Origin: an uncultured Eubacteriales bacterium
GTDB lineage: Bacteria > Bacillota > Clostridia > Christensenellales > Aristaeellaceae
DNA length: 64,000 bases
Assembly: GCA_902764875.1 (NCBI GenBank)
Contig: CACWXP010000009.1
Span: 1 to 64,000 of the forward strand
Direction: 5' to 3'
The position numbers and the translations under genes are program-made. Positions 1-64,000 of the stretch are shown here, one piece after another (the first letter of the stretch is position 1; each line of letters starts with the position of its first letter). The notes below the pieces were generated by a model. The model saw only the letters and a program-made list of their open reading frames with translations, did no database searches and had not been told where the DNA came from.

Positions 1-141
1 GTAGAAGCAGTAGCCTCCGGCGGTGTTGCTGATGATGCCGAAGAATTTTTCGCACCCGAGGTAGTTGATCCAGGGATAGGGCGTGCGGGGTGTCTCGATG
101 ACATACTCCCGCGCCTTGTCGTCAAAGTGGCCGAATTTCAT
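1..141 (-). CDS. Cellobiose phosphorylase (GH94), N-terminal part only
   Basis: The first 47 codons are visible; the gene runs off the left edge. The translation begins [15 protein letters not shown] and continues through [20 protein letters not shown], which I recognise as the start of GH94 cellobiose phosphorylases (inorganic phosphate plus cellobiose to glucose 1-phosphate and glucose, in the cytoplasm). The ATG is preceded by AAGGGAG at 9 nt spacing. It starts 23 nt after the ABC-F gene and is probably the last visible member of the same minus-strand transcription unit. The catalytic domain is outside the window, so function rests on the N-terminal resemblance only. Confidence 0.85.
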
Positions 142-164
142 GGACTCCGTCTCCCTTCTGTTGT

Positions 165-1763
165 TTATTTATCACTTTCCTTGATCTTTTCAAGGTACTC
201 GTCATAGCTGCACAGGTAATCCGCGATGGTGCCGTCCGGCCGAATTTCAATGATCCGGTCCGCAACCGTGGATACGAACTGGTGATCCTGGCTGGAGAAA
301 ATCACGTTCCCCGGGAAATTGATCAGGCCGTTGTTCACCGCGGTAATCGACTCCAGGTCCAGGTGGTTTGTGGGCTGGTCCAGCATCAGGAAGTTCGCGC
401 CGGAAAGCATCATCCGGCTCAGCATGCAGCGTACCTTCTCGCCGCCGGAAAGCACCTTCACGGGCTTGTACACGTCGTCCCCGCTGAACAGCATCCGTCC
501 GAGGAAGCCGCGCATATAGGTCTCCAGCTGCTCCGGCGAATACTGGGCAAACCACTGCATCATCGTCAGGTCGCATCCGTCGAAGTATTTGCTGTTGTCC
601 TTCGGGAAATAGCTGGTCGTGATCGTCACGCCCCATTTCACTGTGCCGCTGTCCGGCTCAATCTCCTCCGCCAGAATCCGCATCAGCGCCGTCACCGCCT
701 GTTCGTTGCCGACCAGGGCGATTTTCTGGCCCTTCGTCACCAGGAAGGATACGTCCTTCAGCAGCTGCACTCCGTCCTGGCTGTAGCAAAGATTCGTCAC
801 CTGGAGGATGTCCTTTCCGGCTTCCCGGTCCGGCGTGAACGCCACCCAGGGATACCGCCGGCTGCTGGCGGGCATCTGCTCAATGGTCAGCTGGTCCAGC
901 AGCTTCCGCCGGCTGGTGGCCTGCTTGGCCTTGCTCTTGTTCCGCGAGAACCGCTGGATGAATTCCTGCAGCTCCCTGATCTTGTCCTCCCGGCGCTTCT
1001 TCTGGTCGTTCATCAGCGCCTGCATCATCTTGCTGGAATCGTACCAGAAGTCGTAGTTGCCGACGTACATCTTCACCTGGTTGTAGTCGATGTCGACGAT
1101 GTGGGTACAGACGTTGTTCAGGAACCACCGGTCGTGGCTGACCACGATCAGCGTTCCCGGGAATTCCATCAGGAAATCCTCCAGCCACGCCACCGAGCGG
1201 TTGTCCAGGTTGTTGGTCGGTTCATCCAGCAGCAGGATGTCCGGATTGCCGAACAGCGCCTGGGCCAGCAGCACCTTGAACTTGTCTCCCGCCTGCAGCT
1301 CGCTCATCATCATCGTGTGCTCTTCCGCGGGAATGCCCAGCCCGGTCAGCAGCGTGGCCGCGTCACTTTCCGCGTTCCACCCGTCCATTTCCGCGAATTC
1401 GCCTTCCAGTTCCGCCGCCTTTTCGCCGTCGGCCTCGCTGAAGTCCGGCTTGGCGTACAGCGCGTCCTTTTCCTTCATGATGTCGTACAGCCGCTGGTTG
1501 CCCATAATCACCGTGTCCATCACCGGATACGCGTCATACATGAACTGGTCCTGTTTCAGGGTGCTCATGCGCTCGTTCGGCGGAATGGTCACCGTGCCCG
1601 TCGTGGGTTCCAGCTCGCCGCTGAGGATTTTCAGGAAGGTGGACTTTCCGGCGCCGTTGGCGCCGATGATGCCGTAGCAGTTCCCGGGCAGGAACTTCAG
1701 GTCCACGCCGGAGAACAGTTTCTGTCCGCCGAAGGTCAGGGATACGTTGTTGACTGTAATCAT
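165..1763 (-). CDS. ykpA: ABC-F family ATPase, YkpA/YbiT type, with degenerate second nucleotide site
   Basis: A 532-aa soluble protein with two ABC domains and no membrane segment, the normal architecture and length of YbiT/YkpA-type ABC-F proteins, which act on ribosomes. Domain 1 has Walker [10 protein letters not shown] (about residue 34), Walker [13 protein letters not shown] and the switch VVSHDRWF. A basic inter-domain linker follows ([20 protein letters not shown]). Domain 2 keeps the LSGGE signature but lacks a P-loop lysine (VGNEQAVTA), has Gln for the catalytic Glu ([11 protein letters not shown]) and Gln for the switch His (SSQDHQF). Site 2 is therefore probably not hydrolytic, a trait I believe is shared by some clostridial relatives. 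It lies 23 nt after the dipeptidase gene and is likely co-transcribed. Substrate or ribosome state targeted is unknown. Confidence 0.9.
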
Positions 1764-1786
1764 GCTCTTTTCCTCTCACTCACTTT

Positions 1787-3151
1787 TCACTCGGCCGCGA
1801 GCCGGATCAGCGCGTTGGCGTAGATCTTCACCGCCAGCATCAGCCGGTCGATATCTTCGAATTCGTCCGCCTGGTGGGCCAGGTCTTCCTCGTCCGGGAA
1901 GAGCGCCCCGAAGGCCACGCCCTGCTGCAGCACCTTCGCGTATGTGCCTCCGCCGGTGGACATGGGCTTCCCTTCCAGTCCCGTCTCTTCCTCATATGCC
2001 GCCAGCAGATTTTTCACCAGTTCGCTGTCCGCCGGCACGTGGTGCGGCGGTTTCTGCGTGGCCACGCTGATGGCGAATCCCGGCAAATGCGCGGCGGCAT
2101 TCTTCTTCAGCTTTTCCTGATCCGCCGTCACCGGGCACCGGAAGTCCAGCGTCCCGAACCATTCCCCGTTTTCCAGCCGAAGAATGCCCATGTTGCAGGT
2201 CAGTGCTTCCGAAACATCGTCCCTGCAGGCGCAGCCCAAGCTCGTCCCGTCGTGCTCCATGCCGACCGCCGCCGCCAGCGTGGCGATCGGGCCTTCCGCC
2301 CCAAGTTCCTTCAGCAAAAGGAGCATCATGCCGATGGCGTTCCGCCGTCCTTCCGGATAGGCGCTGTGTCCCGGAATACCGGTGGCCTGAAGCACAACTC
2401 CCGCCTCCGTCACTTCCGCCGTATAGGGCAGGCCGGTCTTTTTCGCATAGGCACGAACCTTTTCCGCCAGTTCTTCGCCGCCTTCCGCCCGGCAGACGCA
2501 CTCGCCCGGAATCACGTTGATCCGGTTCCCGGTCGCCATTTCCAGAATCCGGAGTCCCGTCTTCGCCGCCGGCGCGCGGAGTTCCAGCACGACCATGCCC
2601 TTCTCCGTGTTGATCAGGGGGAAGCTGGCGTCCGGGCTGAACCCGACGTCCGGAATCTTTTCATGTTCTCCGTAATATTTCATGTCTTCCCAGCCGCTTT
2701 CCTCGTCGCAGCCGAGAATCAGCCGGATGCCCTTTTTCAGGGGGATTCCCGCCTCCCGGATCGCCTTCATGGCATACAGTGCCGCCAGCGACGGTCCCTT
2801 GTCGTCGTTGGTTCCCCGGCCGTAGATCCTTCCGTTTTCAACCAGTCCGTCAAAGGGCGGCTTCGTCCATCCGTCCCCCACCGGCACCACGTCCAGGTGA
2901 CCCAGCACCGCGATCTTTTCCTCCGCGTCCCCCAGCGTCGCGTCGCAGGCGTATCCCTGGAAATCCCGTACCGGAAAACCCATGGCCCGGATGTCCGCCA
3001 TGGCCCGGTCCAGCATCTTCCGCACGTCCTGTCCGAAGGGCGCGCCGTCCTCCGGTTCTCCCTTCACCGACGGCATCCGGATCCATCCCTGCAAAGTCGC
3101 CACAAATTCATCCCTGTAACTGTCAATCAGTTCATAAACTTTCTGCTCCAT
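1787..3151 (-). CDS. pepV: M20 family metallopeptidase, PepV-like dipeptidase
   Basis: A 454-aa cytoplasmic zinc peptidase. PepV-type motifs are all visible: GHLDVVPVGDGW (His85, Asp87), GRGTNDDKGP (Asp117 bridging), GCDEESGWEDMKYY (Glu150/Glu151, general base and ligand), FSPDASFP (Asp174) and a late His in LAHQADEF. Family members hydrolyse dipeptides, especially with beta-alanine or hydrophobic N termini, completing peptide use. The start is set by GGAGG seven nt before ATG (GGAGGAAACAGGGATG). It sits 27 nt downstream of the 97-aa gene and 23 nt upstream of the ABC-F gene, consistent with one operon. Exact specificity (dipeptidase versus other M20 peptidase) cannot be read from sequence alone. 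Confidence 0.88.
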   Translation of the reverse strand: MEQKVYELIDSYRDEFVATLQGWIRMPSVKGEPEDGAPFGQDVRKMLDRAMADIRAMGFPVRDFQGYACDATLGDAEEKIAVLGHLDVVPVGDGWTKPPFDGLVENGRIYGRGTNDDKGPSLAALYAMKAIREAGIPLKKGIRLILGCDEESGWEDMKYYGEHEKIPDVGFSPDASFPLINTEKGMVVLELRAPAAKTGLRILEMATGNRINVIPGECVCRAEGGEELAEKVRAYAKKTGLPYTAEVTEAGVVLQATGIPGHSAYPEGRRNAIGMMLLLLKELGAEGPIATLAAAVGMEHDGTSLGCACRDDVSEALTCNMGILRLENGEWFGTLDFRCPVTADQEKLKKNAAAHLPGFAISVATQKPPHHVPADSELVKNLLAAYEEETGLEGKPMSTGGGTYAKVLQQGVAFGALFPDEEDLAHQADEFEDIDRLMLAVKIYANALIRLAAE

Positions 3152-3178
3152 CCCTGTTTCCTCCCTAAATCCTGTACT

Positions 3179-3472
3179 CTAAAAGGCGTTTCTCGGATCC
3201 TGACTCTTTTTCTTCGGCGCGTCCGGATCGATGTATTCAATCTCCAGCCTTTCAAATGGCACCGTCTCAAAAAAGGCGTCCTGCAGAAAACGGGTCATGC
3301 CGAATGTTTCCCATTCCCGCCCGTTCTTGTCGAGCCAAAGCGGTTCCGGCAAATCCAGTTCATGGCAGGCTTCCCGCAGTGCCTCCCGCGGATCGTCCCG
3401 GCCGCAGGGAACCGTGGTCTGCAGATCAATGTGGTGCTTCCGTATGGTTTTCACCCAGAGTGCGGTGGCCAT
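3179..3472 (-). CDS. Small conserved protein of unknown function (97 aa)
   Basis: I do not recognise a named family, but the style is that of a conserved clostridial protein. The central part CHELDLPEPLWLDKNGREW and the tail FERLEIEYIDPDAPKKK look constrained, and the C-terminal third ends in a basic, polar stretch. No membrane segment, signal peptide or cofactor motif is visible. It heads the group 97-aa gene, pepV, ykpA, cellobiose phosphorylase, with 27 nt to pepV. GGAGG is well placed before the ATG, supporting translation. Confidence 0.7.
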   Translation of the reverse strand: MATALWVKTIRKHHIDLQTTVPCGRDDPREALREACHELDLPEPLWLDKNGREWETFGMTRFLQDAFFETVPFERLEIEYIDPDAPKKKSQDPRNAF

Positions 3473-3506
3473 GGCCGTTCCTCCTTGTTTCCTGTCCTGA
3501 ATTCTT

Positions 3507-3536
3507 ATTATGACATGAAAGGGCTTCCCCTTGCAA
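3507..3536 (-). promoter_or_regulatory. Possible promoter for the 97-aa gene operon
   Basis: On the minus strand TTGCAA (3531-3536) lies 18 nt before CATAAT (3507-3512), about 35 nt upstream of the 97-aa start. The -35 falls inside the uvrC-end palindrome, so overlap with the terminator lowers confidence. Confidence 0.35.
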
Positions 3537-3545
3537 GGGGAAGCC
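3522..3545 (-). terminator. Palindromic stem at the end of uvrC
   Basis: A perfect 24-nt palindrome (GGCTTCCCCTTG and its complement) lies 13 nt past the uvrC stop. On the minus strand it is followed by the modest T-containing CTTTCATGT. On the plus strand GCTCTTTTTC follows, although no plus-strand gene leads into it. It is best read as the uvrC terminator, perhaps leaky. Confidence 0.6.
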
Positions 3546-3557
3546 GCTCTTTTTCCG

Positions 3558-5408
3558 CTATTTGTTTGTCTCTCTCCAGCGCAGGATCGCCTCCACGGCC
3601 GGGGTGTTCATGCCCTTCACCCGCAAAAGCGCTTCCGGCTCCGCCTCCCGGATGGCCTTCAGGCTTCCGAAGGCCTTCAGCAGCTCCTTCCGCCGGGCCG
3701 GGCCGATGCCCGGAATTTCCTCCAGCCTGGAATGGATCGACGCCTTTCCCCGCAGCGCCCGGTGGTGAATGATGCCGAAGCGGTGAGCTTCGTCCCGGAC
3801 CCGCTGAACCAGCTGCAGTTCCGGCGTCCGGTGGTCCAGAAGAATCGGTTCTGTCGCCTCCGGCAGCCAGATCTCTTCCTGTTTTTCCGCCAGGCCGAAC
3901 ATCGTCGGCGGTTCCATCCCGAGATCCAGGATCGCCTGCCGCGCAAAGCGCAGCTGCTGCGGGCCGCCGTCGATCAGGATCAGATCCGGAAGCTCCGCGA
4001 ATTTGTTTCCGCCCTCTGCCGCTTCCTTCGCCGCGTGGCTGTACCGCCGGTTCAGCGTTTCATACAGCGAGGCAAAGTCGTTCGCCCCTTCCACTGTCCT
4101 GATCCGGAAATGCCGGTATTCCTTCTTCGCCGGTTCCCCGTCGATGAAAACCACCATGGCTGCCACGCTCTGCTCGCCCTGAGTGTTTGAAATATCGTAT
4201 CCCTCGATCCGGCGCGGATAGCGGTCCATGCCGAGGATTTCGCCCAGCTTGCCGGCCGCGCCCACAGTCCGCTCCTCGTGCACCGTCCGGCGGGCGTTGC
4301 GCTTTTCCAGGGCGTCCGCCGCGTTCTTCGCCGCCAGCGCGATCAGCTCGTGCTTCTCGCCCCGCCGGGGTTCGGCCACTGTCACCGCCGCGCCCTTCTT
4401 CCGGCGCAGCCAGCCTTCCAGCTGCTCCGCCATGCCCTCCGGCAGCACCTGGCAAAGCACGTTCCGCGGAATCAGCCCCGCGTTTTCATAGTACTGCAGC
4501 ATAAACCCGGCCAGCACCTCGCCCGGATCCTCGCCGCCCTCGCGGGGCAGTGAGAAATGGTCTCCGCCGATCATCCGCCCGCCGCGCACATAAAGGATCT
4601 GGATCATGGCGTCCAGGCCGTCCTGTGCCACGGCGATCAGATCCTGCTCGCTGCTGTCCGTCCGCAGGGCGATCTGGCGTTCCATCATGCCTTCCACGTC
4701 CCGGATCTTGTCGCGGATCTTTGCCGCCTTTTCATAGCGCATGGCCGCCGCGGCTTCACCCATGTCCTTCCGCAGTTTATCCAGCACCGGCGCGTAATCG
4801 CCGTTCAGGAAGTTGACGACCCCGGTCATCATCTCGGCGTATTCCGCCTCCGTGCATTTTCCGGCGCAGGGCGCCATGCACCGCCCGATGTCGCTGTTCA
4901 TGCACGGGCGCTTCTGTCTTGTCGGCGGCAGCGTCTGCTTGCAGGAGCGTATCGGAAATACATCCCGAACGGCCTCGATTACCTGCCGAACGGCATTGGC
5001 TCCGATGTAGGGGCCGAAGTATTTCGCCCCGTCCTTCTCCATGCGGCGGGTAATCTCCAGGCGCGGAAAAGGCTCCCGAAGATCCACCTTCAGGTAGGGA
5101 TAGTGTTTGTCGTCCTTCAGCAGGATGTTGTAATAAGGCTTGTGATGCTTGATCAGATTGCATTCGAGAATCAGCGCTTCCAGGTTTGTTTCGCACAGCA
5201 GGATCTCAAAATCATCAATGTGGGAGATCATGGCCGCCACTTTGGGCGTATGCGACGTGTCGCGGAAATAGCTCTTCACCCGGTTTTTCAGGTTCACTGC
5301 TTTTCCGACATAAATCACCGTGCCGTCCCGGTTTTTCATCAGGTAGCACCCCGGTGAATCCGGTAGCATGCTGATTTTCTCTTCGAGTTTTTCGCCCCAG
5401 TATATCAT
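3558..5408 (-). CDS. uvrC: Excinuclease ABC subunit C
   Basis: A 616-aa nucleotide excision repair endonuclease that makes both incisions with UvrAB at bulky lesions. The order of domains is standard. A GIY-YIG nuclease occupies about residues 15-95 (GCYLMKNRDG, VIYVGKAVNLKNRV). A Cys cluster region follows (RSCKQTLP, KRPCMNSDIGRCMAPCAGKC). A UVR helical motif lies near 205-240 (YEKAAKIRDKIRDVEGMM). The RNase H-like endonuclease half comes next (GYDISNTQGEQSVAAMV, LILIDGGPQQL), and C-terminal helix-hairpin-helix motifs close the protein (LEEIPGIGPARRKELLKAF). AGGATAAAG precedes the ATG and overlaps the stop of the upstream membrane protein gene, two nt away, so translational coupling is likely. 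Length is typical. Confidence 0.97.
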   Translation of the reverse strand: MIYWGEKLEEKISMLPDSPGCYLMKNRDGTVIYVGKAVNLKNRVKSYFRDTSHTPKVAAMISHIDDFEILLCETNLEALILECNLIKHHKPYYNILLKDDKHYPYLKVDLREPFPRLEITRRMEKDGAKYFGPYIGANAVRQVIEAVRDVFPIRSCKQTLPPTRQKRPCMNSDIGRCMAPCAGKCTEAEYAEMMTGVVNFLNGDYAPVLDKLRKDMGEAAAAMRYEKAAKIRDKIRDVEGMMERQIALRTDSSEQDLIAVAQDGLDAMIQILYVRGGRMIGGDHFSLPREGGEDPGEVLAGFMLQYYENAGLIPRNVLCQVLPEGMAEQLEGWLRRKKGAAVTVAEPRRGEKHELIALAAKNAADALEKRNARRTVHEERTVGAAGKLGEILGMDRYPRRIEGYDISNTQGEQSVAAMVVFIDGEPAKKEYRHFRIRTVEGANDFASLYETLNRRYSHAAKEAAEGGNKFAELPDLILIDGGPQQLRFARQAILDLGMEPPTMFGLAEKQEEIWLPEATEPILLDHRTPELQLVQRVRDEAHRFGIIHHRALRGKASIHSRLEEIPGIGPARRKELLKAFGSLKAIREAEPEALLRVKGMNTPAVEAILRWRETNK

Positions 5409-5410
5409 CT

Positions 5411-5890
5411 TTATCCTAATCGGCTCAGTTCTTCCTGCAGCTCTTCCATCGCGTTCTGCAATGTCGTCTGGTATTCACCGGTATCCATCCCCGTTGTCAG
5501 ATAGGTCAGATACCGGTCCACCGTGTTCTGAATATCCAGGATCCGGTCTTCCGAAACCAGCGGACTCCCGTTTTCGCTCGTGTTCATGCTGCTGATCACA
5601 CGGATGGCATAAAGATTGCTGCGGATTCGGGCCAGCTGCGAGGCCGAGTCTGCGCCTGCGTTCCGGCTGAGCAGCGAAATCTGCCGGATCGCTTCGTCGC
5701 ATTCCGACTGCGCTCTCTGAATATAGGCGGCCCGGTTCCCGTTTTTGCTCTGGACGGCGGGAATGCCAATCACCAGCGACACCGCCAGAAGAATCAGCAG
5801 CACCAGGATGATCAGATCCTTGATCCGGCTCCTCTTCATCTGATTCAGCGAAACAGTGCTGTCATTTCCCCGGGAATAGCGTCTGTACAT
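5411..5890 (-). CDS. Single-pass membrane protein of unknown function (159 aa)
   Basis: No family recognised. A short basic cytoplasmic N terminus (about 25 residues, MYRRYSRGNDS, KRSRIKD) is followed by one strong transmembrane helix at about 26-47 (LIILVLLILLAVSLVIGIPA). An extracytoplasmic domain predicted to be alpha-helical follows, with heptad-like stretches near 60-85 and 120-158. That layout is N-in, C-out. Its stop codon lies two nt from the uvrC start, so it is the first gene of a two-gene unit with uvrC, although a functional link to DNA repair is not evident. A close extended -10 promoter lies just upstream. Confidence 0.75.
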   Translation of the reverse strand: MYRRYSRGNDSTVSLNQMKRSRIKDLIILVLLILLAVSLVIGIPAVQSKNGNRAAYIQRAQSECDEAIRQISLLSRNAGADSASQLARIRSNLYAIRVISSMNTSENGSPLVSEDRILDIQNTVDRYLTYLTTGMDTGEYQTTLQNAMEELQEELSRLG

Positions 5891-5914
5891 AAATTGTACC
5901 TCCGTTTCGACGCC

Positions 5915-5943
5915 ATTCTACCACATTTTGCTGTTTTCGTAAA
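5915..5943 (-). promoter_or_regulatory. Promoter for the membrane protein-uvrC unit
   Basis: TTTACG (5938-5943) and TAGAAT (5915-5920) with a 17-nt spacer and an extended TGG before the -10. The start codon lies about 25 nt downstream of the -10. The -35 overlaps the T-tract of the ribosomal operon terminator. Confidence 0.6.
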
Positions 5944-5947
5944 GAAA

Positions 5948-5974
5948 AACGCCGTGGTTTTCCCACCCGGCGTT
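5948..5974 (-). terminator. Terminator closing the S10-spc operon after rpmJ
   Basis: On the minus strand a stem built from AACGCC and GGCGTT, extended by GTGG/CCAC around a GAAAA loop, is followed by TTTTCTTT. It begins 13 nt after the rpmJ stop, so the ribosomal operon ends here and does not continue into rpsM. Confidence 0.8.
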
Positions 5975-5986
5975 CTCTTCCGCACG

Positions 5987-6345
<359 letters not shown>

Positions 6346-6349
6346 AAGA

Positions 6350-6648
6350 TCAGCCCTCCTTGCACAGCGAGCGTTCCGCGGTGAACCCGTTCTTCTCCAG
6401 CGCCCGTCTCAGGTCGCTGTCCTGAACCGCTCCGCCTTCCGGCCGGAGGCTGTCCCAGTCGATCAGAACCGGTTTCGCCCGCAGGTGTTTCGTCTTCTTC
6501 GTTTTCGCCTTGGACAGTTTGTGGCTCCGCCCGTCGGCGATCAGCACCAGATCCTGCCCGCGTCTTTCCAGGACCAGGAAAAACTTTCCGCGGTCCCTCC
6601 CCTGAATGCTTTCCACGACGCGTCCTCTTTCGAAGGAAAAGGGTTCCT

Positions 6649-6652
<4 letters not shown>
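6350..6652 (-). CDS. KOW-domain RNA-binding protein (L14e-like)
   Basis: A 100-aa basic protein with an N-terminal KOW-like beta module ([19 protein letters not shown]) and a lysine-rich middle ([15 protein letters not shown]). It is positioned between map and infA exactly as the YbzG-type KOW protein is in Bacillus relatives. A longer frame begins 15 nt upstream, but GGGAGG sits seven nt before the internal ATG at 6652. That ATG overlaps the map stop as ATGA, so this start is chosen. It probably binds rRNA; its role is not established. Confidence 0.85.
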
Positions 6653-8072
<1,420 letters not shown>

Positions 8073-8082
8073 TCATTCCGGC

Positions 8083-8114
8083 GTTTATGTAAGCGCGTCA
8101 GCGCTTACATAAAC
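8083..8114. repeat. 14-bp perfect inverted repeat at the secY-adk junction
   Basis: GTTTATGTAAGCGC and its exact complement flank a GTCA loop. The secY stop codon (8105-8107) lies in the right arm. No T-tract follows on the minus strand, so it is unlikely to be a normal terminator. It could be an mRNA processing or stabilising hairpin that sets adk-map levels against secY. Confidence 0.75.
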
Positions 8115-9373
8115 CCGATATTGTCCATATCCATATCGATCCCGCGCACGCTCATCTCGCCCTGGATGGTGCGGATGGTTTCCAGCGAAACGCTCACAGC
8201 GATCAGGATGGAGCTCGCCGCGAACGGCACGCTCACGCCCGCCAGCCGCAGCAGCAGCGTAGGCACAGCGGCCAGCACCGCCAGGAACAGCGCGGCGAAG
8301 AGGTTCAGCCGGTTCACGATATTCTGCAGATACTGCCGCACGTTCTTGCCCCGCTGTCCGGGGATCACGGCGCCCTGCTGCTGCAGCTGCTCCGCCTGCT
8401 GCTTCGGATCGAAGCTGATGGAGGAGTAGAAGAACGTAAAGGCGATGATCAGCAGCGCGGAAACGATCATGTACCAGACGCTGCCCGTATACATCGTCCG
8501 GTTCCACCACTGGGTGAAACCGCCGTTGGGCGCGATCAGCTGCGCGATGGTTCCCGGGAAAGCCAGGAAGCTGTACGCGAAGATCAGCGGCAGAACGCCG
8601 ACGGAAACGACCTTCAGGCTCATGTGGGTGTTCTGCCCGCCGTAGACCCGGCGTCCCTTCACCTGCTTGGCGATCTGCAGCGGAATCCGCCGCTCGCCCA
8701 GCTCCACGAAGGTCACGACCACGGTCATCAGGATGCAGGTCACGATGATGCCGATCACATTCACCCATCCGCTGGTGGTTCCCTGGGTCACCGCTGTGGA
8801 GAACCCGGAAACGATCCCGCTGAACAGGTTCGAAATGATACCGACGAAGATCAGCAGGCTCACGCCGTTGCCGACGCCCTTTTCGGTAATCCGCTCGCCG
8901 ATCCACATCGCCAGCGCGGTACCGCCGGCCATACACACACCCACCAGGATGTAGTTCAGCGCGCCGGGCTTGATGTAGCCCAGGCCGCGCACCAGGCCGA
9001 TGGCCTGCAGGGCCGCCAGGCCGACCGTCACATACCGGGTAATCCGGTTGATCTTCTGCCTGCCGTCCTCTTCCTTGCTCAGCCGCTCCAGCGCGGGAAT
9101 CGCGATGGTCAGCAGCTGCATAATAATGCTGGCGTTGATGTAGGGTGTAATACCCATCGCCATGATCGTCATCTGGCTGAAGGAGTTACCGGTCATCATG
9201 TTGACCAGATCCAGCAGCGGCAGATTCGCCATTTCGTTGTTGACCTTCGAAATGTCGACGCCGGGCGCCGGAATGACGCTCACCAGCCGGTAAAGCACCA
9301 GCATCAGAAAGGTATAAACCACCTTTTTCCGAAGCTCGGGGATCCTCCACATTTTCCGGATGCTTTCAACCAT
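8105..9373 (-). CDS. secY: Preprotein translocase subunit SecY
   Basis: A 422-aa polytopic membrane protein forming the Sec channel with SecE and SecG. About ten transmembrane helices can be followed. The plug region is recognisable (NSFSQMTIMAMGITPYINAS), as are cytoplasmic loop 4 (VTFVELGERRIPLQIAKQ) and the basic loop 5 (PKQQAEQLQQQGAVIPGQRG). Length is normal. The start lies 1 nt after the rplO stop. It would export the giant surface protein and the TPR proteins encoded further along. Confidence 0.97.
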   Translation of the reverse strand: MVESIRKMWRIPELRKKVVYTFLMLVLYRLVSVIPAPGVDISKVNNEMANLPLLDLVNMMTGNSFSQMTIMAMGITPYINASIIMQLLTIAIPALERLSKEEDGRQKINRITRYVTVGLAALQAIGLVRGLGYIKPGALNYILVGVCMAGGTALAMWIGERITEKGVGNGVSLLIFVGIISNLFSGIVSGFSTAVTQGTTSGWVNVIGIIVTCILMTVVVTFVELGERRIPLQIAKQVKGRRVYGGQNTHMSLKVVSVGVLPLIFAYSFLAFPGTIAQLIAPNGGFTQWWNRTMYTGSVWYMIVSALLIIAFTFFYSSISFDPKQQAEQLQQQGAVIPGQRGKNVRQYLQNIVNRLNLFAALFLAVLAAVPTLLLRLAGVSVPFAASSILIAVSVSLETIRTIQGEMSVRGIDMDMDNIGFM

Positions 9374-9374
9374 T

Positions 9375-9815
9375 TCAGATCACCTCGGCCTTTCCGCCGA
9401 CGGCTTCGATCTTCTCCTTGGCGGAAGCGGTGAACTTCGCCGCCTTCACGGTCAGCTTCTTGGTCAGCTCGCCGCCGCCCAGGATCTTCACGCCATCCAG
9501 TTCCTTGCGGATGATGCGTTTTTCCAGCAGTGCCGCGGCGTCCACGATGGCGCCGTCTTCAAAGGCTTCCAGCCGCTCGAGGTTCACCTCGGCGTACTCG
9601 GTCCGGAAAACGTTGTTGAATCCGCGCTTGGGAACCCGGCGGTACAGGGGCATCTGGCCGCCCTCAAATCCGGGCCGCTTGCCGCCGCCGCTGCGGGCCT
9701 TGGCGCCCTTGTGGCCCTTACCGGAGGTCTTGCCCAGTCCGGATCCGCTGCCGCGGCCCAGCCGCTTCTGCGCGCTTGTGGAGCCCTCGGCGGGATGCAA
9801 TTCATGCAGTTTCAT
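9375..9815 (-). CDS. rplO: 50S ribosomal protein L15
   Basis: A 146-aa protein. The Gly/Lys-rich N-terminal extension that threads into 23S rRNA is present ([38 protein letters not shown]). Position between rpmD and secY is canonical. 17 nt separate it from rpmD. Confidence 0.98.
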
Positions 9816-9832
9816 GGCAAAAACTCCTCCTT

Positions 9833-10015
9833 TTACTCGTCAACTTCCTCGACCTTCACCATGTGCTTCACGGTGAAGATCTGTCCGCGCACGGCGGGAT
9901 TATCCGGCTGTGTCACGGTGTGGCCCACCTTGCGCAGCCCCAGGGCAGCCACGGTGGCCTTGTGCTTCGGCAGGCTGGCGATCGGAGATTTCACCAAAGT
10001 AATCTTCAGTTTCAT
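9833..10015 (-). CDS. rpmD: 50S ribosomal protein L30
   Basis: A 60-aa protein, [20 protein letters not shown], with the typical hairpin segment [13 protein letters not shown]. It follows rpsE by 14 nt with a GGAGGA ribosome binding site, in the normal rpsE-rpmD-rplO order. Confidence 0.97.
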
Positions 10016-10029
10016 GTCAATGCTCCTCC

Positions 10030-10527
10030 TCAGCCCAGAATTTCTTCCACGGTCTTGCCGCGCATCTTGGCGACCTGTTCGGCGCTGCGCACCTGCTTCA
10101 GGGCTTCCAGCGTGGCCTTGACCATGTTGATGGGGTTATTGGTTCCGAAGCTCTTGGTCCGGATGTCCTTCACGCCCGCCAGTTCCAGCACCGCGCGGGC
10201 AGCGCCGCCGGCGATGACGCCCGTTCCTTCGGGAGCGGGAATCAGCACGCTCTTGGCGGTGGAGTAATATCCGGTCATGGCATGCGGGATGGTGGTGCCG
10301 GCGAGCGGCACGTTCACCAGGTGCTTTTTGGCGTCTTCGTTGGCCTTGCGGATGGCTTCCGGAATTTCGGCAGCCTTGCCCATGCCTGCGCCGACGCGGC
10401 CGTTTTCGTCGCCCACGACCACCAGCGCGCTGAACCGCATGTTGCGGCCGCCCTTGACGGTCTTGGAAACGCGGTTCACGGCAACCAGACGCTCTTTGAA
10501 TTCGCTGACCTGTTCAAACCGTTGCAT
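10030..10527 (-). CDS. rpsE: 30S ribosomal protein S5
   Basis: A 165-aa protein with the S5 N-terminal dsRNA-binding-like domain ([40 protein letters not shown]) and the C-terminal domain ([20 protein letters not shown]). It contributes to decoding accuracy. It lies 18 nt after rplR. Confidence 0.98.
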
Positions 10528-10545
10528 TTTTCGCTGTCCTCCTTA

Positions 10546-10914
10546 TCAGAATTCGAGTCCGGCTTCACGGGCGCCGTCGGCGACGCTCGCCACACGGCCC
10601 GTGTACATATACCCGCCGCGGTCGAAAACCACGGTCTTGATGCCGGCCTGGACAGCGCGCTCGGCCACGAGCTTGCCCACCAGTTTGGCAGCACCCTTCT
10701 TGTCCACTTCATCCAGCTGGCCCTTCAGCGCGGGATCCATCGTGCTGGCAGCCACCAGCGTCGCGCCCTTCGTATCGTCGATAATCTGGGCCTGGATGTG
10801 CTTATTGCTGCGGTATACGCTCAGACGCGGTACCTCGGGGGTGCCGCTGATCTTTTTCCGTACCCGTGCGTGACGAATCACGCGAATCTCGTTCCGGTCA
10901 CGTTTTTTAAACAT
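10546..10914 (-). CDS. rplR: 50S ribosomal protein L18
   Basis: A 122-aa 5S rRNA-binding protein. Visible signatures are [33 protein letters not shown] and the terminal [20 protein letters not shown]. It lies 18 nt after rplF in the spc order. Confidence 0.98.
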
Positions 10915-10932
10915 CTGCGCTCACTCCCTCTC

Positions 10933-11472
10933 TTACTTACCGGTCTTGCCTTCCTTGCGGCGGATGTGCTCATTCTGATACTTGATGCCCTTGCCCAGAT
11001 AGGGTTCAGGCTTCCGGATGGCACGGATATCCGCGGCAAGATTGCCGACCTGCTGCTTGTTGCTGCCCTTCACGACGATGGTCGTCTGGTTGGGCGTTTC
11101 ATAGGTGATTCCTTCCGGCGCTTCCAGCACCACGGGATGGCTGAAACCGATGTTGATCGTCAGCTTTTTGCCTTCCACGCTGGCCCGGTAACCGGTACCG
11201 ACCATTTCCAGCGTCTTGCTGAAACCGTCGGTCACGCCCACCACCATGTTGTGCACCAGCGCCCGGTAAAGGCCGTGCATGGCTTTGTGGGGTTTGGAAT
11301 CCGTGGGGCGTTCCAGGGTCAGGATGTTTCCTTCCTGCTTCAGTTTGATGTCGGGATTCACCTGCTGGGTCAGGGTGCCCTTCGGTCCCTTAACCGTCAC
11401 AAAGTTGTTCTCGTCCACGTTCACCGTCACGCCCGCGGGGACCGTAATCGGCATTCTTCCGATTCGAGACAT
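10933..11472 (-). CDS. rplF: 50S ribosomal protein L6
   Basis: A 179-aa protein with two related beta-alpha domains (MSRIGRMPITVPAGV, MVGTGYRASVEGKKLTINIG) and the C-terminal signature PEPYLGKGIKY. An in-frame extension reaches 21 codons upstream, but GGAGGAG directly precedes the ATG at 11472, and family length supports that start. Unusually for this operon, 145 nt separate it from rpsH. Confidence 0.97.
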   Translation of the reverse strand: MSRIGRMPITVPAGVTVNVDENNFVTVKGPKGTLTQQVNPDIKLKQEGNILTLERPTDSKPHKAMHGLYRALVHNMVVGVTDGFSKTLEMVGTGYRASVEGKKLTINIGFSHPVVLEAPEGITYETPNQTTIVVKGSNKQQVGNLAADIRAIRKPEPYLGKGIKYQNEHIRRKEGKTGK

Positions 11473-11617
11473 TTTGTGTTCTCCTCCTCTTTCTGTAACA
11501 CGAATGTTCTTTGCCGAAGTCTTAACCATCTTCATAAAGGGTACCTAAACCCTCTGAAGGCCGAAGGCCTCCGGCAAACTTCTACCCGTTACAGCTCAAT
11601 CAAGCATGTACGGTGTA
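11473..11617 (-). other. 145-nt spacer between rpsH and rplF with a small hairpin
   Basis: Other gaps in this operon are under 30 nt, except for the secY-adk junction. This one holds a short stem AGGCC-GAA-GGCCT (11558-11570, plus-strand letters) without a T-tract. No convincing ORF or promoter is visible. It may be a leftover insertion or an RNA element tuning rplF. Confidence 0.5.
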
Positions 11618-12019
11618 TTACCAGATATAGGCCAGCACTTCGCCGCCGATGGCGTTCTTCCGCGCTTCCTTGTCGGTCATCAGGCCCTTGCTGGTCGAGA
11701 TGATCGCGATGCCCAGGCCGCCGAGAACCTTCGGCAGCTCTTCGCTGCGGGCATAAACCCGCAGGCCGGGCTTGGAGATGCGCTTCAGACCCGCGATCAC
11801 GGGAGTCTGTTTGCCGTCCAGGTATTTCAGTGTAATCTTCAGTTCGCCCTGCAGACCGTCATCGATGAAATCCACCGCCTTGATGTAGCCTTCGTTCAGC
11901 AGAATCTTGGCAATGGCCTTCTTGGTGTTGCTGGCGGGCATGGTCACGGCGTCATGCCGCGCAACCTGTCCGTTCCGGATGCGGGTGAGCATATCGGCGA
12001 TAGGGTCGTTCACAACCAT
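11618..12019 (-). CDS. rpsH: 30S ribosomal protein S8
   Basis: A 133-aa protein binding the central domain of 16S rRNA. It begins [20 protein letters not shown] and ends with the conserved GISIISTSKG-type segment (here [20 protein letters not shown]). In E. coli S8 represses the spc operon; whether it does here cannot be read. It lies 27 nt after the S14 gene. Confidence 0.98.
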
Positions 12020-12046
12020 TTTCTAAACCTCCTTCTCTTTTCCCGC

Positions 12047-12232
12047 TTACCAGCTGGCCTTGCGGACGCCGGGGATCTGTCCCTTGTAGGCCAGTTCCCG
12101 GAAGCAGATACGGCACACGCCGTACTTGCGCAGTACACTGTGCGGCCGGCCGCAGATGCGGCACCGGGTGTAGGCGCGCGTGGAGAACTTGGGCTCTCTC
12201 TGCTGCTTGAGTTTCATGCTCAGTTTTGCCAT
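12047..12232 (-). CDS. rpsZ: 30S ribosomal protein S14, zinc-binding type Z
   Basis: A 61-aa short S14. Zinc ligands Cys24, Cys27, Cys40 and Cys43 form two CxxC pairs ([16 protein letters not shown]). This is the Zn-dependent C+ form usual in Firmicutes, whose zinc-free paralogue, if any, would be elsewhere. It lies 16 nt after rplE. Confidence 0.98.
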
Positions 12233-12248
12233 TTTTCCGTTCTCCTCC

Positions 12249-12794
12249 TTACGCCTGTTCGAAAGGCATGCCCAGGAGACTCAGCAGCTCCTTGCATTCC
12301 TCGTCGGTCTTCGCCGTCGTCACGAAAACGATTTCCATTCCGCGAATCTTCTCGACCTTGTCGTATTCGATTTCGGGGAACAGCAGCTGTTCGCGGATGC
12401 CCAGGGAGTAATTTCCCCGGCCGTCAAAGGCCTTGGCGCTCACGCCGCGGAAGTCGCGCACGCGGGGCAGTGCCACGCTCACCAGCTTGTCCATGAACTC
12501 TTCCATCCGAACGCCGCGCAGCGTCACCTTCGCGCCGACGTTCATGCCCTCGCGCACCTTGAAGTTCGCGATGGACTTCTTGGCCTTGGTCACCATGGGC
12601 TTCTGGCCCGCGATGGTGGTCAGTTCGTTCACGGCCATTTCCATGGCTTTCGCGTTGTCCTTGCAGTCGCCAAGCCCCATGTTAATCACGATCTTGGCCA
12701 GCTTCGGAACTTCCATCACATTCTTGTAGCCGAACTTCTGCTTCAGTGCAGGAACAGCCTCGGCCACATACTTTTCCTTGATCCGTGTTGCCAT
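12249..12794 (-). CDS. rplE: 50S ribosomal protein L5
   Basis: A 181-aa 5S rRNA-binding protein. It has [20 protein letters not shown], the signature [20 protein letters not shown], and the loop [20 protein letters not shown]. It lies 18 nt after rplX, in canonical order. Confidence 0.98.
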
Positions 12795-12812
12795 TTTGGC
12801 TCTTCCTCCTTA

Positions 12813-13148
12813 TCAGTCAATTTCGGCGCCGCACTTCTTGCAGATGCGGATCAGCGAGCGGGTGCTCTTTCCGTTGTCTCCCACAACCCGTTCCGCCTTG
12901 CGGCTCACGCGCGTGGCCTTGCCGCACTTGGGGCAGACCAGCATCACGTTGCTGGCGTCAATGGGCATATCCTTGTGGATGATGCCGCCGGGCTGCTGGG
13001 CGTTGCGTGCCTTCTGGTGCTTCGTCACCACGTTCACGCCTTCAACCGTAACGCGGTTCAGCTTCGGGAAAGCGGCGGTAATCTTGCCCTTCTTGCCCTT
13101 GTCTTTTCCGCTGATCACGATGACTGTGTCTTTCGTCTTTACATGCAT
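12813..13148 (-). CDS. rplX: 50S ribosomal protein L24
   Basis: A 111-aa assembly-initiating protein. An N-terminal KOW motif ([17 protein letters not shown]) is followed by [15 protein letters not shown] and a C-terminal zinc-ribbon-like module with two CxxC pairs (CPKCGKATR and CKKCGAEID). The Cys pairs are common in Firmicutes L24. It follows rplN by 15 nt. Confidence 0.97.
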
Positions 13149-13163
13149 CTCGTCGCGCCCTCC

Positions 13164-13495
13164 TTACAGTACTTCGGGAGCCAGGGAGACGATCTTCATG
13201 AAGTCCTTCTCACGCAGCTCGCGAGCCACAGGCCCGAAGATACGGGTCCCGCGGGGCATTTTCTGGTCGTTGATGATAACGGCGGCGTTGTCGTCAAATT
13301 TGATGTAGCTGCCGTCGGGGCGGCGCTTGTTCTTGCGCATCCGGACGATCACGGCCTTCACGACCTCGCCCTTCTTCACGGTGCCGCCGGGGGTTGCGGT
13401 CTTGACGCTGGCCACGATGACATCACCGATGCTGCCGTCACGCCGGAAAGAACCGCCCAGAACACGGATGCACGCCGGGTTTGCGGCTGAATCAT
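13164..13495 (-). pseudogene. rplN: 50S ribosomal protein L14 gene with internal deletion and frameshift
   Basis: The expected L14 start is present: AGGAGG, nine nt, then ATG at 13495 reading MIQPQTR. After the seventh codon only two bases (CG) separate it from the codons for CIRVLGGS. In normal L14 that Cys is residue 21. Residues 8-20 (about LxVADNTGAKExx) are therefore missing and the frame is broken. The rest (102 residues ending [10 protein letters not shown]) is normal, so the original would have been 122 aa and the lesion is 37 nt. A longer frame that runs in from inside rpsQ covers the conserved part, but its first 24 residues are not L14. L14 is essential, so a sequencing or assembly error, or a strain-level artefact, is the likeliest explanation. 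Confidence 0.9.
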
Positions 13496-13515
13496 AGCGG
13501 TTTTCCTCCTGTTTC

Positions 13516-13773
13516 TTACTTGGCTTTTTCAATGATCTCGACAAGGCGCCAGCGCTTGTCTTTGCTCAGCGGGCGGGTCTCCATCACCTTGATGGTATCT
13601 CCGATGCCGCATTCGTTGTTCTCGTCGTGAACCTTCAGCTTGCTGGTCTGGTTCATGATTTTTCCGTACAGCGGATGACGCACGCGGGTCTTGATCTGGA
13701 TGACGCAGGTCTTGTCCATCTTGTCGCTTACCACGATGCCGATCCGGGTTTTTCTAAGTCCTCTTTCTTCCAT
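13516..13773 (-). CDS. rpsQ: 30S ribosomal protein S17
   Basis: An 85-aa OB-fold primary 16S rRNA binder. It reads [20 protein letters not shown], then [11 protein letters not shown] and the signature [20 protein letters not shown]. It follows rpmC by 26 nt and ends 20 nt before the rplN start. Confidence 0.98.
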
Positions 13774-13799
13774 GGTTCCGGCTGCCTCCTTTCCGCATC

Positions 13800-13991
13800 T
13801 CAGGCCTCATCCTTCTGCCGAAGGATGGTCTTGCACCGCGCGATGTCGCGCTTGACTTCGCTCAGTCGCATGGTGTTCTGCAGCTGGCCTGTCGCGAGCT
13901 GGAAGCGAAGGCCGAACAGTTCGCTCTTCAGTTCCTTCACCTTTTCGTTCAGCTGGTCCACGGTCATGGAGCTCAATTCGCTTGCCTTCAT
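13800..13991 (-). CDS. rpmC: 50S ribosomal protein L29
   Basis: A 63-aa two-helix protein at the peptide exit site, where it helps dock SRP and trigger factor. It reads [20 protein letters not shown], then [19 protein letters not shown]. Its ATG overlaps the rplP stop by four nt (ATGA). Confidence 0.97.
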
Positions 13992-14428
13992 GCTTCTTCA
14001 CCACCCGCTTCTGTCTTGGGCTCATCCTTCTTGATGAGCTTGGTCTTCAGGGGCAGCTTGTGGCTGGCCAGACGCAGGGCCTCGCGGGCGATGTCTTCGC
14101 TCACGCCGGCGATTTCAAACAGAACGCGTCCGGGCTTCACCACGGCCACCCAGTATTCGGGAGCGCCTTTGCCGGAACCCATGCGGGTCTCGGCGGGCTT
14201 CGCCGTCACCGGCTTGTCCGGGAAAATCTTGATCCACACCTGGCCGCCGCGCTTCGTGTAGCGGGTCAGGGCGATACGGGCCGCCTCGATCTGCTGGCTC
14301 GTAACCCAGTGGGGCTCCATGGCCTGCAGGCCGAATTCACCGTAGGCCAGTACGTTGCCGCGCTGGGCTCTGCCCTTCATGCGGCCGCGGAACTGCTTGC
14401 GGTGTTTCACTCTCTTGGGCATCAACAT
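13988..14428 (-). CDS. rplP: 50S ribosomal protein L16
   Basis: A 146-aa protein near the A site. It has [18 protein letters not shown], then [20 protein letters not shown] and the signature [19 protein letters not shown]. The start could be either of two ATGs two codons apart (MLMPKR); the first is given. It lies 3 nt from the rpsC stop and overlaps rpmC. Confidence 0.98.
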
Positions 14429-14431
14429 GGC

Positions 14432-15100
14432 TTACTTTCCCTCCTTCCCGGCCGGGGCCTTCCGCACCCGGGGCAGGATCTGTCCCTTGTAGATCCATAC
14501 CTTGATTCCCAGCCGTCCGTAGGTGGTCTTCGCTTCCGCGAATCCGTAATCAATGTTGGCTCTCAGGGTCTGCAGCGGAATGCTGCCTTCGTGGTAATGT
14601 TCGCTCCGCGCGATGTCCGCGCCGCCCAGGCGGCCGCTCACGCTCGTCTTGATTCCCTTCACGCCGGGAACCTTCATGCTGCGCTGCTGCGCCTGCTTCA
14701 TCGCCCGCCGGAAGCTGATGCGCTTCTCCAGCTGCTGCGCGATGTTCTCCGCCACCAGCTGCGCATCCGCGTCGGGCTGCTTGATCTCCATCACGTTGAT
14801 GTGGCACGGCCGGCCCAGGAACTCGGTGATGTTCTTCTTCAGTTCCTCGATGCCCGCGCCGCCCCGGCCGATGATCATGCCGGGCTTCGCCGTGAAGATG
14901 TTAACCGTCATCGTCTGCGCCGTGCGCTCGATGTCAATGTGGCTGATGCCGGTGGAGTAGTACTTTTCCTTCAGCATCTTCCGAAGTTTGTAGTCTTCCA
15001 CCAGGTTGTTCGCAAAATCCTTTTTCCCGGCGTACCAGCGTGTGCTCCAGTCGTAGATCACGCCAACGCGCGCGCCGTGGGGATTGACTTTCTGACCCAT
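14432..15100 (-). CDS. rpsC: 30S ribosomal protein S3
   Basis: A 222-aa mRNA-entry protein. It has [20 protein letters not shown], a KH domain with [18 protein letters not shown], and the C-terminal domain ending [12 protein letters not shown]. Length is standard. It lies 18 nt after rplV. Confidence 0.98.
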
Positions 15101-15118
15101 GTCTTTTCCTCCTTCGCC

Positions 15119-15502
15119 TTACTTCTGGTCCAGCACCACGCTGATGTGGCTGGTGCGCTTGAGCATCGGGGATGCGCTGCCGCGGCTGCGGGCAACGTAA
15201 CGCTTCAGCATAGGACCGGGGTTCGCGTAAACTTCGGCGACGTAGAGGTTCTGCCGGTTCAGCTCCTGGTTGTTCACCGCGTTGGCGATCGCGCTCTCCA
15301 GCACTTTCGCGACGATCGGGCTCGCAGCCTTGGGCGTAAACTGCAGGATTGCCAGTGCCTCGTCCACGTTCTTTCCGCGGATCAGATCGATCACGATCTT
15401 CACCTTCCGGGGAGAGATGCGAACGTACTTGGCGTGGGCCTGGGGCCGACGGTCAGCGTTTGCTTTCCGGGCCGCCGCTTTTTCCTTGGTACGGGTAGCC
15501 AT
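15119..15502 (-). CDS. rplV: 50S ribosomal protein L22
   Basis: A 127-aa exit-tunnel protein. The core [20 protein letters not shown] and the tunnel hairpin region [16 protein letters not shown] are clear. A GTG four codons upstream is in frame, but the GAGGAG ribosome binding site overlaps it, so the ATG at 15502 is chosen. It has a somewhat longer Ala/Lys-rich N terminus than average. Confidence 0.97.
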
Positions 15503-15523
15503 TTTCCGTGTCACTCCTCTCTC

Positions 15524-15802
15524 TTATTTCCGGTTGCTGTTCTTGTCGCCCGCGTGGCCCCGGAAGGTCCGGGTCGGGGCGAACTCGCCCAGTTTGTGTC
15601 CAACCATGTCTTCCGTCACATACACCGGAACGTGCTTCCGGCCGTCGTGAACGGCAACCGTGTGTCCCACAAACTCGGGGAAGATCGTGCTGCTGCGGCT
15701 CCAGGTCTTCACGACCGCTTTCTTGCCGCTGTCATTCATTTCCTTAATGCGCTTCATCAGCGCGCCCTCTACATAAGGGCCTTTCTTAATGGAACGACTC
15801 AT
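15524..15802 (-). CDS. rpsS: 30S ribosomal protein S19
   Basis: A 92-aa head protein that pairs with S13. It reads [40 protein letters not shown], and the signature [17 protein letters not shown]. It follows rplB by 18 nt. Confidence 0.98.
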
Positions 15803-15820
15803 AGTCTGTCAGGTCCTCCT

Positions 15821-16651
15821 TTACTTGCTCGCGCGCTTGACGATCATCTTATTGGAGTACTTCTTGTGCTTCCGGGTCTTCAGGCCCAGTGCGGGCTTGC
15901 CCCAGGGAGTCACAGGAGCCGGCATACCGACGGGGCTCTTGCCCTCGCCGCCGCCGTGCGGATGGTCGCAGGGGTTCATCACGACGCCGCGTACCGTGGG
16001 ACGCACGCCCATGTGGCGAACCCGGCCGGCCTTGCCGATCCGGACGTTCTCGTGGTCCGTGTTGCCGACGGTGCCGATCGTCGCCTTTGCGTTCAGCGGC
16101 AGCTTCCGCATCTCTCCGCTGGGCAGGCGAACCTGAGCGTATCCGTTCTCCTTCGCCATCAGCTGGGCGCTCATGCCCGCGCTCCGGACCAGCTGTCCGC
16201 CCCGTCCGGGCTTGATCTCCAGGTTGTGGATCAGTGTGCCCACCGGGATGTTGCTGATCGGCAGCGTGTTGCCGGGCTTGATGTCCGCGTTTTCGCTGCT
16301 AATCACCGTGTCCCCGACTTTCAGTCCCAAAGGCGCCAGGATGTAGCGCTTCTCGCCGTCCGCGTAGAACAGCAGTGCGATGAAGGCGCTCCGGTTCGGG
16401 TCGTATTCAATCGCGTTCACCTTCGCGGGAATGTCGATCTTGTCCCGCTTGAAGTCGATGATCCGGTATTTCTGCTTGTTGCCGCCGCCCTGGTGGCGAA
16501 CGGTGATCTTGCCCTGCTTGTTCCGGCCGCTGTTCTTTTTCAGCACCTCGGTCAGGCTCTTTTCGGGCGTCTTCTTCGTAATCTCTTCGTAGGTCAGAAC
16601 CGACATAAACCGCCGGGCGGGCGAAGTCGGCTTGTAAACTCGAATGGCCAT
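15821..16651 (-). CDS. rplB: 50S ribosomal protein L2
   Basis: A 276-aa protein close to the peptidyl transferase centre. It has the N-terminal [18 protein letters not shown], the OB-like region [18 protein letters not shown], and the hallmark [20 protein letters not shown] containing the conserved His. It follows rplW by 22 nt. Confidence 0.98.
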
Positions 16652-16673
16652 GTCTTCTTCTCCTCCCTTAAGC

Positions 16674-16979
16674 TTACTGTCCCATGCCTTCGAAGAACTT
16701 GATGGGCTTGCTGTCCTTCTTCAGAATCACATAGGCCTTCTTGACTTCCGGGGTCATCCCCTGGGTGCGGCCCTGCCGCTTCATTTTGCCGATCGTGCGA
16801 ACGGTGTTCACCTTCGCAACTTTCACGCCGTCGTCCGCGAAAACCTTTTCAACCGCTTCCTTGATCTCGGCCTTGTTCGCGCGGATGTCAACCTCGAAAA
16901 CGTACCGCTTCTCGCCGATGCCTTCGTACGCTTTTTCTGTCAGCACCGGCCGCTTGATGATATCGTGGGGGTTCTTCAT
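16674..16979 (-). CDS. rplW: 50S ribosomal protein L23
   Basis: A 101-aa exit-site protein, docking point for trigger factor and SRP. It reads [40 protein letters not shown] and [20 protein letters not shown]. Its start codon shares one nt with the rplD stop. Confidence 0.98.
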
Positions 16980-17602
16980 TATGCGTACACCTCCTCGACG
17001 CCTGCTACCGCGCTCTTGGCCAGCACCAGCTTGCCCGCGTTCAGGATGTCGTAAACGTTCAGCGTGTTCACGTAGCTGACTTTCGCTCCCGCCAGGTTCG
17101 CCGTCGCCCGGATCACGTTTTCGTCCCGCTCCGGCAGCACGACCAGCGCCTTCTTCTCGGCCTGCAGGGCTTTGAGCGCCGCGGCCATCAGCTTCGTCTT
17201 CGCTTCCTTCAGTTCGATCTTGTCCACCACGATGATCTCGCCCGCGTTCAGCTTCGCGGTCATCGCGCTCTTGAAGGCAACCCGCCGAACCTTTTTGTTA
17301 ACCGCCAGGTCGTAGTCCCGGGGCTTCGGCGCAAACACGACGCCGCCGTGCTTGAACTGGGGCGCGCGGTTGCCGTGGTGCCGGGCGTTGCCGGTGCCCT
17401 TCTGGCGGTAGATCTTCCGTCCGCCTCCGCGAACCTCGCCGCGGGTCAGGGCGCTCTGGGTTCCCTGGCGCTGAGCCGCCAGGTAGGAACGGACCATCAG
17501 GTGCATCGCCGCTTCGTTGATCGGCGCCGCGAAGATCTCTTCGCTCAGCTCGATCTCGCCGATGGCCTTTCCTTCCATATTATATACTGCAGTCTTAGGC
17601 AT
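16979..17602 (-). CDS. rplD: 50S ribosomal protein L4
   Basis: A 207-aa protein with the long tunnel loop ([40 protein letters not shown]). In E. coli L4 also represses its own S10 operon through the leader; a structured leader exists here but binding is untested. It follows rplC by 25 nt. Confidence 0.98.
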
Positions 17603-17627
17603 TTCTCTTTTCCTCCTTTGGCCGCGC

Positions 17628-18269
17628 TCAGGCCTTGCAGGTGTCCCGGATGATCAGCAGCCCTTCGTTGGGTCCGGGCACAGCGCCCTTCACCAGCAGC
17701 AGGTTGCGTTCCGCGTCCACCTGAACGACTTCCAGGTTCTGAACCGTCACCCGGTCAACGCCGTAGTGTCCGGCCATGTGCTTGTTCTTGAACACCCGGC
17801 TCGGGTCGCTGTTCGCGCTCAGGGAGCCCACGCCCCGGTGATATTTGCTGCCGTGTGCCATGGGGCCCGTGTGCTGGTTCCACCGCGCAATCGCGCCGGT
17901 GTAGCCGTGGCCCTTGCTCGTGCCCGTGATGTCGATCTTGTCGCCCTGCGCGAACTGGTCGCATTTCAGCACGTCCCCGACCTTGTATCCGCTGCAGTCG
18001 TCAAACCGGAATTCCCGCAGGGTCCGCGCGGCGGCCACCCCGGCCTTTTTGAAGTGGCCCAGCTCCGGTTTGTTCAGCAGCTTCTTCGCCCGGTTTTCGG
18101 TCAGCTCGCCGAAGCCGACCTGAACGGCGTCGTAGCCGTCGCTCTCAATGTTCTTCGTCTGCACGACTGTGCAGGGGCCCGCTTCAATCACGGTAACCGG
18201 CACCAGGCGCCCGTCTTCGGTGAACACCTGCGTCATGCCGATCTTTTTGCCCACGATCGCTTTCTTCAT
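17628..18269 (-). CDS. rplC: 50S ribosomal protein L3
   Basis: A 213-aa protein. [20 protein letters not shown] is the true N terminus; an in-frame extension ten codons upstream is rejected because GGAGGAAG fits this ATG. The signature region reads [40 protein letters not shown]. The NQHTGP segment differs from the commoner RxxQxRGP form but occurs in some clostridia. Confidence 0.97.
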
Positions 18270-18295
18270 TGTTCTTCCTTCCTCCCGCTCTCTTT

Positions 18296-18604
18296 TCACA
18301 GTTTCATTTCGATTTCAACGCCCGCAGGAAGATCCAGCTTCATCATGGCGTCAACCGTCTTCGGGTTCGGGTTGTTGATGTCGATCAGCCGCTTGTGGGT
18401 CCGCCGTTCGAACTGTTCCCGGCTGTCCTTGTATTTGTGGACCGCGCGAAGGATCGTAACGATCTCCCGCTCCGTCGGCAGCGGGATCGGGCCGCTCACT
18501 CTCGCGCCCGTGCGCTTCGCCGTTTCAACGATCCGCTCCGCGCTCTGGTCGATCAGTTTGTGCTCATAGCTCTTGAGCTTGATTCGGATTTTCTGGTTGG
18601 CCAT
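18296..18604 (-). CDS. rpsJ: 30S ribosomal protein S10 (NusE)
   Basis: A 102-aa protein, first gene of the S10 operon. It has [20 protein letters not shown], the loop [20 protein letters not shown] and the end [14 protein letters not shown]. It doubles as NusE in transcription antitermination complexes. It has a strong ribosome binding site GGAGG at 10 nt and is preceded by a leader of about 170 nt. Confidence 0.98.
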
Positions 18605-18773
18605 ACCTTGTCTTACCTCCTATTTTCTCGTTCTCTCTGCGCCCCCGGGAAATCCCTCGCAGGTGGAATCTCCCTCGGCGTGTTCGAGTCCGTCGCCCGA
18701 TTGTCGGGCTGGTCCGCGATAATTACCCGTCTGGCCGGACGGCAACTTACCGCTTCATCCCTGAACAGACAAC
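18605..18773 (-). promoter_or_regulatory. Structured 5' leader of the S10 operon
   Basis: About 170 nt between the predicted transcription start and rpsJ. Stems visible on the RNA strand include CCGTC/GACGG, GCCCGA-CAA-TCGGGC and GC-rich pairings close to the ribosome binding site. No T-tract after any stem, so attenuation by intrinsic termination is not obvious. It could be a ribosomal protein binding leader; the ligand is unknown. Confidence 0.5.
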
Positions 18774-18779
18774 AGTCGA

Positions 18780-18808
18780 ATTATACATGAAACTTTTTTC
18801 TGATGCAA
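18780..18808 (-). promoter_or_regulatory. Promoter of the S10-spc operon
   Basis: TTGCAT (18803-18808) and a perfect TATAAT (18780-18785) with a 17-nt spacer on the minus strand. No other gene lies between it and rpsJ. Confidence 0.8.
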
Positions 18809-18899
18809 GGGGTTTTTGAGGGGTTTTGAAAATTTTTTTCTTCTTTTTTTGTGATTTCTGTTCCCGCCGAGGCCGGTTTTACAGGCCTTCCGCGGTTTT

Positions 18900-18923
18900 T
18901 ATATGAACACGCTTCCAGGTGTA
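18900..18923. repeat. Dispersed repeat, copy 1
   Basis: Plus-strand ATATGAACACGCTTCCAGGT followed by GTAT; matches copy 2 at 19026-19049 with few changes. Partly self-complementary (AACACGC against GTGT). Confidence 0.55.
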
Positions 18924-19023
18924 TCTGCTTTCCGACCGAAATTGCCTGTTTTCGTGCTTTTATCTTTTTTTTCTGCCTTCTGTCTTCCCGTTTTCCCTTG
19001 ATTTTTCTTGTCTTGAGAACCAT

Positions 19024-19053
19024 TTATATTAACACGCCTCCAGGTGTGTTTAT
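19024..19053. repeat. Dispersed repeat, copy 2
   Basis: TATATTAACACGCCTCCAGG followed by TGTGTTTAT. About 126 bp from copy 1 and in the same orientation; can fold as AACACGCCT against AGGTGTGTT. Could be a protein site or mobile element edge. Confidence 0.55.
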
Positions 19054-19167
19054 TCCCGTTCATGATTTAGCGTCTTTCCGCTCATGCGGAATGTGGAAAT
19101 GATCCACCTCATTTACTCCTTACCGGATGTTGTATTTCTCCTTCTCATAATCCACAAGATGGCCAGT

Positions 19168-19203
19168 TTTTGAGAGGAACCGGTTTTGAGAGGAACCCGG
19201 TTT
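19168..19203. repeat. Tandem duplication of about 17 bp after the 194-aa gene
   Basis: TTTTGAGAGGAACCGG is followed at once by TTTTGAGAGGAACCCGG and a third TTTT. The unit abuts the stop codon of the 194-aa gene and may mark the edge of the terminase cassette. Confidence 0.6.
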
Positions 19204-19787
19204 TACATCTTTTCGTTGCCAAATCGTTTCATGGCGCCCTTGTACTGGGTCAGCATCAGCGCCACATCGCTGTATGTCTTCCCGTTGCTGTTCACTGTGT
19301 GTTCGCTGCCCGGTTCTCCCTCTTGCACGTCAATCAGGTCCAGATAAACTGCGTAATCTTCCCCCGCCATCAGTTTCCGCAGCGGCTCCAGTATGCTGTT
19401 GATCTTGCTGGCTTTGTAGGGATTCACCGGATCGTCCGGCTTCCTTCGTGACTGTAGCTGGAATTCGTAATACATTTGGTCAAACAGTTCCCTCAGCATG
19501 ATGAACCGTTTCTTGTCCGCCGCGTAAATAGTGGCGGTTTTCTTCTGCTCTTCGTTCATGGGCGCTTCTCCTTCCTTTACATAGGTCCTGTAGTTCTCGT
19601 TGGGCAGCATCATCTCCGGAATGGATGGAATCCGGATGCCGATGATTTTCTGTTCAGGGCGGTTATACTTACAAACCGGATCGTATGTCCGGCTGACCAG
19701 GTACCGCACATACTCGCTCCCGCCCTTCTTCTTGATGCTGATCTTCCCCGGGATCTCCGGAATCAGCACCGGTTCGTTTTCATACAT
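19203..19787 (-). CDS. Unknown protein (194 aa) in the terminase cassette
   Basis: Function unknown. The N-terminal 60 residues (IPEIPGKISIKKKGGSEYVR, then SRTYDPVCKYNRPEQKIIGI) resemble, from memory, the N-terminal arm of some IS4/IS1634-type transposases. The catalytic domain is absent and the remainder (about 75-194) is helical and charged, including FDQMYYEFQLQSRRKPDD. No signal peptide or membrane segment. It starts 12 nt after the terminase stop with GGGGGAAAG as ribosome binding site, so it belongs to the same transcript. It could be a phage or element protein that works with the terminase. Confidence 0.6.
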   Translation of the reverse strand: MYENEPVLIPEIPGKISIKKKGGSEYVRYLVSRTYDPVCKYNRPEQKIIGIRIPSIPEMMLPNENYRTYVKEGEAPMNEEQKKTATIYAADKKRFIMLRELFDQMYYEFQLQSRRKPDDPVNPYKASKINSILEPLRKLMAGEDYAVYLDLIDVQEGEPGSEHTVNSNGKTYSDVALMLTQYKGAMKRFGNEKM

Positions 19788-19799
19788 ACGCTTTCCCCC

Positions 19800-21092
19800 T
19801 TAGCTCTTGCCTTCCCACCGGTAAGTGGTGAAGAATCGGCAAATAGTCGCCGCCGAATCCGGCGCGTCGTCATGCTCCGCGGTTTCCGTGAAGTCCATAA
19901 TCTGGCGGATGTACGCCGGATCCGTTCCCGGAAGAAATTTGATCCTGGGCCAGCACTGCCGCAGATAGGTCAGGATTTTCAGGCGTTTGTTCTGACTTTC
20001 GTGATAAGAGCTTGACCAAATACCTGTTTCAGATAGAATCAGGTCCCTCAGGAACCCTTTATCTCCGTTGTCCTCGCAGCAAATCTTCCAGATCTCAAAG
20101 CGTTCTGCATCCTCTTTGATCTGAGGCAAAACCTTCTGTACGTTTTTGTGCCACAGACGTCCGTACAGATAGATCTCCTCTGTCCGCGGGTCCTGAAATC
20201 CGATAGTGAAGGCCGTGTAGTCCTCCCCGCCGTAGGCAGCGTCGATGTGGCCGTATCCCAATCCCTTGCATCTGTAGGGTAGCTCTGCATCTGTCTCCGG
20301 TGGCGTGTCAAACACCGCTTCCCCCGCGGCCAGCAGCTTCAGCTCATAGTTGGCCGCAAAGAGCTTCGGTGCCATGGATTTCCGAAGCTGAGCCAGCTGT
20401 ACCGGCGAAATCAGTCCCGTGGTATAGCAGTCGTACCGATGGATGTTTGGCATCTTCCTGAATACATCCTTCTTGTGCCAGGGCGTCCCGAGGTTGATAA
20501 TCCGCCCGCCCCGGTTCCGGATGTTCTGTAGCTCATCGTATTGCAGATTGGTGTGCTCCCGCTCCGCCGAGGACTGATAATCGTCGATGTTGCAGATGTC
20601 GTCTGTAATCACGTATTGGGCGTGTTTCCCCGTGATGGAGCTCTTGATGCCAAGGCCAAGCAGCTGCGGGCTGCCCATCGGCGAGTTCCACAGGTTGGTG
20701 GAAAGCTGATCCACGTTCTCTGTAATAATTTCAACCGCCACCCCGTGGTATACCATGCTGATGTCCCGCAATACCTGGTTCCGCAGAATCTTCGCCACCA
20801 TCCGCAGCATTTCCGCCACGTCGTTGTCGGTCTTGCGAAGGAAGATGATATTGTGGGTCGGATCCAGAACCATAATCAGCGCAATCGCCACTGCCAGGCT
20901 GGAGGATTTGTAGCTTCCCCTGTGTGCCTGCAGCGTGTAATCCTTGGTCCCGAAGACGATTTCCCGGATCCACTTCCCGTGCAGCCGGGTCAGGTCCTTG
21001 AATCCGACCATGACGCCGATCTTCTCCGGATGCTTCAGCATCTCTTTCACGGCGTCTTCCGGGGTGATCGCCCCGGCCTTATTCTTCGTCAT
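19800..21092 (-). CDS. terL: Phage terminase large subunit
   Basis: A 430-aa DNA-packaging motor protein. The ATPase half carries a variant Walker A (LQAHRGSYKSSSLAVAIA) and Walker B YVITDDICN; coupling-motif-like NLGTPWHKKD follows. The nuclease half has acidic residues in the expected positions (GYGHIDAAYGGEDYTAF, CCEDNGDKGF and AEHDDAPDS). GGAGGAGG lies six nt before the ATG at 21092; a longer in-frame start is upstream but lacks such a site. It overlaps the upstream small gene by 14 nt. No portal, capsid or tail genes follow, so it is an isolated packaging cassette rather than a full prophage. Confidence 0.85.
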   Translation of the reverse strand: MTKNKAGAITPEDAVKEMLKHPEKIGVMVGFKDLTRLHGKWIREIVFGTKDYTLQAHRGSYKSSSLAVAIALIMVLDPTHNIIFLRKTDNDVAEMLRMVAKILRNQVLRDISMVYHGVAVEIITENVDQLSTNLWNSPMGSPQLLGLGIKSSITGKHAQYVITDDICNIDDYQSSAEREHTNLQYDELQNIRNRGGRIINLGTPWHKKDVFRKMPNIHRYDCYTTGLISPVQLAQLRKSMAPKLFAANYELKLLAAGEAVFDTPPETDAELPYRCKGLGYGHIDAAYGGEDYTAFTIGFQDPRTEEIYLYGRLWHKNVQKVLPQIKEDAERFEIWKICCEDNGDKGFLRDLILSETGIWSSSYHESQNKRLKILTYLRQCWPRIKFLPGTDPAYIRQIMDFTETAEHDDAPDSAATICRFFTTYRWEGKS

Positions 21093-21426
21093 CGTCTTCC
21101 TCCTCCCCGTCTTCGTTATCGTCGTCTTCGGAATCATCGCCCGATTCCTCGCTCTCCTCCGCATCCTTCGCGGTTTCCTCTCGGATTTCTTCCGCGATGG
21201 CGATCAGCCGGTTCTCCGCGTCCTTCACGGTTCCGCCTTCCGTCATCAGGTGGATGGTGGTGTCCGGTTTCCCGAGCGTCCGTTCAAGGATAAAGCCAAT
21301 CAGCTGTGCTTTGGTTGGACCCGGGGTTTTCGGATCCCGCAGCATCTCTCCCATCGTCTCGATGGCATCCGGTGCCAGTTTCCGGATTTTGTTGTGAAGG
21401 GTTTTGTTCTGGGTCGTCGTACTCAT
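21079..21426 (-). CDS. Putative terminase small subunit-like protein with acidic tail
   Basis: 115 aa. Residues 15-55 (KLAPDAIETMGEMLRDPKTP, QLIGFILERTLGKPDTTI) resemble the DNA-binding end of phage small terminase or related phage proteins, where a GKP motif closes a helical unit. From about residue 85 the chain is almost only Glu, Asp and Ser (EESGDDSEDDDNEDGEEEDD). The 3' end contains the terL ribosome binding site and overlaps terL. GGAGG precedes the ATG. The identification rests on position plus weak similarity. Confidence 0.6.
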   Translation of the reverse strand: MSTTTQNKTLHNKIRKLAPDAIETMGEMLRDPKTPGPTKAQLIGFILERTLGKPDTTIHLMTEGGTVKDAENRLIAIAEEIREETAKDAEESEESGDDSEDDDNEDGEEEDDDEE

Positions 21427-21453
21427 TTTTGAAGCCTCCGTGTTTAGTATTTT

Positions 21454-21470
21454 GCAGAATATGTTTCTGC
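21454..21470. promoter_or_regulatory. Operator-like palindrome before the terminase cassette
   Basis: GCAGAA-N5-TTCTGC lies between the -10 and the ribosome binding site, flanked by two direct copies of TGTTTAG (21441 and 21471). The layout suits a phage-type repressor. Confidence 0.5.
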
Positions 21471-21477
21471 TGTTTAG

Positions 21478-21506
21478 ATTTTAATACATCTTAGAGCATT
21501 TGTCAA
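21478..21506 (-). promoter_or_regulatory. Promoter of the terminase cassette
   Basis: Perfect TTGACA (21501-21506), 17-nt spacer, TAAAAT (21478-21483) on the minus strand, about 50 nt before the first gene of the cassette. Confidence 0.8.
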
Positions 21507-21676
21507 TTATTTTATTTTGATTTTTATCAATTTTCGCGATTAAATGAATATTATAATTTATCAATTCGTTATCGTGTACATACTTTTGATGTTTTTGTAT
21601 AGCATTAGTCAACCATCCGGGCATGCGTACCGCCCTTTTCACGGCGAAAGAAATGTATTCTTGAAAAAAATAGCGC
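21507..21676. other. AT-rich spacer, no gene
   Basis: Between the terminase promoter and the terminator of the GNAT unit. A 65-codon frame exists but starts with TTG in the terminator T-tract and overlaps the promoter; not accepted. Confidence 0.6.
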
Positions 21677-21709
21677 AAAAAAAAAGGGGCCTGTTGTTCT
21701 ACAGGCCCC
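21677..21709 (-). terminator. Intrinsic terminator of the GNAT unit
   Basis: Stem GGGGCCTGT/ACAGGCCCC with a six-nt loop (21686-21709), followed on the minus strand by nine T residues. Strong rho-independent terminator. Confidence 0.9.
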
Positions 21710-21750
21710 GGGGGAGTTATTTAGAATGATATCCTGCTCATTCGATCACA

Positions 21751-22267
21751 CTAACCCAATTGCTGAAACATAAAAATGCAGTTTTCATCATAATTCGGCT
21801 TCAACCGTTTATGGAGTTCATCCTCCGAGACGCTGTCCAGACGGAGAAAACCATATTCTCTGTATCGATGAATCAGACGCTCAAAAGGTAATGCGAATAT
21901 ATAGATGATCTTTACCCCAACGCTCTTTGATGCTTTCTTTATGACCGGAACAATGAAATCACTGAAAATGATCAGACCCGTACCCCTCAAATGTTTCTCC
22001 ATCTTCGGTATGAACTTCATTGATCGAGATCAAACCAGCTTTTACTGAAAAATAACCTACCAGTTCTGAAGAAAAGTTATCCCGAACGATGTAAGTTCGC
22101 ATTGTTCCGGCTTCCTCCTCCGGAAAAGCCAGATACCGCAGATACCGCACAAGACCCTCGCCATTCGGATCTTTCACAGTGAAGGAAAGAATATCCCTTT
22201 CATCGTTCTCCGAAACGCCTAAGTGATTGCAGTAGAACAGGTCATTCTGCAGAATTCCTTTGAGCAA
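21751..22267 (-). pseudogene. GNAT family N-acetyltransferase, broken by deletion and frameshift
   Basis: Two overlapping frames make one acetyltransferase. The first (from 22267) reads MLKGILQNDLFYCNHLGVSE and SSELVGYFSVKAGLISINEV, then stops at 21959. The second (to 21751) reads GTGLIIFSDFIVPVIKKASK, then KIIYIFALPFERLIHRYREY and KRLKPNYDENCIFMF. The central segment that normally carries the acetyl-CoA loop region between these halves is missing, so this is a deletion with frameshift rather than a single indel. The upstream 64-aa gene overlaps by 26 nt and the strong terminator follows. Intact relatives may be toxins of GNAT toxin-antitoxin pairs. Confidence 0.75.
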
Positions 22268-22436
22268 TTTCTCTCTCCCTCACTTTAACGTTCTCTCTGA
22301 TGAGGCGCTGACTCTCACTGCGCATCTTCTCCCGATCAGGCGCCGGAGAATTCATAATCTGCCGGAATATAGCCACGCCCAAATCCTGAGGCAGATTGGT
22401 CATATTCGGTTTCCCGAATCTTGAAACATCAGCCAT
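22242..22436 (-). CDS. Small protein (64 aa) paired with the GNAT gene, possible antitoxin
   Basis: MADVSRFGKPNMTNLPQDLG then NSPAPDREKMRSESQRLIRE. Function not known. It is small, charged, helical in its C-terminal half, placed first in a two-gene unit and overlaps the acetyltransferase start, which is the order of antitoxin before toxin. GGAGG lies eight nt before the ATG at 22436; the GTG three codons earlier is not favoured. With the partner broken it may be a remnant. Confidence 0.55.
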   Translation of the reverse strand: MADVSRFGKPNMTNLPQDLGVAIFRQIMNSPAPDREKMRSESQRLIRENVKVREREIAQRNSAE

Positions 22437-22523
22437 TCCCTGCACCTCCTTCTTTACTATGGTTGCCTGGCCATCCTTGTCTTTCCTGTGTTTACCAGCA
22501 AAATGATACGCTGATACACTTTC

Positions 22524-22552
22524 ATTGTACCAAAAATCAATTCACACCGCAA
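22524..22552 (-). promoter_or_regulatory. Promoter of the small protein-GNAT unit
   Basis: TTGCGG (22547-22552), 17 nt, TACAAT (22524-22529) with extended TGG. Directly downstream the direct repeat GTATCAGCGTATCA (within 22502-22517) could be an operator. Confidence 0.6.
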
Positions 22553-22577
22553 CATGATTCACACATCCGGACGACTC

Positions 22578-22611
22578 AAAAAAAGCACCGGGAGAGGACA
22601 TCTCCCGGTGC
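22578..22611 (-). terminator. Intrinsic terminator after the DUF2815-like remnant
   Basis: Eleven-bp stem GCACCGGGAGA/TCTCCCGGTGC with a five-nt loop (22585-22611), followed on the minus strand by seven T residues. Confidence 0.9.
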
Positions 22612-22624
22612 GTCACAGGGGTTC

Positions 22625-22925
22625 TTACTGAAGGAAATCTTCCTCCGGGTCGTCGACGTCGCCCAGGCCGGCGAACTCCTGCTCGGCGCTGATGCGGCCT
22701 CCGAGGGGCTCGCCGTCGCGGAGCTTCTAGACGTTGTTCAGGCCGCAGGCGATGCCGCGGTTGCCGTTCGTATTGAAGGCGTAGAAGGAGATCGACACGC
22801 GGCCGTAGCAGCCGGAGTAGACCTCGGAGCGATCCAGAATCGGCTGGGCGTTCACGTCCACGATGCCGGGAGCCTTGTCGCTGTTGGCGTTCAGGAACCA
22901 GCAGCCGGCGTAGGCGCAGAACCCG
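22625..22925 (-). pseudogene. DUF2815-like phage protein, C-terminal remnant with in-frame stop
   Basis: The minus-strand frame reads CAYAGCWFLNANSDKAPGIV, ILDRSEVYSGCYGRVSISFY and AFNTNGNRGIACGLNNV. Then a TAG (22727-22729) stands where relatives have Gln, and the frame goes on KLRDGEPLGGRISAEQEFAG to LGDVDDPEEDFLQ and TAA. This is the C-terminal half of DUF2815, a phage protein usually found in replication modules. The N-terminal half is missing. It ends just before a strong terminator, so it was once the last gene of a phage operon. Confidence 0.75.
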
Positions 22926-22947
22926 GTACCACTGTCCGATACCACTG

Positions 22948-23279
22948 TCACACCAGCTGCCTCAAATCCCATGAGCTGGTGTTGAACACCGGGACTCCCA
23001 GCTGCCTGGCATAACGGACGGTAAACGCTGTTCCGCCGGTCATCCGGTGGCAATAGCAGATGCAGAAGGAAGACTCGTCCACCAGCTTCCGGTCCCGGGC
23101 CAGGAATGCTCCTTCCTTCTCCTGGCTGACATAGACCACCTTGTTGCATCTGCGAAGGATGCTACGTGAATAAACATACCCACCATCGTACGATCTGGGT
23201 ATTATTCCAAGTTCATTAGATGTGACGGTATCACCGATTGTTTTCTGCCCAGTTGTATCGTCTATATAGTATTTGCTTC
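22948..23279 (-). pseudogene. SLOG (DUF1273-like) domain protein remnant
   Basis: The minus-strand frame downstream of an in-frame TGA near 23280 reads IIPRSYDGGYVYSRSILRRC, then VVYVSQEKEGAFLARDRKLV, DESSFCICYCH and GGTAFTVRYARQLGVPVFN. The pattern RxxxLVDxSS followed by GGTaxTVxYAxxxGV is that of SLOG/YpsA-type nucleotide-binding domains common in phage genomes. No start codon with a ribosome binding site is seen, and the frame is interrupted upstream. It sits directly before the DUF2815 remnant, as part of the same decayed segment. Confidence 0.5.
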
Positions 23280-23520
23280 CTCAGTGGTAGAGCGTATTAT
23301 CGACTGTTCCATATATGTGGATTAGGAATAATGATTACTTCAATGGGGTTATGACTTTGGATTAATCAAGGGATATTCCAGAAGTAGAACGAGATATCAT
23401 GTTCAAAGCCTTTGTGGATACTCTGCGAGAACGAAAAATGACGAAAAGTTTACATTGCGTTCACATAACTGACACTGGTGCCAGGCACCACTGTCATTCC
23501 CCATTGATACCCCCAAAAAT
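23280..23520. other. Decayed intergenic region
   Basis: No intact gene seen. Short frame fragments (for example GTVDNTLYH before the TGA near 23280) suggest further eroded coding sequence. It ends at a REP-like palindrome. Confidence 0.5.
23470..23496. repeat. REP-like imperfect palindrome
   Basis: TGACACTGGTGCC-A-GGCACCACTGTCA, thirteen-bp arms with one mismatch. Such GGTGCCxGGCACC palindromes often occur near transposase or REP-type elements. No transposase lies beside it. Confidence 0.55.
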
Positions 23521-23524
23521 CACC

Positions 23525-23556
23525 GGCGGCGCTGAAGGTTTCCCTTCAGCGCCGCC
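23525..23556 (-). terminator. Terminator of the giant protein operon
   Basis: Fourteen-bp perfect stem GGCGGCGCTGAAGG/CCTTCAGCGCCGCC with a four-nt loop, 14 nt past the giant gene stop. On the minus strand GGTGATTTTTGG follows, so the T run is offset by four nt. GC-rich and likely efficient. Confidence 0.8.
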
Positions 23557-23570
23557 GCTTTTCATTTTGT

Positions 23571-24200
23571 TCAATTGCCGCTGGCCTTCTCCGCCAGCAG
23601 GCTGTGGAAAACATCCTCCTCAACAATCACGAAGGGCGTATAGCCGTAGTCCGCGTTGTTCATGCCCAGGCGGTCCAGTTTGAACTGAATCTTGCCTTCC
23701 TGCACCTGCGCGGGGATGCAAACCAGTTCGTTTGCCACGCAGAGCAGCACGTAGAGGGTTTCGCCTTCCAGGTGTCCGTCATAGTTGCTGTCCAATCCGT
23801 CAAGGGTGACCTCGAAGTACATCGTGCTCTTGCACACATAGTCGTCGTTCGAGAAGATGCCCAGCACGAAGTCGTACAGCGACTTCCGATCGCGGACCAG
23901 CGCCCAGAGCATCTTGCATACATCGCTCTGCGTGCTGTCGATCAGTGCCTGATAGATCTCCGGCTTCGCGGCTGCCGTGCAGTTCCTGCTGTAGGTTTCC
24001 AGATCCTCGTCGCAGCCGTACTTTTCCTGAAGTGCCGGATCTGTCAGCATCGCATAGTGCGTCGTGGCAAGAACCTTCAGCACCGCCGAGGGAGCAAACA
24101 TGCCGTACACCCGAATCTTGCTGATTCTGTCTTCCAGCATGCGCCAGCCGTCGGGAATCTCTTCCGGTATTTCTTCAAGGGATACATTGACCGGTTGCGC
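23571..24200 (-). other. Unique Cys-bearing C-terminal domain of the giant protein
   Basis: About 205 residues from PVNVSLEEIPEEIPDGWRML to the end. It is unlike the repeats: globular-looking, with six Cys (YGCDEDL, SRNCTAA, DVCKMLW, YVCKSTM, LLCVANELVCIP). The remaining ten thousand residues contain very few. I know no family for it. It could be a capping, anchoring or receptor-binding tip. Confidence 0.6.
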
Positions 24201-27200
24201 GGGCCTGAAGAAGTTCACCAGGTATACATTGCCCCGGATGGAACTGACATCCACGATGCCGTCAACCGTGATGCGCAGCGGACTGTCGCTGGTGCCGACG
24301 TTGTATACGGCGCGGATCTTCAGGTTGTGTGCCGTAATCATGCCGTCGGGTGAGGTGTTCATATTGCCCGCGGTATAGATCGTCACATCATTGGCCAGGA
24401 TCTCACGCACGATCATGTCGTCGGACTTGTTGTCCAGGGTCACGTTCTCGCCGATCGCCGTAATCTCGTCCACATGGGTAACGATCGCGATGTTGCCGCC
24501 GGCCCGGATCTCCAGGTCGTTTACGTCTGCCTGCGTGCCGTCCTTCTGGGTCACGCTGCCGTCAGTCTGGATGTTCACGTTGCTGCCCACGACGTCGTCC
24601 AGCACCACATTGCCGGTGTTGTTGATGGTGGCGTTGTCTCCGCGAATGCCCAGCTCGCTGGTATTCGTCGTCATGGCGCCGCCGCTGCTGTTGCCAATTG
24701 TGGAAGTGGCGTTTCCGGTGGAGATCGCATCCAGCGTCGCAGATCTGCCGGTGATGGTCGGATCGCCGCCCACGCCGGTGATGTCGCCGTGGCTGGTCAG
24801 TGACACGTCGTTCCCCGCGTTGATCCGGTTGATGTCCAGATTCTCGGAGGTCCCGATGTTCACGTTCTGGCCCGCGTTGATGGTGATCACGCCGTCGGTG
24901 TCCACGGTCAGGGCGTTGTTGCTCTGTCCGTTTCCTTCGCCGGGCTGTCCGCCCAGGCTTCCCTCGCGGGAAGTGATGTTGGCGTTGCCCGTCACGCGGA
25001 TCGCCGCGTCGCCTTCCTTGGCGCCTTCAGCCCGAACGCTGCCGGTGCCGCTGGTGTCGCTCTTCACAAGGTTATCTCTGCTGGAACCCGCCACGGCTGT
25101 ATCCACAGCGTTGTTCGCGTTGGTTGCCGTCGTTGCCGCTGCATTGGCCGCGGTCGTTGCGTCATTCACCATCGCCTGGGCTTCTGTCGTTGCCGCCTTC
25201 GGATCATCCGTGCCGGTCAGAGCCTTCAGCTCTTCCTTCAGGTCCTCAACCTTGTTGACTTTGTCATTCAGCGTATTGGTCGTGTTGTCCCGGCCTGCCT
25301 TCGTGTCATTGACGTCCTTGGTTCCGTCGGTGGCCGTTTTCTTTCCGGTGTTGGATTTCACGTAGCTGTCTTTGGCGGTGTTTCTGTCGTTCCTTGCGGT
25401 GTCTTCCGCCGCTTCGGCAGCTGCCAGGTCGTTCACCAGCTTGTCAACTTCCGCTTTATAACTTGTCGCGTCCTCCAGCGCCTTGTCCGCCGCTTCCTTC
25501 GCGCTCTGTGTGTCCGCGGCGTTGGCGGTGGCGGTCGCCAGCTTGTCGGCACTTTCCTTCGCCTTTGTAGCGTCAGCCAGTTTCTCGTTTGCAGCCTTCA
25601 GATCCTGATCGGCGAGTCCCTTTTCTGTGATCGCTTCCTCCAGCGTCTTGCCGGTTTCGGCTTCCGCCTTCGCCTGAGCCTGGTTGGCTTTGTTCAGCGC
25701 AGTCTGGGCTTCCGCCTTTTCCTTCTGAGCGTCGGCCAGTTCATCCTGTGCATCCTTCAGCGTTGCTTCAGCTGTTGCGATATCCTGTGCGTCTCCGTTT
25801 GCTTTCGCTTCGGCGAGCGCGTTCTGCGCTTTGGTAACAGCTTCCTGCTTGTCTTCCAGCGTCTCGTTGGCGGTTTCCAGGTCTTCCTCAGCCTTCGTCA
25901 CCGCGTCCGCCGCAGTCTTCAGCGTATCTCTGATCGCTGTGGCTTCGTCATCAACCTTCTGAGCCGCCTGCTGTTCCGCTGTCGCGTCGTCCAGGGCTGC
26001 CTGCTTCTCAATCGCGTCCTTTGCGGCTGCCAGGGCTTCCTTCGCCAGCTGCGCGTCTTTCTCCGCGTTGGCCTTCTGTTCTGCGGTCGCGTCAGCAGGC
26101 AGGTCCTTCAGGGCCTTCTCCGCTTCCGCGGCTTTCTGCAGGCGATCCTGCATGTTCTCGACCAGCTGCTTGTCCGCTTCAGCCTTCGTCAGAGCGGTCT
26201 GGGCTTCGCCCAGCGCCTTCTCGGCATCCTCGCGGTCCTCGGTAGCCTTGTCCAGCTTCTTGCCGGTCTCCTGTTCGGCCTTGGCCTGATCCTGGTTGGC
26301 TTTGTTTAGGGCAGCCTGGGCTTCCTTCTCTTCCTTCTGTGCGTCAGCCAGTTCATTCTGCGCCGTCTTCTGTGCGGCTTCCGCCGTCTCCAGGTTGTCC
26401 GTCGCTTCCTTCAGTTTGTCCTTCGCTGCTTCTTTTTGTTCGTCCGTCGCGTTCTTATCCGCCATGACTTCATCATAAGCAGCTTTCTCGGTATCGTATG
26501 CGGTCTTCGCTTCTGTTGCCTTGGTCTGCGCGGTTTCAGCCTGTTCCTTAGCGGTTTCCGTGGCGGTCCTGGCATTTTCCAGATTTTCCTCAGCCTCGGC
26601 CACCGCGTCCGCCGCTTCCTGCAGCTTCTGCTCGTCTGCTCTTGCGGCATCCGCTTTCGCCTGGGCTGCGTCACGATCCTCCTTGGCTTCCGTCGCGGCG
26701 TCGATCAGCGCCAGTGCGTGCCGGGCTTCCTCAACGCCCTTCTGGGCCGCGTCCACAGCCACCTTCGCGTCGGCCACGTCTTCCGGTTTGGATTCCGGAT
26801 TGTTCGCCTTGGTCTGATAATCCGTGTAAACCTCGTGCAGCTTCTCTTCCGCGCCGACGATCTGTTCCGTAGCGGTCAGCCGTTCGGCCAGCGCTTCGTC
26901 GGCAATTCTCTCCGCGTCCGCGATGTCCTTGGCTTCCTTCAGTTCAGCCTGGATCGCCTCGAGCTCAGCCTTTTCTTCGTCTGTCGCGTTCGGATCAATC
27001 ACGAACTGGTCGTATTCTTCCTTCGCCTTTTCGGAAGGCGTCTTGGCGTTTTCGTCCGCCTTCGCCTTCTTCTGCTCGGCTTCTGCCTTCGCCTGGGCTG
27101 TGGCTTCCTGCGTCTTCGTCGCTTTCCACAGGTCCGGGTCAGCAGCTGCCAGCGCGTCGTCGGCCTTCGCCAGGTTCGTGTTCGCCGTTGTCAGATTGTT

Positions 27201-30200
27201 ATTCGCCGTCTTCAGCGTATTTTCTGCCGTTTCAAGCGCACCCTCCGCCGTTGTCAGCGTGCTGTTCGCTTTGCTCAGTGCCGTATCAGCATCAGCCTTC
27301 TCTTTCGCGGCTTCGTTCAGCGCTACCCGGGCATCGACCAGCTTCTTCCAGGCAGCTTCCTTTTCTTTTTCAGTCTTCGCCTCGTCATAGGCCTTCTTGG
27401 CGTCACCATAGGCCGTGTCAGCTGCGTCATAGGCTTCCTGCGCTTCTGTCGCGGCGGTATTTGCCACGTCGGCCGCCTGCTGCGCTTTTGTCACGGCAGC
27501 CTCGGCTTTTGTCACCTCAGCCTGAGCCTCATCAGCCGTCTGCTGCGCTTCTGCCTGCGCCTTGACCATCTTCTGATAGTCGTTATAGGCATTTTTCGCC
27601 GTCTGCGTGGCCGTGTCTTTGGCGTTCGTCACTGCCTGCGTCGCCGCGTTATCCTTGGCTGTCGCGTCGTCCAGCGCTTTCTGTGCTTCCTCAGCCGCCT
27701 TCCTGGCGTCTTCCTGGGCCTCCAGGGTCTTGACGGCATCCGCGCTCTTTTCGCGTTGGTCGCGGTATTCCTGCTGAGCGTCCAGAAGATCCTCGGCGAT
27801 CTGCAGTTTCTCTGCCGCGCGGTCGCGGGCAGCCTCCGCGTTCTGAACGTCCTGATTCATTTCAGCCAGCTTGTCCGCTTCCTCCTGGAATTCTTCCTCG
27901 GTCACGTTGGCCTTTGCGCCTTCCAGAGCGTTCGCGGCATTCTCCGCTGCCAGGTCCGCGGCTTCCTTGTCGGCCGTGGCCTTCTTAAGATCCTTCTCCG
28001 CCTGCTCCAGGTCTTTCTCTGCCTGCTCCAGGTTGACTTTCGCTGCCGCCTTTGCTTCGGGCGTCGCGGTCTCGTCCTCCATGAGTGCTTCATAAGCCGC
28101 TTCCGCGGTGTTATAAGCAGTCTCCGCTGCGGTCTTCGCCTCTGTCGCTTCGGTCAGCGCTTTTTCCGCCTGCTTAGCGGCGGTCTTCGCGGCTGTGTCC
28201 GCCGCGATGGCTGCAGCAAGTTCGGACTCATGCTCGGCGTCGTCCAGCGCGTGCCGCAATTCGTTCAGTTCGCGCTCAGCCTCCGTCAGCTCAGCCTGTG
28301 CCGCGGTCACCTTGTCCAGCGTTTCGCCCAGACCGGCGTTTCCGGCATCCAGAATGTCTCCGGTAGCCGCCAGGTTCAGGTTGCCGTCGGCAACGATCTC
28401 GTTCACGACAATGCCGCCTTCCGCGTTGTTCACGAAGACGTTCTTGCCGCTGATCGTAACGGTACCGCCATTGGCTTCATCCGTGTCGATCTGGAAGGCT
28501 CTCTGCGCCGTACCGATGTCTCCGCCGTTGCGTAGCGTAACGCTGCCGTTGGACAGGGCGGAACCGGTCAGCGCGATTTCCTTGGTGCTGATCACGGTGA
28601 TGTCACCTGCGCCCTTGTCGTCGTCTGTGGTGATATCCACATGGTTGGCATCGGTGTTCAGGTTCAGGTGCAGGTCGCCTTCGCTGATCAGGCTGATGTT
28701 GCCGTTCGTGTTGACGGTCATCTCGCCGTCCACTGCAACGCGGACGGTCTTTTCATCGCCTTCCTCGCCCGCGGTTCCGTTCAGCACACCGTTCACAGCG
28801 TTCAGCACCGTGTTGCCGCCGCTGCGGATGGTATTCGCGGTGATGATGCCGGTATCGGTGGTCACATTCACGTTTCCGCCGGCTTCGAGGTTCCCCAGTG
28901 TGATATCACTGGAATCAGTATACAGAACCACGTTACCGCCTGCCTGGATGTCTTCCGAATTGATATCGCCGGTGCGTTCTGTTACGTAAATGTCTCCTTT
29001 TTCTGTCCTCAGATTCAGGATCGTGTCATCAGCCTGATTATCTTCGCGGTATTCGCGAAGCGTATCCTTGCGCATCGCGATGATCGCTGTACCCGTCCCG
29101 TCGCCGAGCGTCAGGATCGGTCTGGCTTCATAGCCATCTCCGTCGGCGTCGTACAGGCTTCCGCGCGGGCTGTTGGCCACCGTGTAGTTCTGTACCATGT
29201 ATGCTCCGGTGGTTTCATCCTTAACGATGCTCCCGCCAAACTGGGTCTTGCCGGTTTCTCCGTCGGGGCTGACCACATAGGCAGTGTACACGAACCGATC
29301 CGTGTTGGCCGTCGCTTCCACCAGGAAGCTCTTGTCCTCGGTGCCGATGGAATCACGGGCTTCCAGTGTGATATCCCTGCTGTGAATGTACTCTCCTTCT
29401 CTATACCAGCCGGGAATCGGATTCCCTTCTTCGTCCGTCTTGTCTTTGTTCTCTCCCGTAAGGATAGAGCCGGACTTGTTGGTCACGCTCAGGTTGCCGT
29501 GTTCGCTGACGATGTTGCCGATGGTCAAATCGCTGTCGTGCAGAGCCACGGTGGCCAGCGTCGCAACCGCTTCGGGGATCGTCATTTCCTTGTCCACAAC
29601 CACTTCGATGTTGCCGTCGTTGTGAATGTTGACTTCGCCGCCTTCGATGGCTTCGCCGATCATCACGTGCAGGTCGCGGGTATCCACATCCAGGTGGGTA
29701 TTGCTCAGCTCCCAGCCCATTTCGCCGATCTTCACGCTGCCTTCGAGGGCAGTCTGCATAACCTTTTCAGCTGTGGTGATCGCTTCTTCGGCATCTTCCG
29801 CTGCTTTCCTGGCGACTTCGGATTTACCTTCAGCGATCTCCAGCGCGGTAGTGGTCTCCTTCACCTTGCCCTCAGCCACTGCCACTGCCACGTCCGCCAT
29901 GTCCTTTTCAGTCTGGGCTTCCGCAACAGCCAGTTCCGCCTCAGCCAGTGCCTTCAGGGCACTCTTCCGGTTCGCGTCGGTCGCGGCATCCGCGGCAGCC
30001 ATCGCTTTATCACGCTTCGTCTCTGCTGCCTTCAGCGTTTCTTCCGCTTTCAGAGCAGCATCATCCGCTTCTTCGGCTTCCTTCACCGCTTCGTCATAAG
30101 CAATCTGCGCTTTCTGCTGTTCAACCAGCGTCAGCTTGTAGTTCTCCGCGGCTTCGTTGTATTCCGCGTACTTAACAGCAGAAGTGTTCTCCTGTTCAGC

Positions 30201-33200
30201 TTTGCGGATCTCGTCCGCCAGCGCCTTCACTTCCTGCGTCAATCTGATGGCCGTCTCCAGGGAGACTTCGGAATAAGCGTTGCCTTCCTGACCGGCTTCC
30301 AGCGCCGCAATGGCCTCCTCAACCCTGGCCATGGCTTTGCTGTAATCCTTGTGTTCGTTATCTTCCTTTGCCTTCTCTGTCGCAATCGCGGTCTCCGCGG
30401 CCGCAAGAGCGCTTTCGGTGGCAGGCAGCCACTCGGACTGCTTCGGCGCGGTATGTCCGTCCGCGCGTACGCTGTCGTCGCGGGTGTAATCCGCCTGGGT
30501 CGCGGTGCCGCGTTCGATAACGCGGTTCAGGGCCAGGATCGTCGGCTGAGTTGCCGACGCGGTTTCCCAGTTCTCCTCGATTGTCGCTTCAGCCTGCTCA
30601 ATCAAAGCCTGCTGCGCTTCAATCTTTGTTTCGTAAGCGGCCACCTTGTCTTCCTGGGTCGGAATCGTCTTGGTCAGTGTCTTCTTCCGTGCGATCAGCT
30701 CATCCGCTTCCTCGATCTTCCCGGTCAGCGCTTCATACTTCGCATCCATGGCATTCAGCGCGGCCCGGGCTGCTGTCACCGCAGTCTCGGCCGTGGTGCG
30801 ATCGTCGTCGCTGGCATCCTCCGGCAGTCCGTAAAGCGCGTCTTCCGCGTCTGCCACAGCCTTCTTCAGAGCCTTGTAATCCGCACTGTTCGGATAGGCT
30901 TTCACGGCCTTCTGGATTTCAGCCTTCAGCGCGTTGTACCGGGCGTCCATTGCCTGATCCAGCGCGGCCTGGGCTTTATCCTGAGCCGCAGCCTTCTCTT
31001 CTTTGGTCGCATATTCTTTGTCCGCAATCGCGTTCAATTCGGTCTGTGCATCCGCCACAGCCTGATCAAGCTTACCGTAGGCGTCACTCTCCAGGTATGC
31101 GCCCAGGATGTCGTTTACATCCGCGTCGGTTCCCAGAGCGTTCTGCTTCGCAGGAATGTTCGTCTTCAGCGTCTCCGCCTCGTCCTGCATGTTCTCCAGC
31201 ATAGCCTTGTCGTAGGCGCGGTCTTCGTACAGATCGCGGATGGCTTTCTGCGCGTCGGTCTTGATGGTGGTGTTCTTTTGAATGGCTTCGGTGGCGTCGG
31301 CCAGTTCCTTCTGCGCCGTCTCCAGGTCGTTGTTCAGGCCTTCATAGTATTCGTTATAGGCCTTTTCGGTCAGTTCCGTGATGTAGGCCGTATCCTTGGT
31401 CATCAGGTCAAGGATCAGTTCGTCCGCCTTAACGACAGGCTTTCCGTCCTCACCTGCGACCGGTTTGCCTTCTTCATCTTTTTCAACCGCTGTCATGACG
31501 ATCTTTCCGTCCTCAAGCAGCTGATTCAGGACCGTTTCTTCGCCGGTCCAGGTCTGCAGACCGTGCTTCTGCAGTTCTTCCTTCGCGGTTCCCCTGTTCA
31601 GGATGGCGTCCGCCAGGATCTCCTGCAGGGTATGCACAACGGGCTGCTCAGACGGCTCAGTGTGTTCGGCACCGGATTCACCTTCAGAATTGCCGTTTTC
31701 GTTTTCATCCGTTTCGTTTTTGGCGGGAGCGTTGTAATACGCGCTCTCTTCGTCCGCCAGCATCTTCTTCGCGGCATCCACGAAGTACTCGCCGAACACT
31801 TCCAAAATGAGAGCTTCATCGCGGGCCGCCTGCTGGGCTGCCGCGGTCTCGGGATCAACGGGCTCGCCCTGGCCCTGTTCGTTGTTCTCTTCCGCCGGTG
31901 CCGTCGCCATGGCGAGAATATAGCCTTCCAGTCCTTCCTGGTCTTCCAGTTTCTTCTGGTCGACAATATTCACCCACGCGGGCTGTCCGTCTTCTCCCTC
32001 GCCATAGATCGCGTCGCACCGATCCATCACCCAGCTGACCAGGGTTTCGCCTTCCGGGATGTCCGTGGACACGGTGTAGTAGCTTTCCTCGTCGGAGAAG
32101 ACATAGTCTCCCGCAATCACGGCGGCGTCTTCCGCGCTGTAGCCCTGGCTGATCAGGTATTCACGGGTTTCTTCGATCAGTCTTCCTTGTTCGTCTGCTT
32201 TTACGCTGTTCACGTACAGATTCTTCACCTGTTCGATATTCAGCGTCAGTTCTTCCGGAATATCAATGAACAGATTGCGGTTCACCGTACCGATGTCGCC
32301 GCCCGCGCTCAGCGTAACGGAAGCCACTTCCGGCATATCCACATAAACTGTGGTATCGCCGTCATAGGTACGCTCGTCCATGAAGCGGATTACAGGGCTG
32401 CGATCTTCATTTGTGCCCTTATGCAGCACATCGATATCCCTGCCCGCTGCAATGCGAAGGTTGGTTTCCTCGCCGTTGATGATGTCAAACAGCACATCCT
32501 CGTCAACGGAGCGCAGGCCGACATCCGCGAAGTTCGATTCAATGTTCGCAATCTTCAGGGTCTTGGCGCTGGTCGCGCTGAAGGAGGAACGTTCGCCTGT
32601 ACCGGTGGTTCCGTGCAGGGTTCTGCCATGTTCGCCGCCTTCCACCAGCACGTCTGCCACAGTGATGTTGTCTCCGACATAATTGTTCACATCATACGCC
32701 GGTGTGGACTGCATGTCGTCCGCGGAATCGTAATCCCGCAGGACATACACGCCACCCTCTGTGGAGGTCAGAGTCACATGGCTGCCGTTGGTGATGGTCA
32801 GTTCCCGCTCAGCGATCGGATTCTCTACGCCATTCAGGTTGTAAAGGACATTGATGTCGCCCTTCGCTGTGGCGTTCACGTTGCTTCCGTTGGTCACAAC
32901 CCAGTTGGCCATGCTGATCATGCTTTCGGGCTGATCGGCGGAAGCGCCCAGCAGACGCGGTGCTGCAAGCTTCTTCGTCCTCAGAACAATGGGGCTGCTG
33001 ATACTGCTCAGCGTCTCGCCGGAAGACTTGATGTTCACGTCAGAGTGATCGATTTTTGCTTCATAAATTGTCACATGATCCCGTACATCAATATCAACAT
33101 TGCTGTTGAGCACATAGAGATCAATCGAATTGGTGTCTTTAAGGCTATCCGCTACATCGTGTGTTGTGACCTGAACGCTTCCGTTGAGGGAGTTCACATA

Positions 33201-36200
33201 GAAACCCAATTCCGAAATCACAATCTCTCGTTCGCCTGTCGAGTCCGTACGGCTGAAGGTGTTATTGAACGCGGAATTTGTGATGGTAACTGCGGGTCCG
33301 ACCGAGTCTTCGAAATCACCGGGATTGATGACCAGCACGTCCTTCTCTGCCTCCGCGGAGAATCGGCTGTAGTCCGCATCCCATTCCTTGGACTGGATAT
33401 TTCCGGTCTTGGCAATCAGTTCCACTGCGGAATAGAGCGCGTCAATGTGGTCAATATTCACATTTCCGGCGGTAATCTGTACCCAGGAATCATCCACATC
33501 CAGCTTACCCTTAATCGCCGTCTCCGCCTCCATGTCGTCCAACAGATTGAAGCTTCCGGCCTCAGCGTGAATGGTCGTATGGCTTCCGCTGGACACGTTC
33601 ATCACGTGTTCTCTGATGTCAACATCGCTGTACCTGCTGGTAATCTCCACGTCTCCGGTGCTGTTGAGCACATCGAAGAGAACTTTGTTATCAGCATAGA
33701 TTTCGACTTTGCCGCCCAGATCGGTGCTTTCGCTCAGAATGACGTTGCCGACCTCTTCGCTGCCGATCTGTCCATTCGCTTTGGCATCGAACTTTAGTTT
33801 GGCGCCTGCCTGTACCGTCAGTTTTTTGGCGACAATGTTGCCGCCCAGTACGGAGATATATACGTCCGCACCTTTCTTCACAATGGTGTCCTCGACAAAG
33901 TAAAAGTCTTGGTTTTGCACATCCTGGTGCAGCTTGCCGATGATTGCGTTTCTGCCTTCCGCATCGTGGCTGATCAGCTTGCCGTTATAGCTGTACTTGA
34001 CATTGTTGTCGTCGGTGCCCTCCTCATGAATGGTTTCGTCCTGCTTGGTTATATAAATGTTCCGGGCGCTCTGGAAGTTCGGCGCATTCGTATATCCTTC
34101 CTTGTTCACGTCTCTTTCCAGAATATTGGTCGTCTGGATAGAGCCCTTGTCGAACCAGAGCCAGAGATCCTTATCCGTTCCTTGGCTTTCGATCCGCCCG
34201 ATGCCGTATTTGGCGGTGTTCGCATCGCCTGCAAGCTTGCTCCTGATGGTCTCCTCCGCATCGAAATGTTGCACCACAGTTCCGTCTTTGGAAACAGTAT
34301 AGAGCAGTGGCGTTTCAGAGGCATCAGAATCAGTGTCATACAGGTCATAGCTGTTGTCGTCGACAACGCCAAGCCATGTCTTGCCGCCGTAAATGACCTT
34401 ATTGTCGTTGAACGAAGCTTTGACCCATTCGTCGTCGCCGGTGTTGACATAGTAGCTTCCGTCTGCCGCTTTCGCGACGGAAGAAGTAATCGTCTCCAGG
34501 CGCAGATCGCTTCCGTTCAGTGTCACCGTGCCGATCCCGCTGGTTTCGCTGTAGCGCACCGACGCGTTGCCGTTCTGACAGGTCACCGAACCGTTAGCCG
34601 CGGTGGTGTAGGTATAAGAGGTTTCTTCATCAACCGCGACTTTTTCAGTCACATCACCGTTCGTGCTCACCGTAATGTCATTGGTAATGGTATATTTGTT
34701 GTTTCTGGCCTTGAGCGCCACTTCCAGCGCCTGACGGGTCGCTATTTCTTCCGTAACAGGAGTCTTGATCAGATCGTACTTTGCGACTGTCTGGGTAACC
34801 GTCACGGGAGTGGTCACTGTCTGATAATAGAGTACATTGCCAGCATCATCTTTTACGGCTTCACATTTCAGATACCTGATGGCGGCAATTTTATCTTCTT
34901 CCTCCATCTCCTCGATTTCTTCAGTTGTGGCAAGCCGATAATAGGTGGCCTGCATGGTCGTCTTTTTACTTATTTCGGTTTTGTTTCCCTTTTCATCCGT
35001 AACCGTCTCATATTCGGGCTCAAAATTATCATCAAGCTTATCTACGATCACGTCAACAGTAGCCTGCTTGACATAGACCTTCCGCTGAATTTCGTTGCCG
35101 AATATGTCATAGATTTTATCGGATGGATCTTCTGTAATCGTATCATCGAATACATATTCCGTCAGAAGGTTCTTGTTTTCATCCTGAGCCTGAATTGTCT
35201 TTTCCTCTGTAGCAAGGCTTCCGTCCTCGTTCTTCGCTCTGACGTACTCCTCTTCATAAAGCTGTACCTGTTCGTCCTTACCGTCTTCATTCTGCTTAGT
35301 CACATAAACAGGCTCTGTTATGTATGTTGTCTTCGCCGTCAGGTTCACGGTCCCCGGTCCTGAAACCGCTCCGGATTCATCCAGTGTTTCGTTGATTTCA
35401 AAATAATTCTCACTGTCGATCTTCAGGTAGGGCGACACTGCCGCGGTGAACCGGAGATCTCCGATCCAGTAGCTCCAGACGGTCTGGGTTTCAGTCACGT
35501 CATCCTGCGTGAACGTAATCGTATAAGGATGATAGCTGACCTCCGTACCGTTCTTGCCTGTAAGCGTAGGTGCTGCAATGGAGCCGGAACTGCCGTCATA
35601 AGTGATCTCCTTACCTTGATAGGTACCGGTAATCCTGCTAGCACCGGGATTAAAGTCAGCATCAACATACACAATATTATCTTCGTCTTCGCTGACAGCC
35701 ATCTTATACTGGCCTGATACAGACGTCTGCTTTACCATCGATTCAGTTGTGGTTGTAGTATTACCGTCTGTTGTGGTGGTGCTTGTTTTCATGGTATCCG
35801 GTGCTCCCAGGGCAAAGAAGCCCAGGAATTCCACGCCGTCACCGTAAACAGCCATGAAAACGTCTTTGTTCTCATTCATGGCGTAGAACTTCACGTTGTT
35901 GGTTCCGGTCTTGTTATAGTCGCCGAAAGCACCGTTCCTGAGGGCAGCCTGCACGGATTCGGAAGCCAGCAGATAATTTCGCAGGTTGACAGTACTTGCG
36001 GAAGTGCTTGCGGAAGCCGCCTGTTCTTCTGCACTGTCCCAGGTTCTGGTCACGGTAGTCGTCTTTGTTTTACCGTCAGCACTGTAGGCAATCGTAGTGG
36101 TGCTCCGGGATCCGTCGCCGTTGTTAACGGGGCCTGTTGTTCCCTCGTCCGCTCTGTCCTGAGCTTGGTCAAACGTTTCGCTTCTTACTTCTGTCTTTGT

Positions 36201-39200
36201 TTGAACGGCTGCGCTGCTTCTGACAATTTCGATGGTATCGTTGTCCTTGACCAGCATGTTTTCCGGAAGGTTACTGACAGCCTTGTATTCGTCTTCCTTC
36301 TGCTCGATATCCAGGTTGACGACATTCACCACTTGATCATTGACATAATGACCGTTTTCGTACTCAATGGAAAGGGTATAGATGCCGGTATAATCCTTGC
36401 CGATTTCAAGCTTTTGTGTATCCGGATCGAAGGTTACGTAACGGTCGTTGCCCTCGGAGTCCGTGTCTGTGTCAAGAATCTTCTTGCCATTGACGGTTTC
36501 AATGGGCGTATAACCGTTCAGATCCGTAATCTGCCCGTCGGTCAGGATAAACTGAGTGCCGTCGGGAAGCTCATACACCTTGACAGTATGACCATCTTTA
36601 TCCGTGCTGGAAACGAGATACCGTTCCAGCGTGTTGCCACTGATTGTGGCATCACTGTTGACCTTGTTGTCCAGGAATGACACGCCGAAGTTCGGAGTAT
36701 CCACAGTCACCCCGGAAGCGCCGGGCAGATATTCCACTACGACCGTTGGTTTGAAGCTCAGATCCAGCAGACCGCCGGCCACGATGTTCTGGAGGTTCAC
36801 TTTGCCGTCGCCAAACGTTGGAGTCACGAAGTCGCCTTCGATGCTGTTGGTCCGCGTCACTGCGGCCATCACGGGCTCGAAGTATACGTTGCCGGATGCG
36901 TTGATGGAAACGTTCGAATTCTCGGTCAGCAGCACCTGGAAATACGTGTTCTTCTTCTGATCGGCGATAATCGTGCCGCCGGATTCATTCTCAGGATAAG
37001 TATTTTGGGTCGTTCCGATGTTCCTGACGCCTGTGATGTTCAGACCCTTGGTCCAGATGGGGCTGATGGGGATAGTAATCTTTTTGTTTGTTGTCGTTGT
37101 CAGCAGATTGCTGGCGATCAGGTCGCCTTCCGTTCCGGCAAATCCCTGCGCCGCTTCGCCCAGGAGCCAGGTAATGTTCAGCGTACCGTTTTCATTGGCA
37201 ACCACATTGCCGAACTGCACGTCGCTGCCGTTGTAGGTGGTAATGTTGATTGCGCCGGCCCTTTCCCGCATGTCAAACGCAGGGAGAACAACGGTTTTGC
37301 CTTCGTAGTAATTCCGGACGTCGATCCTGCTTTCACTGGTCGTGATTTCTTTGAAGTTCCCGCCGCGGACGGAACCCGTGGAGATCGGGAGTGCTACCAG
37401 GCCCGACACTACGCCGTCCTTGCCGGTGATCTTTCCGCCGGAAGACCCTGCCACATGCGCTTCGCCCATGACGTTGATCTCCAGGAGGGTCGGCAGCACG
37501 GCATGGTCAACCGTTCCGCTGGCGCTCACAGATCCGCCGTTCCGGTTGAAGCTGTTTATGTTTTCTCTGCTTCGTACTACAAACACGCCTTTCCGGCGGG
37601 CATCCACGCTGGTGCTGATCCGGCCGCCATATTTGAAGGAATTAAAGTTGAATGTATTACCCTCAAGCTTAATGCCATTTCCGGTCACATTGCTGTTGGC
37701 GGATCCGGTCAGTCTGGATTCGGAAACCACCTTGCCCGCCAGGCCTTTCAGTTCGGAAACTGCGTTAACCGTTACGCTGCCTTTGGTGGGATTGGTGCTG
37801 GACCAGATATCGGCTCTGTCGTATGCCTGCACGGTGCTGCCTTCAAGGTTAACTTTGCTGTTCACGTTCAGTGCCAGTTCGCTGTAGGCCTTGGCCTGTC
37901 CGCCGGCGCCCTTGATCTTCGCCACGGAATAGTCGTAAACGTTCAGCTCCTTCAGGGCGGCAGAGACGTTCATTGTGCTGGCGTTTAGAATGGAAGAACT
38001 GATGTCGGCCTGCGCAGACAGGTTAAGCGTTGACGTGTAGGCACGGGATACGGGGGAACCGATCAGCCCGGCTGCCGAGAAGTCACCCACCGTGGAAACA
38101 TTTCCTTCCGCCACGTTCGCCGCGATGTTCAGCGTGCCGAATTCCGCGTACAGTTTCGCGTTTGAAAGCGACATCTGAACAGCGTTTGTGATATACGCAT
38201 TGGCTCTTGCGCCACCGATACCAACCAGGCCCTTGGCGCTGCCGTCGGACTTGGTGGTAACGCTGTCGTTCCGTCCGCCTTCTGCCAAAACGTTCAGCGT
38301 GCCGTAGCGGGAACGCAGTTCGGCGTTATTCCCGGCGGAAAGAGTCACGTTCTTTGACAGGCTGGAATACGCGCCGAGGGATCCGCTGGCAAACAGGCCG
38401 CCGGTGTTGGCCTTGGTATAGGCGCTCATACGCGTGTTGTTGGATTCCGCGGTCAGGGAGACGTTGCCGTAGGCAATCACTTTAGCAGCGTTGCCGAAGG
38501 TAACCTTCACGTTCTCCGTCATCCGGTTCTGTGCCTGCTTGGAGTCTGCGGAGCCGAGAGCACCGACGCTGTTGCCGCTCACCAGTGTATCTGCCTTGGC
38601 GCTGTCGGTCGCCTTGATGCTGATTGTCCCGGATTTACTTTCAATATGAGCGTTTGCACCCACATTTGCTTCTGTTGAATAATTGCTCTTGGTCGTCACG
38701 TTGTTGGAACCGCCGGAGACCAGCGACACCTTCAGGCCCTGCGTCATGTTGGCCGTGATGTTGCCTGTATTCTGGGCAAGCATGTTGATCGCGCCATCGG
38801 CAAGGATCTTCGCATTCTCTCCGACGTTCACCTTCACGGTCTGGGCCCTTCCGATGCCAACCCGGGCCTCAATGCTGCCGCCGCCGAAAGAGGCGAGGGA
38901 AACACTGGTGCTGGAGGCGCTTTCGGAATAGGAATTGGTGCTGCCCGTGGCGTTGACATTCACGCTGCCCCTTGCGTTCAGTGTGAAGGCATTGCCCCTG
39001 CCGAGGCCGGCAAGGGTGCTGTCGCCGGTATCGCTCTGGGCGAAGACGCCCTGTGCGCTGACCGCGCTGACAGACAGCGGTTTCAGGGCCACAGCCCTGG
39101 CGTCGGTGGCCGTCTTGGCGTTCACGGTGACGTTGTTGGCGGTGATCGTTCCGTTGCTGTTGCCCGCCAGATAAGCCTCGTTAGTGCCTCTTGAGGTGGC

Positions 39201-42200
39201 ATAGGCCATATCCAGTGCGCCGTTGAGAGCCGCCACGGATACGCCGCTCTTCGTGCCGACGAGGGCGTCCGCCTTGGCGTTTGTTAGAATGGAGTTGATG
39301 GTAATATTCCCCGCAACCTTTACGTTGCCGCCGATGTTTGTATAGGCGCTCTGTGTGGCGTCCTGAACCGCTTCCAGATGGTTTGTGGAAAGGGTGGCGC
39401 CGCTGAGGCTGATCTTGGGCTGTTCAATGCGGGTATAAGCCGTGCCGTCGCCGGTCGTGCTGACGGCCAGGTTGCCCGTCAGATCCGCTCCGCCTTTACC
39501 CTGAACATAGGATTTCGCGGTGGAGGTGGTGAACGCCTTCGTCACGTTCACGTCCACGTTGGCCAGGCCCACCGCCGTGCCGGAGGAACCGCCGGTCGCT
39601 GTGGCGTTGGAATGATAGGTGGTACTGACGCTGATGTCGTGTGCCTTCAGGTTTGCCGCCGTATTGCTGCCGCTGTCCACATAGGCACTGTAGGTACCCT
39701 TTGCCCGGGCGTCGATATAGTTCACGTTGGCGTTCACCGCTCCGACGCTCACCGTCGGTGCGCCCACAAGGGATCTCGCGTAAGATCTCGCGTTGGTATC
39801 CACTGTCAGGTTGCCGCTGAGTTCCGTGCTCAGGTCGCCCACATAGGCGCTGACCGTTGAATTGGACCGGGCGATACCCACATTCGCCCTGGCGCTGACC
39901 AGGCTGGCCGAAACCAGCGGCGCGCCCACGGTGGATGTGGAGCCTTCCCCGTTCGTATTATACATGCTCTTGACCGTGAGATTTCTGGCGATGATCTTCG
40001 CGCCCTTGGCATAGGCGGACTGCGCCGCGTTCAGTTCGCTGTGAACCACCGAAGCCGCGATGCCGACAACCGATGTCGCCAGTTTGGACGCCTTGATTTC
40101 TGCGTTGGAGGTAACCCGGCCGGTATTGCTGATCGTAACATCCCCGTTGCCGTTGCCAACAGTGATGACGCCTGTTCCGGTGCCCGAGATACCCACGGAA
40201 GACTTCGTCATATTCCGGGCAATGGCGACGTTCACGTTGACGCTGGCCAGGGCCGCGCTGATACCGCCCTTGGCCGGGTTCAGAACCGCGTCGGAAACGG
40301 AGTTATAGTCGCCACTGAAGGTCAGGCTTCCGATCTTCCATGTGCCGGTCGCGTTCGCGTTGGTATCGAAGGTTCCCTTCGTCAGGGCAACACCCGCCAG
40401 CGCGCCGACGCTCAGCGCGCCGGTGCTGATGCTGTCAATCTGAATCCTGGCGTCCGATTTTCCGCCACCCTTGACGCTCACCGCGCCGGCGGTCAGATTC
40501 TTCGCGCCGAGGCTTGCCTTGTTGGTGCTGTCGGAAATGACCACGGCCGCGCTGGCGTTCACGCTCACCAGGCCTGCGCCGGCCGAGAACAGATACGCCT
40601 TGGCCATGCTGTCGCCGAAGTCAGCCAGATATCCTTTGAACGAAAAACTGCTGTGCGCGGTAGGATTCCCCTGCTTCGCTTCCACGGTCACTGCCTGGCT
40701 TCCCGTGTTGATGGTTCCGGTGTTCTCCATCAGGGCTTCCTGCTTTGCCTTCAGATAGGAGAAAGCCAGGGACACGTTCACGGATGCCGCGCCCACTGCC
40801 GCGCTGTACAGGGCAGTATGAGCCTGGCCTGCGCCGTTCTCCGCAGTCACGCTGAGTCCGGAGCCGGTCACCGTCAAATCGCCGTCGCCGCCGACCTTCG
40901 CAAGGTTCTCACCCTTGTTCATTGCCAGGCCGATGTTCAGGTTGATAGCCGCACCGCCGGCGCCGCCGGTAATACCGATTACCGTCGCCCGGGGTGCGCT
41001 GTCCGCCTTCACAACCATGCCGGAAGCTTTGCTGTCTCCGCCCAGGAGCACGATGGCCTGGTTCTTCGCGCCGATGTACGCCACGTCCACACTGGCGCCG
41101 ACTGCTACTGCGCCGCCGGTCACCGCGGTGGAGAATACATCCGTCACGCCGGTAAGTTTCGCGGTCACGTTGGCCGCGCGGGAAAGAATGATGGGCATCT
41201 TCCGGACAGCCGCGATATTTTCCGCAAAGTTCAGGCCCAGGTTCACCGTGCCGTTCACGGCGATGCCGCCGGCGGCCACGGAAACACCGCTCACGTCCAC
41301 GTCGCCGGTCGACGTTGCGGTAAGTGTCAGGCTCTTCGCCGTGATCGAGCCGCTGCCCTTCGTTTCTGTGTCGGTCGCTGTGCCGATGTAAGATGCGGCT
41401 TTCAGCTTGTTGATGGCGATCGCCGCCGTCACGCCGACAGCCACGCCGCCACCGGTGATGGCGATCGGGATTGCCTTCGCGCTGCTGGCGAAGCTGTGTC
41501 CCACGTTCACCGCGGCGTTTGCCGCGTCGATGGTTACGTTTTTGCCGATGCTGCTGCCGGCTTCGCTGCGGTTCAGTGCCAGCAGTACGCCCGCGTTCAC
41601 CGCTGCGCCGCCTGCGGCCAGTGTCGCCGCGACCACGGTGGCATTGGTGGTGCCGGTGGTGGTAACGTTGATTCCGTTGGTAACGCCCTGGATGGTCTGT
41701 GCGCTGTCGCCGCCGATCGTCGCGTGCGCCTTGCCGTCAAAGTAAGCCATGGCGAAGGAGGCGTTCACACCCACTGCGCCGGCGGCCGCCGCAATGTTAG
41801 CGGTCAGCACCCGGCCGAAGTTCATCCCGGTGGCCACATTCAGGTTGGCAGCCTTTTTCACATTGCCGGCCATCTTCGACTGCACATCGGAGAAAACATT
41901 CAGGGAGGAGCCGCTGACGCCGATACCGGCCGAGCCGCCCGCCGCTGTAATCGAGAACAGACGGACGTTGGCAGTGCTGTCGCCCGCTTGGCTTTCCGCT
42001 TCGCTCACGTTCCCGAGGATGGCGTCGACATTCAGTCCTTTTTCCTTGTTCTTGCTGTCGCTGGCCTGCGCGGCCTCGAAGCCTGCGCCGCTGGAGGCCC
42101 GGTCAGCACCGGTGGTCGCGAATACGTTAATATTTCCGTTGGCAGAAAGGGTCGCGTTTTCATCCACCCTGGCCCGCACATTGGAGTTCAGTACGCCCAC

Positions 42201-45200
42201 GGCAAGGCCAACACCTACGCCCGCGCCGCCGCCAACCGCGGCAGTACCGGTCACCATGAGGGTCTCCAGTTTGTCGTTGGCGGTTACGTCGATATTGCCC
42301 TCTGTTGCGGTGACACTGCTTCCGCCGCCGACAACGGCGGAAACCGCGTCGTTCAGGTTTCCGATTCCCTTCGCGGTATACTTGGTGCCGTTTCCGCCTT
42401 CAGCGGTCGTGTTGAAAGCGGATTCGTCATAGACTTCCACCGCCTGCACATATTCGCCGGAATCACCGTCTCTGTAATAATAGGTGGAATTGTTGCTCTG
42501 ATCCGCCGCGATGCTGCTGACGCCTGTGTCCGCATAGCTGCCGTTGGCGTTCTTGCGGTAGAGTCTCTCACCGTTGGGGGATTCGTATCTCAATCCACCC
42601 TGACCGTAGCTGCTGAAGTTGGCGCTGCTGACCTTCTGGTTGTCACCCTCCAGTGCTTCCGCTGTGTCGGTGGGTTTATAAGCGTGCGCCGCGCTGTTGG
42701 ACTTCGAGAAGCCCGCGTTCACTTGATCTTCAGGCTTCATGCCCTGGTAAATGCTGTCATGAGCGTCCTGGCTCATCTTTGCTCCGGCCACAACCACCAG
42801 TACGGAAGCGCCAATGCCGGCCGATCCGCCGCCCGCGATGGTAGCGTCTGCGGCAAGAATCTTCCGCTGGTTATCCGCCTGAACAGCGACATTCTTTGCT
42901 TCAATCTCGCTGCCGGTATCCACCACGGAAGCAACCTTCGCCAGCGCCACGCTGACCAGTGCGGTCACGGAAATGCCCGCGGTGCCGCCAACGCCGGCTG
43001 TTGCTGCGATAGCGATCAGGTCATAGTCGTCCGTCGCCGTCACGTTCACTGCGTCCGCGCTGTAGATCTTCGCGTTCTTGCCGGTTCTTGCCTCGGTCAC
43101 GACCTTGGTGATGACGATATCAACGGTTCCGCCCACGCCGACTGTTCCGCCGCCCGCAATGCCCAGAGCGTCGGAAGTCACGAATTCGGTGGAGTCCGCC
43201 ATGATATTGACATGTCCGCCGACCTTGCTCTTCTCGTTGCTTTCGTCCGTTCCCTTGACGATCGCGTTATCCTCCAGGATCGCTTTGGTCGTTCCCTGGA
43301 AATAGGTGATAACCGCTACGCCGGAAACGCCCACGGTGCCCGCGGCGCCGATCGCCGCGGCCGCGTTGATCAGTTTGTTGTCGCCGTTGGCGGTAACATC
43401 CACATTGTTGGCAGCCATCACGGTTCCGCCCAGGGTCGCGTTGGTTTTGCTCTGGAAGACCAAAGTGTTGACGCCGCCAGCCACGCCCGCGGTACCGCCG
43501 ACGCCGCCCGTAAGGGCCAGCATCCACACATCGTTATTCGTGTTTGCCGTCACGACGGCATCCCGGCTGGTCTTGATGCTGCCGGTGGTCTTGGCCGCCA
43601 CGTCCTGAGCGAAGACCATTGTCACCACGGTGGCGCCTACGCCTGCGGTGCCGCCGACGCCGACGCCGCCGGCGACGTCGTACAGTTTGGCTTCATCGGT
43701 CGCGTTCACAATCACATCCGCCAGCTCGGTCTGAACATTCGCGGTGCTGAAGCCCGCGGTGATAGCGGCATTCATAGCATCCGCTTTCACCGTATTGGAG
43801 AGCACCAGCGTAGTCACGGTAGCGCCGACGCCGGCTGTGCCGCCGCCTGCGGCGGAAATCGTCGCCATGATGATCTTCTCTTTGGCGGTGGCGCCCACAT
43901 AAGCGCCGCTCAGGCTGGTTTTTCCGTTCAGGCCGTTTGTCAGTGCGCTCTTTGCCTCAGCCTTCAGAACCGCGTTCTGGCCGAAGGTCGTGGTCACGGT
44001 ATTGTTGATGACGGCCGTGGAGAGCGTTGCGCCCACGCCTGCGCTGCCCGTGGTGAAGGCAAAGCCGCCCGCCACGTCAACCAGCAGGTAGTTATAATCG
44101 CTTTCAAAGCCCATGCTGCCGCCGGCCGTGGCGTTCAGGCCGCTGCCGTATGTATTTTTAATGCTGCTGTTGGCCACCAGCACCGGGATGCTGCCGCTGA
44201 TCGCGGCGGAACCGGTACCGGCGCCGACTGCCGCCGTTACGAGCACGGAGGTGTCCTTGCCCAAAGACCGGGAGGTCAGATGGTTTCCGGAAATCATGTG
44301 TACATCATTTCCGGCGGTTACCATCGCTTTCCGCTTGGCCACGTCCACGTTCACCGTCGCTCCGACGGCCGCGCCGCCCACAGAAACACCGGTGGAAAGG
44401 ATGGCGTTTACGAACAGCACGTCGGATTTGGCCAGTACGCCCAGATTGCCTTGTGTAGCGGCCAATGTCACGCCGTCTCCGATCTGCACTTCAGATTCGG
44501 ACTTTGTCACCTGCACGCCCACGGCGCCGGCCACGGCGTGTCCGCCGGTTCCCACAGAAGCCGCCGCGATGACGGAGATTAGGTTCTGTTTATCCTGTGC
44601 GGAGAGATTGAGATCCCCGCCGCCTGCGGTCAGAACCGCGTTCTTCCCGATAATGGTCCGGGTAATAGCCTTGTTGACGTTCACATTGACCCGTCCGCCG
44701 GCCGCTACACTGCCGCCTGCGGAAACGTTGGCCGCCGCGGAAACCAGCAGGAAGTCCGCGTCGGTTTTAGAGCTGACGTCCACGCCGCCGGCCGCTTCAA
44801 CACGTGCTCCCGCCGCCATTTCGGCAATAGCGCTGCTGCGGCTGACAATGACGTCGATGCCGCCGCCGATGGCGTTGTCGGATGTGGAAACAGCCGCCGC
44901 CACGCTGAAGATCTGCGTATAGGCATCCACCTTGGCCGTCTGGCGGAAAATGCCTTCAGCCTGAATGCCGGTGATTTCTTTTTCATTCAGGGTCGCTGTG
45001 CCGGCGCTGCCCACAGAACTGTGAACATCGTCTTTGTTGACGAGAACAGCCACATCGGCGCCGATGCCGGTACCGCCGGTGGTCACGCTGACAGCGCCCG
45101 CGATGATACGGGTGTTCGATCCGGAATAGGCGTTCACGGTAATGCTGCCGTCTTCATCCTCGGGAGCGTCTTCATCCGTATTCCTGGTAATGTCAATCAC

Positions 45201-48200
45201 GGCGTTGTTTCCGATAGCCGCGTTGATCTTGTTGTTGAAGGTCATCACCGCGATGGAACCGCCGACCATCACGGAACCGCCGGCGCCGGCGCCGGCCGAA
45301 ACCGCGGCGCCGATGGCCTCGGCGTAATAGTTGGTGCTGGACAGGAAGTTCAGCAGGTCAACCGCCTTCAGAAGGTCTTCGCTGGTGATATTGATGCTGA
45401 CCTGATAGCCGCTGCCTTCCTTCTTCATGTCGATGGGACCGGTCTCCGCGTCGCTGTCCGCGCCCGTTGAGTTGGTCACCGCGTCCGTAATGCCGTAGGG
45501 CAGCTGATAGTCCTTGATGGTAACCATTCGTTTGGCCGCCAGAACCGCCAGGCTGTTGCCGGTAATCCGTGCGCCGTCGCCGATAGCCGCGTCAACCACG
45601 TTGTTGCTCACAATGACCGCCACGCTGGCGCCCACGCCCACGGATCCGCCCTTGGAGATGCTGATGCCGCCGGCCCGGATCGCCATCTTGCTCTTGTCCG
45701 TCGCTTCGACAGCGATCTTATGGGTGGAAACGCTGATGTCGTTGCCGATCTTCGCTTTGGTCTCAGCGCTGCTCACCAGTACGGAAATCGCGCCGCCGAT
45801 GGATGTTCCACCCGAACCGGCAACCGAGCCGGCGATCGCCTGCGCCGCCAGCAGTCCGTTATACTTGCCGGTGGTATTTTGCGTCAGATCCGCCTGCACG
45901 TTCACGTCGCCGTCTTCGCTGGTGAGTTCGGTGTCATCACCCACCGAGACATTGGCCTCGTTGCGGTTCACGCTCACTGCCACGCCCGCAGCAATCGATG
46001 TGCTGCTTTCGGAGAGAGACATGGCAATGCCGGTACCCAGGGTACGGAAGTTGCCTTCGTTGCCCGCCAGGATGTTGATGCCGTTAGCGGCATTAATCTT
46101 GCCGGAAACGCTGGTATTGACCTTATGCTTGGAGATGGTCAGGCCCACCGCGGCGGCCACTTGCACGCTGCTGCCCTCGGAACCGCCTTGCATGCCCAGG
46201 TTCTGATCGGTTGCGCCGTTTGCCTCGGTGCCAGCTTCGCTGATGTCGTCGTTTGCCCCGTTTGTGCTGGTCTTTTCGCCGACGTTTTGGGTCCGCAGCA
46301 CGTTGGTGGACAGCGCCGCATTGGAATTCGCTTTTTCGCCGTCAGCTTTGTCGCTGTTCTTGTCCAGATTGCTGTTAATGTTGTCGGCGGTTTTGTTATC
46401 CTTCTTGTCGTCCGAGCTGTCGCTGCCGGATTCACTCCAATAGGTTCCGCTCAGAATCTTTTCTGCAGTTTCCTCGCCCCCATGGAACTTGTCAATATAC
46501 CGCTGCATATCGGCGCCCATGGCGGTGGCAATGGCGTTGGATTCATCTTCGCTGCTGCTGGTGCCGACGATATGGGCTGTGCCCTGTTCCAGGTGTGCGT
46601 CGCCCTTAAAGTCCACGTCCACGCCGGTGCTGATGATGTTGATCGCCACAGCGGCGCCAACAGCAGTGCTCTTGCCCATGGCAAAGCCGCTGGCCCGGGT
46701 CACGGCGTTGCCGCTCTCCTCGGCCGTCAGCAGGAAGTTGGCCTTCGGGCTGTCGTCCTCGGTTTCGTTTTCGGTTTCTTCATCTGTCTGATCTTCGGAG
46801 CTTTCTGCGGATTCGCTGCTGTCTTTCGCTTCTTCAGTCTCTTCGATCGCGATGCTGTCTCCCCCGTGGGTGATGATGGATGTGTTTTTCCCCACGCTGG
46901 CGGAAATGGAACCGTCCAGGATGTTCAGTGCCACGGAAGCATCGATGGAAACGTCGCTGGAGGCATTCTGGCTGTTCTTGTCGATGGGATCGGTACCGGA
47001 AACCGCGGAGGTCTCCGTCTCCCGGTCAGCCTTCGCCCGGATCGCCATGGCGTCGGCATCGACCACGCGGCCATCGCCCAGAGCGGCCTCGGTGTTCACT
47101 TCTCCGTAGTTGAAGGAGAATGACGCACCGACGCCAACGGAACTGCCCTTGCTGTTGGTGTCGGTAGTCTTCGCGTCAGCGGGAGCATCCTTATAGGTGG
47201 CTTTCAGGGTCACAGCGCCCTTCGGCATATAGAAGACATAGGTGGTTTCGTCGGAGTTGGAGTGATCCTTGACGACGATCTGCTTCTCCTCGCCGTTAAA
47301 TGTATAGGTCAGTTTGTCCAGAACCTTGCCGTCCTGGTTCTTGACCTGCACCTCAACCAGATCATCATAGGCCGCCTGCGCGCCGTCACGGTCCTTGACC
47401 TTGACGGAAACATTGTCGCCGGAGGGCAAGCTGATTGCGTAAGTCACCGGATCGAACACGACATTCCAGGTAACCTTCGCCTTGTCGTCCAGGTTATCAA
47501 TCGTGGGCAAGCTGATCGTGCCGTCATCGCCGACAGTTACTTCCTCGGTCTTCTTGTCGCCGTCCTTGTCGGTGTAGTTGTAGCTGACCTTCTGAGGTAC
47601 TTTATAGCCCTCACTTGCCGTCAGCTTGATCTTGCCGCCGTCCTCCTTCACCTCGCCGCCGGGCGTGGACATGAAGTCATGCTGGCCTTTGCTCAGCACA
47701 AGGCTGTCCCGCTGGCTGCCAGTCTCTTCGGTTTCGGTCTCGCCGGCGCCTTCGTTCTTGTCCGCTTCTCCATCCGCTTCCAGGGCGCCGGAAGCGGTCG
47801 TCGTAACCTTCTGATCGTTGACCGCAATGATATCGACTTCCCCACTGGCCTCGATGGAAGCTTTCTTGCCGATTACTGCACCGTTGTCATCCGTGATGTC
47901 GGTCTGTGATGTCCCGTTATAATTTTCAATAATGGCTTTGGTCGTTCCGTTCAGCACAGCCACCGCCACGCTGCCGGCCACGCCCACATCGCCGCCGCCC
48001 GCGCCGGCAATGGCCTGGGTGGTGATGAGGTGCTTCTCGTGATCGTTGTTCTCCACGGGCTTGATGCTCAGGTCAACAAGCTCGTTCAGGGTATCCAGCG
48101 CTGTGGTCGTCAGTGCCAGGCCGGATTTCTTAACCCCTTCAATGAGGGCGTCCTTCAGATCCGTGGCCAGGGTTCCACCCTTGATGTATTTGGTAAACTG

Positions 48201-51200
48201 GTCGATATCAACAATGCCGTCGGTCAGGGAATTAACGACCTGATCCTTCAGATCGGTAACGGCCTTCTTGATGGTTTCCTCCATCGCCTTTTTGAACTTT
48301 TCGCCATCCAGAATGGTTTCGGAAATATGATCGTAAGCCTTTTCGGCCTTTTCCAGCGTTTTCGTGATCAATTCCTTTTTATCGTTAAAGGTATCGATCC
48401 CCTTCTGTATGATGTTGAAATAGCTGGTCTTGGCGTTATCCACCATCGTGGTGAAGCCGCCGATACTGCTGTCATAGTTGGCTTTAATGACGCCAGCAAG
48501 ATCTGTCAGTTTTCCCATCACCTGATCTGTCACTTGCGTCTTCATCTGTTCAAAGAGATCTTTGACAACACCGGGTGTCTGATCCCCAATCACACCGGCA
48601 TCATGTTCCAGCGCGTCGGGAAGCTTTTCAACCGTTTCAAGCAGTTTTTTGGATGTATCAATAATGCCGGTTGCTTTGGTCTTCAGAGCCGTTGCCAGGC
48701 CTTCCAGCTGCTCCAGCTTTTTCTCAAGATCCTTCAGCTTGTCCTGAACCGCGGTGACTTTGTCTCCGACAAATTCCTTAGTACCATCATAAACAGACTT
48801 GACAGTACCAACCAGTTCGACGGCTTCGTTATAGATTCCCTTCACTTCAGCCACAGCCTTGGCTGTCGTCTGTTCCACCAGATTCTTGATGGTTTTGGTC
48901 AGGGCTTCCTGCACGCCTTCCTTGAATTTGTCCGTGTTGATGGAGAAACCGGTAATGCTGTCCTTCACGGTCTCCAGAATCAGGCCGACCATATCGTCTT
49001 TGAGGTTGGTGATGGCCTGCAGGCCGAGATTTCCGGCGTCCTTCACCATGGCCGGGAAATCTGTATTCAGCACGGTTTCGACGGCTCCTGTCAGCCGGTC
49101 AGCCAGATGTTCCAGTTTGTCTTTGATAACTTCCAGTTTTTCCAGCTGTTCCGTCAGCTTCGAAAGATCCGTCAACGCGGACATGTCGGTCAGTTCGCTG
49201 AGATCCATCAGTTCGTCGAGGCCGAGATCGTCAATGTTGACATATCCCTTCAGCGTGTTGATCTGTTCAATCAGTTGCTTGACCAGGTCTTTCGTCTGGA
49301 ACTCTTCCGCCATTTCCTCCAGTTTTGTCGTGTCGATATCGATATTGATATCAAGCAGCGACTTTGCCGTGTCCTGAATGGCTTTAATAGTGTTTTTCAG
49401 CTGTGTAACAGTATTGTCAACCGCGCTCTTCGCGTCTTTGATCGCGTTCAGGGTGGTATTGATAATCTCGATCGGAGCCTTTTCCAGCCCGTTGGTGTCA
49501 AAGAGTTCCTCCATCAGGCTGCCGTCTTTCAGAGACTTCACCAGCTCCAGTGTATCCTCGCCCACCGCGGCCTTCAGGATCTCGTTGAGACTGTCTTTCA
49601 CCATTTCGGGGATTTTGTTGATAACCCCCTCCGCCGCAGCGATATTATCTTTTAAGATAACACTGATATCGTTGAAGCTCGTGATGCGCTTCAGCTTATC
49701 ACCGATGCCGGTGTTTTTCGTCAGCATTTCATTTGTAAATGCGCCGGCGATCTGAGCAATCATGGACGCGATGCCGCCGGACAGAATATCGCTGTACTGC
49801 GACAGGCCCAGCTTGCCCATTAATGTATTCAGGGCACTCTTCAGTGCGTTCTCCAGTTCGATCTGGAGTGCGGACCTCGTATCTTCCGGAGTGATTACTT
49901 CACCGTTCCCGCTGCTGCCCTCGTTCTCTTTCTCTTTCTCACCGATGAGCACAGCCGCGCGCACGTCGACATTCTCATCCGCGAGAATGGACACGCCGCC
50001 GCCGACACGGGCGACATTCTGGATATCGACAATGTTGATCGCCACGGCCACGCCGACGCCCACGCTGCCGTTGGAAGCGGACGCATCGGCTTTGACGTCG
50101 GCAATCGTGCGATTGCGGGAAAGAACGCAGACCGTACCGTTCAGATCCTGCTCATAGATCTTCGCGTCTTCATCTTCATTTTCCTCAGCGCCGGGCGCCC
50201 GCACGGCCCGCAGCGCCGCATTACCGTCGACGGTCGCTTTTGCCGCGTTATCCTGAATGTTCAGCACAAAGCCCGCGGCGACGGACACGCCGCCCTCGCT
50301 GGTTTCCGCCTTCTGGCGGTTGCTGTTCTTTTCAAGAATGCTCTCAGCACTGACGTTGTTGCTGCCGTTGATGCTGGCCAGGCCTGCGCCGCCCGCGATG
50401 GCTTTATCCGCCTGCTCGTCCGCTGCGCCTTCCTTATTCTCCCCTTCTTCATCCTTCTCTTCCTCCGCGCCTGCCGCGCCGGCGGAAGAAATGCTCTTCA
50501 GGTTGCTGACAGAGTCCGCTCCGACAAAGATGCCGTTTGCGTTCACGCTGTGCTTCAGCACGGCTTCCGCGCTGTCGTTAAGAATGGTAATATTGAAGGC
50601 AGCAGCCACGGCGGCGGTTCCGCTCGAGGCGGATCCCTTGGCCGTGGAAGTATGCTCCGCTTCATTGGAAGCATAAACCACAGCAGTCTTCAGTTCTTCT
50701 CCGCGATACAGCTCTTCCTTTGTTCCCATGGAAAGGGCATCGGAATCGCTGGTGAGCGCGCCGAGATAAGCGATCGCGCCGCTACCGGTGATGTCCAGCG
50801 CCAGCACAGGCATGACGGACACGCCGCCCGCGCCGCCGGCCTTGCCGACGATGGCGTCCTTCACCTTCTGCGTGGCAATCACTTTGATGTTTTCCAGCGC
50901 CGCGTCTTCATCGGCCATGGTGAACTTCACGCCGTCCTGAACGGCAGCCACCGCGTCCGCACCGGTCACCGCCACGGCGACGCCGGCTCCGACGCCGGCG
51001 GATGCGGCTTCCGCTTTACCTTCCGCGTCGCCCTTGGTGCCAAAATGCACGTTCTCCGCAGTAGCGGTCACTTCGAAGTCTCCGCCGCCAAGCGTAATGC
51101 TGGGTGCCGTGGCCGCGCTGTAAATCTTAGCGTTGGTCTTTGCGGAAGCCACGTTGACGCTCACCGCGCCGCCCACGCCAACGTTGCCTTCGGCATAACC

Positions 51201-54200
51201 GGCAACTGCCTTCGCGGTGGAATCCGCTTTCTCTGTTTCTGCGGTCAGGCTCAGGCCTTCGCCCGCCGTGATGTTGCTTTCGCCCTTGATGATCGCGTTG
51301 TTGTTGCCCCGGACGACGTTGACGGCCACGGCCACGCCGATCTTGCCGCCGTTCTGGTATTCCGTTTCGCCTTCCGGTTCCGCTTCGGTCTCAGTCTGCC
51401 CGGAGGCGGGTGTATTTCCGGGCGTTTCTTCATCCGCTTCCTGGCCGGAACCGTCCGCGGTAGTCACAGCCACAGTGCTCGCGTTTGCCGCTGTATCCAG
51501 GATACCGTCGGCAATGATCGTGCTTCCGTCGATGACCGCTTCGTTGTCATTCAGAACGACCGCGACGCCCAGCGCTCCGGTAACCTGCGCCGCTGCGTTC
51601 ACGGGTTCCTCTTCTTCTTCCTTCTCTTCCCATTCGCAGACGAACTTCACTTCGGTAGCGCCTGCCGGAATGGTGGCAACATATTTTCCGTCAGCCTCTT
51701 TCAGCACCATGCTTCCCAAACCGGAGGCGTCTTTATAGGTCATCGTGAGCGTGCCCTTTTTCATGTGATGTTCCGCGTCAGGATTCACGATGATCTGAAC
51801 TTTTTCTCCAGGAGCGGCCTTCGTCACGCCATACGCGGCAACGAGCGAGCCTGTCTTTTCATCATTCCCTTCAAATGCAAGGGGGATCGCGCCTGATTTC
51901 TTGCTGTCCTCAACCAGGATGCCGTTCGCTGTCGCGGATTCCTTGGTTCCGCCGGTTGCCTGGTCAAAGATGCTGCCGACGTCCGGCAGATCGGAGTCTT
52001 TCTTGTCGTCCTCTTCTTTGAAGAGATTTGCGAGATCGTCACCGGTCACTTCCGCTTCTTCGGTATCGGCCTTTTCCTTTTTCTTATAGGTCACCAGCAC
52101 ATCCGTGTCGTAATCCAGCATATCAAAGTAGTAAGTATCACCGACATCGGGATGTACTTTGCTGTTCGTCAGATCCAGGGTCTTGGTCGTATAACTCGCT
52201 TTGCCGGGCTCCAGATAGCGAAGGGTAATACTCTCCAGCTCATAACCGTCCCTGGGCTTTACGGTCACAGCCACTTTGTCTCCGATGTTTGCGCTCGCGC
52301 GGGAAAGGGACACCTGTCCCTTCTCTCCGTCGTTCGAAGGCGCGGCTTCAACCGTATGATCCGCGGACTTGAGACCCGCCAGCAGCTTATCGGCAATCTC
52401 GCTCAGATTAATCTTATTGATCGCTTTCTCCGCCAGCTGCCGGGCCACCTCCGCGATGGATCCCTTAATCAGCTGCTGAACGACGTCCTTTACGCTGCCG
52501 AGGGAATGAGGTGCGTCGCCATCATCATCGTCTCCCTCGTCTTTGCCGGTTTCGCTGCCCCCTCCGCCAGCTCCGTTATCGCTGTCGGCGGAAACCGCTT
52601 TGGTCTTTACTTCGGCGTTCGAGGTCGAATGAATGGTGACATCTCCGCCGGCACGGATCATGGTGCCCTTCACGTGGGTGCGCACATCCTGGTTCACGAC
52701 AGAAACCGCGAAGAATCCGCCGGACTTGCTCTTCTTATTGTTTGTTTCGTTGTTCGTTTCGTTGTCATTGCCGGCGTCCTTGGAGGCTTTATTCCCGGCT
52801 TCGACGCTGCCTTCCGCGGTCAGGGTCACATTGCTGCCCGCTTCGAGTTCGGAGTCGGTCACGTCGGTATGCACGTCGGACACCACCGCAATCACGCCCA
52901 GGGAAACAGGCAGATCCGCCGCGGTCGCGCCGGCCTTCGCCTTCACGGTCCCCTTGGCTTCCGCTGTAATTTCTTCGGCCGCCTTGAGAACGGCGCCGGA
53001 AATGTTGATTTCAGAATTCAGCACCGCCACCGCGATCGCCAGGGAGGAAAGATAGCCTTGACTGCTGGCCGCGTCGATTTCGGTGTTTACGTCTGTGCTG
53101 AGGTGAATGGATCCGGAAGGAGCAGCTTCCTCTTCCGGGTTTTCCTCAGCTTCCTGCCAGGTATAAGTATGAGTTTCTTCATTATATATATAGGTGCCGT
53201 TGCTGCCGGCTTCGATGCCGCCTTTCACATTGATCGTCGCGCTGCCAATCTTGACGTTGACCATATTCAGGGTATCGCCGATATTGGCGTTCAGCGTATC
53301 CAGCGCGTCGATCAGAGAATTCATCATGTTGCCGCTCTGATCGATCGCTGCCTTCATGTTCACATCGCCGCTTGCGTAAATCTTCGCATCTTTACCGACG
53401 TTGATCTCCACCGCGTGGTATACATTGAAGAGATCGGCCTTCATGGACTCATAGTCGCTTTCGATCTTTCCAAGCTTGCCTTCGGCTTCGTCGTCCGCTG
53501 TAACGGTGCCCGCGCTGGCAGTAGCCTGCAGGTTGTCCACCACCACGAGGCCGAGAATATTGATTTCTTCACCGCGAAGGATCAGGTTCACTCTTTCAGC
53601 CAGAATATCATTGATGGTAACCTCTCCGTCTTCGCCTTCGATGACCAGCTGATTCAGCACGCCGCCCTGGGGCGCCTTCAGAATAAACGTATCAATATCT
53701 TTCAGAGAATCTTTCAGAACGAAATTGGTGAACATTTCGTTCGATTCGAAGCTGACAATGACACGGTCACCGTCTTCGATCCGGTTCAGATTTGCCACGT
53801 CGATTTCAATTTCGGCCTTGTTTTCCAGCTCATCGCTGATTCTGCGATTCAGAATACCGGCCATATTCACATGGATGGAATGTTTCTCCGTATTGACAAA
53901 CGTCAGTTCCTTCGAGTCATTGCTGGCCTCGATGGGAGCGAAGGAAGCGTCGTTCGTCAGTTTACCGGTAAAGTGGACGTGAGCGCTGTCTTCGTCGGTA
54001 ATATCTACTGTTTCATATCCGTCGGCAAGACCGATATCCACGTTCACGGCATCTCCGCCCGCTCCGGTATCCACGGTGATCGCCGCCGGTGCCGCGTCCG
54101 CTTCCGCCGGTGCTGCGTCCGCTTCACCGGATCCCAGGTTTTCACCCGCGCTCAGGGTCACCGTATCCGTGCCCTCGCCGGTGTTCACCGTAATGTCTCC

Positions 54201-55394
54201 GGCGCCTTCGCCCGCCTGAATGTTCACCGTATCATTTGCCGTGGTGCCGATGACGGTCAGGGAAGCGTCCTTGATTTCAATGTGCTTCGTCATCTCCTGA
54301 TAGATGCCCGCAAGAAGCAGATTGATGCCTTCAATCAGGATATTGCCGTTCACGCGCACGGAGTCGTCCGCGGTTGCCTGGTAATTTCCGTCGTCATCCT
54401 TGGTTGCGTTGGCGGAAATAATGTTCAGTACAAAATTCTCATTCGGTGTGAAATTTAACGTGTTGTTCGCCGGTTGCGGATTTTCATCGGTGGATCCAGC
54501 CGCCGGCTCCGGCAGTTTGATGGTCAAATCACCGTTATACTCACCCGCTTCAACCTGAATGGTCAGTGAGGTAGTATTAGCGTCAATCGTCTGCAATGCC
54601 GCATCAACAGCCTTTTGGATGGCGTTCACCGCAGGCTGGCTTTCATCCTCGGACAGTTCGTCATTGGTAAAGGTCTGCTCCTTGATCTCCTCGCCGTTCT
54701 CGCTCACACCCATAATAGATGCTTCGCCTTCGGGAGTTTCCTCTTCTCCGTCTACACTGGGTTCTTCGTCGTCATCATCATTGTTTTCCTGACCTTCGCC
54801 AGTGCCCGTGCCTTCGCCAGTGCCCGTGCCTTCGCCAGTGCCCGTGCCTTCACCGGTGCCCGTGCCGCCTTCGGGGACACCCCGGGTTCCCGGATTCGTT
54901 TCGGAAGACGGATTGCCTTTGGTCAGGACCGTATTTGTCTCGTTAGTGTTGCCCTCCGGATTGCCTTTGGTCAGGTTTTCATTGTTTGTCCCGGCAGGCG
55001 AGTCGTTCTGGTTTGTATTCGTGGTATTTGAACCGGCAGACGGATCAGTCTGTACGATGTTCTCATCTGATCCGGCAGGCGGATCTGCAGGGGGATCGTT
55101 CTGCACTGCGGGTTCACTTGACACAACAGGCGGATCCGCTGGAGGATCCTGCTGATTCCCGCCGCCCTGGTTACCGTCGTTTCCGGTATCCGGATTCGGA
55201 TTTTCCGGATTTGTCGGGTTCTCTCCGCTGCCTTCAGCTTCCGTTGCCCGGGCAATGAAGGGATCAGAAAGAACACCGATACTGCCGCGCAGCACAGTGA
55301 AAGCGGTAAAACACAGGGTCAGCAGCAGTACAAAGACTGCAAGCTGCCTCCTTGCCGTTTTCCTGTTATTCATATTCTTTCTGATCCGCTTCAT
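23571..55394 (-). CDS. Giant secreted beta-helix/coiled-coil surface protein (about 10,607 aa)
   Basis: One uninterrupted 31.8-kb frame. Order of parts: basic n-region and hydrophobic core (LAVFVLLLTLCFTAFTVL) with likely cleavage near ARATEA; a Pro/Asn/Thr then Gly/Thr/Glu linker with GTGEG repeats; and thousands of residues of Gly/Ala/Val/Asn/Thr-rich units (IGVGVAxAVNV, VGGTAGVGATV, AxVGxNAxI) like filamentous adhesins of the LktA/haemagglutinin type, predicted beta-helix. InlB-like beta modules lie near residues 1010-1100, 1180-1260 and 2560-2740, a helical insertion near 1834-2452, and coiled-coil blocks near 8007-8550 and 9024-10107. A Cys-bearing C-terminal domain closes the protein. 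No LPxTG, SLH or choline-binding motif was seen. GGGAGG is seven nt before the ATG at 55394 and one nt before an earlier ATG, so the former is chosen. It follows two TPR genes and probably forms a very long surface fibre; the function, such as adhesion, is inferred. Confidence 0.9.
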   Translation of the reverse strand: MKRIRKNMNNRKTARRQLAVFVLLLTLCFTAFTVLRGSIGVLSDPFIARATEAEGSGENPTNPENPNPDTGNDGNQGGGNQQDPPADPPVVSSEPAVQNDPPADPPAGSDENIVQTDPSAGSNTTNTNQNDSPAGTNNENLTKGNPEGNTNETNTVLTKGNPSSETNPGTRGVPEGGTGTGEGTGTGEGTGTGEGTGTGEGQENNDDDDEEPSVDGEEETPEGEASIMGVSENGEEIKEQTFTNDELSEDESQPAVNAIQKAVDAALQTIDANTTSLTIQVEAGEYNGDLTIKLPEPAAGSTDENPQPANNTLNFTPNENFVLNIISANATKDDDGNYQATADDSVRVNGNILIEGINLLLAGIYQEMTKHIEIKDASLTVIGTTANDTVNIQAGEGAGDITVNTGEGTDTVTLSAGENLGSGEADAAPAEADAAPAAITVDTGAGGDAVNVDIGLADGYETVDITDEDSAHVHFTGKLTNDASFAPIEASNDSKELTFVNTEKHSIHVNMAGILNRRISDELENKAEIEIDVANLNRIEDGDRVIVSFESNEMFTNFVLKDSLKDIDTFILKAPQGGVLNQLVIEGEDGEVTINDILAERVNLILRGEEINILGLVVVDNLQATASAGTVTADDEAEGKLGKIESDYESMKADLFNVYHAVEINVGKDAKIYASGDVNMKAAIDQSGNMMNSLIDALDTLNANIGDTLNMVNVKIGSATINVKGGIEAGSNGTYIYNEETHTYTWQEAEENPEEEAAPSGSIHLSTDVNTEIDAASSQGYLSSLAIAVAVLNSEINISGAVLKAAEEITAEAKGTVKAKAGATAADLPVSLGVIAVVSDVHTDVTDSELEAGSNVTLTAEGSVEAGNKASKDAGNDNETNNETNNKKSKSGGFFAVSVVNQDVRTHVKGTMIRAGGDVTIHSTSNAEVKTKAVSADSDNGAGGGGSETGKDEGDDDDGDAPHSLGSVKDVVQQLIKGSIAEVARQLAEKAINKINLSEIADKLLAGLKSADHTVEAAPSNDGEKGQVSLSRASANIGDKVAVTVKPRDGYELESITLRYLEPGKASYTTKTLDLTNSKVHPDVGDTYYFDMLDYDTDVLVTYKKKEKADTEEAEVTGDDLANLFKEEDDKKDSDLPDVGSIFDQATGGTKESATANGILVEDSKKSGAIPLAFEGNDEKTGSLVAAYGVTKAAPGEKVQIIVNPDAEHHMKKGTLTMTYKDASGLGSMVLKEADGKYVATIPAGATEVKFVCEWEEKEEEEEPVNAAAQVTGALGVAVVLNDNEAVIDGSTIIADGILDTAANASTVAVTTADGSGQEADEETPGNTPASGQTETEAEPEGETEYQNGGKIGVAVAVNVVRGNNNAIIKGESNITAGEGLSLTAETEKADSTAKAVAGYAEGNVGVGGAVSVNVASAKTNAKIYSAATAPSITLGGGDFEVTATAENVHFGTKGDAEGKAEAASAGVGAGVAVAVTGADAVAAVQDGVKFTMADEDAALENIKVIATQKVKDAIVGKAGGAGGVSVMPVLALDITGSGAIAYLGALTSDSDALSMGTKEELYRGEELKTAVVYASNEAEHTSTAKGSASSGTAAVAAAFNITILNDSAEAVLKHSVNANGIFVGADSVSNLKSISSAGAAGAEEEKDEEGENKEGAADEQADKAIAGGAGLASINGSNNVSAESILEKNSNRQKAETSEGGVSVAAGFVLNIQDNAAKATVDGNAALRAVRAPGAEENEDEDAKIYEQDLNGTVCVLSRNRTIADVKADASASNGSVGVGVAVAINIVDIQNVARVGGGVSILADENVDVRAAVLIGEKEKENEGSSGNGEVITPEDTRSALQIELENALKSALNTLMGKLGLSQYSDILSGGIASMIAQIAGAFTNEMLTKNTGIGDKLKRITSFNDISVILKDNIAAAEGVINKIPEMVKDSLNEILKAAVGEDTLELVKSLKDGSLMEELFDTNGLEKAPIEIINTTLNAIKDAKSAVDNTVTQLKNTIKAIQDTAKSLLDINIDIDTTKLEEMAEEFQTKDLVKQLIEQINTLKGYVNIDDLGLDELMDLSELTDMSALTDLSKLTEQLEKLEVIKDKLEHLADRLTGAVETVLNTDFPAMVKDAGNLGLQAITNLKDDMVGLILETVKDSITGFSINTDKFKEGVQEALTKTIKNLVEQTTAKAVAEVKGIYNEAVELVGTVKSVYDGTKEFVGDKVTAVQDKLKDLEKKLEQLEGLATALKTKATGIIDTSKKLLETVEKLPDALEHDAGVIGDQTPGVVKDLFEQMKTQVTDQVMGKLTDLAGVIKANYDSSIGGFTTMVDNAKTSYFNIIQKGIDTFNDKKELITKTLEKAEKAYDHISETILDGEKFKKAMEETIKKAVTDLKDQVVNSLTDGIVDIDQFTKYIKGGTLATDLKDALIEGVKKSGLALTTTALDTLNELVDLSIKPVENNDHEKHLITTQAIAGAGGGDVGVAGSVAVAVLNGTTKAIIENYNGTSQTDITDDNGAVIGKKASIEASGEVDIIAVNDQKVTTTASGALEADGEADKNEGAGETETEETGSQRDSLVLSKGQHDFMSTPGGEVKEDGGKIKLTASEGYKVPQKVSYNYTDKDGDKKTEEVTVGDDGTISLPTIDNLDDKAKVTWNVVFDPVTYAISLPSGDNVSVKVKDRDGAQAAYDDLVEVQVKNQDGKVLDKLTYTFNGEEKQIVVKDHSNSDETTYVFYMPKGAVTLKATYKDAPADAKTTDTNSKGSSVGVGASFSFNYGEVNTEAALGDGRVVDADAMAIRAKADRETETSAVSGTDPIDKNSQNASSDVSIDASVALNILDGSISASVGKNTSIITHGGDSIAIEETEEAKDSSESAESSEDQTDEETENETEDDSPKANFLLTAEESGNAVTRASGFAMGKSTAVGAAVAINIISTGVDVDFKGDAHLEQGTAHIVGTSSSEDESNAIATAMGADMQRYIDKFHGGEETAEKILSGTYWSESGSDSSDDKKDNKTADNINSNLDKNSDKADGEKANSNAALSTNVLRTQNVGEKTSTNGANDDISEAGTEANGATDQNLGMQGGSEGSSVQVAAAVGLTISKHKVNTSVSGKINAANGINILAGNEGNFRTLGTGIAMSLSESSTSIAAGVAVSVNRNEANVSVGDDTELTSEDGDVNVQADLTQNTTGKYNGLLAAQAIAGSVAGSGGTSIGGAISVLVSSAETKAKIGNDISVSTHKIAVEATDKSKMAIRAGGISISKGGSVGVGASVAVIVSNNVVDAAIGDGARITGNSLAVLAAKRMVTIKDYQLPYGITDAVTNSTGADSDAETGPIDMKKEGSGYQVSINITSEDLLKAVDLLNFLSSTNYYAEAIGAAVSAGAGAGGSVMVGGSIAVMTFNNKINAAIGNNAVIDITRNTDEDAPEDEDGSITVNAYSGSNTRIIAGAVSVTTGGTGIGADVAVLVNKDDVHSSVGSAGTATLNEKEITGIQAEGIFRQTAKVDAYTQIFSVAAAVSTSDNAIGGGIDVIVSRSSAIAEMAAGARVEAAGGVDVSSKTDADFLLVSAAANVSAGGSVAAGGRVNVNVNKAITRTIIGKNAVLTAGGGDLNLSAQDKQNLISVIAAASVGTGGHAVAGAVGVQVTKSESEVQIGDGVTLAATQGNLGVLAKSDVLFVNAILSTGVSVGGAAVGATVNVDVAKRKAMVTAGNDVHMISGNHLTSRSLGKDTSVLVTAAVGAGTGSAAISGSIPVLVANSSIKNTYGSGLNATAGGSMGFESDYNYLLVDVAGGFAFTTGSAGVGATLSTAVINNTVTTTFGQNAVLKAEAKSALTNGLNGKTSLSGAYVGATAKEKIIMATISAAGGGTAGVGATVTTLVLSNTVKADAMNAAITAGFSTANVQTELADVIVNATDEAKLYDVAGGVGVGGTAGVGATVVTMVFAQDVAAKTTGSIKTSRDAVVTANTNNDVWMLALTGGVGGTAGVAGGVNTLVFQSKTNATLGGTVMAANNVDVTANGDNKLINAAAAIGAAGTVGVSGVAVITYFQGTTKAILEDNAIVKGTDESNEKSKVGGHVNIMADSTEFVTSDALGIAGGGTVGVGGTVDIVITKVVTEARTGKNAKIYSADAVNVTATDDYDLIAIAATAGVGGTAGISVTALVSVALAKVASVVDTGSEIEAKNVAVQADNQRKILAADATIAGGGSAGIGASVLVVVAGAKMSQDAHDSIYQGMKPEDQVNAGFSKSNSAAHAYKPTDTAEALEGDNQKVSSANFSSYGQGGLRYESPNGERLYRKNANGSYADTGVSSIAADQSNNSTYYYRDGDSGEYVQAVEVYDESAFNTTAEGGNGTKYTAKGIGNLNDAVSAVVGGGSSVTATEGNIDVTANDKLETLMVTGTAAVGGGAGVGVGLAVGVLNSNVRARVDENATLSANGNINVFATTGADRASSGAGFEAAQASDSKNKEKGLNVDAILGNVSEAESQAGDSTANVRLFSITAAGGSAGIGVSGSSLNVFSDVQSKMAGNVKKAANLNVATGMNFGRVLTANIAAAAGAVGVNASFAMAYFDGKAHATIGGDSAQTIQGVTNGINVTTTGTTNATVVAATLAAGGAAVNAGVLLALNRSEAGSSIGKNVTIDAANAAVNVGHSFASSAKAIPIAITGGGVAVGVTAAIAINKLKAASYIGTATDTETKGSGSITAKSLTLTATSTGDVDVSGVSVAAGGIAVNGTVNLGLNFAENIAAVRKMPIILSRAANVTAKLTGVTDVFSTAVTGGAVAVGASVDVAYIGAKNQAIVLLGGDSKASGMVVKADSAPRATVIGITGGAGGAAINLNIGLAMNKGENLAKVGGDGDLTVTGSGLSVTAENGAGQAHTALYSAAVGAASVNVSLAFSYLKAKQEALMENTGTINTGSQAVTVEAKQGNPTAHSSFSFKGYLADFGDSMAKAYLFSAGAGLVSVNASAAVVISDSTNKASLGAKNLTAGAVSVKGGGKSDARIQIDSISTGALSVGALAGVALTKGTFDTNANATGTWKIGSLTFSGDYNSVSDAVLNPAKGGISAALASVNVNVAIARNMTKSSVGISGTGTGVITVGNGNGDVTISNTGRVTSNAEIKASKLATSVVGIAASVVHSELNAAQSAYAKGAKIIARNLTVKSMYNTNGEGSTSTVGAPLVSASLVSARANVGIARSNSTVSAYVGDLSTELSGNLTVDTNARSYARSLVGAPTVSVGAVNANVNYIDARAKGTYSAYVDSGSNTAANLKAHDISVSTTYHSNATATGGSSGTAVGLANVDVNVTKAFTTSTAKSYVQGKGGADLTGNLAVSTTGDGTAYTRIEQPKISLSGATLSTNHLEAVQDATQSAYTNIGGNVKVAGNITINSILTNAKADALVGTKSGVSVAALNGALDMAYATSRGTNEAYLAGNSNGTITANNVTVNAKTATDARAVALKPLSVSAVSAQGVFAQSDTGDSTLAGLGRGNAFTLNARGSVNVNATGSTNSYSESASSTSVSLASFGGGSIEARVGIGRAQTVKVNVGENAKILADGAINMLAQNTGNITANMTQGLKVSLVSGGSNNVTTKSNYSTEANVGANAHIESKSGTISIKATDSAKADTLVSGNSVGALGSADSKQAQNRMTENVKVTFGNAAKVIAYGNVSLTAESNNTRMSAYTKANTGGLFASGSLGAYSSLSKNVTLSAGNNAELRSRYGTLNVLAEGGRNDSVTTKSDGSAKGLVGIGGARANAYITNAVQMSLSNAKLYAEFGTLNIAANVAEGNVSTVGDFSAAGLIGSPVSRAYTSTLNLSAQADISSSILNASTMNVSAALKELNVYDYSVAKIKGAGGQAKAYSELALNVNSKVNLEGSTVQAYDRADIWSSTNPTKGSVTVNAVSELKGLAGKVVSESRLTGSANSNVTGNGIKLEGNTFNFNSFKYGGRISTSVDARRKGVFVVRSRENINSFNRNGGSVSASGTVDHAVLPTLLEINVMGEAHVAGSSGGKITGKDGVVSGLVALPISTGSVRGGNFKEITTSESRIDVRNYYEGKTVVLPAFDMRERAGAINITTYNGSDVQFGNVVANENGTLNITWLLGEAAQGFAGTEGDLIASNLLTTTTNKKITIPISPIWTKGLNITGVRNIGTTQNTYPENESGGTIIADQKKNTYFQVLLTENSNVSINASGNVYFEPVMAAVTRTNSIEGDFVTPTFGDGKVNLQNIVAGGLLDLSFKPTVVVEYLPGASGVTVDTPNFGVSFLDNKVNSDATISGNTLERYLVSSTDKDGHTVKVYELPDGTQFILTDGQITDLNGYTPIETVNGKKILDTDTDSEGNDRYVTFDPDTQKLEIGKDYTGIYTLSIEYENGHYVNDQVVNVVNLDIEQKEDEYKAVSNLPENMLVKDNDTIEIVRSSAAVQTKTEVRSETFDQAQDRADEGTTGPVNNGDGSRSTTTIAYSADGKTKTTTVTRTWDSAEEQAASASTSASTVNLRNYLLASESVQAALRNGAFGDYNKTGTNNVKFYAMNENKDVFMAVYGDGVEFLGFFALGAPDTMKTSTTTTDGNTTTTTESMVKQTSVSGQYKMAVSEDEDNIVYVDADFNPGASRITGTYQGKEITYDGSSGSIAAPTLTGKNGTEVSYHPYTITFTQDDVTETQTVWSYWIGDLRFTAAVSPYLKIDSENYFEINETLDESGAVSGPGTVNLTAKTTYITEPVYVTKQNEDGKDEQVQLYEEEYVRAKNEDGSLATEEKTIQAQDENKNLLTEYVFDDTITEDPSDKIYDIFGNEIQRKVYVKQATVDVIVDKLDDNFEPEYETVTDEKGNKTEISKKTTMQATYYRLATTEEIEEMEEEDKIAAIRYLKCEAVKDDAGNVLYYQTVTTPVTVTQTVAKYDLIKTPVTEEIATRQALEVALKARNNKYTITNDITVSTNGDVTEKVAVDEETSYTYTTAANGSVTCQNGNASVRYSETSGIGTVTLNGSDLRLETITSSVAKAADGSYYVNTGDDEWVKASFNDNKVIYGGKTWLGVVDDNSYDLYDTDSDASETPLLYTVSKDGTVVQHFDAEETIRSKLAGDANTAKYGIGRIESQGTDKDLWLWFDKGSIQTTNILERDVNKEGYTNAPNFQSARNIYITKQDETIHEEGTDDNNVKYSYNGKLISHDAEGRNAIIGKLHQDVQNQDFYFVEDTIVKKGADVYISVLGGNIVAKKLTVQAGAKLKFDAKANGQIGSEEVGNVILSESTDLGGKVEIYADNKVLFDVLNSTGDVEITSRYSDVDIREHVMNVSSGSHTTIHAEAGSFNLLDDMEAETAIKGKLDVDDSWVQITAGNVNIDHIDALYSAVELIAKTGNIQSKEWDADYSRFSAEAEKDVLVINPGDFEDSVGPAVTITNSAFNNTFSRTDSTGEREIVISELGFYVNSLNGSVQVTTHDVADSLKDTNSIDLYVLNSNVDIDVRDHVTIYEAKIDHSDVNIKSSGETLSSISSPIVLRTKKLAAPRLLGASADQPESMISMANWVVTNGSNVNATAKGDINVLYNLNGVENPIAERELTITNGSHVTLTSTEGGVYVLRDYDSADDMQSTPAYDVNNYVGDNITVADVLVEGGEHGRTLHGTTGTGERSSFSATSAKTLKIANIESNFADVGLRSVDEDVLFDIINGEETNLRIAAGRDIDVLHKGTNEDRSPVIRFMDERTYDGDTTVYVDMPEVASVTLSAGGDIGTVNRNLFIDIPEELTLNIEQVKNLYVNSVKADEQGRLIEETREYLISQGYSAEDAAVIAGDYVFSDEESYYTVSTDIPEGETLVSWVMDRCDAIYGEGEDGQPAWVNIVDQKKLEDQEGLEGYILAMATAPAEENNEQGQGEPVDPETAAAQQAARDEALILEVFGEYFVDAAKKMLADEESAYYNAPAKNETDENENGNSEGESGAEHTEPSEQPVVHTLQEILADAILNRGTAKEELQKHGLQTWTGEETVLNQLLEDGKIVMTAVEKDEEGKPVAGEDGKPVVKADELILDLMTKDTAYITELTEKAYNEYYEGLNNDLETAQKELADATEAIQKNTTIKTDAQKAIRDLYEDRAYDKAMLENMQDEAETLKTNIPAKQNALGTDADVNDILGAYLESDAYGKLDQAVADAQTELNAIADKEYATKEEKAAAQDKAQAALDQAMDARYNALKAEIQKAVKAYPNSADYKALKKAVADAEDALYGLPEDASDDDRTTAETAVTAARAALNAMDAKYEALTGKIEEADELIARKKTLTKTIPTQEDKVAAYETKIEAQQALIEQAEATIEENWETASATQPTILALNRVIERGTATQADYTRDDSVRADGHTAPKQSEWLPATESALAAAETAIATEKAKEDNEHKDYSKAMARVEEAIAALEAGQEGNAYSEVSLETAIRLTQEVKALADEIRKAEQENTSAVKYAEYNEAAENYKLTLVEQQKAQIAYDEAVKEAEEADDAALKAEETLKAAETKRDKAMAAADAATDANRKSALKALAEAELAVAEAQTEKDMADVAVAVAEGKVKETTTALEIAEGKSEVARKAAEDAEEAITTAEKVMQTALEGSVKIGEMGWELSNTHLDVDTRDLHVMIGEAIEGGEVNIHNDGNIEVVVDKEMTIPEAVATLATVALHDSDLTIGNIVSEHGNLSVTNKSGSILTGENKDKTDEEGNPIPGWYREGEYIHSRDITLEARDSIGTEDKSFLVEATANTDRFVYTAYVVSPDGETGKTQFGGSIVKDETTGAYMVQNYTVANSPRGSLYDADGDGYEARPILTLGDGTGTAIIAMRKDTLREYREDNQADDTILNLRTEKGDIYVTERTGDINSEDIQAGGNVVLYTDSSDITLGNLEAGGNVNVTTDTGIITANTIRSGGNTVLNAVNGVLNGTAGEEGDEKTVRVAVDGEMTVNTNGNISLISEGDLHLNLNTDANHVDITTDDDKGAGDITVISTKEIALTGSALSNGSVTLRNGGDIGTAQRAFQIDTDEANGGTVTISGKNVFVNNAEGGIVVNEIVADGNLNLAATGDILDAGNAGLGETLDKVTAAQAELTEAERELNELRHALDDAEHESELAAAIAADTAAKTAAKQAEKALTEATEAKTAAETAYNTAEAAYEALMEDETATPEAKAAAKVNLEQAEKDLEQAEKDLKKATADKEAADLAAENAANALEGAKANVTEEEFQEEADKLAEMNQDVQNAEAARDRAAEKLQIAEDLLDAQQEYRDQREKSADAVKTLEAQEDARKAAEEAQKALDDATAKDNAATQAVTNAKDTATQTAKNAYNDYQKMVKAQAEAQQTADEAQAEVTKAEAAVTKAQQAADVANTAATEAQEAYDAADTAYGDAKKAYDEAKTEKEKEAAWKKLVDARVALNEAAKEKADADTALSKANSTLTTAEGALETAENTLKTANNNLTTANTNLAKADDALAAADPDLWKATKTQEATAQAKAEAEQKKAKADENAKTPSEKAKEEYDQFVIDPNATDEEKAELEAIQAELKEAKDIADAERIADEALAERLTATEQIVGAEEKLHEVYTDYQTKANNPESKPEDVADAKVAVDAAQKGVEEARHALALIDAATEAKEDRDAAQAKADAARADEQKLQEAADAVAEAEENLENARTATETAKEQAETAQTKATEAKTAYDTEKAAYDEVMADKNATDEQKEAAKDKLKEATDNLETAEAAQKTAQNELADAQKEEKEAQAALNKANQDQAKAEQETGKKLDKATEDREDAEKALGEAQTALTKAEADKQLVENMQDRLQKAAEAEKALKDLPADATAEQKANAEKDAQLAKEALAAAKDAIEKQAALDDATAEQQAAQKVDDEATAIRDTLKTAADAVTKAEEDLETANETLEDKQEAVTKAQNALAEAKANGDAQDIATAEATLKDAQDELADAQKEKAEAQTALNKANQAQAKAEAETGKTLEEAITEKGLADQDLKAANEKLADATKAKESADKLATATANAADTQSAKEAADKALEDATSYKAEVDKLVNDLAAAEAAEDTARNDRNTAKDSYVKSNTGKKTATDGTKDVNDTKAGRDNTTNTLNDKVNKVEDLKEELKALTGTDDPKAATTEAQAMVNDATTAANAAATTATNANNAVDTAVAGSSRDNLVKSDTSGTGSVRAEGAKEGDAAIRVTGNANITSREGSLGGQPGEGNGQSNNALTVDTDGVITINAGQNVNIGTSENLDINRINAGNDVSLTSHGDITGVGGDPTITGRSATLDAISTGNATSTIGNSSGGAMTTNTSELGIRGDNATINNTGNVVLDDVVGSNVNIQTDGSVTQKDGTQADVNDLEIRAGGNIAIVTHVDEITAIGENVTLDNKSDDMIVREILANDVTIYTAGNMNTSPDGMITAHNLKIRAVYNVGTSDSPLRITVDGIVDVSSIRGNVYLVNFFRPAQPVNVSLEEIPEEIPDGWRMLEDRISKIRVYGMFAPSAVLKVLATTHYAMLTDPALQEKYGCDEDLETYSRNCTAAAKPEIYQALIDSTQSDVCKMLWALVRDRKSLYDFVLGIFSNDDYVCKSTMYFEVTLDGLDSNYDGHLEGETLYVLLCVANELVCIPAQVQEGKIQFKLDRLGMNNADYGYTPFVIVEEDVFHSLLAEKASGN
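25080..28330 (-). other. Coiled-coil segment 2 of the giant protein
   Basis: Around 1,080 residues rich in Ala, Glu, Lys, Asp and Gln with heptad spacing and no prolines in long runs (for example KVTAAQAELTEAERELNELR, EAQAEVTKAEAAVTKAQQAA). Degenerate internal repeats are obvious (ALNKANQ-AKAE occurs more than once). It lies between beta-helix blocks. Confidence 0.75.
29750..31380 (-). other. Coiled-coil segment 1 of the giant protein
   Basis: Around 540 residues of Ala/Glu/Lys-rich helix (NDLETAQKELADATEAIQKN, DEALKAEET-like runs). Flanked by beta-helix sequence on both sides, so the chain switches fold twice. Confidence 0.75.
48045..49900 (-). other. Helical insertion in the N-terminal quarter of the giant protein
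   Basis: About 620 residues of mixed amphipathic helix (LQIELENALKSALNTLMGKL, LEKLEVIKDKLEHLADRLTG, KEGVQEALTKTIKNLVEQ), different from the later Ala-rich coiled coils by its Leu, Ile, Val and Thr content. It lies between beta-helix repeats. Confidence 0.65.
54794..54865. repeat. 18-bp tandem repeat in the N-terminal linker of the giant gene
   Basis: Four copies of an 18-bp unit (CTTCGCCAGTGCCCGTGC, last copy with two changes) encode GTGTGE repeats. Slippage here would change linker length in steps of six residues without breaking the frame. Confidence 0.85.
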
Positions 55395-55401
55395 GTTCAT
55401 T

Positions 55402-55407
55402 CCTCCC
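55402..55407 (-). promoter_or_regulatory. Ribosome binding site deciding the giant gene start
   Basis: GGGAGG on the minus strand. Spacing is seven nt to the ATG at 55394 and one nt to the ATG at 55400, which favours the shorter N terminus. Confidence 0.8.
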
Positions 55408-55507
55408 GGGAATATGTGTCGTTTGGTTTTTTCTTACACACAATCCTGAATAAAACTGGTGAATAACGCTTTGGGGTGGTTGATCCGTGATATTGGGGAG
55501 TGGGTAC

Positions 55508-56935
55508 TTAGTGCTTCAGGGACTCCTCAAGGTCCGCGACATACTTGTCCTGATCGCCCATCGCCATGTAGATCTGCGCCCGCTGATAGTAGGTCTGGCC
55601 CAGATTGTATTCGCTTTCAATGCAGGCCGTCAGGTCGGCCAGGGCGCCTTCGTTGTCGCCCAGCGCGATCAGCGCATAGGAGCGATAGAACTGGGAAGCG
55701 TCCTTGTTGTAGTTCTTTTTGATGCACTCGGTGAAGTCATCCCGGGCGCTTTCGTTCTGCCCGGCCTGCAGGTTGGCCAGGCCCCGGTTAAACCGGCTGT
55801 CGTCCACGGCCAGGTTGTTGTTGATGCAGGCCGTGAAGTCTGCAATGGCGGATTCGTTCTCGCCGACGGACAGGTAGCAGACGCCGCGGTAGTAATTGGA
55901 AATGTCAACAACGTCTTCCACATCTTCCGCTTTGATTTCCTGAGCGGTCGTTCCCTTCGCCTCGGCGTCCTTTTTGGCTTCTTCGTTCAGAGCCGCAACC
56001 TTCTGGGCCTTCATGTTGTCCAGGTAAGCGGTGAAGTCCACGATGGCATTGGCGAACTTTTCCTGACTCACGTAGCAGATCGCCCGGTTGTACAGCGCGT
56101 CGGTCACAAAGGATTCCTTCTCGATGGATGCCGTGAAGGCCTCGATGGCATCATCAATCTTTTCCAGCAGCATGTTGCACACGCCCAGGTTATAGCGCAG
56201 GCCGTCATAATCCTGATCCTTCACCTGCTTGAAATAGTCCAGCGCTTTCTCGTAGTTCTCCTGGCGCATGTAGCATACGCCGATGTTATACCGTGAGGAG
56301 GGGCCGTAGGTCGGATTGTTCAGGATGCTCGCGAATTCTTTGATCGCTTCTTCGTACATGCCGTTTTCCATGTTGTAGATCGCGGTCTTGTAGGTGGCTT
56401 CCTGCTGGCTCTGGCTGTCGCTCTCCGCGTAGATCTTGTAGCTTTCCAGGGCCTTGTCCGCGTTGCCGACGGCGCTGTAGATCTCCGCCTTCACCTGGTA
56501 GAGGGAATTGTCCCCGGTCAGATCGATGTATTTCTGCAGCGCGGCCGCGGCGTTCTCATAATCGCCGAGATCAGAATAGACTTGGGTCTGAACCAGGTAT
56601 GCTTCACTGAGGTCTGCCTTCACACGGACCGCCTCGTCCAGCTCCGCCAGGGCTTTGTCGTACTCCTGGTGAATCGTATGCACGCAGGCAATCTTCAGAT
56701 GCACATCCGCGTACACATCCGGGTTGGAAGTTTCATCGCAGTACTTCAGGCAGGCGTCCAGGTACTCCATTGCCTTGTCATAGTCCTCTTTCCCGATATA
56801 GGCGAGGGCCAGTGCATAGTTGGCGTCAAGCTTCTGGGAATCATAGGTAATATCCTGGGCAAACGCCGCAGAACCCGTCACCAGCGCCAGCACCAGGGCA
56901 AGCAGAACTGCAACCTTCAGAAACCGTTTGATCAT
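55508..56935 (-). CDS. Exported TPR-repeat protein (475 aa), giant operon
   Basis: A classical signal peptide, MIKRFLKVAVLLALVLALVT ending GSAAFA, precedes about a dozen TPR units. Clear repeats include RYNIGVCYMRQENYEKALDY, YNLGVCNMLLEKIDDAIEAF, YNRAICYVSQEKFANAIVDF, YYRGVCYLSVGENESAIADF and YYQRAQIYMAMGDQDKYVAD. A charged insert (KKDAEAKGTTAQEIKAEDVE) breaks the array near residue 330. No lipobox Cys follows the signal. The gene ends 107 nt before the giant gene and begins 56 nt after the other TPR gene, with GGGAGG seven nt before ATG. It is probably an extracellular or wall-associated scaffold helping the giant protein fold, cross the wall or attach; this is inferred from position. Confidence 0.85.
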   Translation of the reverse strand: MIKRFLKVAVLLALVLALVTGSAAFAQDITYDSQKLDANYALALAYIGKEDYDKAMEYLDACLKYCDETSNPDVYADVHLKIACVHTIHQEYDKALAELDEAVRVKADLSEAYLVQTQVYSDLGDYENAAAALQKYIDLTGDNSLYQVKAEIYSAVGNADKALESYKIYAESDSQSQQEATYKTAIYNMENGMYEEAIKEFASILNNPTYGPSSRYNIGVCYMRQENYEKALDYFKQVKDQDYDGLRYNLGVCNMLLEKIDDAIEAFTASIEKESFVTDALYNRAICYVSQEKFANAIVDFTAYLDNMKAQKVAALNEEAKKDAEAKGTTAQEIKAEDVEDVVDISNYYRGVCYLSVGENESAIADFTACINNNLAVDDSRFNRGLANLQAGQNESARDDFTECIKKNYNKDASQFYRSYALIALGDNEGALADLTACIESEYNLGQTYYQRAQIYMAMGDQDKYVADLEESLKH

Positions 56936-56991
56936 TGTGTGTGTCCTCCCTTAATCTCTACGGAACGCTTTAGGCTCCGTGAATCAACTTG

Positions 56992-58419
56992 TTATTCCTT
57001 CGCGGGTTCATTCTTTTCCGCTTCCAGGCGTTGTGCCTGCCGGGCGGCTTCCTCCCGCAGGGAAGCATTCTGCCCGTTTTCGGTCACCCAGGCGAAATCC
57101 GCCAGCGCCTTTTCCGTCTCCCCCAGCTGCATGTGGCACACGCCCATGCTGTAGCGGCAGTTTTCCTGTTCCGCGCCGCCGGCCTCCGCTGCGGTGAAAT
57201 CCTCCAGCGCTTCGCTCCAGCGACTCTCCGCCAGCAGGCTGCTGCCCCGGAGATAGCGGACATAGGGATCGTCCTTCTCTTCCAGGGAAAGCGTAAGCAC
57301 CTCCGCCGCCTGGGCAAAGTTCCCAAGCTTCATGTACGACGCGCCTGTCAGCTGGCACAGGTGGGCATAATCCAGCGGCTTCAGTTCCGCCCGCACTTTG
57401 CCGGTCACGTCTTCCACGCCGGCCTGGGCTGCGCCGGGGTTTTCGCCCTGCCGGATCCGTTCAATCAGCCGCTCCCCGTATTCGCAGGCCCGCTCATGGT
57501 CCCCGGTCAGGGAAGCGCAGATGACCACGTAGTAGTACAGGGACCAGGGATCGGTTTCGCTGCCGCTCAGGGCCAGGGTAAAATACCGGTTCGCCTTGGT
57601 GTAATCCCCGGCTCGGAGGAATCCCGTGCCCAGCAGGGTGCCGGTAATCGCCCGGTTTTCCTCATGGTCCTTCAGGTACCGTTCGCCATCCTGTTCCGCT
57701 TCTGTCATCTTCCCCAGCTGCACGTAGCAGTAGGCCCGATCCAGCAGGTATTTTTCGTCGCCGCCGTCCTCCAGCACCCGTGTCCAGAGGTTGGCCGCCG
57801 TGGCATACTCGCCGGCCGCCTCATAGATGTTCACAAGTTCCGGCAGCAGCGTCGGGGAATCGCCGGCCGCGCTCAGGCAGGCGCCCGCGTCCCGCACCGC
57901 ACCCGCGGTATCTCCCAGGTTCAGGCGGACCTGCGCCCGGGTCAGCACCGCTTCCACATAAGGCGTCACCGCGATGCCGAGGTCCAGCCAGTTCAGGGCC
58001 TTTTCGTATTCACCCAGCAGCACGTACAGATAGCCCATCCGCAGATACTGGGTCGCGGATTCTTCCTCGCTGCCCTCAAAGACTTCCAGCGCCTTTTCCT
58101 GATAGGCCGCCGCTTCGTCGTACCGGCCCTGGGCGATGGCAATCTGGATGGCCAGATCGTAATCCTCAAAGCTGCGTTTGCCGCTCAGCAGATTCCTGGC
58201 AAAATCGCTCATCCGCTCAATCCTCGAACGGTTGGCATACCGGTCGTTCTGCAGCAGCTGCTGCGCCGCCAGGCGGACGCTCCGATTTTCGTCCCGGGTC
58301 GCGTCGGTCTGCACGCCCGTTTGCCGGAAAACCAGGATGCCGGGGATCATCGTAATGACAATCGCAATGGCAATAATCCGCAATGCCAGACGGTGTGTTT
58401 CCGGTTTTGTCCGAGCCAT
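56992..58419 (-). CDS. Membrane-anchored TPR-repeat protein (475 aa), giant operon
   Basis: A short basic N terminus (MARTKPETHRLALR) leads into one transmembrane helix at about residues 13-32 (IIAIAIVITMIPGILVF). The rest, with TPR-like helical pairs, is predicted outside: YDEAAAYQEKALEVFEG, LRMGYLYVLLGEYEKALNWL, YVQLGKMTEAEQDGERYL, SYMKLGNFAQAAEVLTLSLE and YSMGVCHMQLGETEKALADF. A GTG seven codons earlier is in frame, but AAAGGGGAAAG points to the ATG at 58419. With that start it is 475 aa, equal to the second TPR protein. It is the first gene after the promoter and LytTR-like boxes, so I infer it is the leading gene of the regulated giant protein operon. Confidence 0.85.
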   Translation of the reverse strand: MARTKPETHRLALRIIAIAIVITMIPGILVFRQTGVQTDATRDENRSVRLAAQQLLQNDRYANRSRIERMSDFARNLLSGKRSFEDYDLAIQIAIAQGRYDEAAAYQEKALEVFEGSEEESATQYLRMGYLYVLLGEYEKALNWLDLGIAVTPYVEAVLTRAQVRLNLGDTAGAVRDAGACLSAAGDSPTLLPELVNIYEAAGEYATAANLWTRVLEDGGDEKYLLDRAYCYVQLGKMTEAEQDGERYLKDHEENRAITGTLLGTGFLRAGDYTKANRYFTLALSGSETDPWSLYYYVVICASLTGDHERACEYGERLIERIRQGENPGAAQAGVEDVTGKVRAELKPLDYAHLCQLTGASYMKLGNFAQAAEVLTLSLEEKDDPYVRYLRGSSLLAESRWSEALEDFTAAEAGGAEQENCRYSMGVCHMQLGETEKALADFAWVTENGQNASLREEAARQAQRLEAEKNEPAKE

Positions 58420-58481
58420 GGCACTTTCCCCTTTCAACACACCGTTTTGGCATTTTTCCCCAATGCTATTTTACGGTACAT

Positions 58482-58510
58482 ATAATAGAAAGGACAGAAA
58501 AAAGGGACAA
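58482..58510 (-). promoter_or_regulatory. Promoter of the TPR-TPR-giant operon
   Basis: TTGTCC (58505-58510), 17 nt, TATTAT (58482-58487) on the minus strand, about 63 nt before the ATG at 58419. The -35 departs from consensus, as expected for an activated promoter. Confidence 0.65.
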
Positions 58511-58535
58511 GTTGTCTGCGAACAGTGACAACTTG
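58508..58535. promoter_or_regulatory. Inverted repeat overlapping the -35
   Basis: CAAGTTGTC-N10-GACAACTTG, perfect nine-bp arms. It covers the -35 and could be a second regulator site or a hairpin. Confidence 0.65.
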
Positions 58536-58554
58536 CAATTTCATCGCGACTTTT

Positions 58555-58583
58555 ATGTAACTTTTTAAAAAAGTGATGTAACT
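58555..58583. promoter_or_regulatory. Tandem LytTR-like boxes
   Basis: ATGTAACT at 58555-58562 and again at 58576-58583; on the minus strand AGTTACAT twice, 21 bp apart start to start. Two same-face direct repeats with a GTT core are typical for LytTR regulators (AgrA, VirR). They lie just past the stop codon of the LytTR gene and upstream of the TPR promoter. Confidence 0.6.
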
Positions 58584-58595
58584 ATTGGACTGATT

Positions 58596-59312
58596 TTACC
58601 CTCTCCGGATCCGGGTGAATTTATAGTTGAGCCACTGCTGCCGGACTTCCTTGCCGTTCCGGCTGTGCATGGGCAGCCGGCTCCCCGTATCTGTCAGGCA
58701 GATTTTCTCGCTCATCTGAACCACATGATCCATGTTCACGGCTACGCCCTTAATGATCCGGATGAATCGGTCGTCCAGCCGATCCTCGGCATCGCGGAAT
58801 GTCATCCGCGTGCGGTAGGTTCTCTCGTTCCTGTCCGTAATGCAGAGGTAATTGCCGTCCGCCTCCACGGAAACAATGTCTGAAAGCGGAAGGCTGTAAT
58901 CCCGGCGGTCGGCGGTGAAGGACAGCTGCTTTTCCTGTTCTGTACGCAGATGCAGCAGATGATCCAGCGTGCGGAAAACCGCCTCCCTGGAGCAGGGCTT
59001 GATGAGATAGTCCGTAGCGAAGACGGAAAAGGCGTCGGGCCGGTGCTCCTCGCTGGTGGTCATGAAGATGATGGCCGTGTCGTCATCCTGTTCTCGGATC
59101 ATTTTTGCGGTTTCTATGCCCGTTAGCCCGTCCATATAGATATCCAGGAACACAAGGGCAAAAGCATAGGGATGGTAGCCGGCCAGCAGGTCTTCCCCGC
59201 TTTGGAATTCCTCTGTGCTGATCTCCAGGCTGTGCACGGTGGCATAGTCCCGGAGCACCGCCGCCAGCCCGGCACGCTCGGCGGCAGCATCGTCCACAAT
59301 CGCAATTCTCAT
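58596..59312 (-). CDS. LytTR-family response regulator
   Basis: A 238-aa two-domain regulator. The receiver domain has the acidic pair Asp7/Asp8 (MRIAIVDDAA), phosphoacceptor Asp57 (LVFLDIYMDGLTG), Thr85 (IIFMTTSEEH) and Lys105 (YLIKPCSRE). A LytTR DNA-binding domain occupies about 135-235 (IVSVEADGNYLCITDRNERT, RFIRIIKGVAVNMDHVVQMS). It overlaps the kinase gene by 4 nt (ATGA). Its probable target is the box array directly downstream, before the TPR-giant operon. Confidence 0.93.
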   Translation of the reverse strand: MRIAIVDDAAAERAGLAAVLRDYATVHSLEISTEEFQSGEDLLAGYHPYAFALVFLDIYMDGLTGIETAKMIREQDDDTAIIFMTTSEEHRPDAFSVFATDYLIKPCSREAVFRTLDHLLHLRTEQEKQLSFTADRRDYSLPLSDIVSVEADGNYLCITDRNERTYRTRMTFRDAEDRLDDRFIRIIKGVAVNMDHVVQMSEKICLTDTGSRLPMHSRNGKEVRQQWLNYKFTRIRRG

Positions 59313-60694
59313 TTTCTTCGTTTCACCCCCCCCATTTTGCCTGAAGATCCTTTATTTTCAACGGTTTTCACGTTATCTGACAGTTCGTCTTCCGCCAGTG
59401 GGATGGCAATGTTGGAATAGAACTGTTTGCCTTCATGATAGAATTGGGCAACCCCACCGTATTTCTCCGCCGTAGCAGTGACTGAGGACAGTCCGATGCC
59501 CTCGCCCTTCCGGTTGGTGGACTGATAAGTTCCGTTTCTTTCGCGGACATACCCGTCAAAGCTGTTCACCGCGACGATGTACAGCTGTACTCCGCCTTCC
59601 ACCAGGATGGTGAGCTGAATTTTCCTTTCTTCCGCCCGTTTGCAGGCAATCACCGCATTCTCCAGAATATTGCCCACCATGCCGCACAGCTCCACGTCAC
59701 TCAGCGGCAGCACATCCGGCAGGGTGACCTTCACCTGGAAGGCAATCTGATGCTGCTGACAGATATGGGCAATGTAATTCAGCAACGCGTTCAGCGCTGT
59801 GTTACCCGTGTAGGTGGTGATTTCCTTCACCGGCAGCTCCGCCACATATTGTTTCAGATACTGACCCAGCGTATGATAGTCCCCCGCTTCGTACAGTTCA
59901 TACAGGGTGCGGATGCTGTGGCGGAAATCGTGGCGCGTCCGTTCCGACGTTTTGATATACCGCTGCTGGGAGTCAAACTGGTTCATCTGCATTTCCAGCA
60001 GACGGCTTTGCTCCCGGGCTTCCATCGCGATCTTCGTATCCCAGATTGTGACATAAAACGCCGCCGTCTGGAGTCCCCAGATCACCAGCATCGTGCCATA
60101 CGCAGCTGTCTGCAGCATCATCTGCCCCCGGTCGTAATAAATGTCGTCATGGACCGGCCGCAGCAACAGATTGCAGACAAAAAGGGCCAGGGAGAGGGCC
60201 GTGATGATCACCCAGCTGCGCCGCGGCATCGGCTGATCCACCACCCGGCTGCCATACCTGAGAAATGCGTTCGCCAGAAGCAGGACAAAAACGCACCCGA
60301 GGCAGAGAAAGATCGCGGAGGATTGAAGCATATCCGTTTTTTCACTGAAGGACAGACCCAGCAGAGCATCAATACACTGGGACAAATTGGACAGAACGGA
60401 CAGCAGGCCCAAAGCAACGGAAAAGACGCCCAGCACCTTGAACAGAGGTGCCTTGACACTCCACCGGTAACCCGAGAAGCAGATCGCGAGCAGCGGGAAA
60501 AGCAGATCATTTTCACCCAATGGGAATACCGTGTTCAGCCAGGCCGCGCCCGCGGCCAGCAGCAGGAGCCCCGGAATTTCCACCAGCAATGTCCGGTGCA
60601 GCCCGAAACGAAGCTGATTCCGCATAGGCATCAGGCACAGCATCGCGGTCGGGACGATAATCAGATACGACAGAAAATACTGCAGGTACAGCAT
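59309..60694 (-). CDS. AgrC-type sensor histidine kinase with GHKL ATPase domain
   Basis: A 461-aa membrane kinase. About six to seven hydrophobic helices fill residues 5-215. A coiled linker leads to the H-box RTRHDFRHS (His255). The ATPase domain has N-box GMVGNILENAVIACKR and G-box RKGEGIGLSSV, typical for the HPK10/AgrC class that senses peptides or membrane states with its transmembrane part. No AgrD-like peptide or AgrB gene is visible nearby. It is first in a two-gene unit with the LytTR regulator; the C-terminal tail is lysine-rich. GGAGG precedes the ATG. Confidence 0.92.
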   Translation of the reverse strand: MLYLQYFLSYLIIVPTAMLCLMPMRNQLRFGLHRTLLVEIPGLLLLAAGAAWLNTVFPLGENDLLFPLLAICFSGYRWSVKAPLFKVLGVFSVALGLLSVLSNLSQCIDALLGLSFSEKTDMLQSSAIFLCLGCVFVLLLANAFLRYGSRVVDQPMPRRSWVIITALSLALFVCNLLLRPVHDDIYYDRGQMMLQTAAYGTMLVIWGLQTAAFYVTIWDTKIAMEAREQSRLLEMQMNQFDSQQRYIKTSERTRHDFRHSIRTLYELYEAGDYHTLGQYLKQYVAELPVKEITTYTGNTALNALLNYIAHICQQHQIAFQVKVTLPDVLPLSDVELCGMVGNILENAVIACKRAEERKIQLTILVEGGVQLYIVAVNSFDGYVRERNGTYQSTNRKGEGIGLSSVTATAEKYGGVAQFYHEGKQFYSNIAIPLAEDELSDNVKTVENKGSSGKMGGVKRRK

Positions 60695-60755
60695 GTCGGG
60701 TTTCCTCCAGGATGATTGCGGCAGTTGGTTGATAAACCTGCAAAAAACTCAAACC

Positions 60756-60784
60756 ATTATATTTTCAATTCCCTTTCAAGTCAA
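60756..60784 (-). promoter_or_regulatory. Promoter of the kinase-regulator pair
   Basis: TTGACT (60779-60784), 17 nt, TATAAT (60756-60761), about 60 nt before the kinase start. Close to consensus, suggesting steady basal expression of the sensor system. Confidence 0.8.
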
Positions 60785-60875
60785 TCGTTGATCCGCCGCA
60801 AAATATGCGAAACAGCCCATTTCCTCAGGCCAGATGGAAGGGAGGCAAGGCCGGGCTCCATGTCCCGGTGCAGCA

Positions 60876-61145
60876 ATGATTGGAAGAGAAAAGGAAAAAA
60901 AGATCCTTCAGGATTGTCTCAACAGCAAACGCCCCGAATTTCTCGCTGTATACGGGCGACGGAGAGTCGGAAAAACCTATCTGATCAGGAATTTCTTTCG
61001 GGAGCATTTTTCGTTCTATACAACCGGTGTGGCTAAACTGAACACCAGGCAGCAGCTTCGTGTCTTTCATGAAGCCCTGCAAAAATACGGAGATGAAAGC
61101 CGGGCGATGCCGGCAGATTGGCTGGAAGCCTTTTTTTTCATATGA
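60876..61145 (+). pseudogene. AAA ATPase (ATPase_2/DUF234-like), N-terminal fragment
   Basis: Plus-strand frame from ATG 60876: MIGREKEKKILQDCLNSKRP, then Walker A VYGRRRVGKTYLI and FFREHFSFYTTGVA. Intact members have over 400 residues with Walker B, sensor and DUF234 parts. Here only 89 codons remain and the frame ends at a run of eight T (LEAFFFI). In the neighbouring frame SYEYRMIYQERKMSRVLS continues to a TGA near 61195. Ribosome binding site weak. A remnant of a probable defence- or mobile-element-associated ATPase. Confidence 0.75.
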
Positions 61146-61190
61146 GTATCGCATGATTTATCAAGAACGAAAGATGAGCCGGGTTCTTTC

Positions 61191-61218
61191 TTGACATTTT
61201 TATATAATTTCATAGAAT
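61191..61218 (+). promoter_or_regulatory. Promoter of the XRE regulator gene
   Basis: Perfect TTGACA (61191-61196) and TAGAAT (61213-61218), 16-nt spacer, about 33 nt before ATG 61251. It overlaps the end of the ATPase remnant. Confidence 0.65.
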
Positions 61219-61250
61219 ATTGGTATAAATGCAAAAAGGGGGCATTTACA

Positions 61251-62039
61251 ATGGTTTATGATAAAAATCGCTTCATCAATAATGTCTATGAACTGGCGAA
61301 GCAGCAAAAGCTGAAAATCGGTGAACTTGAAACCGCCTGCGGTGTCAGTGTTGGTTATTTTGCCCGCCTTCGCCAAGGAGACAAGAATGCCGCCCCGGGG
61401 GTGGATTTATTGATAAAACTGGCAAATCGCCTGTCTGTCTCGGTGGACTCTCTTTTGTTTTTCGATTTCACCCAGGCCACCGGTTCTGATCAAAAGCTTC
61501 AGAGTTATATGGATAAACTCATTCGGGAAACGGAAACCCACCAGCTTGTCTGGCAAAGGGATTTGTCCGGGAACGGCTATCCCCTGCCGATGAACCCGAA
61601 CGGCACTTCAGCCCATCCGCTTTTTGCTTCAAAAGAAATATCGCTTTCCGATGATGAAGAGAAAGCTGAAAATGATCTTCCTGATCATGCGCGTTTATCG
61701 CTGGTTGTTTATCATTCCGTGTTCCGCCCGGATCAGGATGATCTTTCCGCCCTGGAGATCTACCGCTGTTCTTTCCCCCATAAAAGAACGCTTTATCTGT
61801 CCGTAGTGGTCAAACCCGATCCGGTTGTATCCGCTCCCGCCCGGTGGACGGAACTGGAGCTGCTGATGACCGAAGAAGGACTCGCTTCTCCGGTACCATT
61901 TGCGCATACGGATCACGAGCAACCCGGTTGCCTTGATAAGACGTTGATTCGCTTGTTGGATACAGTGAAAGGCGCATTAACGGCCCCAAAGCTGTCCCCG
62001 AAAGCCTGTGCGATGATTGATGACTATCTGGTTGATTGA
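61251..62039 (+). CDS. XRE-type helix-turn-helix protein of unknown role (262 aa)
   Basis: The N-terminal 70 residues form an XRE/Cro-type DNA-binding domain (VYELAKQQKLKIGELETACG, VSVGYFARLRQ, DLLIKLANRLSVSVDSLLFF). The remaining 190 residues match nothing I recognise. They include an acidic stretch (SLSDDEEKAENDLPDH) and beta-like segments (RTLYLSVVVKPDPVV), perhaps a ligand-binding domain. A frame extends 20 codons upstream, but AAAGGGGG lies just before the ATG at 61251 and the upstream part covers the promoter. It is one of few plus-strand genes and convergent with the methyltransferase fusion. Target unknown. Confidence 0.8.
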   Translation: MVYDKNRFINNVYELAKQQKLKIGELETACGVSVGYFARLRQGDKNAAPGVDLLIKLANRLSVSVDSLLFFDFTQATGSDQKLQSYMDKLIRETETHQLVWQRDLSGNGYPLPMNPNGTSAHPLFASKEISLSDDEEKAENDLPDHARLSLVVYHSVFRPDQDDLSALEIYRCSFPHKRTLYLSVVVKPDPVVSAPARWTELELLMTEEGLASPVPFAHTDHEQPGCLDKTLIRLLDTVKGALTAPKLSPKACAMIDDYLVD

Positions 62040-62096
62040 ATGCCATGAGGATATCCGATTGAAACAATTCCTGCTTTCCGCCCATTGCCCGGATCG

Positions 62097-63143
62097 TTAT
62101 GCCTTTGCGAGCACTGTACAGGTACTGACGCCCCACTTCTTCATCATCCGGACATCGCTGAAACCCGCATGACGCAGGATGTCCATCTCATGTTCCGCCA
62201 GCAGTGGCGTATCATAGTGATAGAACTCGTCATCGGAAAGCCCCTGCTCCTTTTTCAGCTGAGCAAGATTCCTGAAGTATTCTTTCTCCATTTCCTCTGA
62301 TTCCGCAAAATAATCCGTCAGGACGAAAACACCGCCTTCCTTCAGCGCATCATGCAGTTTTCTGTATAACTGCGCCTTCTTTTCCGCGGAAAAATGATGC
62401 AGTGATTCCACCGATACCGCGGCATCATACTTTCCCTCGTCCAGTGGGACATCAAAGTACGATGCCTGGATCAGCTTCAGGTTTTTCTCCGGAAACTTGG
62501 ATTTAAGGGCATTGAGCATCGCATCGGACAGATCAATGCCCGTAACTTGTGCTGACGGGTTCAGGGAAAAGTATTCTTCCAGTTCAAGACCGGTGCCGCA
62601 TCCCAGATCCAGCACCTGTGCATCTGCAGCCGCAGGCAGAAGGGATGCCGTATACGCATAGAATCGGGATGATCCCTCGATGTTCCTTCGCATGTGATCG
62701 TCGTAACCATTCACCCGGGATGCAAAGAAGTCATTCATTCTTTCAAGCCTGACATGATTTTCTGATGCCTGCTCCTGAAAGAATTCTATCTCTTCTCCCA
62801 ACGGTCCGATGCAAAATGCCATCCGCGCCAGGAATTCAGGATCGGAGTGGATCACAATATCTTTCGGTTCAATAAAAACCTCGTATCCGGCAGCCCTGAC
62901 TTTTGCAATGATGCCGTCAACATCATCCGTTGAAAAAGCAACATGACGGATCGCGCCTTTGGTCCTGACCCCTTCTCCGTTGCAGAAGATTTCGAGTAAT
63001 CCGTTGCCGGAATCCATCATGATGCCTTCCGGCCATTCTCTGACAGCAGAAAATCCAAGCACATTCAGGTAAAAATCCCTGGCCCGTTCGAATTCTTCTT
63101 TGGTTCCGCACTTCATGGAGATGTGGTGAATTCCCTTGATCAT
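62097..63143 (-). CDS. VOC-domain/SAM-dependent methyltransferase fusion
   Basis: A 348-aa two-domain enzyme. Residues 1-127 form a VOC (glyoxalase-like) domain: GIHHISMKCGTKEEFERARD, YLNVLGFS, RHVAFSTDDVD and EEIEFFQE, with candidate metal ligands His6, Glu51 (LLEIF), His68 and Glu120. Residues about 135-348 form a class I methyltransferase: motif I VLDLGCGTGLELEEY, then VTGIDLSDAMLNAL and VSVESLHHFS. The last part of motif I-type fold is complete (WGVSTCTVLAKA). Fusions of this type are unusual; the substrate is not predictable. A weak GGCGGAG site precedes the ATG. Upstream lies an anti-sigma remnant. Confidence 0.85.
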   Translation of the reverse strand: MIKGIHHISMKCGTKEEFERARDFYLNVLGFSAVREWPEGIMMDSGNGLLEIFCNGEGVRTKGAIRHVAFSTDDVDGIIAKVRAAGYEVFIEPKDIVIHSDPEFLARMAFCIGPLGEEIEFFQEQASENHVRLERMNDFFASRVNGYDDHMRRNIEGSSRFYAYTASLLPAAADAQVLDLGCGTGLELEEYFSLNPSAQVTGIDLSDAMLNALKSKFPEKNLKLIQASYFDVPLDEGKYDAAVSVESLHHFSAEKKAQLYRKLHDALKEGGVFVLTDYFAESEEMEKEYFRNLAQLKKEQGLSDDEFYHYDTPLLAEHEMDILRHAGFSDVRMMKKWGVSTCTVLAKA

Positions 63144-63169
63144 TTTGCTCCGCCTTTCCCGCTGATTCC

Positions 63170-63427
63170 GGATCCAGGCTGAAACACATGCTCAGTTCAT
63201 TCCGATCGTCTTCACGCCGGTAATGAAAAGAAGAAGCAGTCTGCCGGATGATGTTCAGCCCCCATCCCGCCTCTGTCAAGCATGTCAAACTCCTTCTCCT
63301 CCGCCGCGGCTGCGGTGGGGTCAAAGGGAATGCCGTCATCTGCAAGGACAACCCACAATTCCCCGTTTTGTTTTTCGCAGGAAAAATCAAGGTTCTTTGC
63401 CCCCGAATAATGCACGATGATTGCTTT
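63170..63427 (-). pseudogene. RsbW-like anti-sigma/ATP-binding protein remnant, frameshifted
   Basis: Two minus-strand frames combine into the C-terminal half of an RsbW-type HATPase. The first reads VHYSGAKNLDFSCEKQNGEL, then VVLADDGIPFDPTAAAA and EFDMLDRGGMG. After a run of five G (63259-63263) the match jumps to the next frame: GLNIIRQTASSFHYRREDDR, NELSMCFSLDP. The DDGIPFDP and RGGMGLNIIR motifs are the nucleotide-binding G boxes of this family. The N-terminal half with the N-box is missing and the ABC-F gene end lies there instead. Confidence 0.7.
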
Positions 63428-63428
63428 A

Positions 63429-64000
63429 TCATAAGCCGCTGTCCTGAGCTTCGCTCAGTGTTTCCCACGTCGCATACAGCTGCTCAATTTCTTCCTTCAG
63501 CCGGTTATAGGCCTTTGTCTTCTCCTGGGCCGCCTCCGGATCCGCCCAGGTTTCCGGATCCGCAAGCTCCTTCTCCATTTCTTCGGCCTCTTTCTCCGCC
63601 TTTGAAATGGCTTCCTCCGCCTTCTTCAGCTTCTCCTGTGCTGCCTTCAGGCGCTGCTGTTCCTCCCGGCTCCGCTTCTTTTCCTTGTCGATGGCCGTCC
63701 GGGTCATGCCTGCGGTCTCCCCGTCCGGCTCCGCGTCCCGGCTTACCTTGGCCAGATAGCTGTCGTAGTTTCCCAGATACTCCCTGATTCCGTCCTCTTC
63801 CAGCACGAACACTTTCTCCGCGAACCGGTTGATGAAATACCGGTCGTGGCTCACCGCCAGAATCGTCCCCGGATAGTCCGCCAGCGCGTCCTCCAGCACC
63901 TCCCGGCTGTCCATGTCCAGGTGGTTCGTCGGCTCGTCCAGCAGCAGCACGTTGTCCTTCCGCAGCATCAGTTCCGTCAGGGCCACCCGGCCCTTCTCCC
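63429..64000 (-). CDS. ABC-F family ATPase, C-terminal part only
   Basis: The 5' part is beyond the right edge. Visible are the end of the signature (EKGRVALTELMLRKDN), Walker [16 protein letters not shown], the switch AVSHDRYFINRF and a C-terminal charged coiled coil (AAQEKLKKAEEAISKAEKEA, YNRLKEEIEQLYATWETLSE). That extension is found in Uup/YdiF-like ABC-F proteins acting on ribosomes or nucleic acids. Unlike the ABC-F at 165-1763, the second site keeps the catalytic Glu and His. It ends with TGA directly followed by the anti-sigma remnant. Confidence 0.9.
   Translation of the reverse strand, partial: EKGRVALTELMLRKDNVLLLDEPTNHLDMDSREVLEDALADYPGTILAVSHDRYFINRFAEKVFVLEEDGIREYLGNYDSYLAKVSRDAEPDGETAGMTRTAIDKEKKRSREEQQRLKAAQEKLKKAEEAISKAEKEAEEMEKELADPETWADPEAAQEKTKAYNRLKEEIEQLYATWETLSEAQDSGL

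What the first reader, a model, noticed from the sequence alone, without database searches (positions are those of the whole stretch)
23571..60694. Candidate regulated giant-fibre system: kinase, LytTR regulator, two TPR proteins and a 10.6-thousand-residue exoprotein
Five same-strand genes in a row combine a sensor pair, two extracytoplasmic TPR proteins of equal length and one of the largest bacterial reading frames one meets. The 31.8-kb frame has no interruption, so it is under selection. Gram-positive cells have no two-partner secretion outer membrane step, so dedicated TPR helpers could serve export, folding or wall crossing of the fibre. I know no described system with this set.
Basis: partly seen in the sequence, partly recalled or inferred. 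Interest (0 to 1): 0.88.

Follow-up and report, generated by a model that had tools for sequence, protein, structure and literature searches.

The report
Giant surface protein with TPR helpers
Gut bacteria thought to lack an outer membrane carry a conserved gene set in which one or two exported helper-like proteins, sometimes with a sensor pair, sit directly before a gene for a surface protein of about 6,000 to 13,000 residues, which looks like a dedicated way to make a very long surface fibre.

Summary
In detail: kinase, LytTR regulator, TPR2, TPR1 and a 10,609-aa frame lie in a row on the minus strand. They form a conserved module. The same five-gene order recurs in three relatives. In 19 examined loci with a TPR2-type gene, the giant is next in 14 and an exported frame cut by the contig end in 5; none shows anything else. 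They span four families of one order. Complete orthologous giants are 11,243 and 12,992 aa. dN/dS shows purifying selection. The giant has LktA-type repeats, modelled as a beta-solenoid (721-aa part, pLDDT 86), coiled coils and a conserved C-terminal domain. No Omp85 was found in the genome and no LPXTG in the giant. The kinase pair is linked in only 6 of the 19 loci, in two gene orders; direct repeats 20-21 bp apart before TPR2 are clear in two lineages and weak elsewhere. TPR1-only loci are looser: 8 of 33 have a giant next. Best reading: a regulated giant adhesin fibre whose export or assembly is helped outside the membrane by dedicated TPR proteins. The helper function is inferred. Seven searches of an open-access library found no such system. 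New variant of a known kind.

The parts
23571..55400 (-). giant exoprotein gene, 10,609 aa, no stop
   Evidence: orthologous complete frames of 11,243 and 12,992 aa
55239..55400 (-). long signal peptide (aa 1-54): basic n-region of about 20 residues, then a hydrophobic core
   Evidence: sequence; hydropathy peak aa 19-37; cleavage site by eye
37701..46103 (-). LktA-type repeats of 54-55 aa (aa 3100-5900)
   Evidence: autocorrelation peaks at 54 and 55; NCBIfam NF012206, below its cut-off in the window, best E 2.8e-31 among 6 homologous segments; AlphaFold model of aa 3280-4000, pLDDT 85.7, pTM 0.83
48141..49823 (-). segment with 3.5-residue (heptad-like) periodicity (aa 1860-2420)
29721..31403 (-). 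coiled-coil-like helical segment (aa 8000-8560)
25161..28343 (-). long coiled-coil-like segment (aa 9020-10080), repeat peaks at 14 and 21 residues
24171..25070 (-). C-terminal beta-helix (aa 10111-10410)
23574..24161 (-). C-terminal globular domain (aa 10414-10609) with three invariant cysteines
   Evidence: alignment A3 of 6 sequences; full-length homologues in 6 of 300 family genomes
55508..56935 (-). TPR1: exported TPR protein with a cleavable-type signal peptide
   Evidence: cleavage by eye
56992..58440 (-). TPR2: TPR protein with one N-terminal hydrophobic segment, read as a membrane anchor
58596..59312 (-). response regulator with LytTR DNA-binding domain
59309..60694 (-). GHKL (AgrC-type) sensor kinase with five or six hydrophobic segments
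58555..58586 (-). direct repeat AATAGTTACAT / AAAAGTTACAT, 21 bp apart: proposed LytTR operator, site 1
   Evidence: 10 of 11 identical, reached in 0 of 300 shuffles; position
58506..58535 (-). direct repeat CAAGTTGTC / CAACTTGTC, 21 bp apart; the same stretch holds a perfect dyad: proposed operator, site 2, or a weak terminator
58468..58473 (-). TAAAAT, proposed -10 of the TPR2 promoter (TATAAT in three relatives)
   Evidence: by eye
60756..60784 (-). promoter-like TTGACT-17-TATAAT before HK

Best explanation
The locus makes a regulated giant surface adhesin fibre. The sensor pair (GHKL kinase, LytTR regulator) switches on a promoter before TPR2; TPR2, TPR1 and the giant are then made together. 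The giant is exported by Sec through a long signal peptide and folds outside into a beta-solenoid rod with coiled-coil stretches and a globular C-terminal domain. TPR2, held in the membrane with its TPR solenoid outside, and TPR1, released outside, bind the emerging chain or its ends and keep it from misfolding, or hold it at the surface, until the rod is built. Shown by computation: gene order, conservation, purifying selection, co-occurrence, signal and anchor segments, a beta-solenoid model of one part, no Omp85 match, no LPXTG. Inferred: the helper action of the TPR proteins, adhesion, the single transcript and the operator.
For: In 19 examined distinct loci with a TPR2-type gene (window included) the giant follows in 14 (in one, L090, after two small genes) and an exported frame cut by the contig end in 5, in four families of the order. 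Giant and TPR genes co-occur: of 300 family genomes 35 match the giant profile, 38 a TPR1 or TPR2 profile, 28 both (hypergeometric 1e-24, not corrected for kinship); within the window's genus in that sample the same 6 genomes have both, and 20 listed others neither. The full C-terminal domain is in 6 of 300 genomes, all among the 8 with a close TPR2 (E <= 1e-140) and TPR1. dN/dS: TPR1 and TPR2 0.10-0.24, giant N-part 0.21, HK 0.26-0.39, RR 0.21-0.37. Beta-solenoid model. No Omp85 match in the own genome, while 7 of 14 control genomes ring. Direct repeats before TPR2: shuffles reaching the score were 0 of 300 (window), 2 (G303), 18 (G317), 29 (G189); G348 and G344, with no LytTR gene seen nearby, gave 289 and 288.
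Against: No binding, transcript or structure was measured. TPR1-type genes also stand without a giant next: of 33 TPR1-only loci looked at, 8 have a giant next, 4 a cut exported frame, 17 something else, 1 is unclear and 3 end at the contig edge. Seven of the 35 giant-bearing genomes show no TPR match. The repeats are not significant in two of the three nearest relatives (G228 105, G346 113 of 300 shuffles) and marginal in G317 and G189. The kinase pair is absent beside most TPR2-type loci. Linkage and the C-terminal-domain link could reflect shared descent of the module. No adhesin or ligand-binding domain was recognised in the giant by Pfam.
Confidence: 0.5

Rival explanations
1. The TPR proteins are not helpers for export but retain or anchor the finished giant: TPR2 in the membrane and TPR1 in the wall zone hold the C-terminal domain, in place of sortase or S-layer anchoring.
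For: The giant has no LPXTG although the genome has four sortase matches. The full C-terminal domain was found only in genomes with a close TPR2 and TPR1 (6 of 6).
Against: Loci with other giant C-termini (G049) still have a TPR2-type gene next to the giant. TPR1 has a signal peptide but no wall-anchoring motif that I could see.
Confidence: 0.25
2. The TPR proteins are part of sensing: they bind the giant or its ligand outside and report to the kinase, as a surface-contact or assembly checkpoint.
For: HK-RR lie beside the TPR genes in four of the five closest loci and flank the set in 2 more.
Against: 13 of the 19 TPR2-type loci show no such kinase pair beside them (some are short contigs); G027 has a sigma-factor gene instead. 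So TPR-giant pairs do not seem to need the kinase.
Confidence: 0.12
3. Only loose neighbours: a giant adhesin and unrelated exported TPR proteins carried together by vertical descent.
For: Related genomes share inheritance; TPR1-type genes also occur alone (17 of 33 loci); 7 of 35 giant-bearing genomes show no TPR match.
Against: Linkage across four families while the genes before the TPR gene change, and joint presence or absence inside one genus: the same 6 genomes.
Confidence: 0.08

Closest known systems
Fusobacterium leukotoxin LktA-type filamentous proteins (NCBIfam NF012206, LktA_tand_53)
   Same: Tandem repeats of 53-55 residues; 6 of 6 homologous segments match the model at E <= 0.1, best E 2.8e-31.
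   Different: LktA is secreted by two-partner secretion through an outer-membrane protein (LktB; recalled). Here no Omp85 was found in the genome and no TPS domain by Pfam; TPR proteins stand next to the giant instead. The window's own repeats score below the NCBIfam cut-off (22-24 against 50 bits).
Two-partner secretion exoproteins (FHA, HMW1, EtpA, HxuA)
   Different: Foldseek itself gives no significant match for the repeat model (best E 2.4); the coils carry strands of about 20 residues; no transporter partner was found.
Giant1-5 of Apilactobacillus kunkeei (PMC12863079; outline, abstract and passages read)
   Same: Gram-positive giant surface proteins of 3,000-8,000 aa with a signal peptide, a beta-solenoid and helical repeats.
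   Different: The term TPR does not occur in the paper's main text. There the solenoid is N-terminal and resembles serine-rich repeat proteins; here LktA-type repeats fill a large central part.
Omnitrophota giant ORFs (PMC10066038; passages read)
   Same: Very large frames (a 39,678-aa case is given), adhesion proposed.
   Different: Predicted transmembrane helices and other domains; the terms TPR and tetratricopeptide do not occur in the main text.
Agr-type two-component systems (AgrC/AgrA, GHKL kinase with LytTR regulator)
   Same: Domain make-up of HK and RR and direct repeats at 20-21 bp before a proposed target promoter (the comparison with known LytTR sites is recalled).
   Different: No AgrB or AgrD gene was recognised by eye among the ORFs around the locus; the rest of the genome was not searched for them.

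Membership tests
LktA-type filamentous protein | 53-residue tandem repeat model NF012206 | tested here: inconclusive
   Window segments score 22-24 bits against a cut-off of 50; 6 of 6 homologous segments match at E <= 0.1, best 2.8e-31; repeat period 54-55.
Two-partner secretion (type Vb) | Omp85-type transporter in the genome | tested here: not met
   PF01103: 0 matches in the own genome (93% complete), control rings in 7 of 14 genomes.
Two-partner secretion (type Vb) | N-terminal TPS secretion domain | tested here: inconclusive
   Pfam-A scan of aa 1-1300: no family at E <= 0.01; the N-terminus was not modelled, so a diverged domain is not excluded.
Sortase-anchored LPXTG surface protein | C-terminal LPXTG motif | tested here: not met
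   No LPxTG anywhere in the giant and no LPXTG-like motif in its last 150 residues; sortase matches are present in the genome.
S-layer (SLH) or other wall-binding protein | a wall-binding domain known to Pfam | tested here: not met
   Pfam scan of the giant in 8 pieces covering all of it, E <= 0.01: only one weak Apolipoprotein hit (E 0.0037, 17.4 bits against a cut-off of 90) in a helical part.
AgrC/AgrA-type two-component system | GHKL kinase and LytTR response regulator | tested here: met
   HATPase_c_5 E 7.7e-14, LytTR E 3e-10, Response_reg E 2.5e-17.
AgrC/AgrA-type two-component system | autoinducer genes agrB/agrD | not tested
   None recognised by eye among the ORFs around the locus; no search of the genome was made.
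Exported TPR proteins | TPR repeats plus signal peptide or membrane anchor | tested here: met
   hydrophobic segments TPR1 aa 8-26, TPR2 aa 20-38.
Right-handed beta-helix / beta-solenoid | solenoid of stacked beta coils | tested here: inconclusive
ZU5-like domain (C-terminal domain) | ZU5 beta fold | tested here: inconclusive

The most novel reading that the evidence does not exclude
Single-membrane bacteria have their own counterpart of two-partner secretion: a dedicated membrane-anchored TPR protein outside the cell membrane, later doubled by a released TPR paralogue, is the partner that receives giant solenoid proteins of 6,000-13,000 residues as they leave the Sec channel and folds or holds them, with its regulator exchanged between lineages (kinase-LytTR or sigma factor).
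Probability: 0.35. Interest if true: 0.82.

Novelty: new variant of a known kind. Interest (0 to 1): 0.66.

Why it matters
How a bacterium with one membrane exports and folds a rod of more than 10,000 residues without jamming or aggregating is, as far as I know, not understood. A compact conserved pair (TPR2-type gene, then giant gene) seen in four families would give a genetic handle on it, and a proposed operator makes its control testable. It also marks giant surface proteins as a recurrent trait of uncultured gut Clostridia: 35 of 300 genomes of this family match the giant profile.

Tried and rejected
Two-partner secretion was rejected: no Omp85 match and no TPS domain by Pfam. Sortase anchoring was rejected: no LPXTG. 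A chance open frame was rejected: purifying selection and long orthologous frames. An obligate kinase pair was rejected: 13 of 19 TPR2-type loci do not show it. The perfect dyad at 58508-58535 could be a weak terminator instead of an operator: a 116-nt stretch with it folds at z -1.83, 10 of 200 shuffles as well; the dyad is not apparent in the three near relatives' sequences, whereas TTGTCAC / TTRTCAC at 21 bp is. The same repeat test before HK (window, G228) and before the giant (window) gave nothing: 300, 297 and 175 of 300 shuffles. One search scanned spacings 20-22 with an 11-base word, after I had seen the 21-bp pairs, so its shuffle counts flatter the window. Solved-structure sequence searches: repeat profile nothing at E <= 1, C-terminal profile best E 0.015, TPR1 generic TPR, PPR and designed proteins. 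NCBIfam gave mostly generic TPR hits below cut-offs; one TPR end-of-group domain passed. Viral structure library: no match at E <= 0.001. Foldseek against PDB could not be run for the C-terminal model; VIA-align was used. Literature: searches gave no description of a TPR-giant system in their listings; only open-access papers are held, and AlphaFold DB was not on hand.

Choices behind the counts. Of the 49 loci, 12 weak ones (L093-L104) were left out of the neighbourhood tables. From I fetched 14 of the 37 genomes with a match, beside those fetched before; a further TPR2-like candidate, G234, lies at the end of a 7.8-kb contig and says nothing about the next gene. TPR1-type loci were not all fetched. 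Some loci are the same place seen by two tools (L056 = G228, L057 = G317, L059 = G346, L090 = G027, L078 = G169 and others); counts use distinct loci. The anchor is inferred from hydropathy: all 19 TPR2-type proteins have a segment scoring 2.1-2.8, but in L053, L142 and L143 a cleavage site cannot be excluded by eye.
Full report
What is there. On the minus strand the window holds, in order of transcription, a GHKL sensor kinase (59309-60694), a LytTR response regulator (58596-59312), TPR2 (56992-58440), TPR1 (55508-56935) and a 10,609-aa frame (23571-55400). TPR2 has a single N-terminal hydrophobic segment after a basic stretch and no cleavage site that I could see, so it should be membrane-anchored with its repeats outside. 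TPR1 has a cleavable-type signal peptide. The two are colinear paralogues (profile comparison, probability 99.9%, 342 columns). If TPR2 starts at the ATG after its Shine-Dalgarno-like site it has 475 aa, like TPR1. Downstream of the giant lie three ORFs without Pfam match and then ribosomal-protein genes (named by eye).

Conservation of the set. Searches of relatives and one scan of genome contigs with the TPR1 alignment (49 loci, of which 37 were used) gave the neighbourhoods. G228, G317 and G346 keep HK-RR-TPR2-TPR1-giant; identities to the window in G228 are 62, 66, 75, 72 and about 50%. L058 (G348), equally close in its TPR genes, has TPR2-TPR1-giant without the kinase pair, and no LytTR match at E <= 1e-10 in its genome. 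Distinct TPR2-type loci examined number 19 with the window: 14 have a giant next (window, L056, L057, L058, L059, L090, L138, L139, L141, L142, L053, L050, L184, L185; in L090 two small genes lie between; in L057 and L139 the giant's frame is broken near its start), 5 have an exported frame cut by the contig end (L140, L143, L145, L146, L147), none shows anything else. Six of the 19 (L053, L050, L142, L143, L184, L185) have a single TPR gene. L050, L184 and L185 belong to three other families of the order. In the order-wide sample only 5 of 396 genomes passed E <= 1e-30, so the set is sparse. TPR1-only loci are looser: of 33, 8 giant, 4 cut exported frame, 17 other, 1 unclear, 3 contig end.

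Genome level. In 300 genomes of the family, 35 match the solenoid profile, 38 match TPR1 or TPR2 profiles, 28 both (hypergeometric 1e-24 without correction for kinship). In the window's genus the same 6 genomes of that sample have both; the 20 others listed have neither. Seven genomes have a giant match without a TPR match and ten a TPR match without the profile region; in five of those ten (G159, G161, G202, G299, G317) a giant's start or a cut exported frame follows the TPR gene. The complete C-terminal domain is in 6 of 300, all among the 8 genomes with a close TPR2 (E <= 1e-140) and TPR1; the three more diverged TPR pairs (G135, G172, G202) gave no match to it. Shared descent may explain part of this. 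Complete frames are 11,243 aa (G228), 12,992 aa (G189), 7,139 aa (G017) and 6,676 aa (G038); G344 has an open frame of 11,241 aa.

Selection. Nei-Gojobori dN/dS is 0.10-0.24 for TPR1 and TPR2 (pairs of window, G228, G317, G346), 0.21 for 2,398 aligned codons of the giant's N-part (G228 against G346), and 0.26-0.39 for HK and 0.21-0.37 for RR (pairs of G228, G317, G346).

Regulation. In G189 and G303 a GHKL kinase stands before TPR2 on the other strand and a LytTR regulator stands directly after the giant, so the link between this kinase type and the set survives a change of order. G027 has a sigma-70-family gene between TPR1 and giant, and G362 a protein that looks like one before the TPR gene (by eye). 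Before TPR2, direct repeats 20-21 bp apart are clear in the window (two pairs; the better one 10 of 11 identical, 0 of 300 shuffles) and G303 (2 of 300), marginal in G317 (18) and G189 (29; its motif is like that of G303, by eye), and not significant in G228 and G346 (105, 113). In G348 and G344, with no LytTR gene seen nearby, there is none (289, 288), nor before HK or the giant. The three near relatives carry TATAAT downstream. I take this as a likely operator; it is not proven, several spacings and start points were scanned, and the test followed a first look.

Export. The own genome has no Omp85 match at 93% completeness, so a two-partner route is excluded as far as the assembly goes. It has four sortase matches, but the giant has no LPXTG. 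Sec export follows from the signal peptide. What the TPR proteins do is inference: a holding or folding role outside the membrane fits the TPR2-type gene standing before the giant wherever the next gene could be read; anchoring of the finished protein fits the link with the C-terminal domain.

Comparison with what is in print. The nearest described cases are LktA-type two-partner proteins, the Giant1-5 proteins of Apilactobacillus kunkeei (PMC12863079; outline, abstract and passages read) and Omnitrophota giant frames (PMC10066038; passages). In neither paper does the term TPR occur in the main text. Seven library searches listed no TPR-giant system; papers outside the open-access set were not seen. 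I rate it a new variant of a known kind (giant solenoid adhesins), with a bolder reading as a single-membrane counterpart of two-partner secretion.

Organism. Records with the closest orthologues are gut Clostridia assemblies (red deer, goat reticulum and RUG-series isolates; one labelled Christensenellaceae; that RUG stands for rumen is recalled). The window's own genome is 3.27 Mb in 67 contigs.

Noticed in passing
10569-10658 (-): ARAGORN reports a tRNA-Glu inside an ORF (10546-10914) that looks like a ribosomal-protein gene; probably a false positive.
   Followed up: no
L057, L073, L139, L148: In four relatives the giant's frame is broken in its N-terminal low-complexity linker, within or beside short tandem repeats; assembly error or slippage-type variation.
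   Followed up: partly
L043 8110-10200, L047 7536-9602, L081, L086: A clostripain-like (C11) peptidase gene stands near TPR1-only loci; the L043 copy, confirmed by Pfam, follows a 7,139-aa giant. The other three are by eye.
   Followed up: partly
L155 (G346 C13:19042-31662): Another very large surface protein (4,206-aa piece, cut by the contig end) on the same contig ends in an LPATG-type sorting signal.
   Followed up: no
L040, L041, L070, L081, L148: Several TPR1-only loci have a response-regulator gene nearby whose receiver part matches the window's regulator; their output domains were not scanned.
   Followed up: no
60834-61145 (+) and 61191-62039 (+): A short ATPase-like fragment and an HTH-type ORF lie just upstream of HK on the other strand (by eye).
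   Followed up: no
19203-21426 (-): Three ORFs without any Pfam match between the giant and the ribosomal-protein genes.
   Followed up: partly
L050, L053, L142, L143, L184, L185: Single-TPR versions, three of them in other families, suggest that TPR1 arose by duplication of the anchored TPR gene; no tree was built.
   Followed up: no
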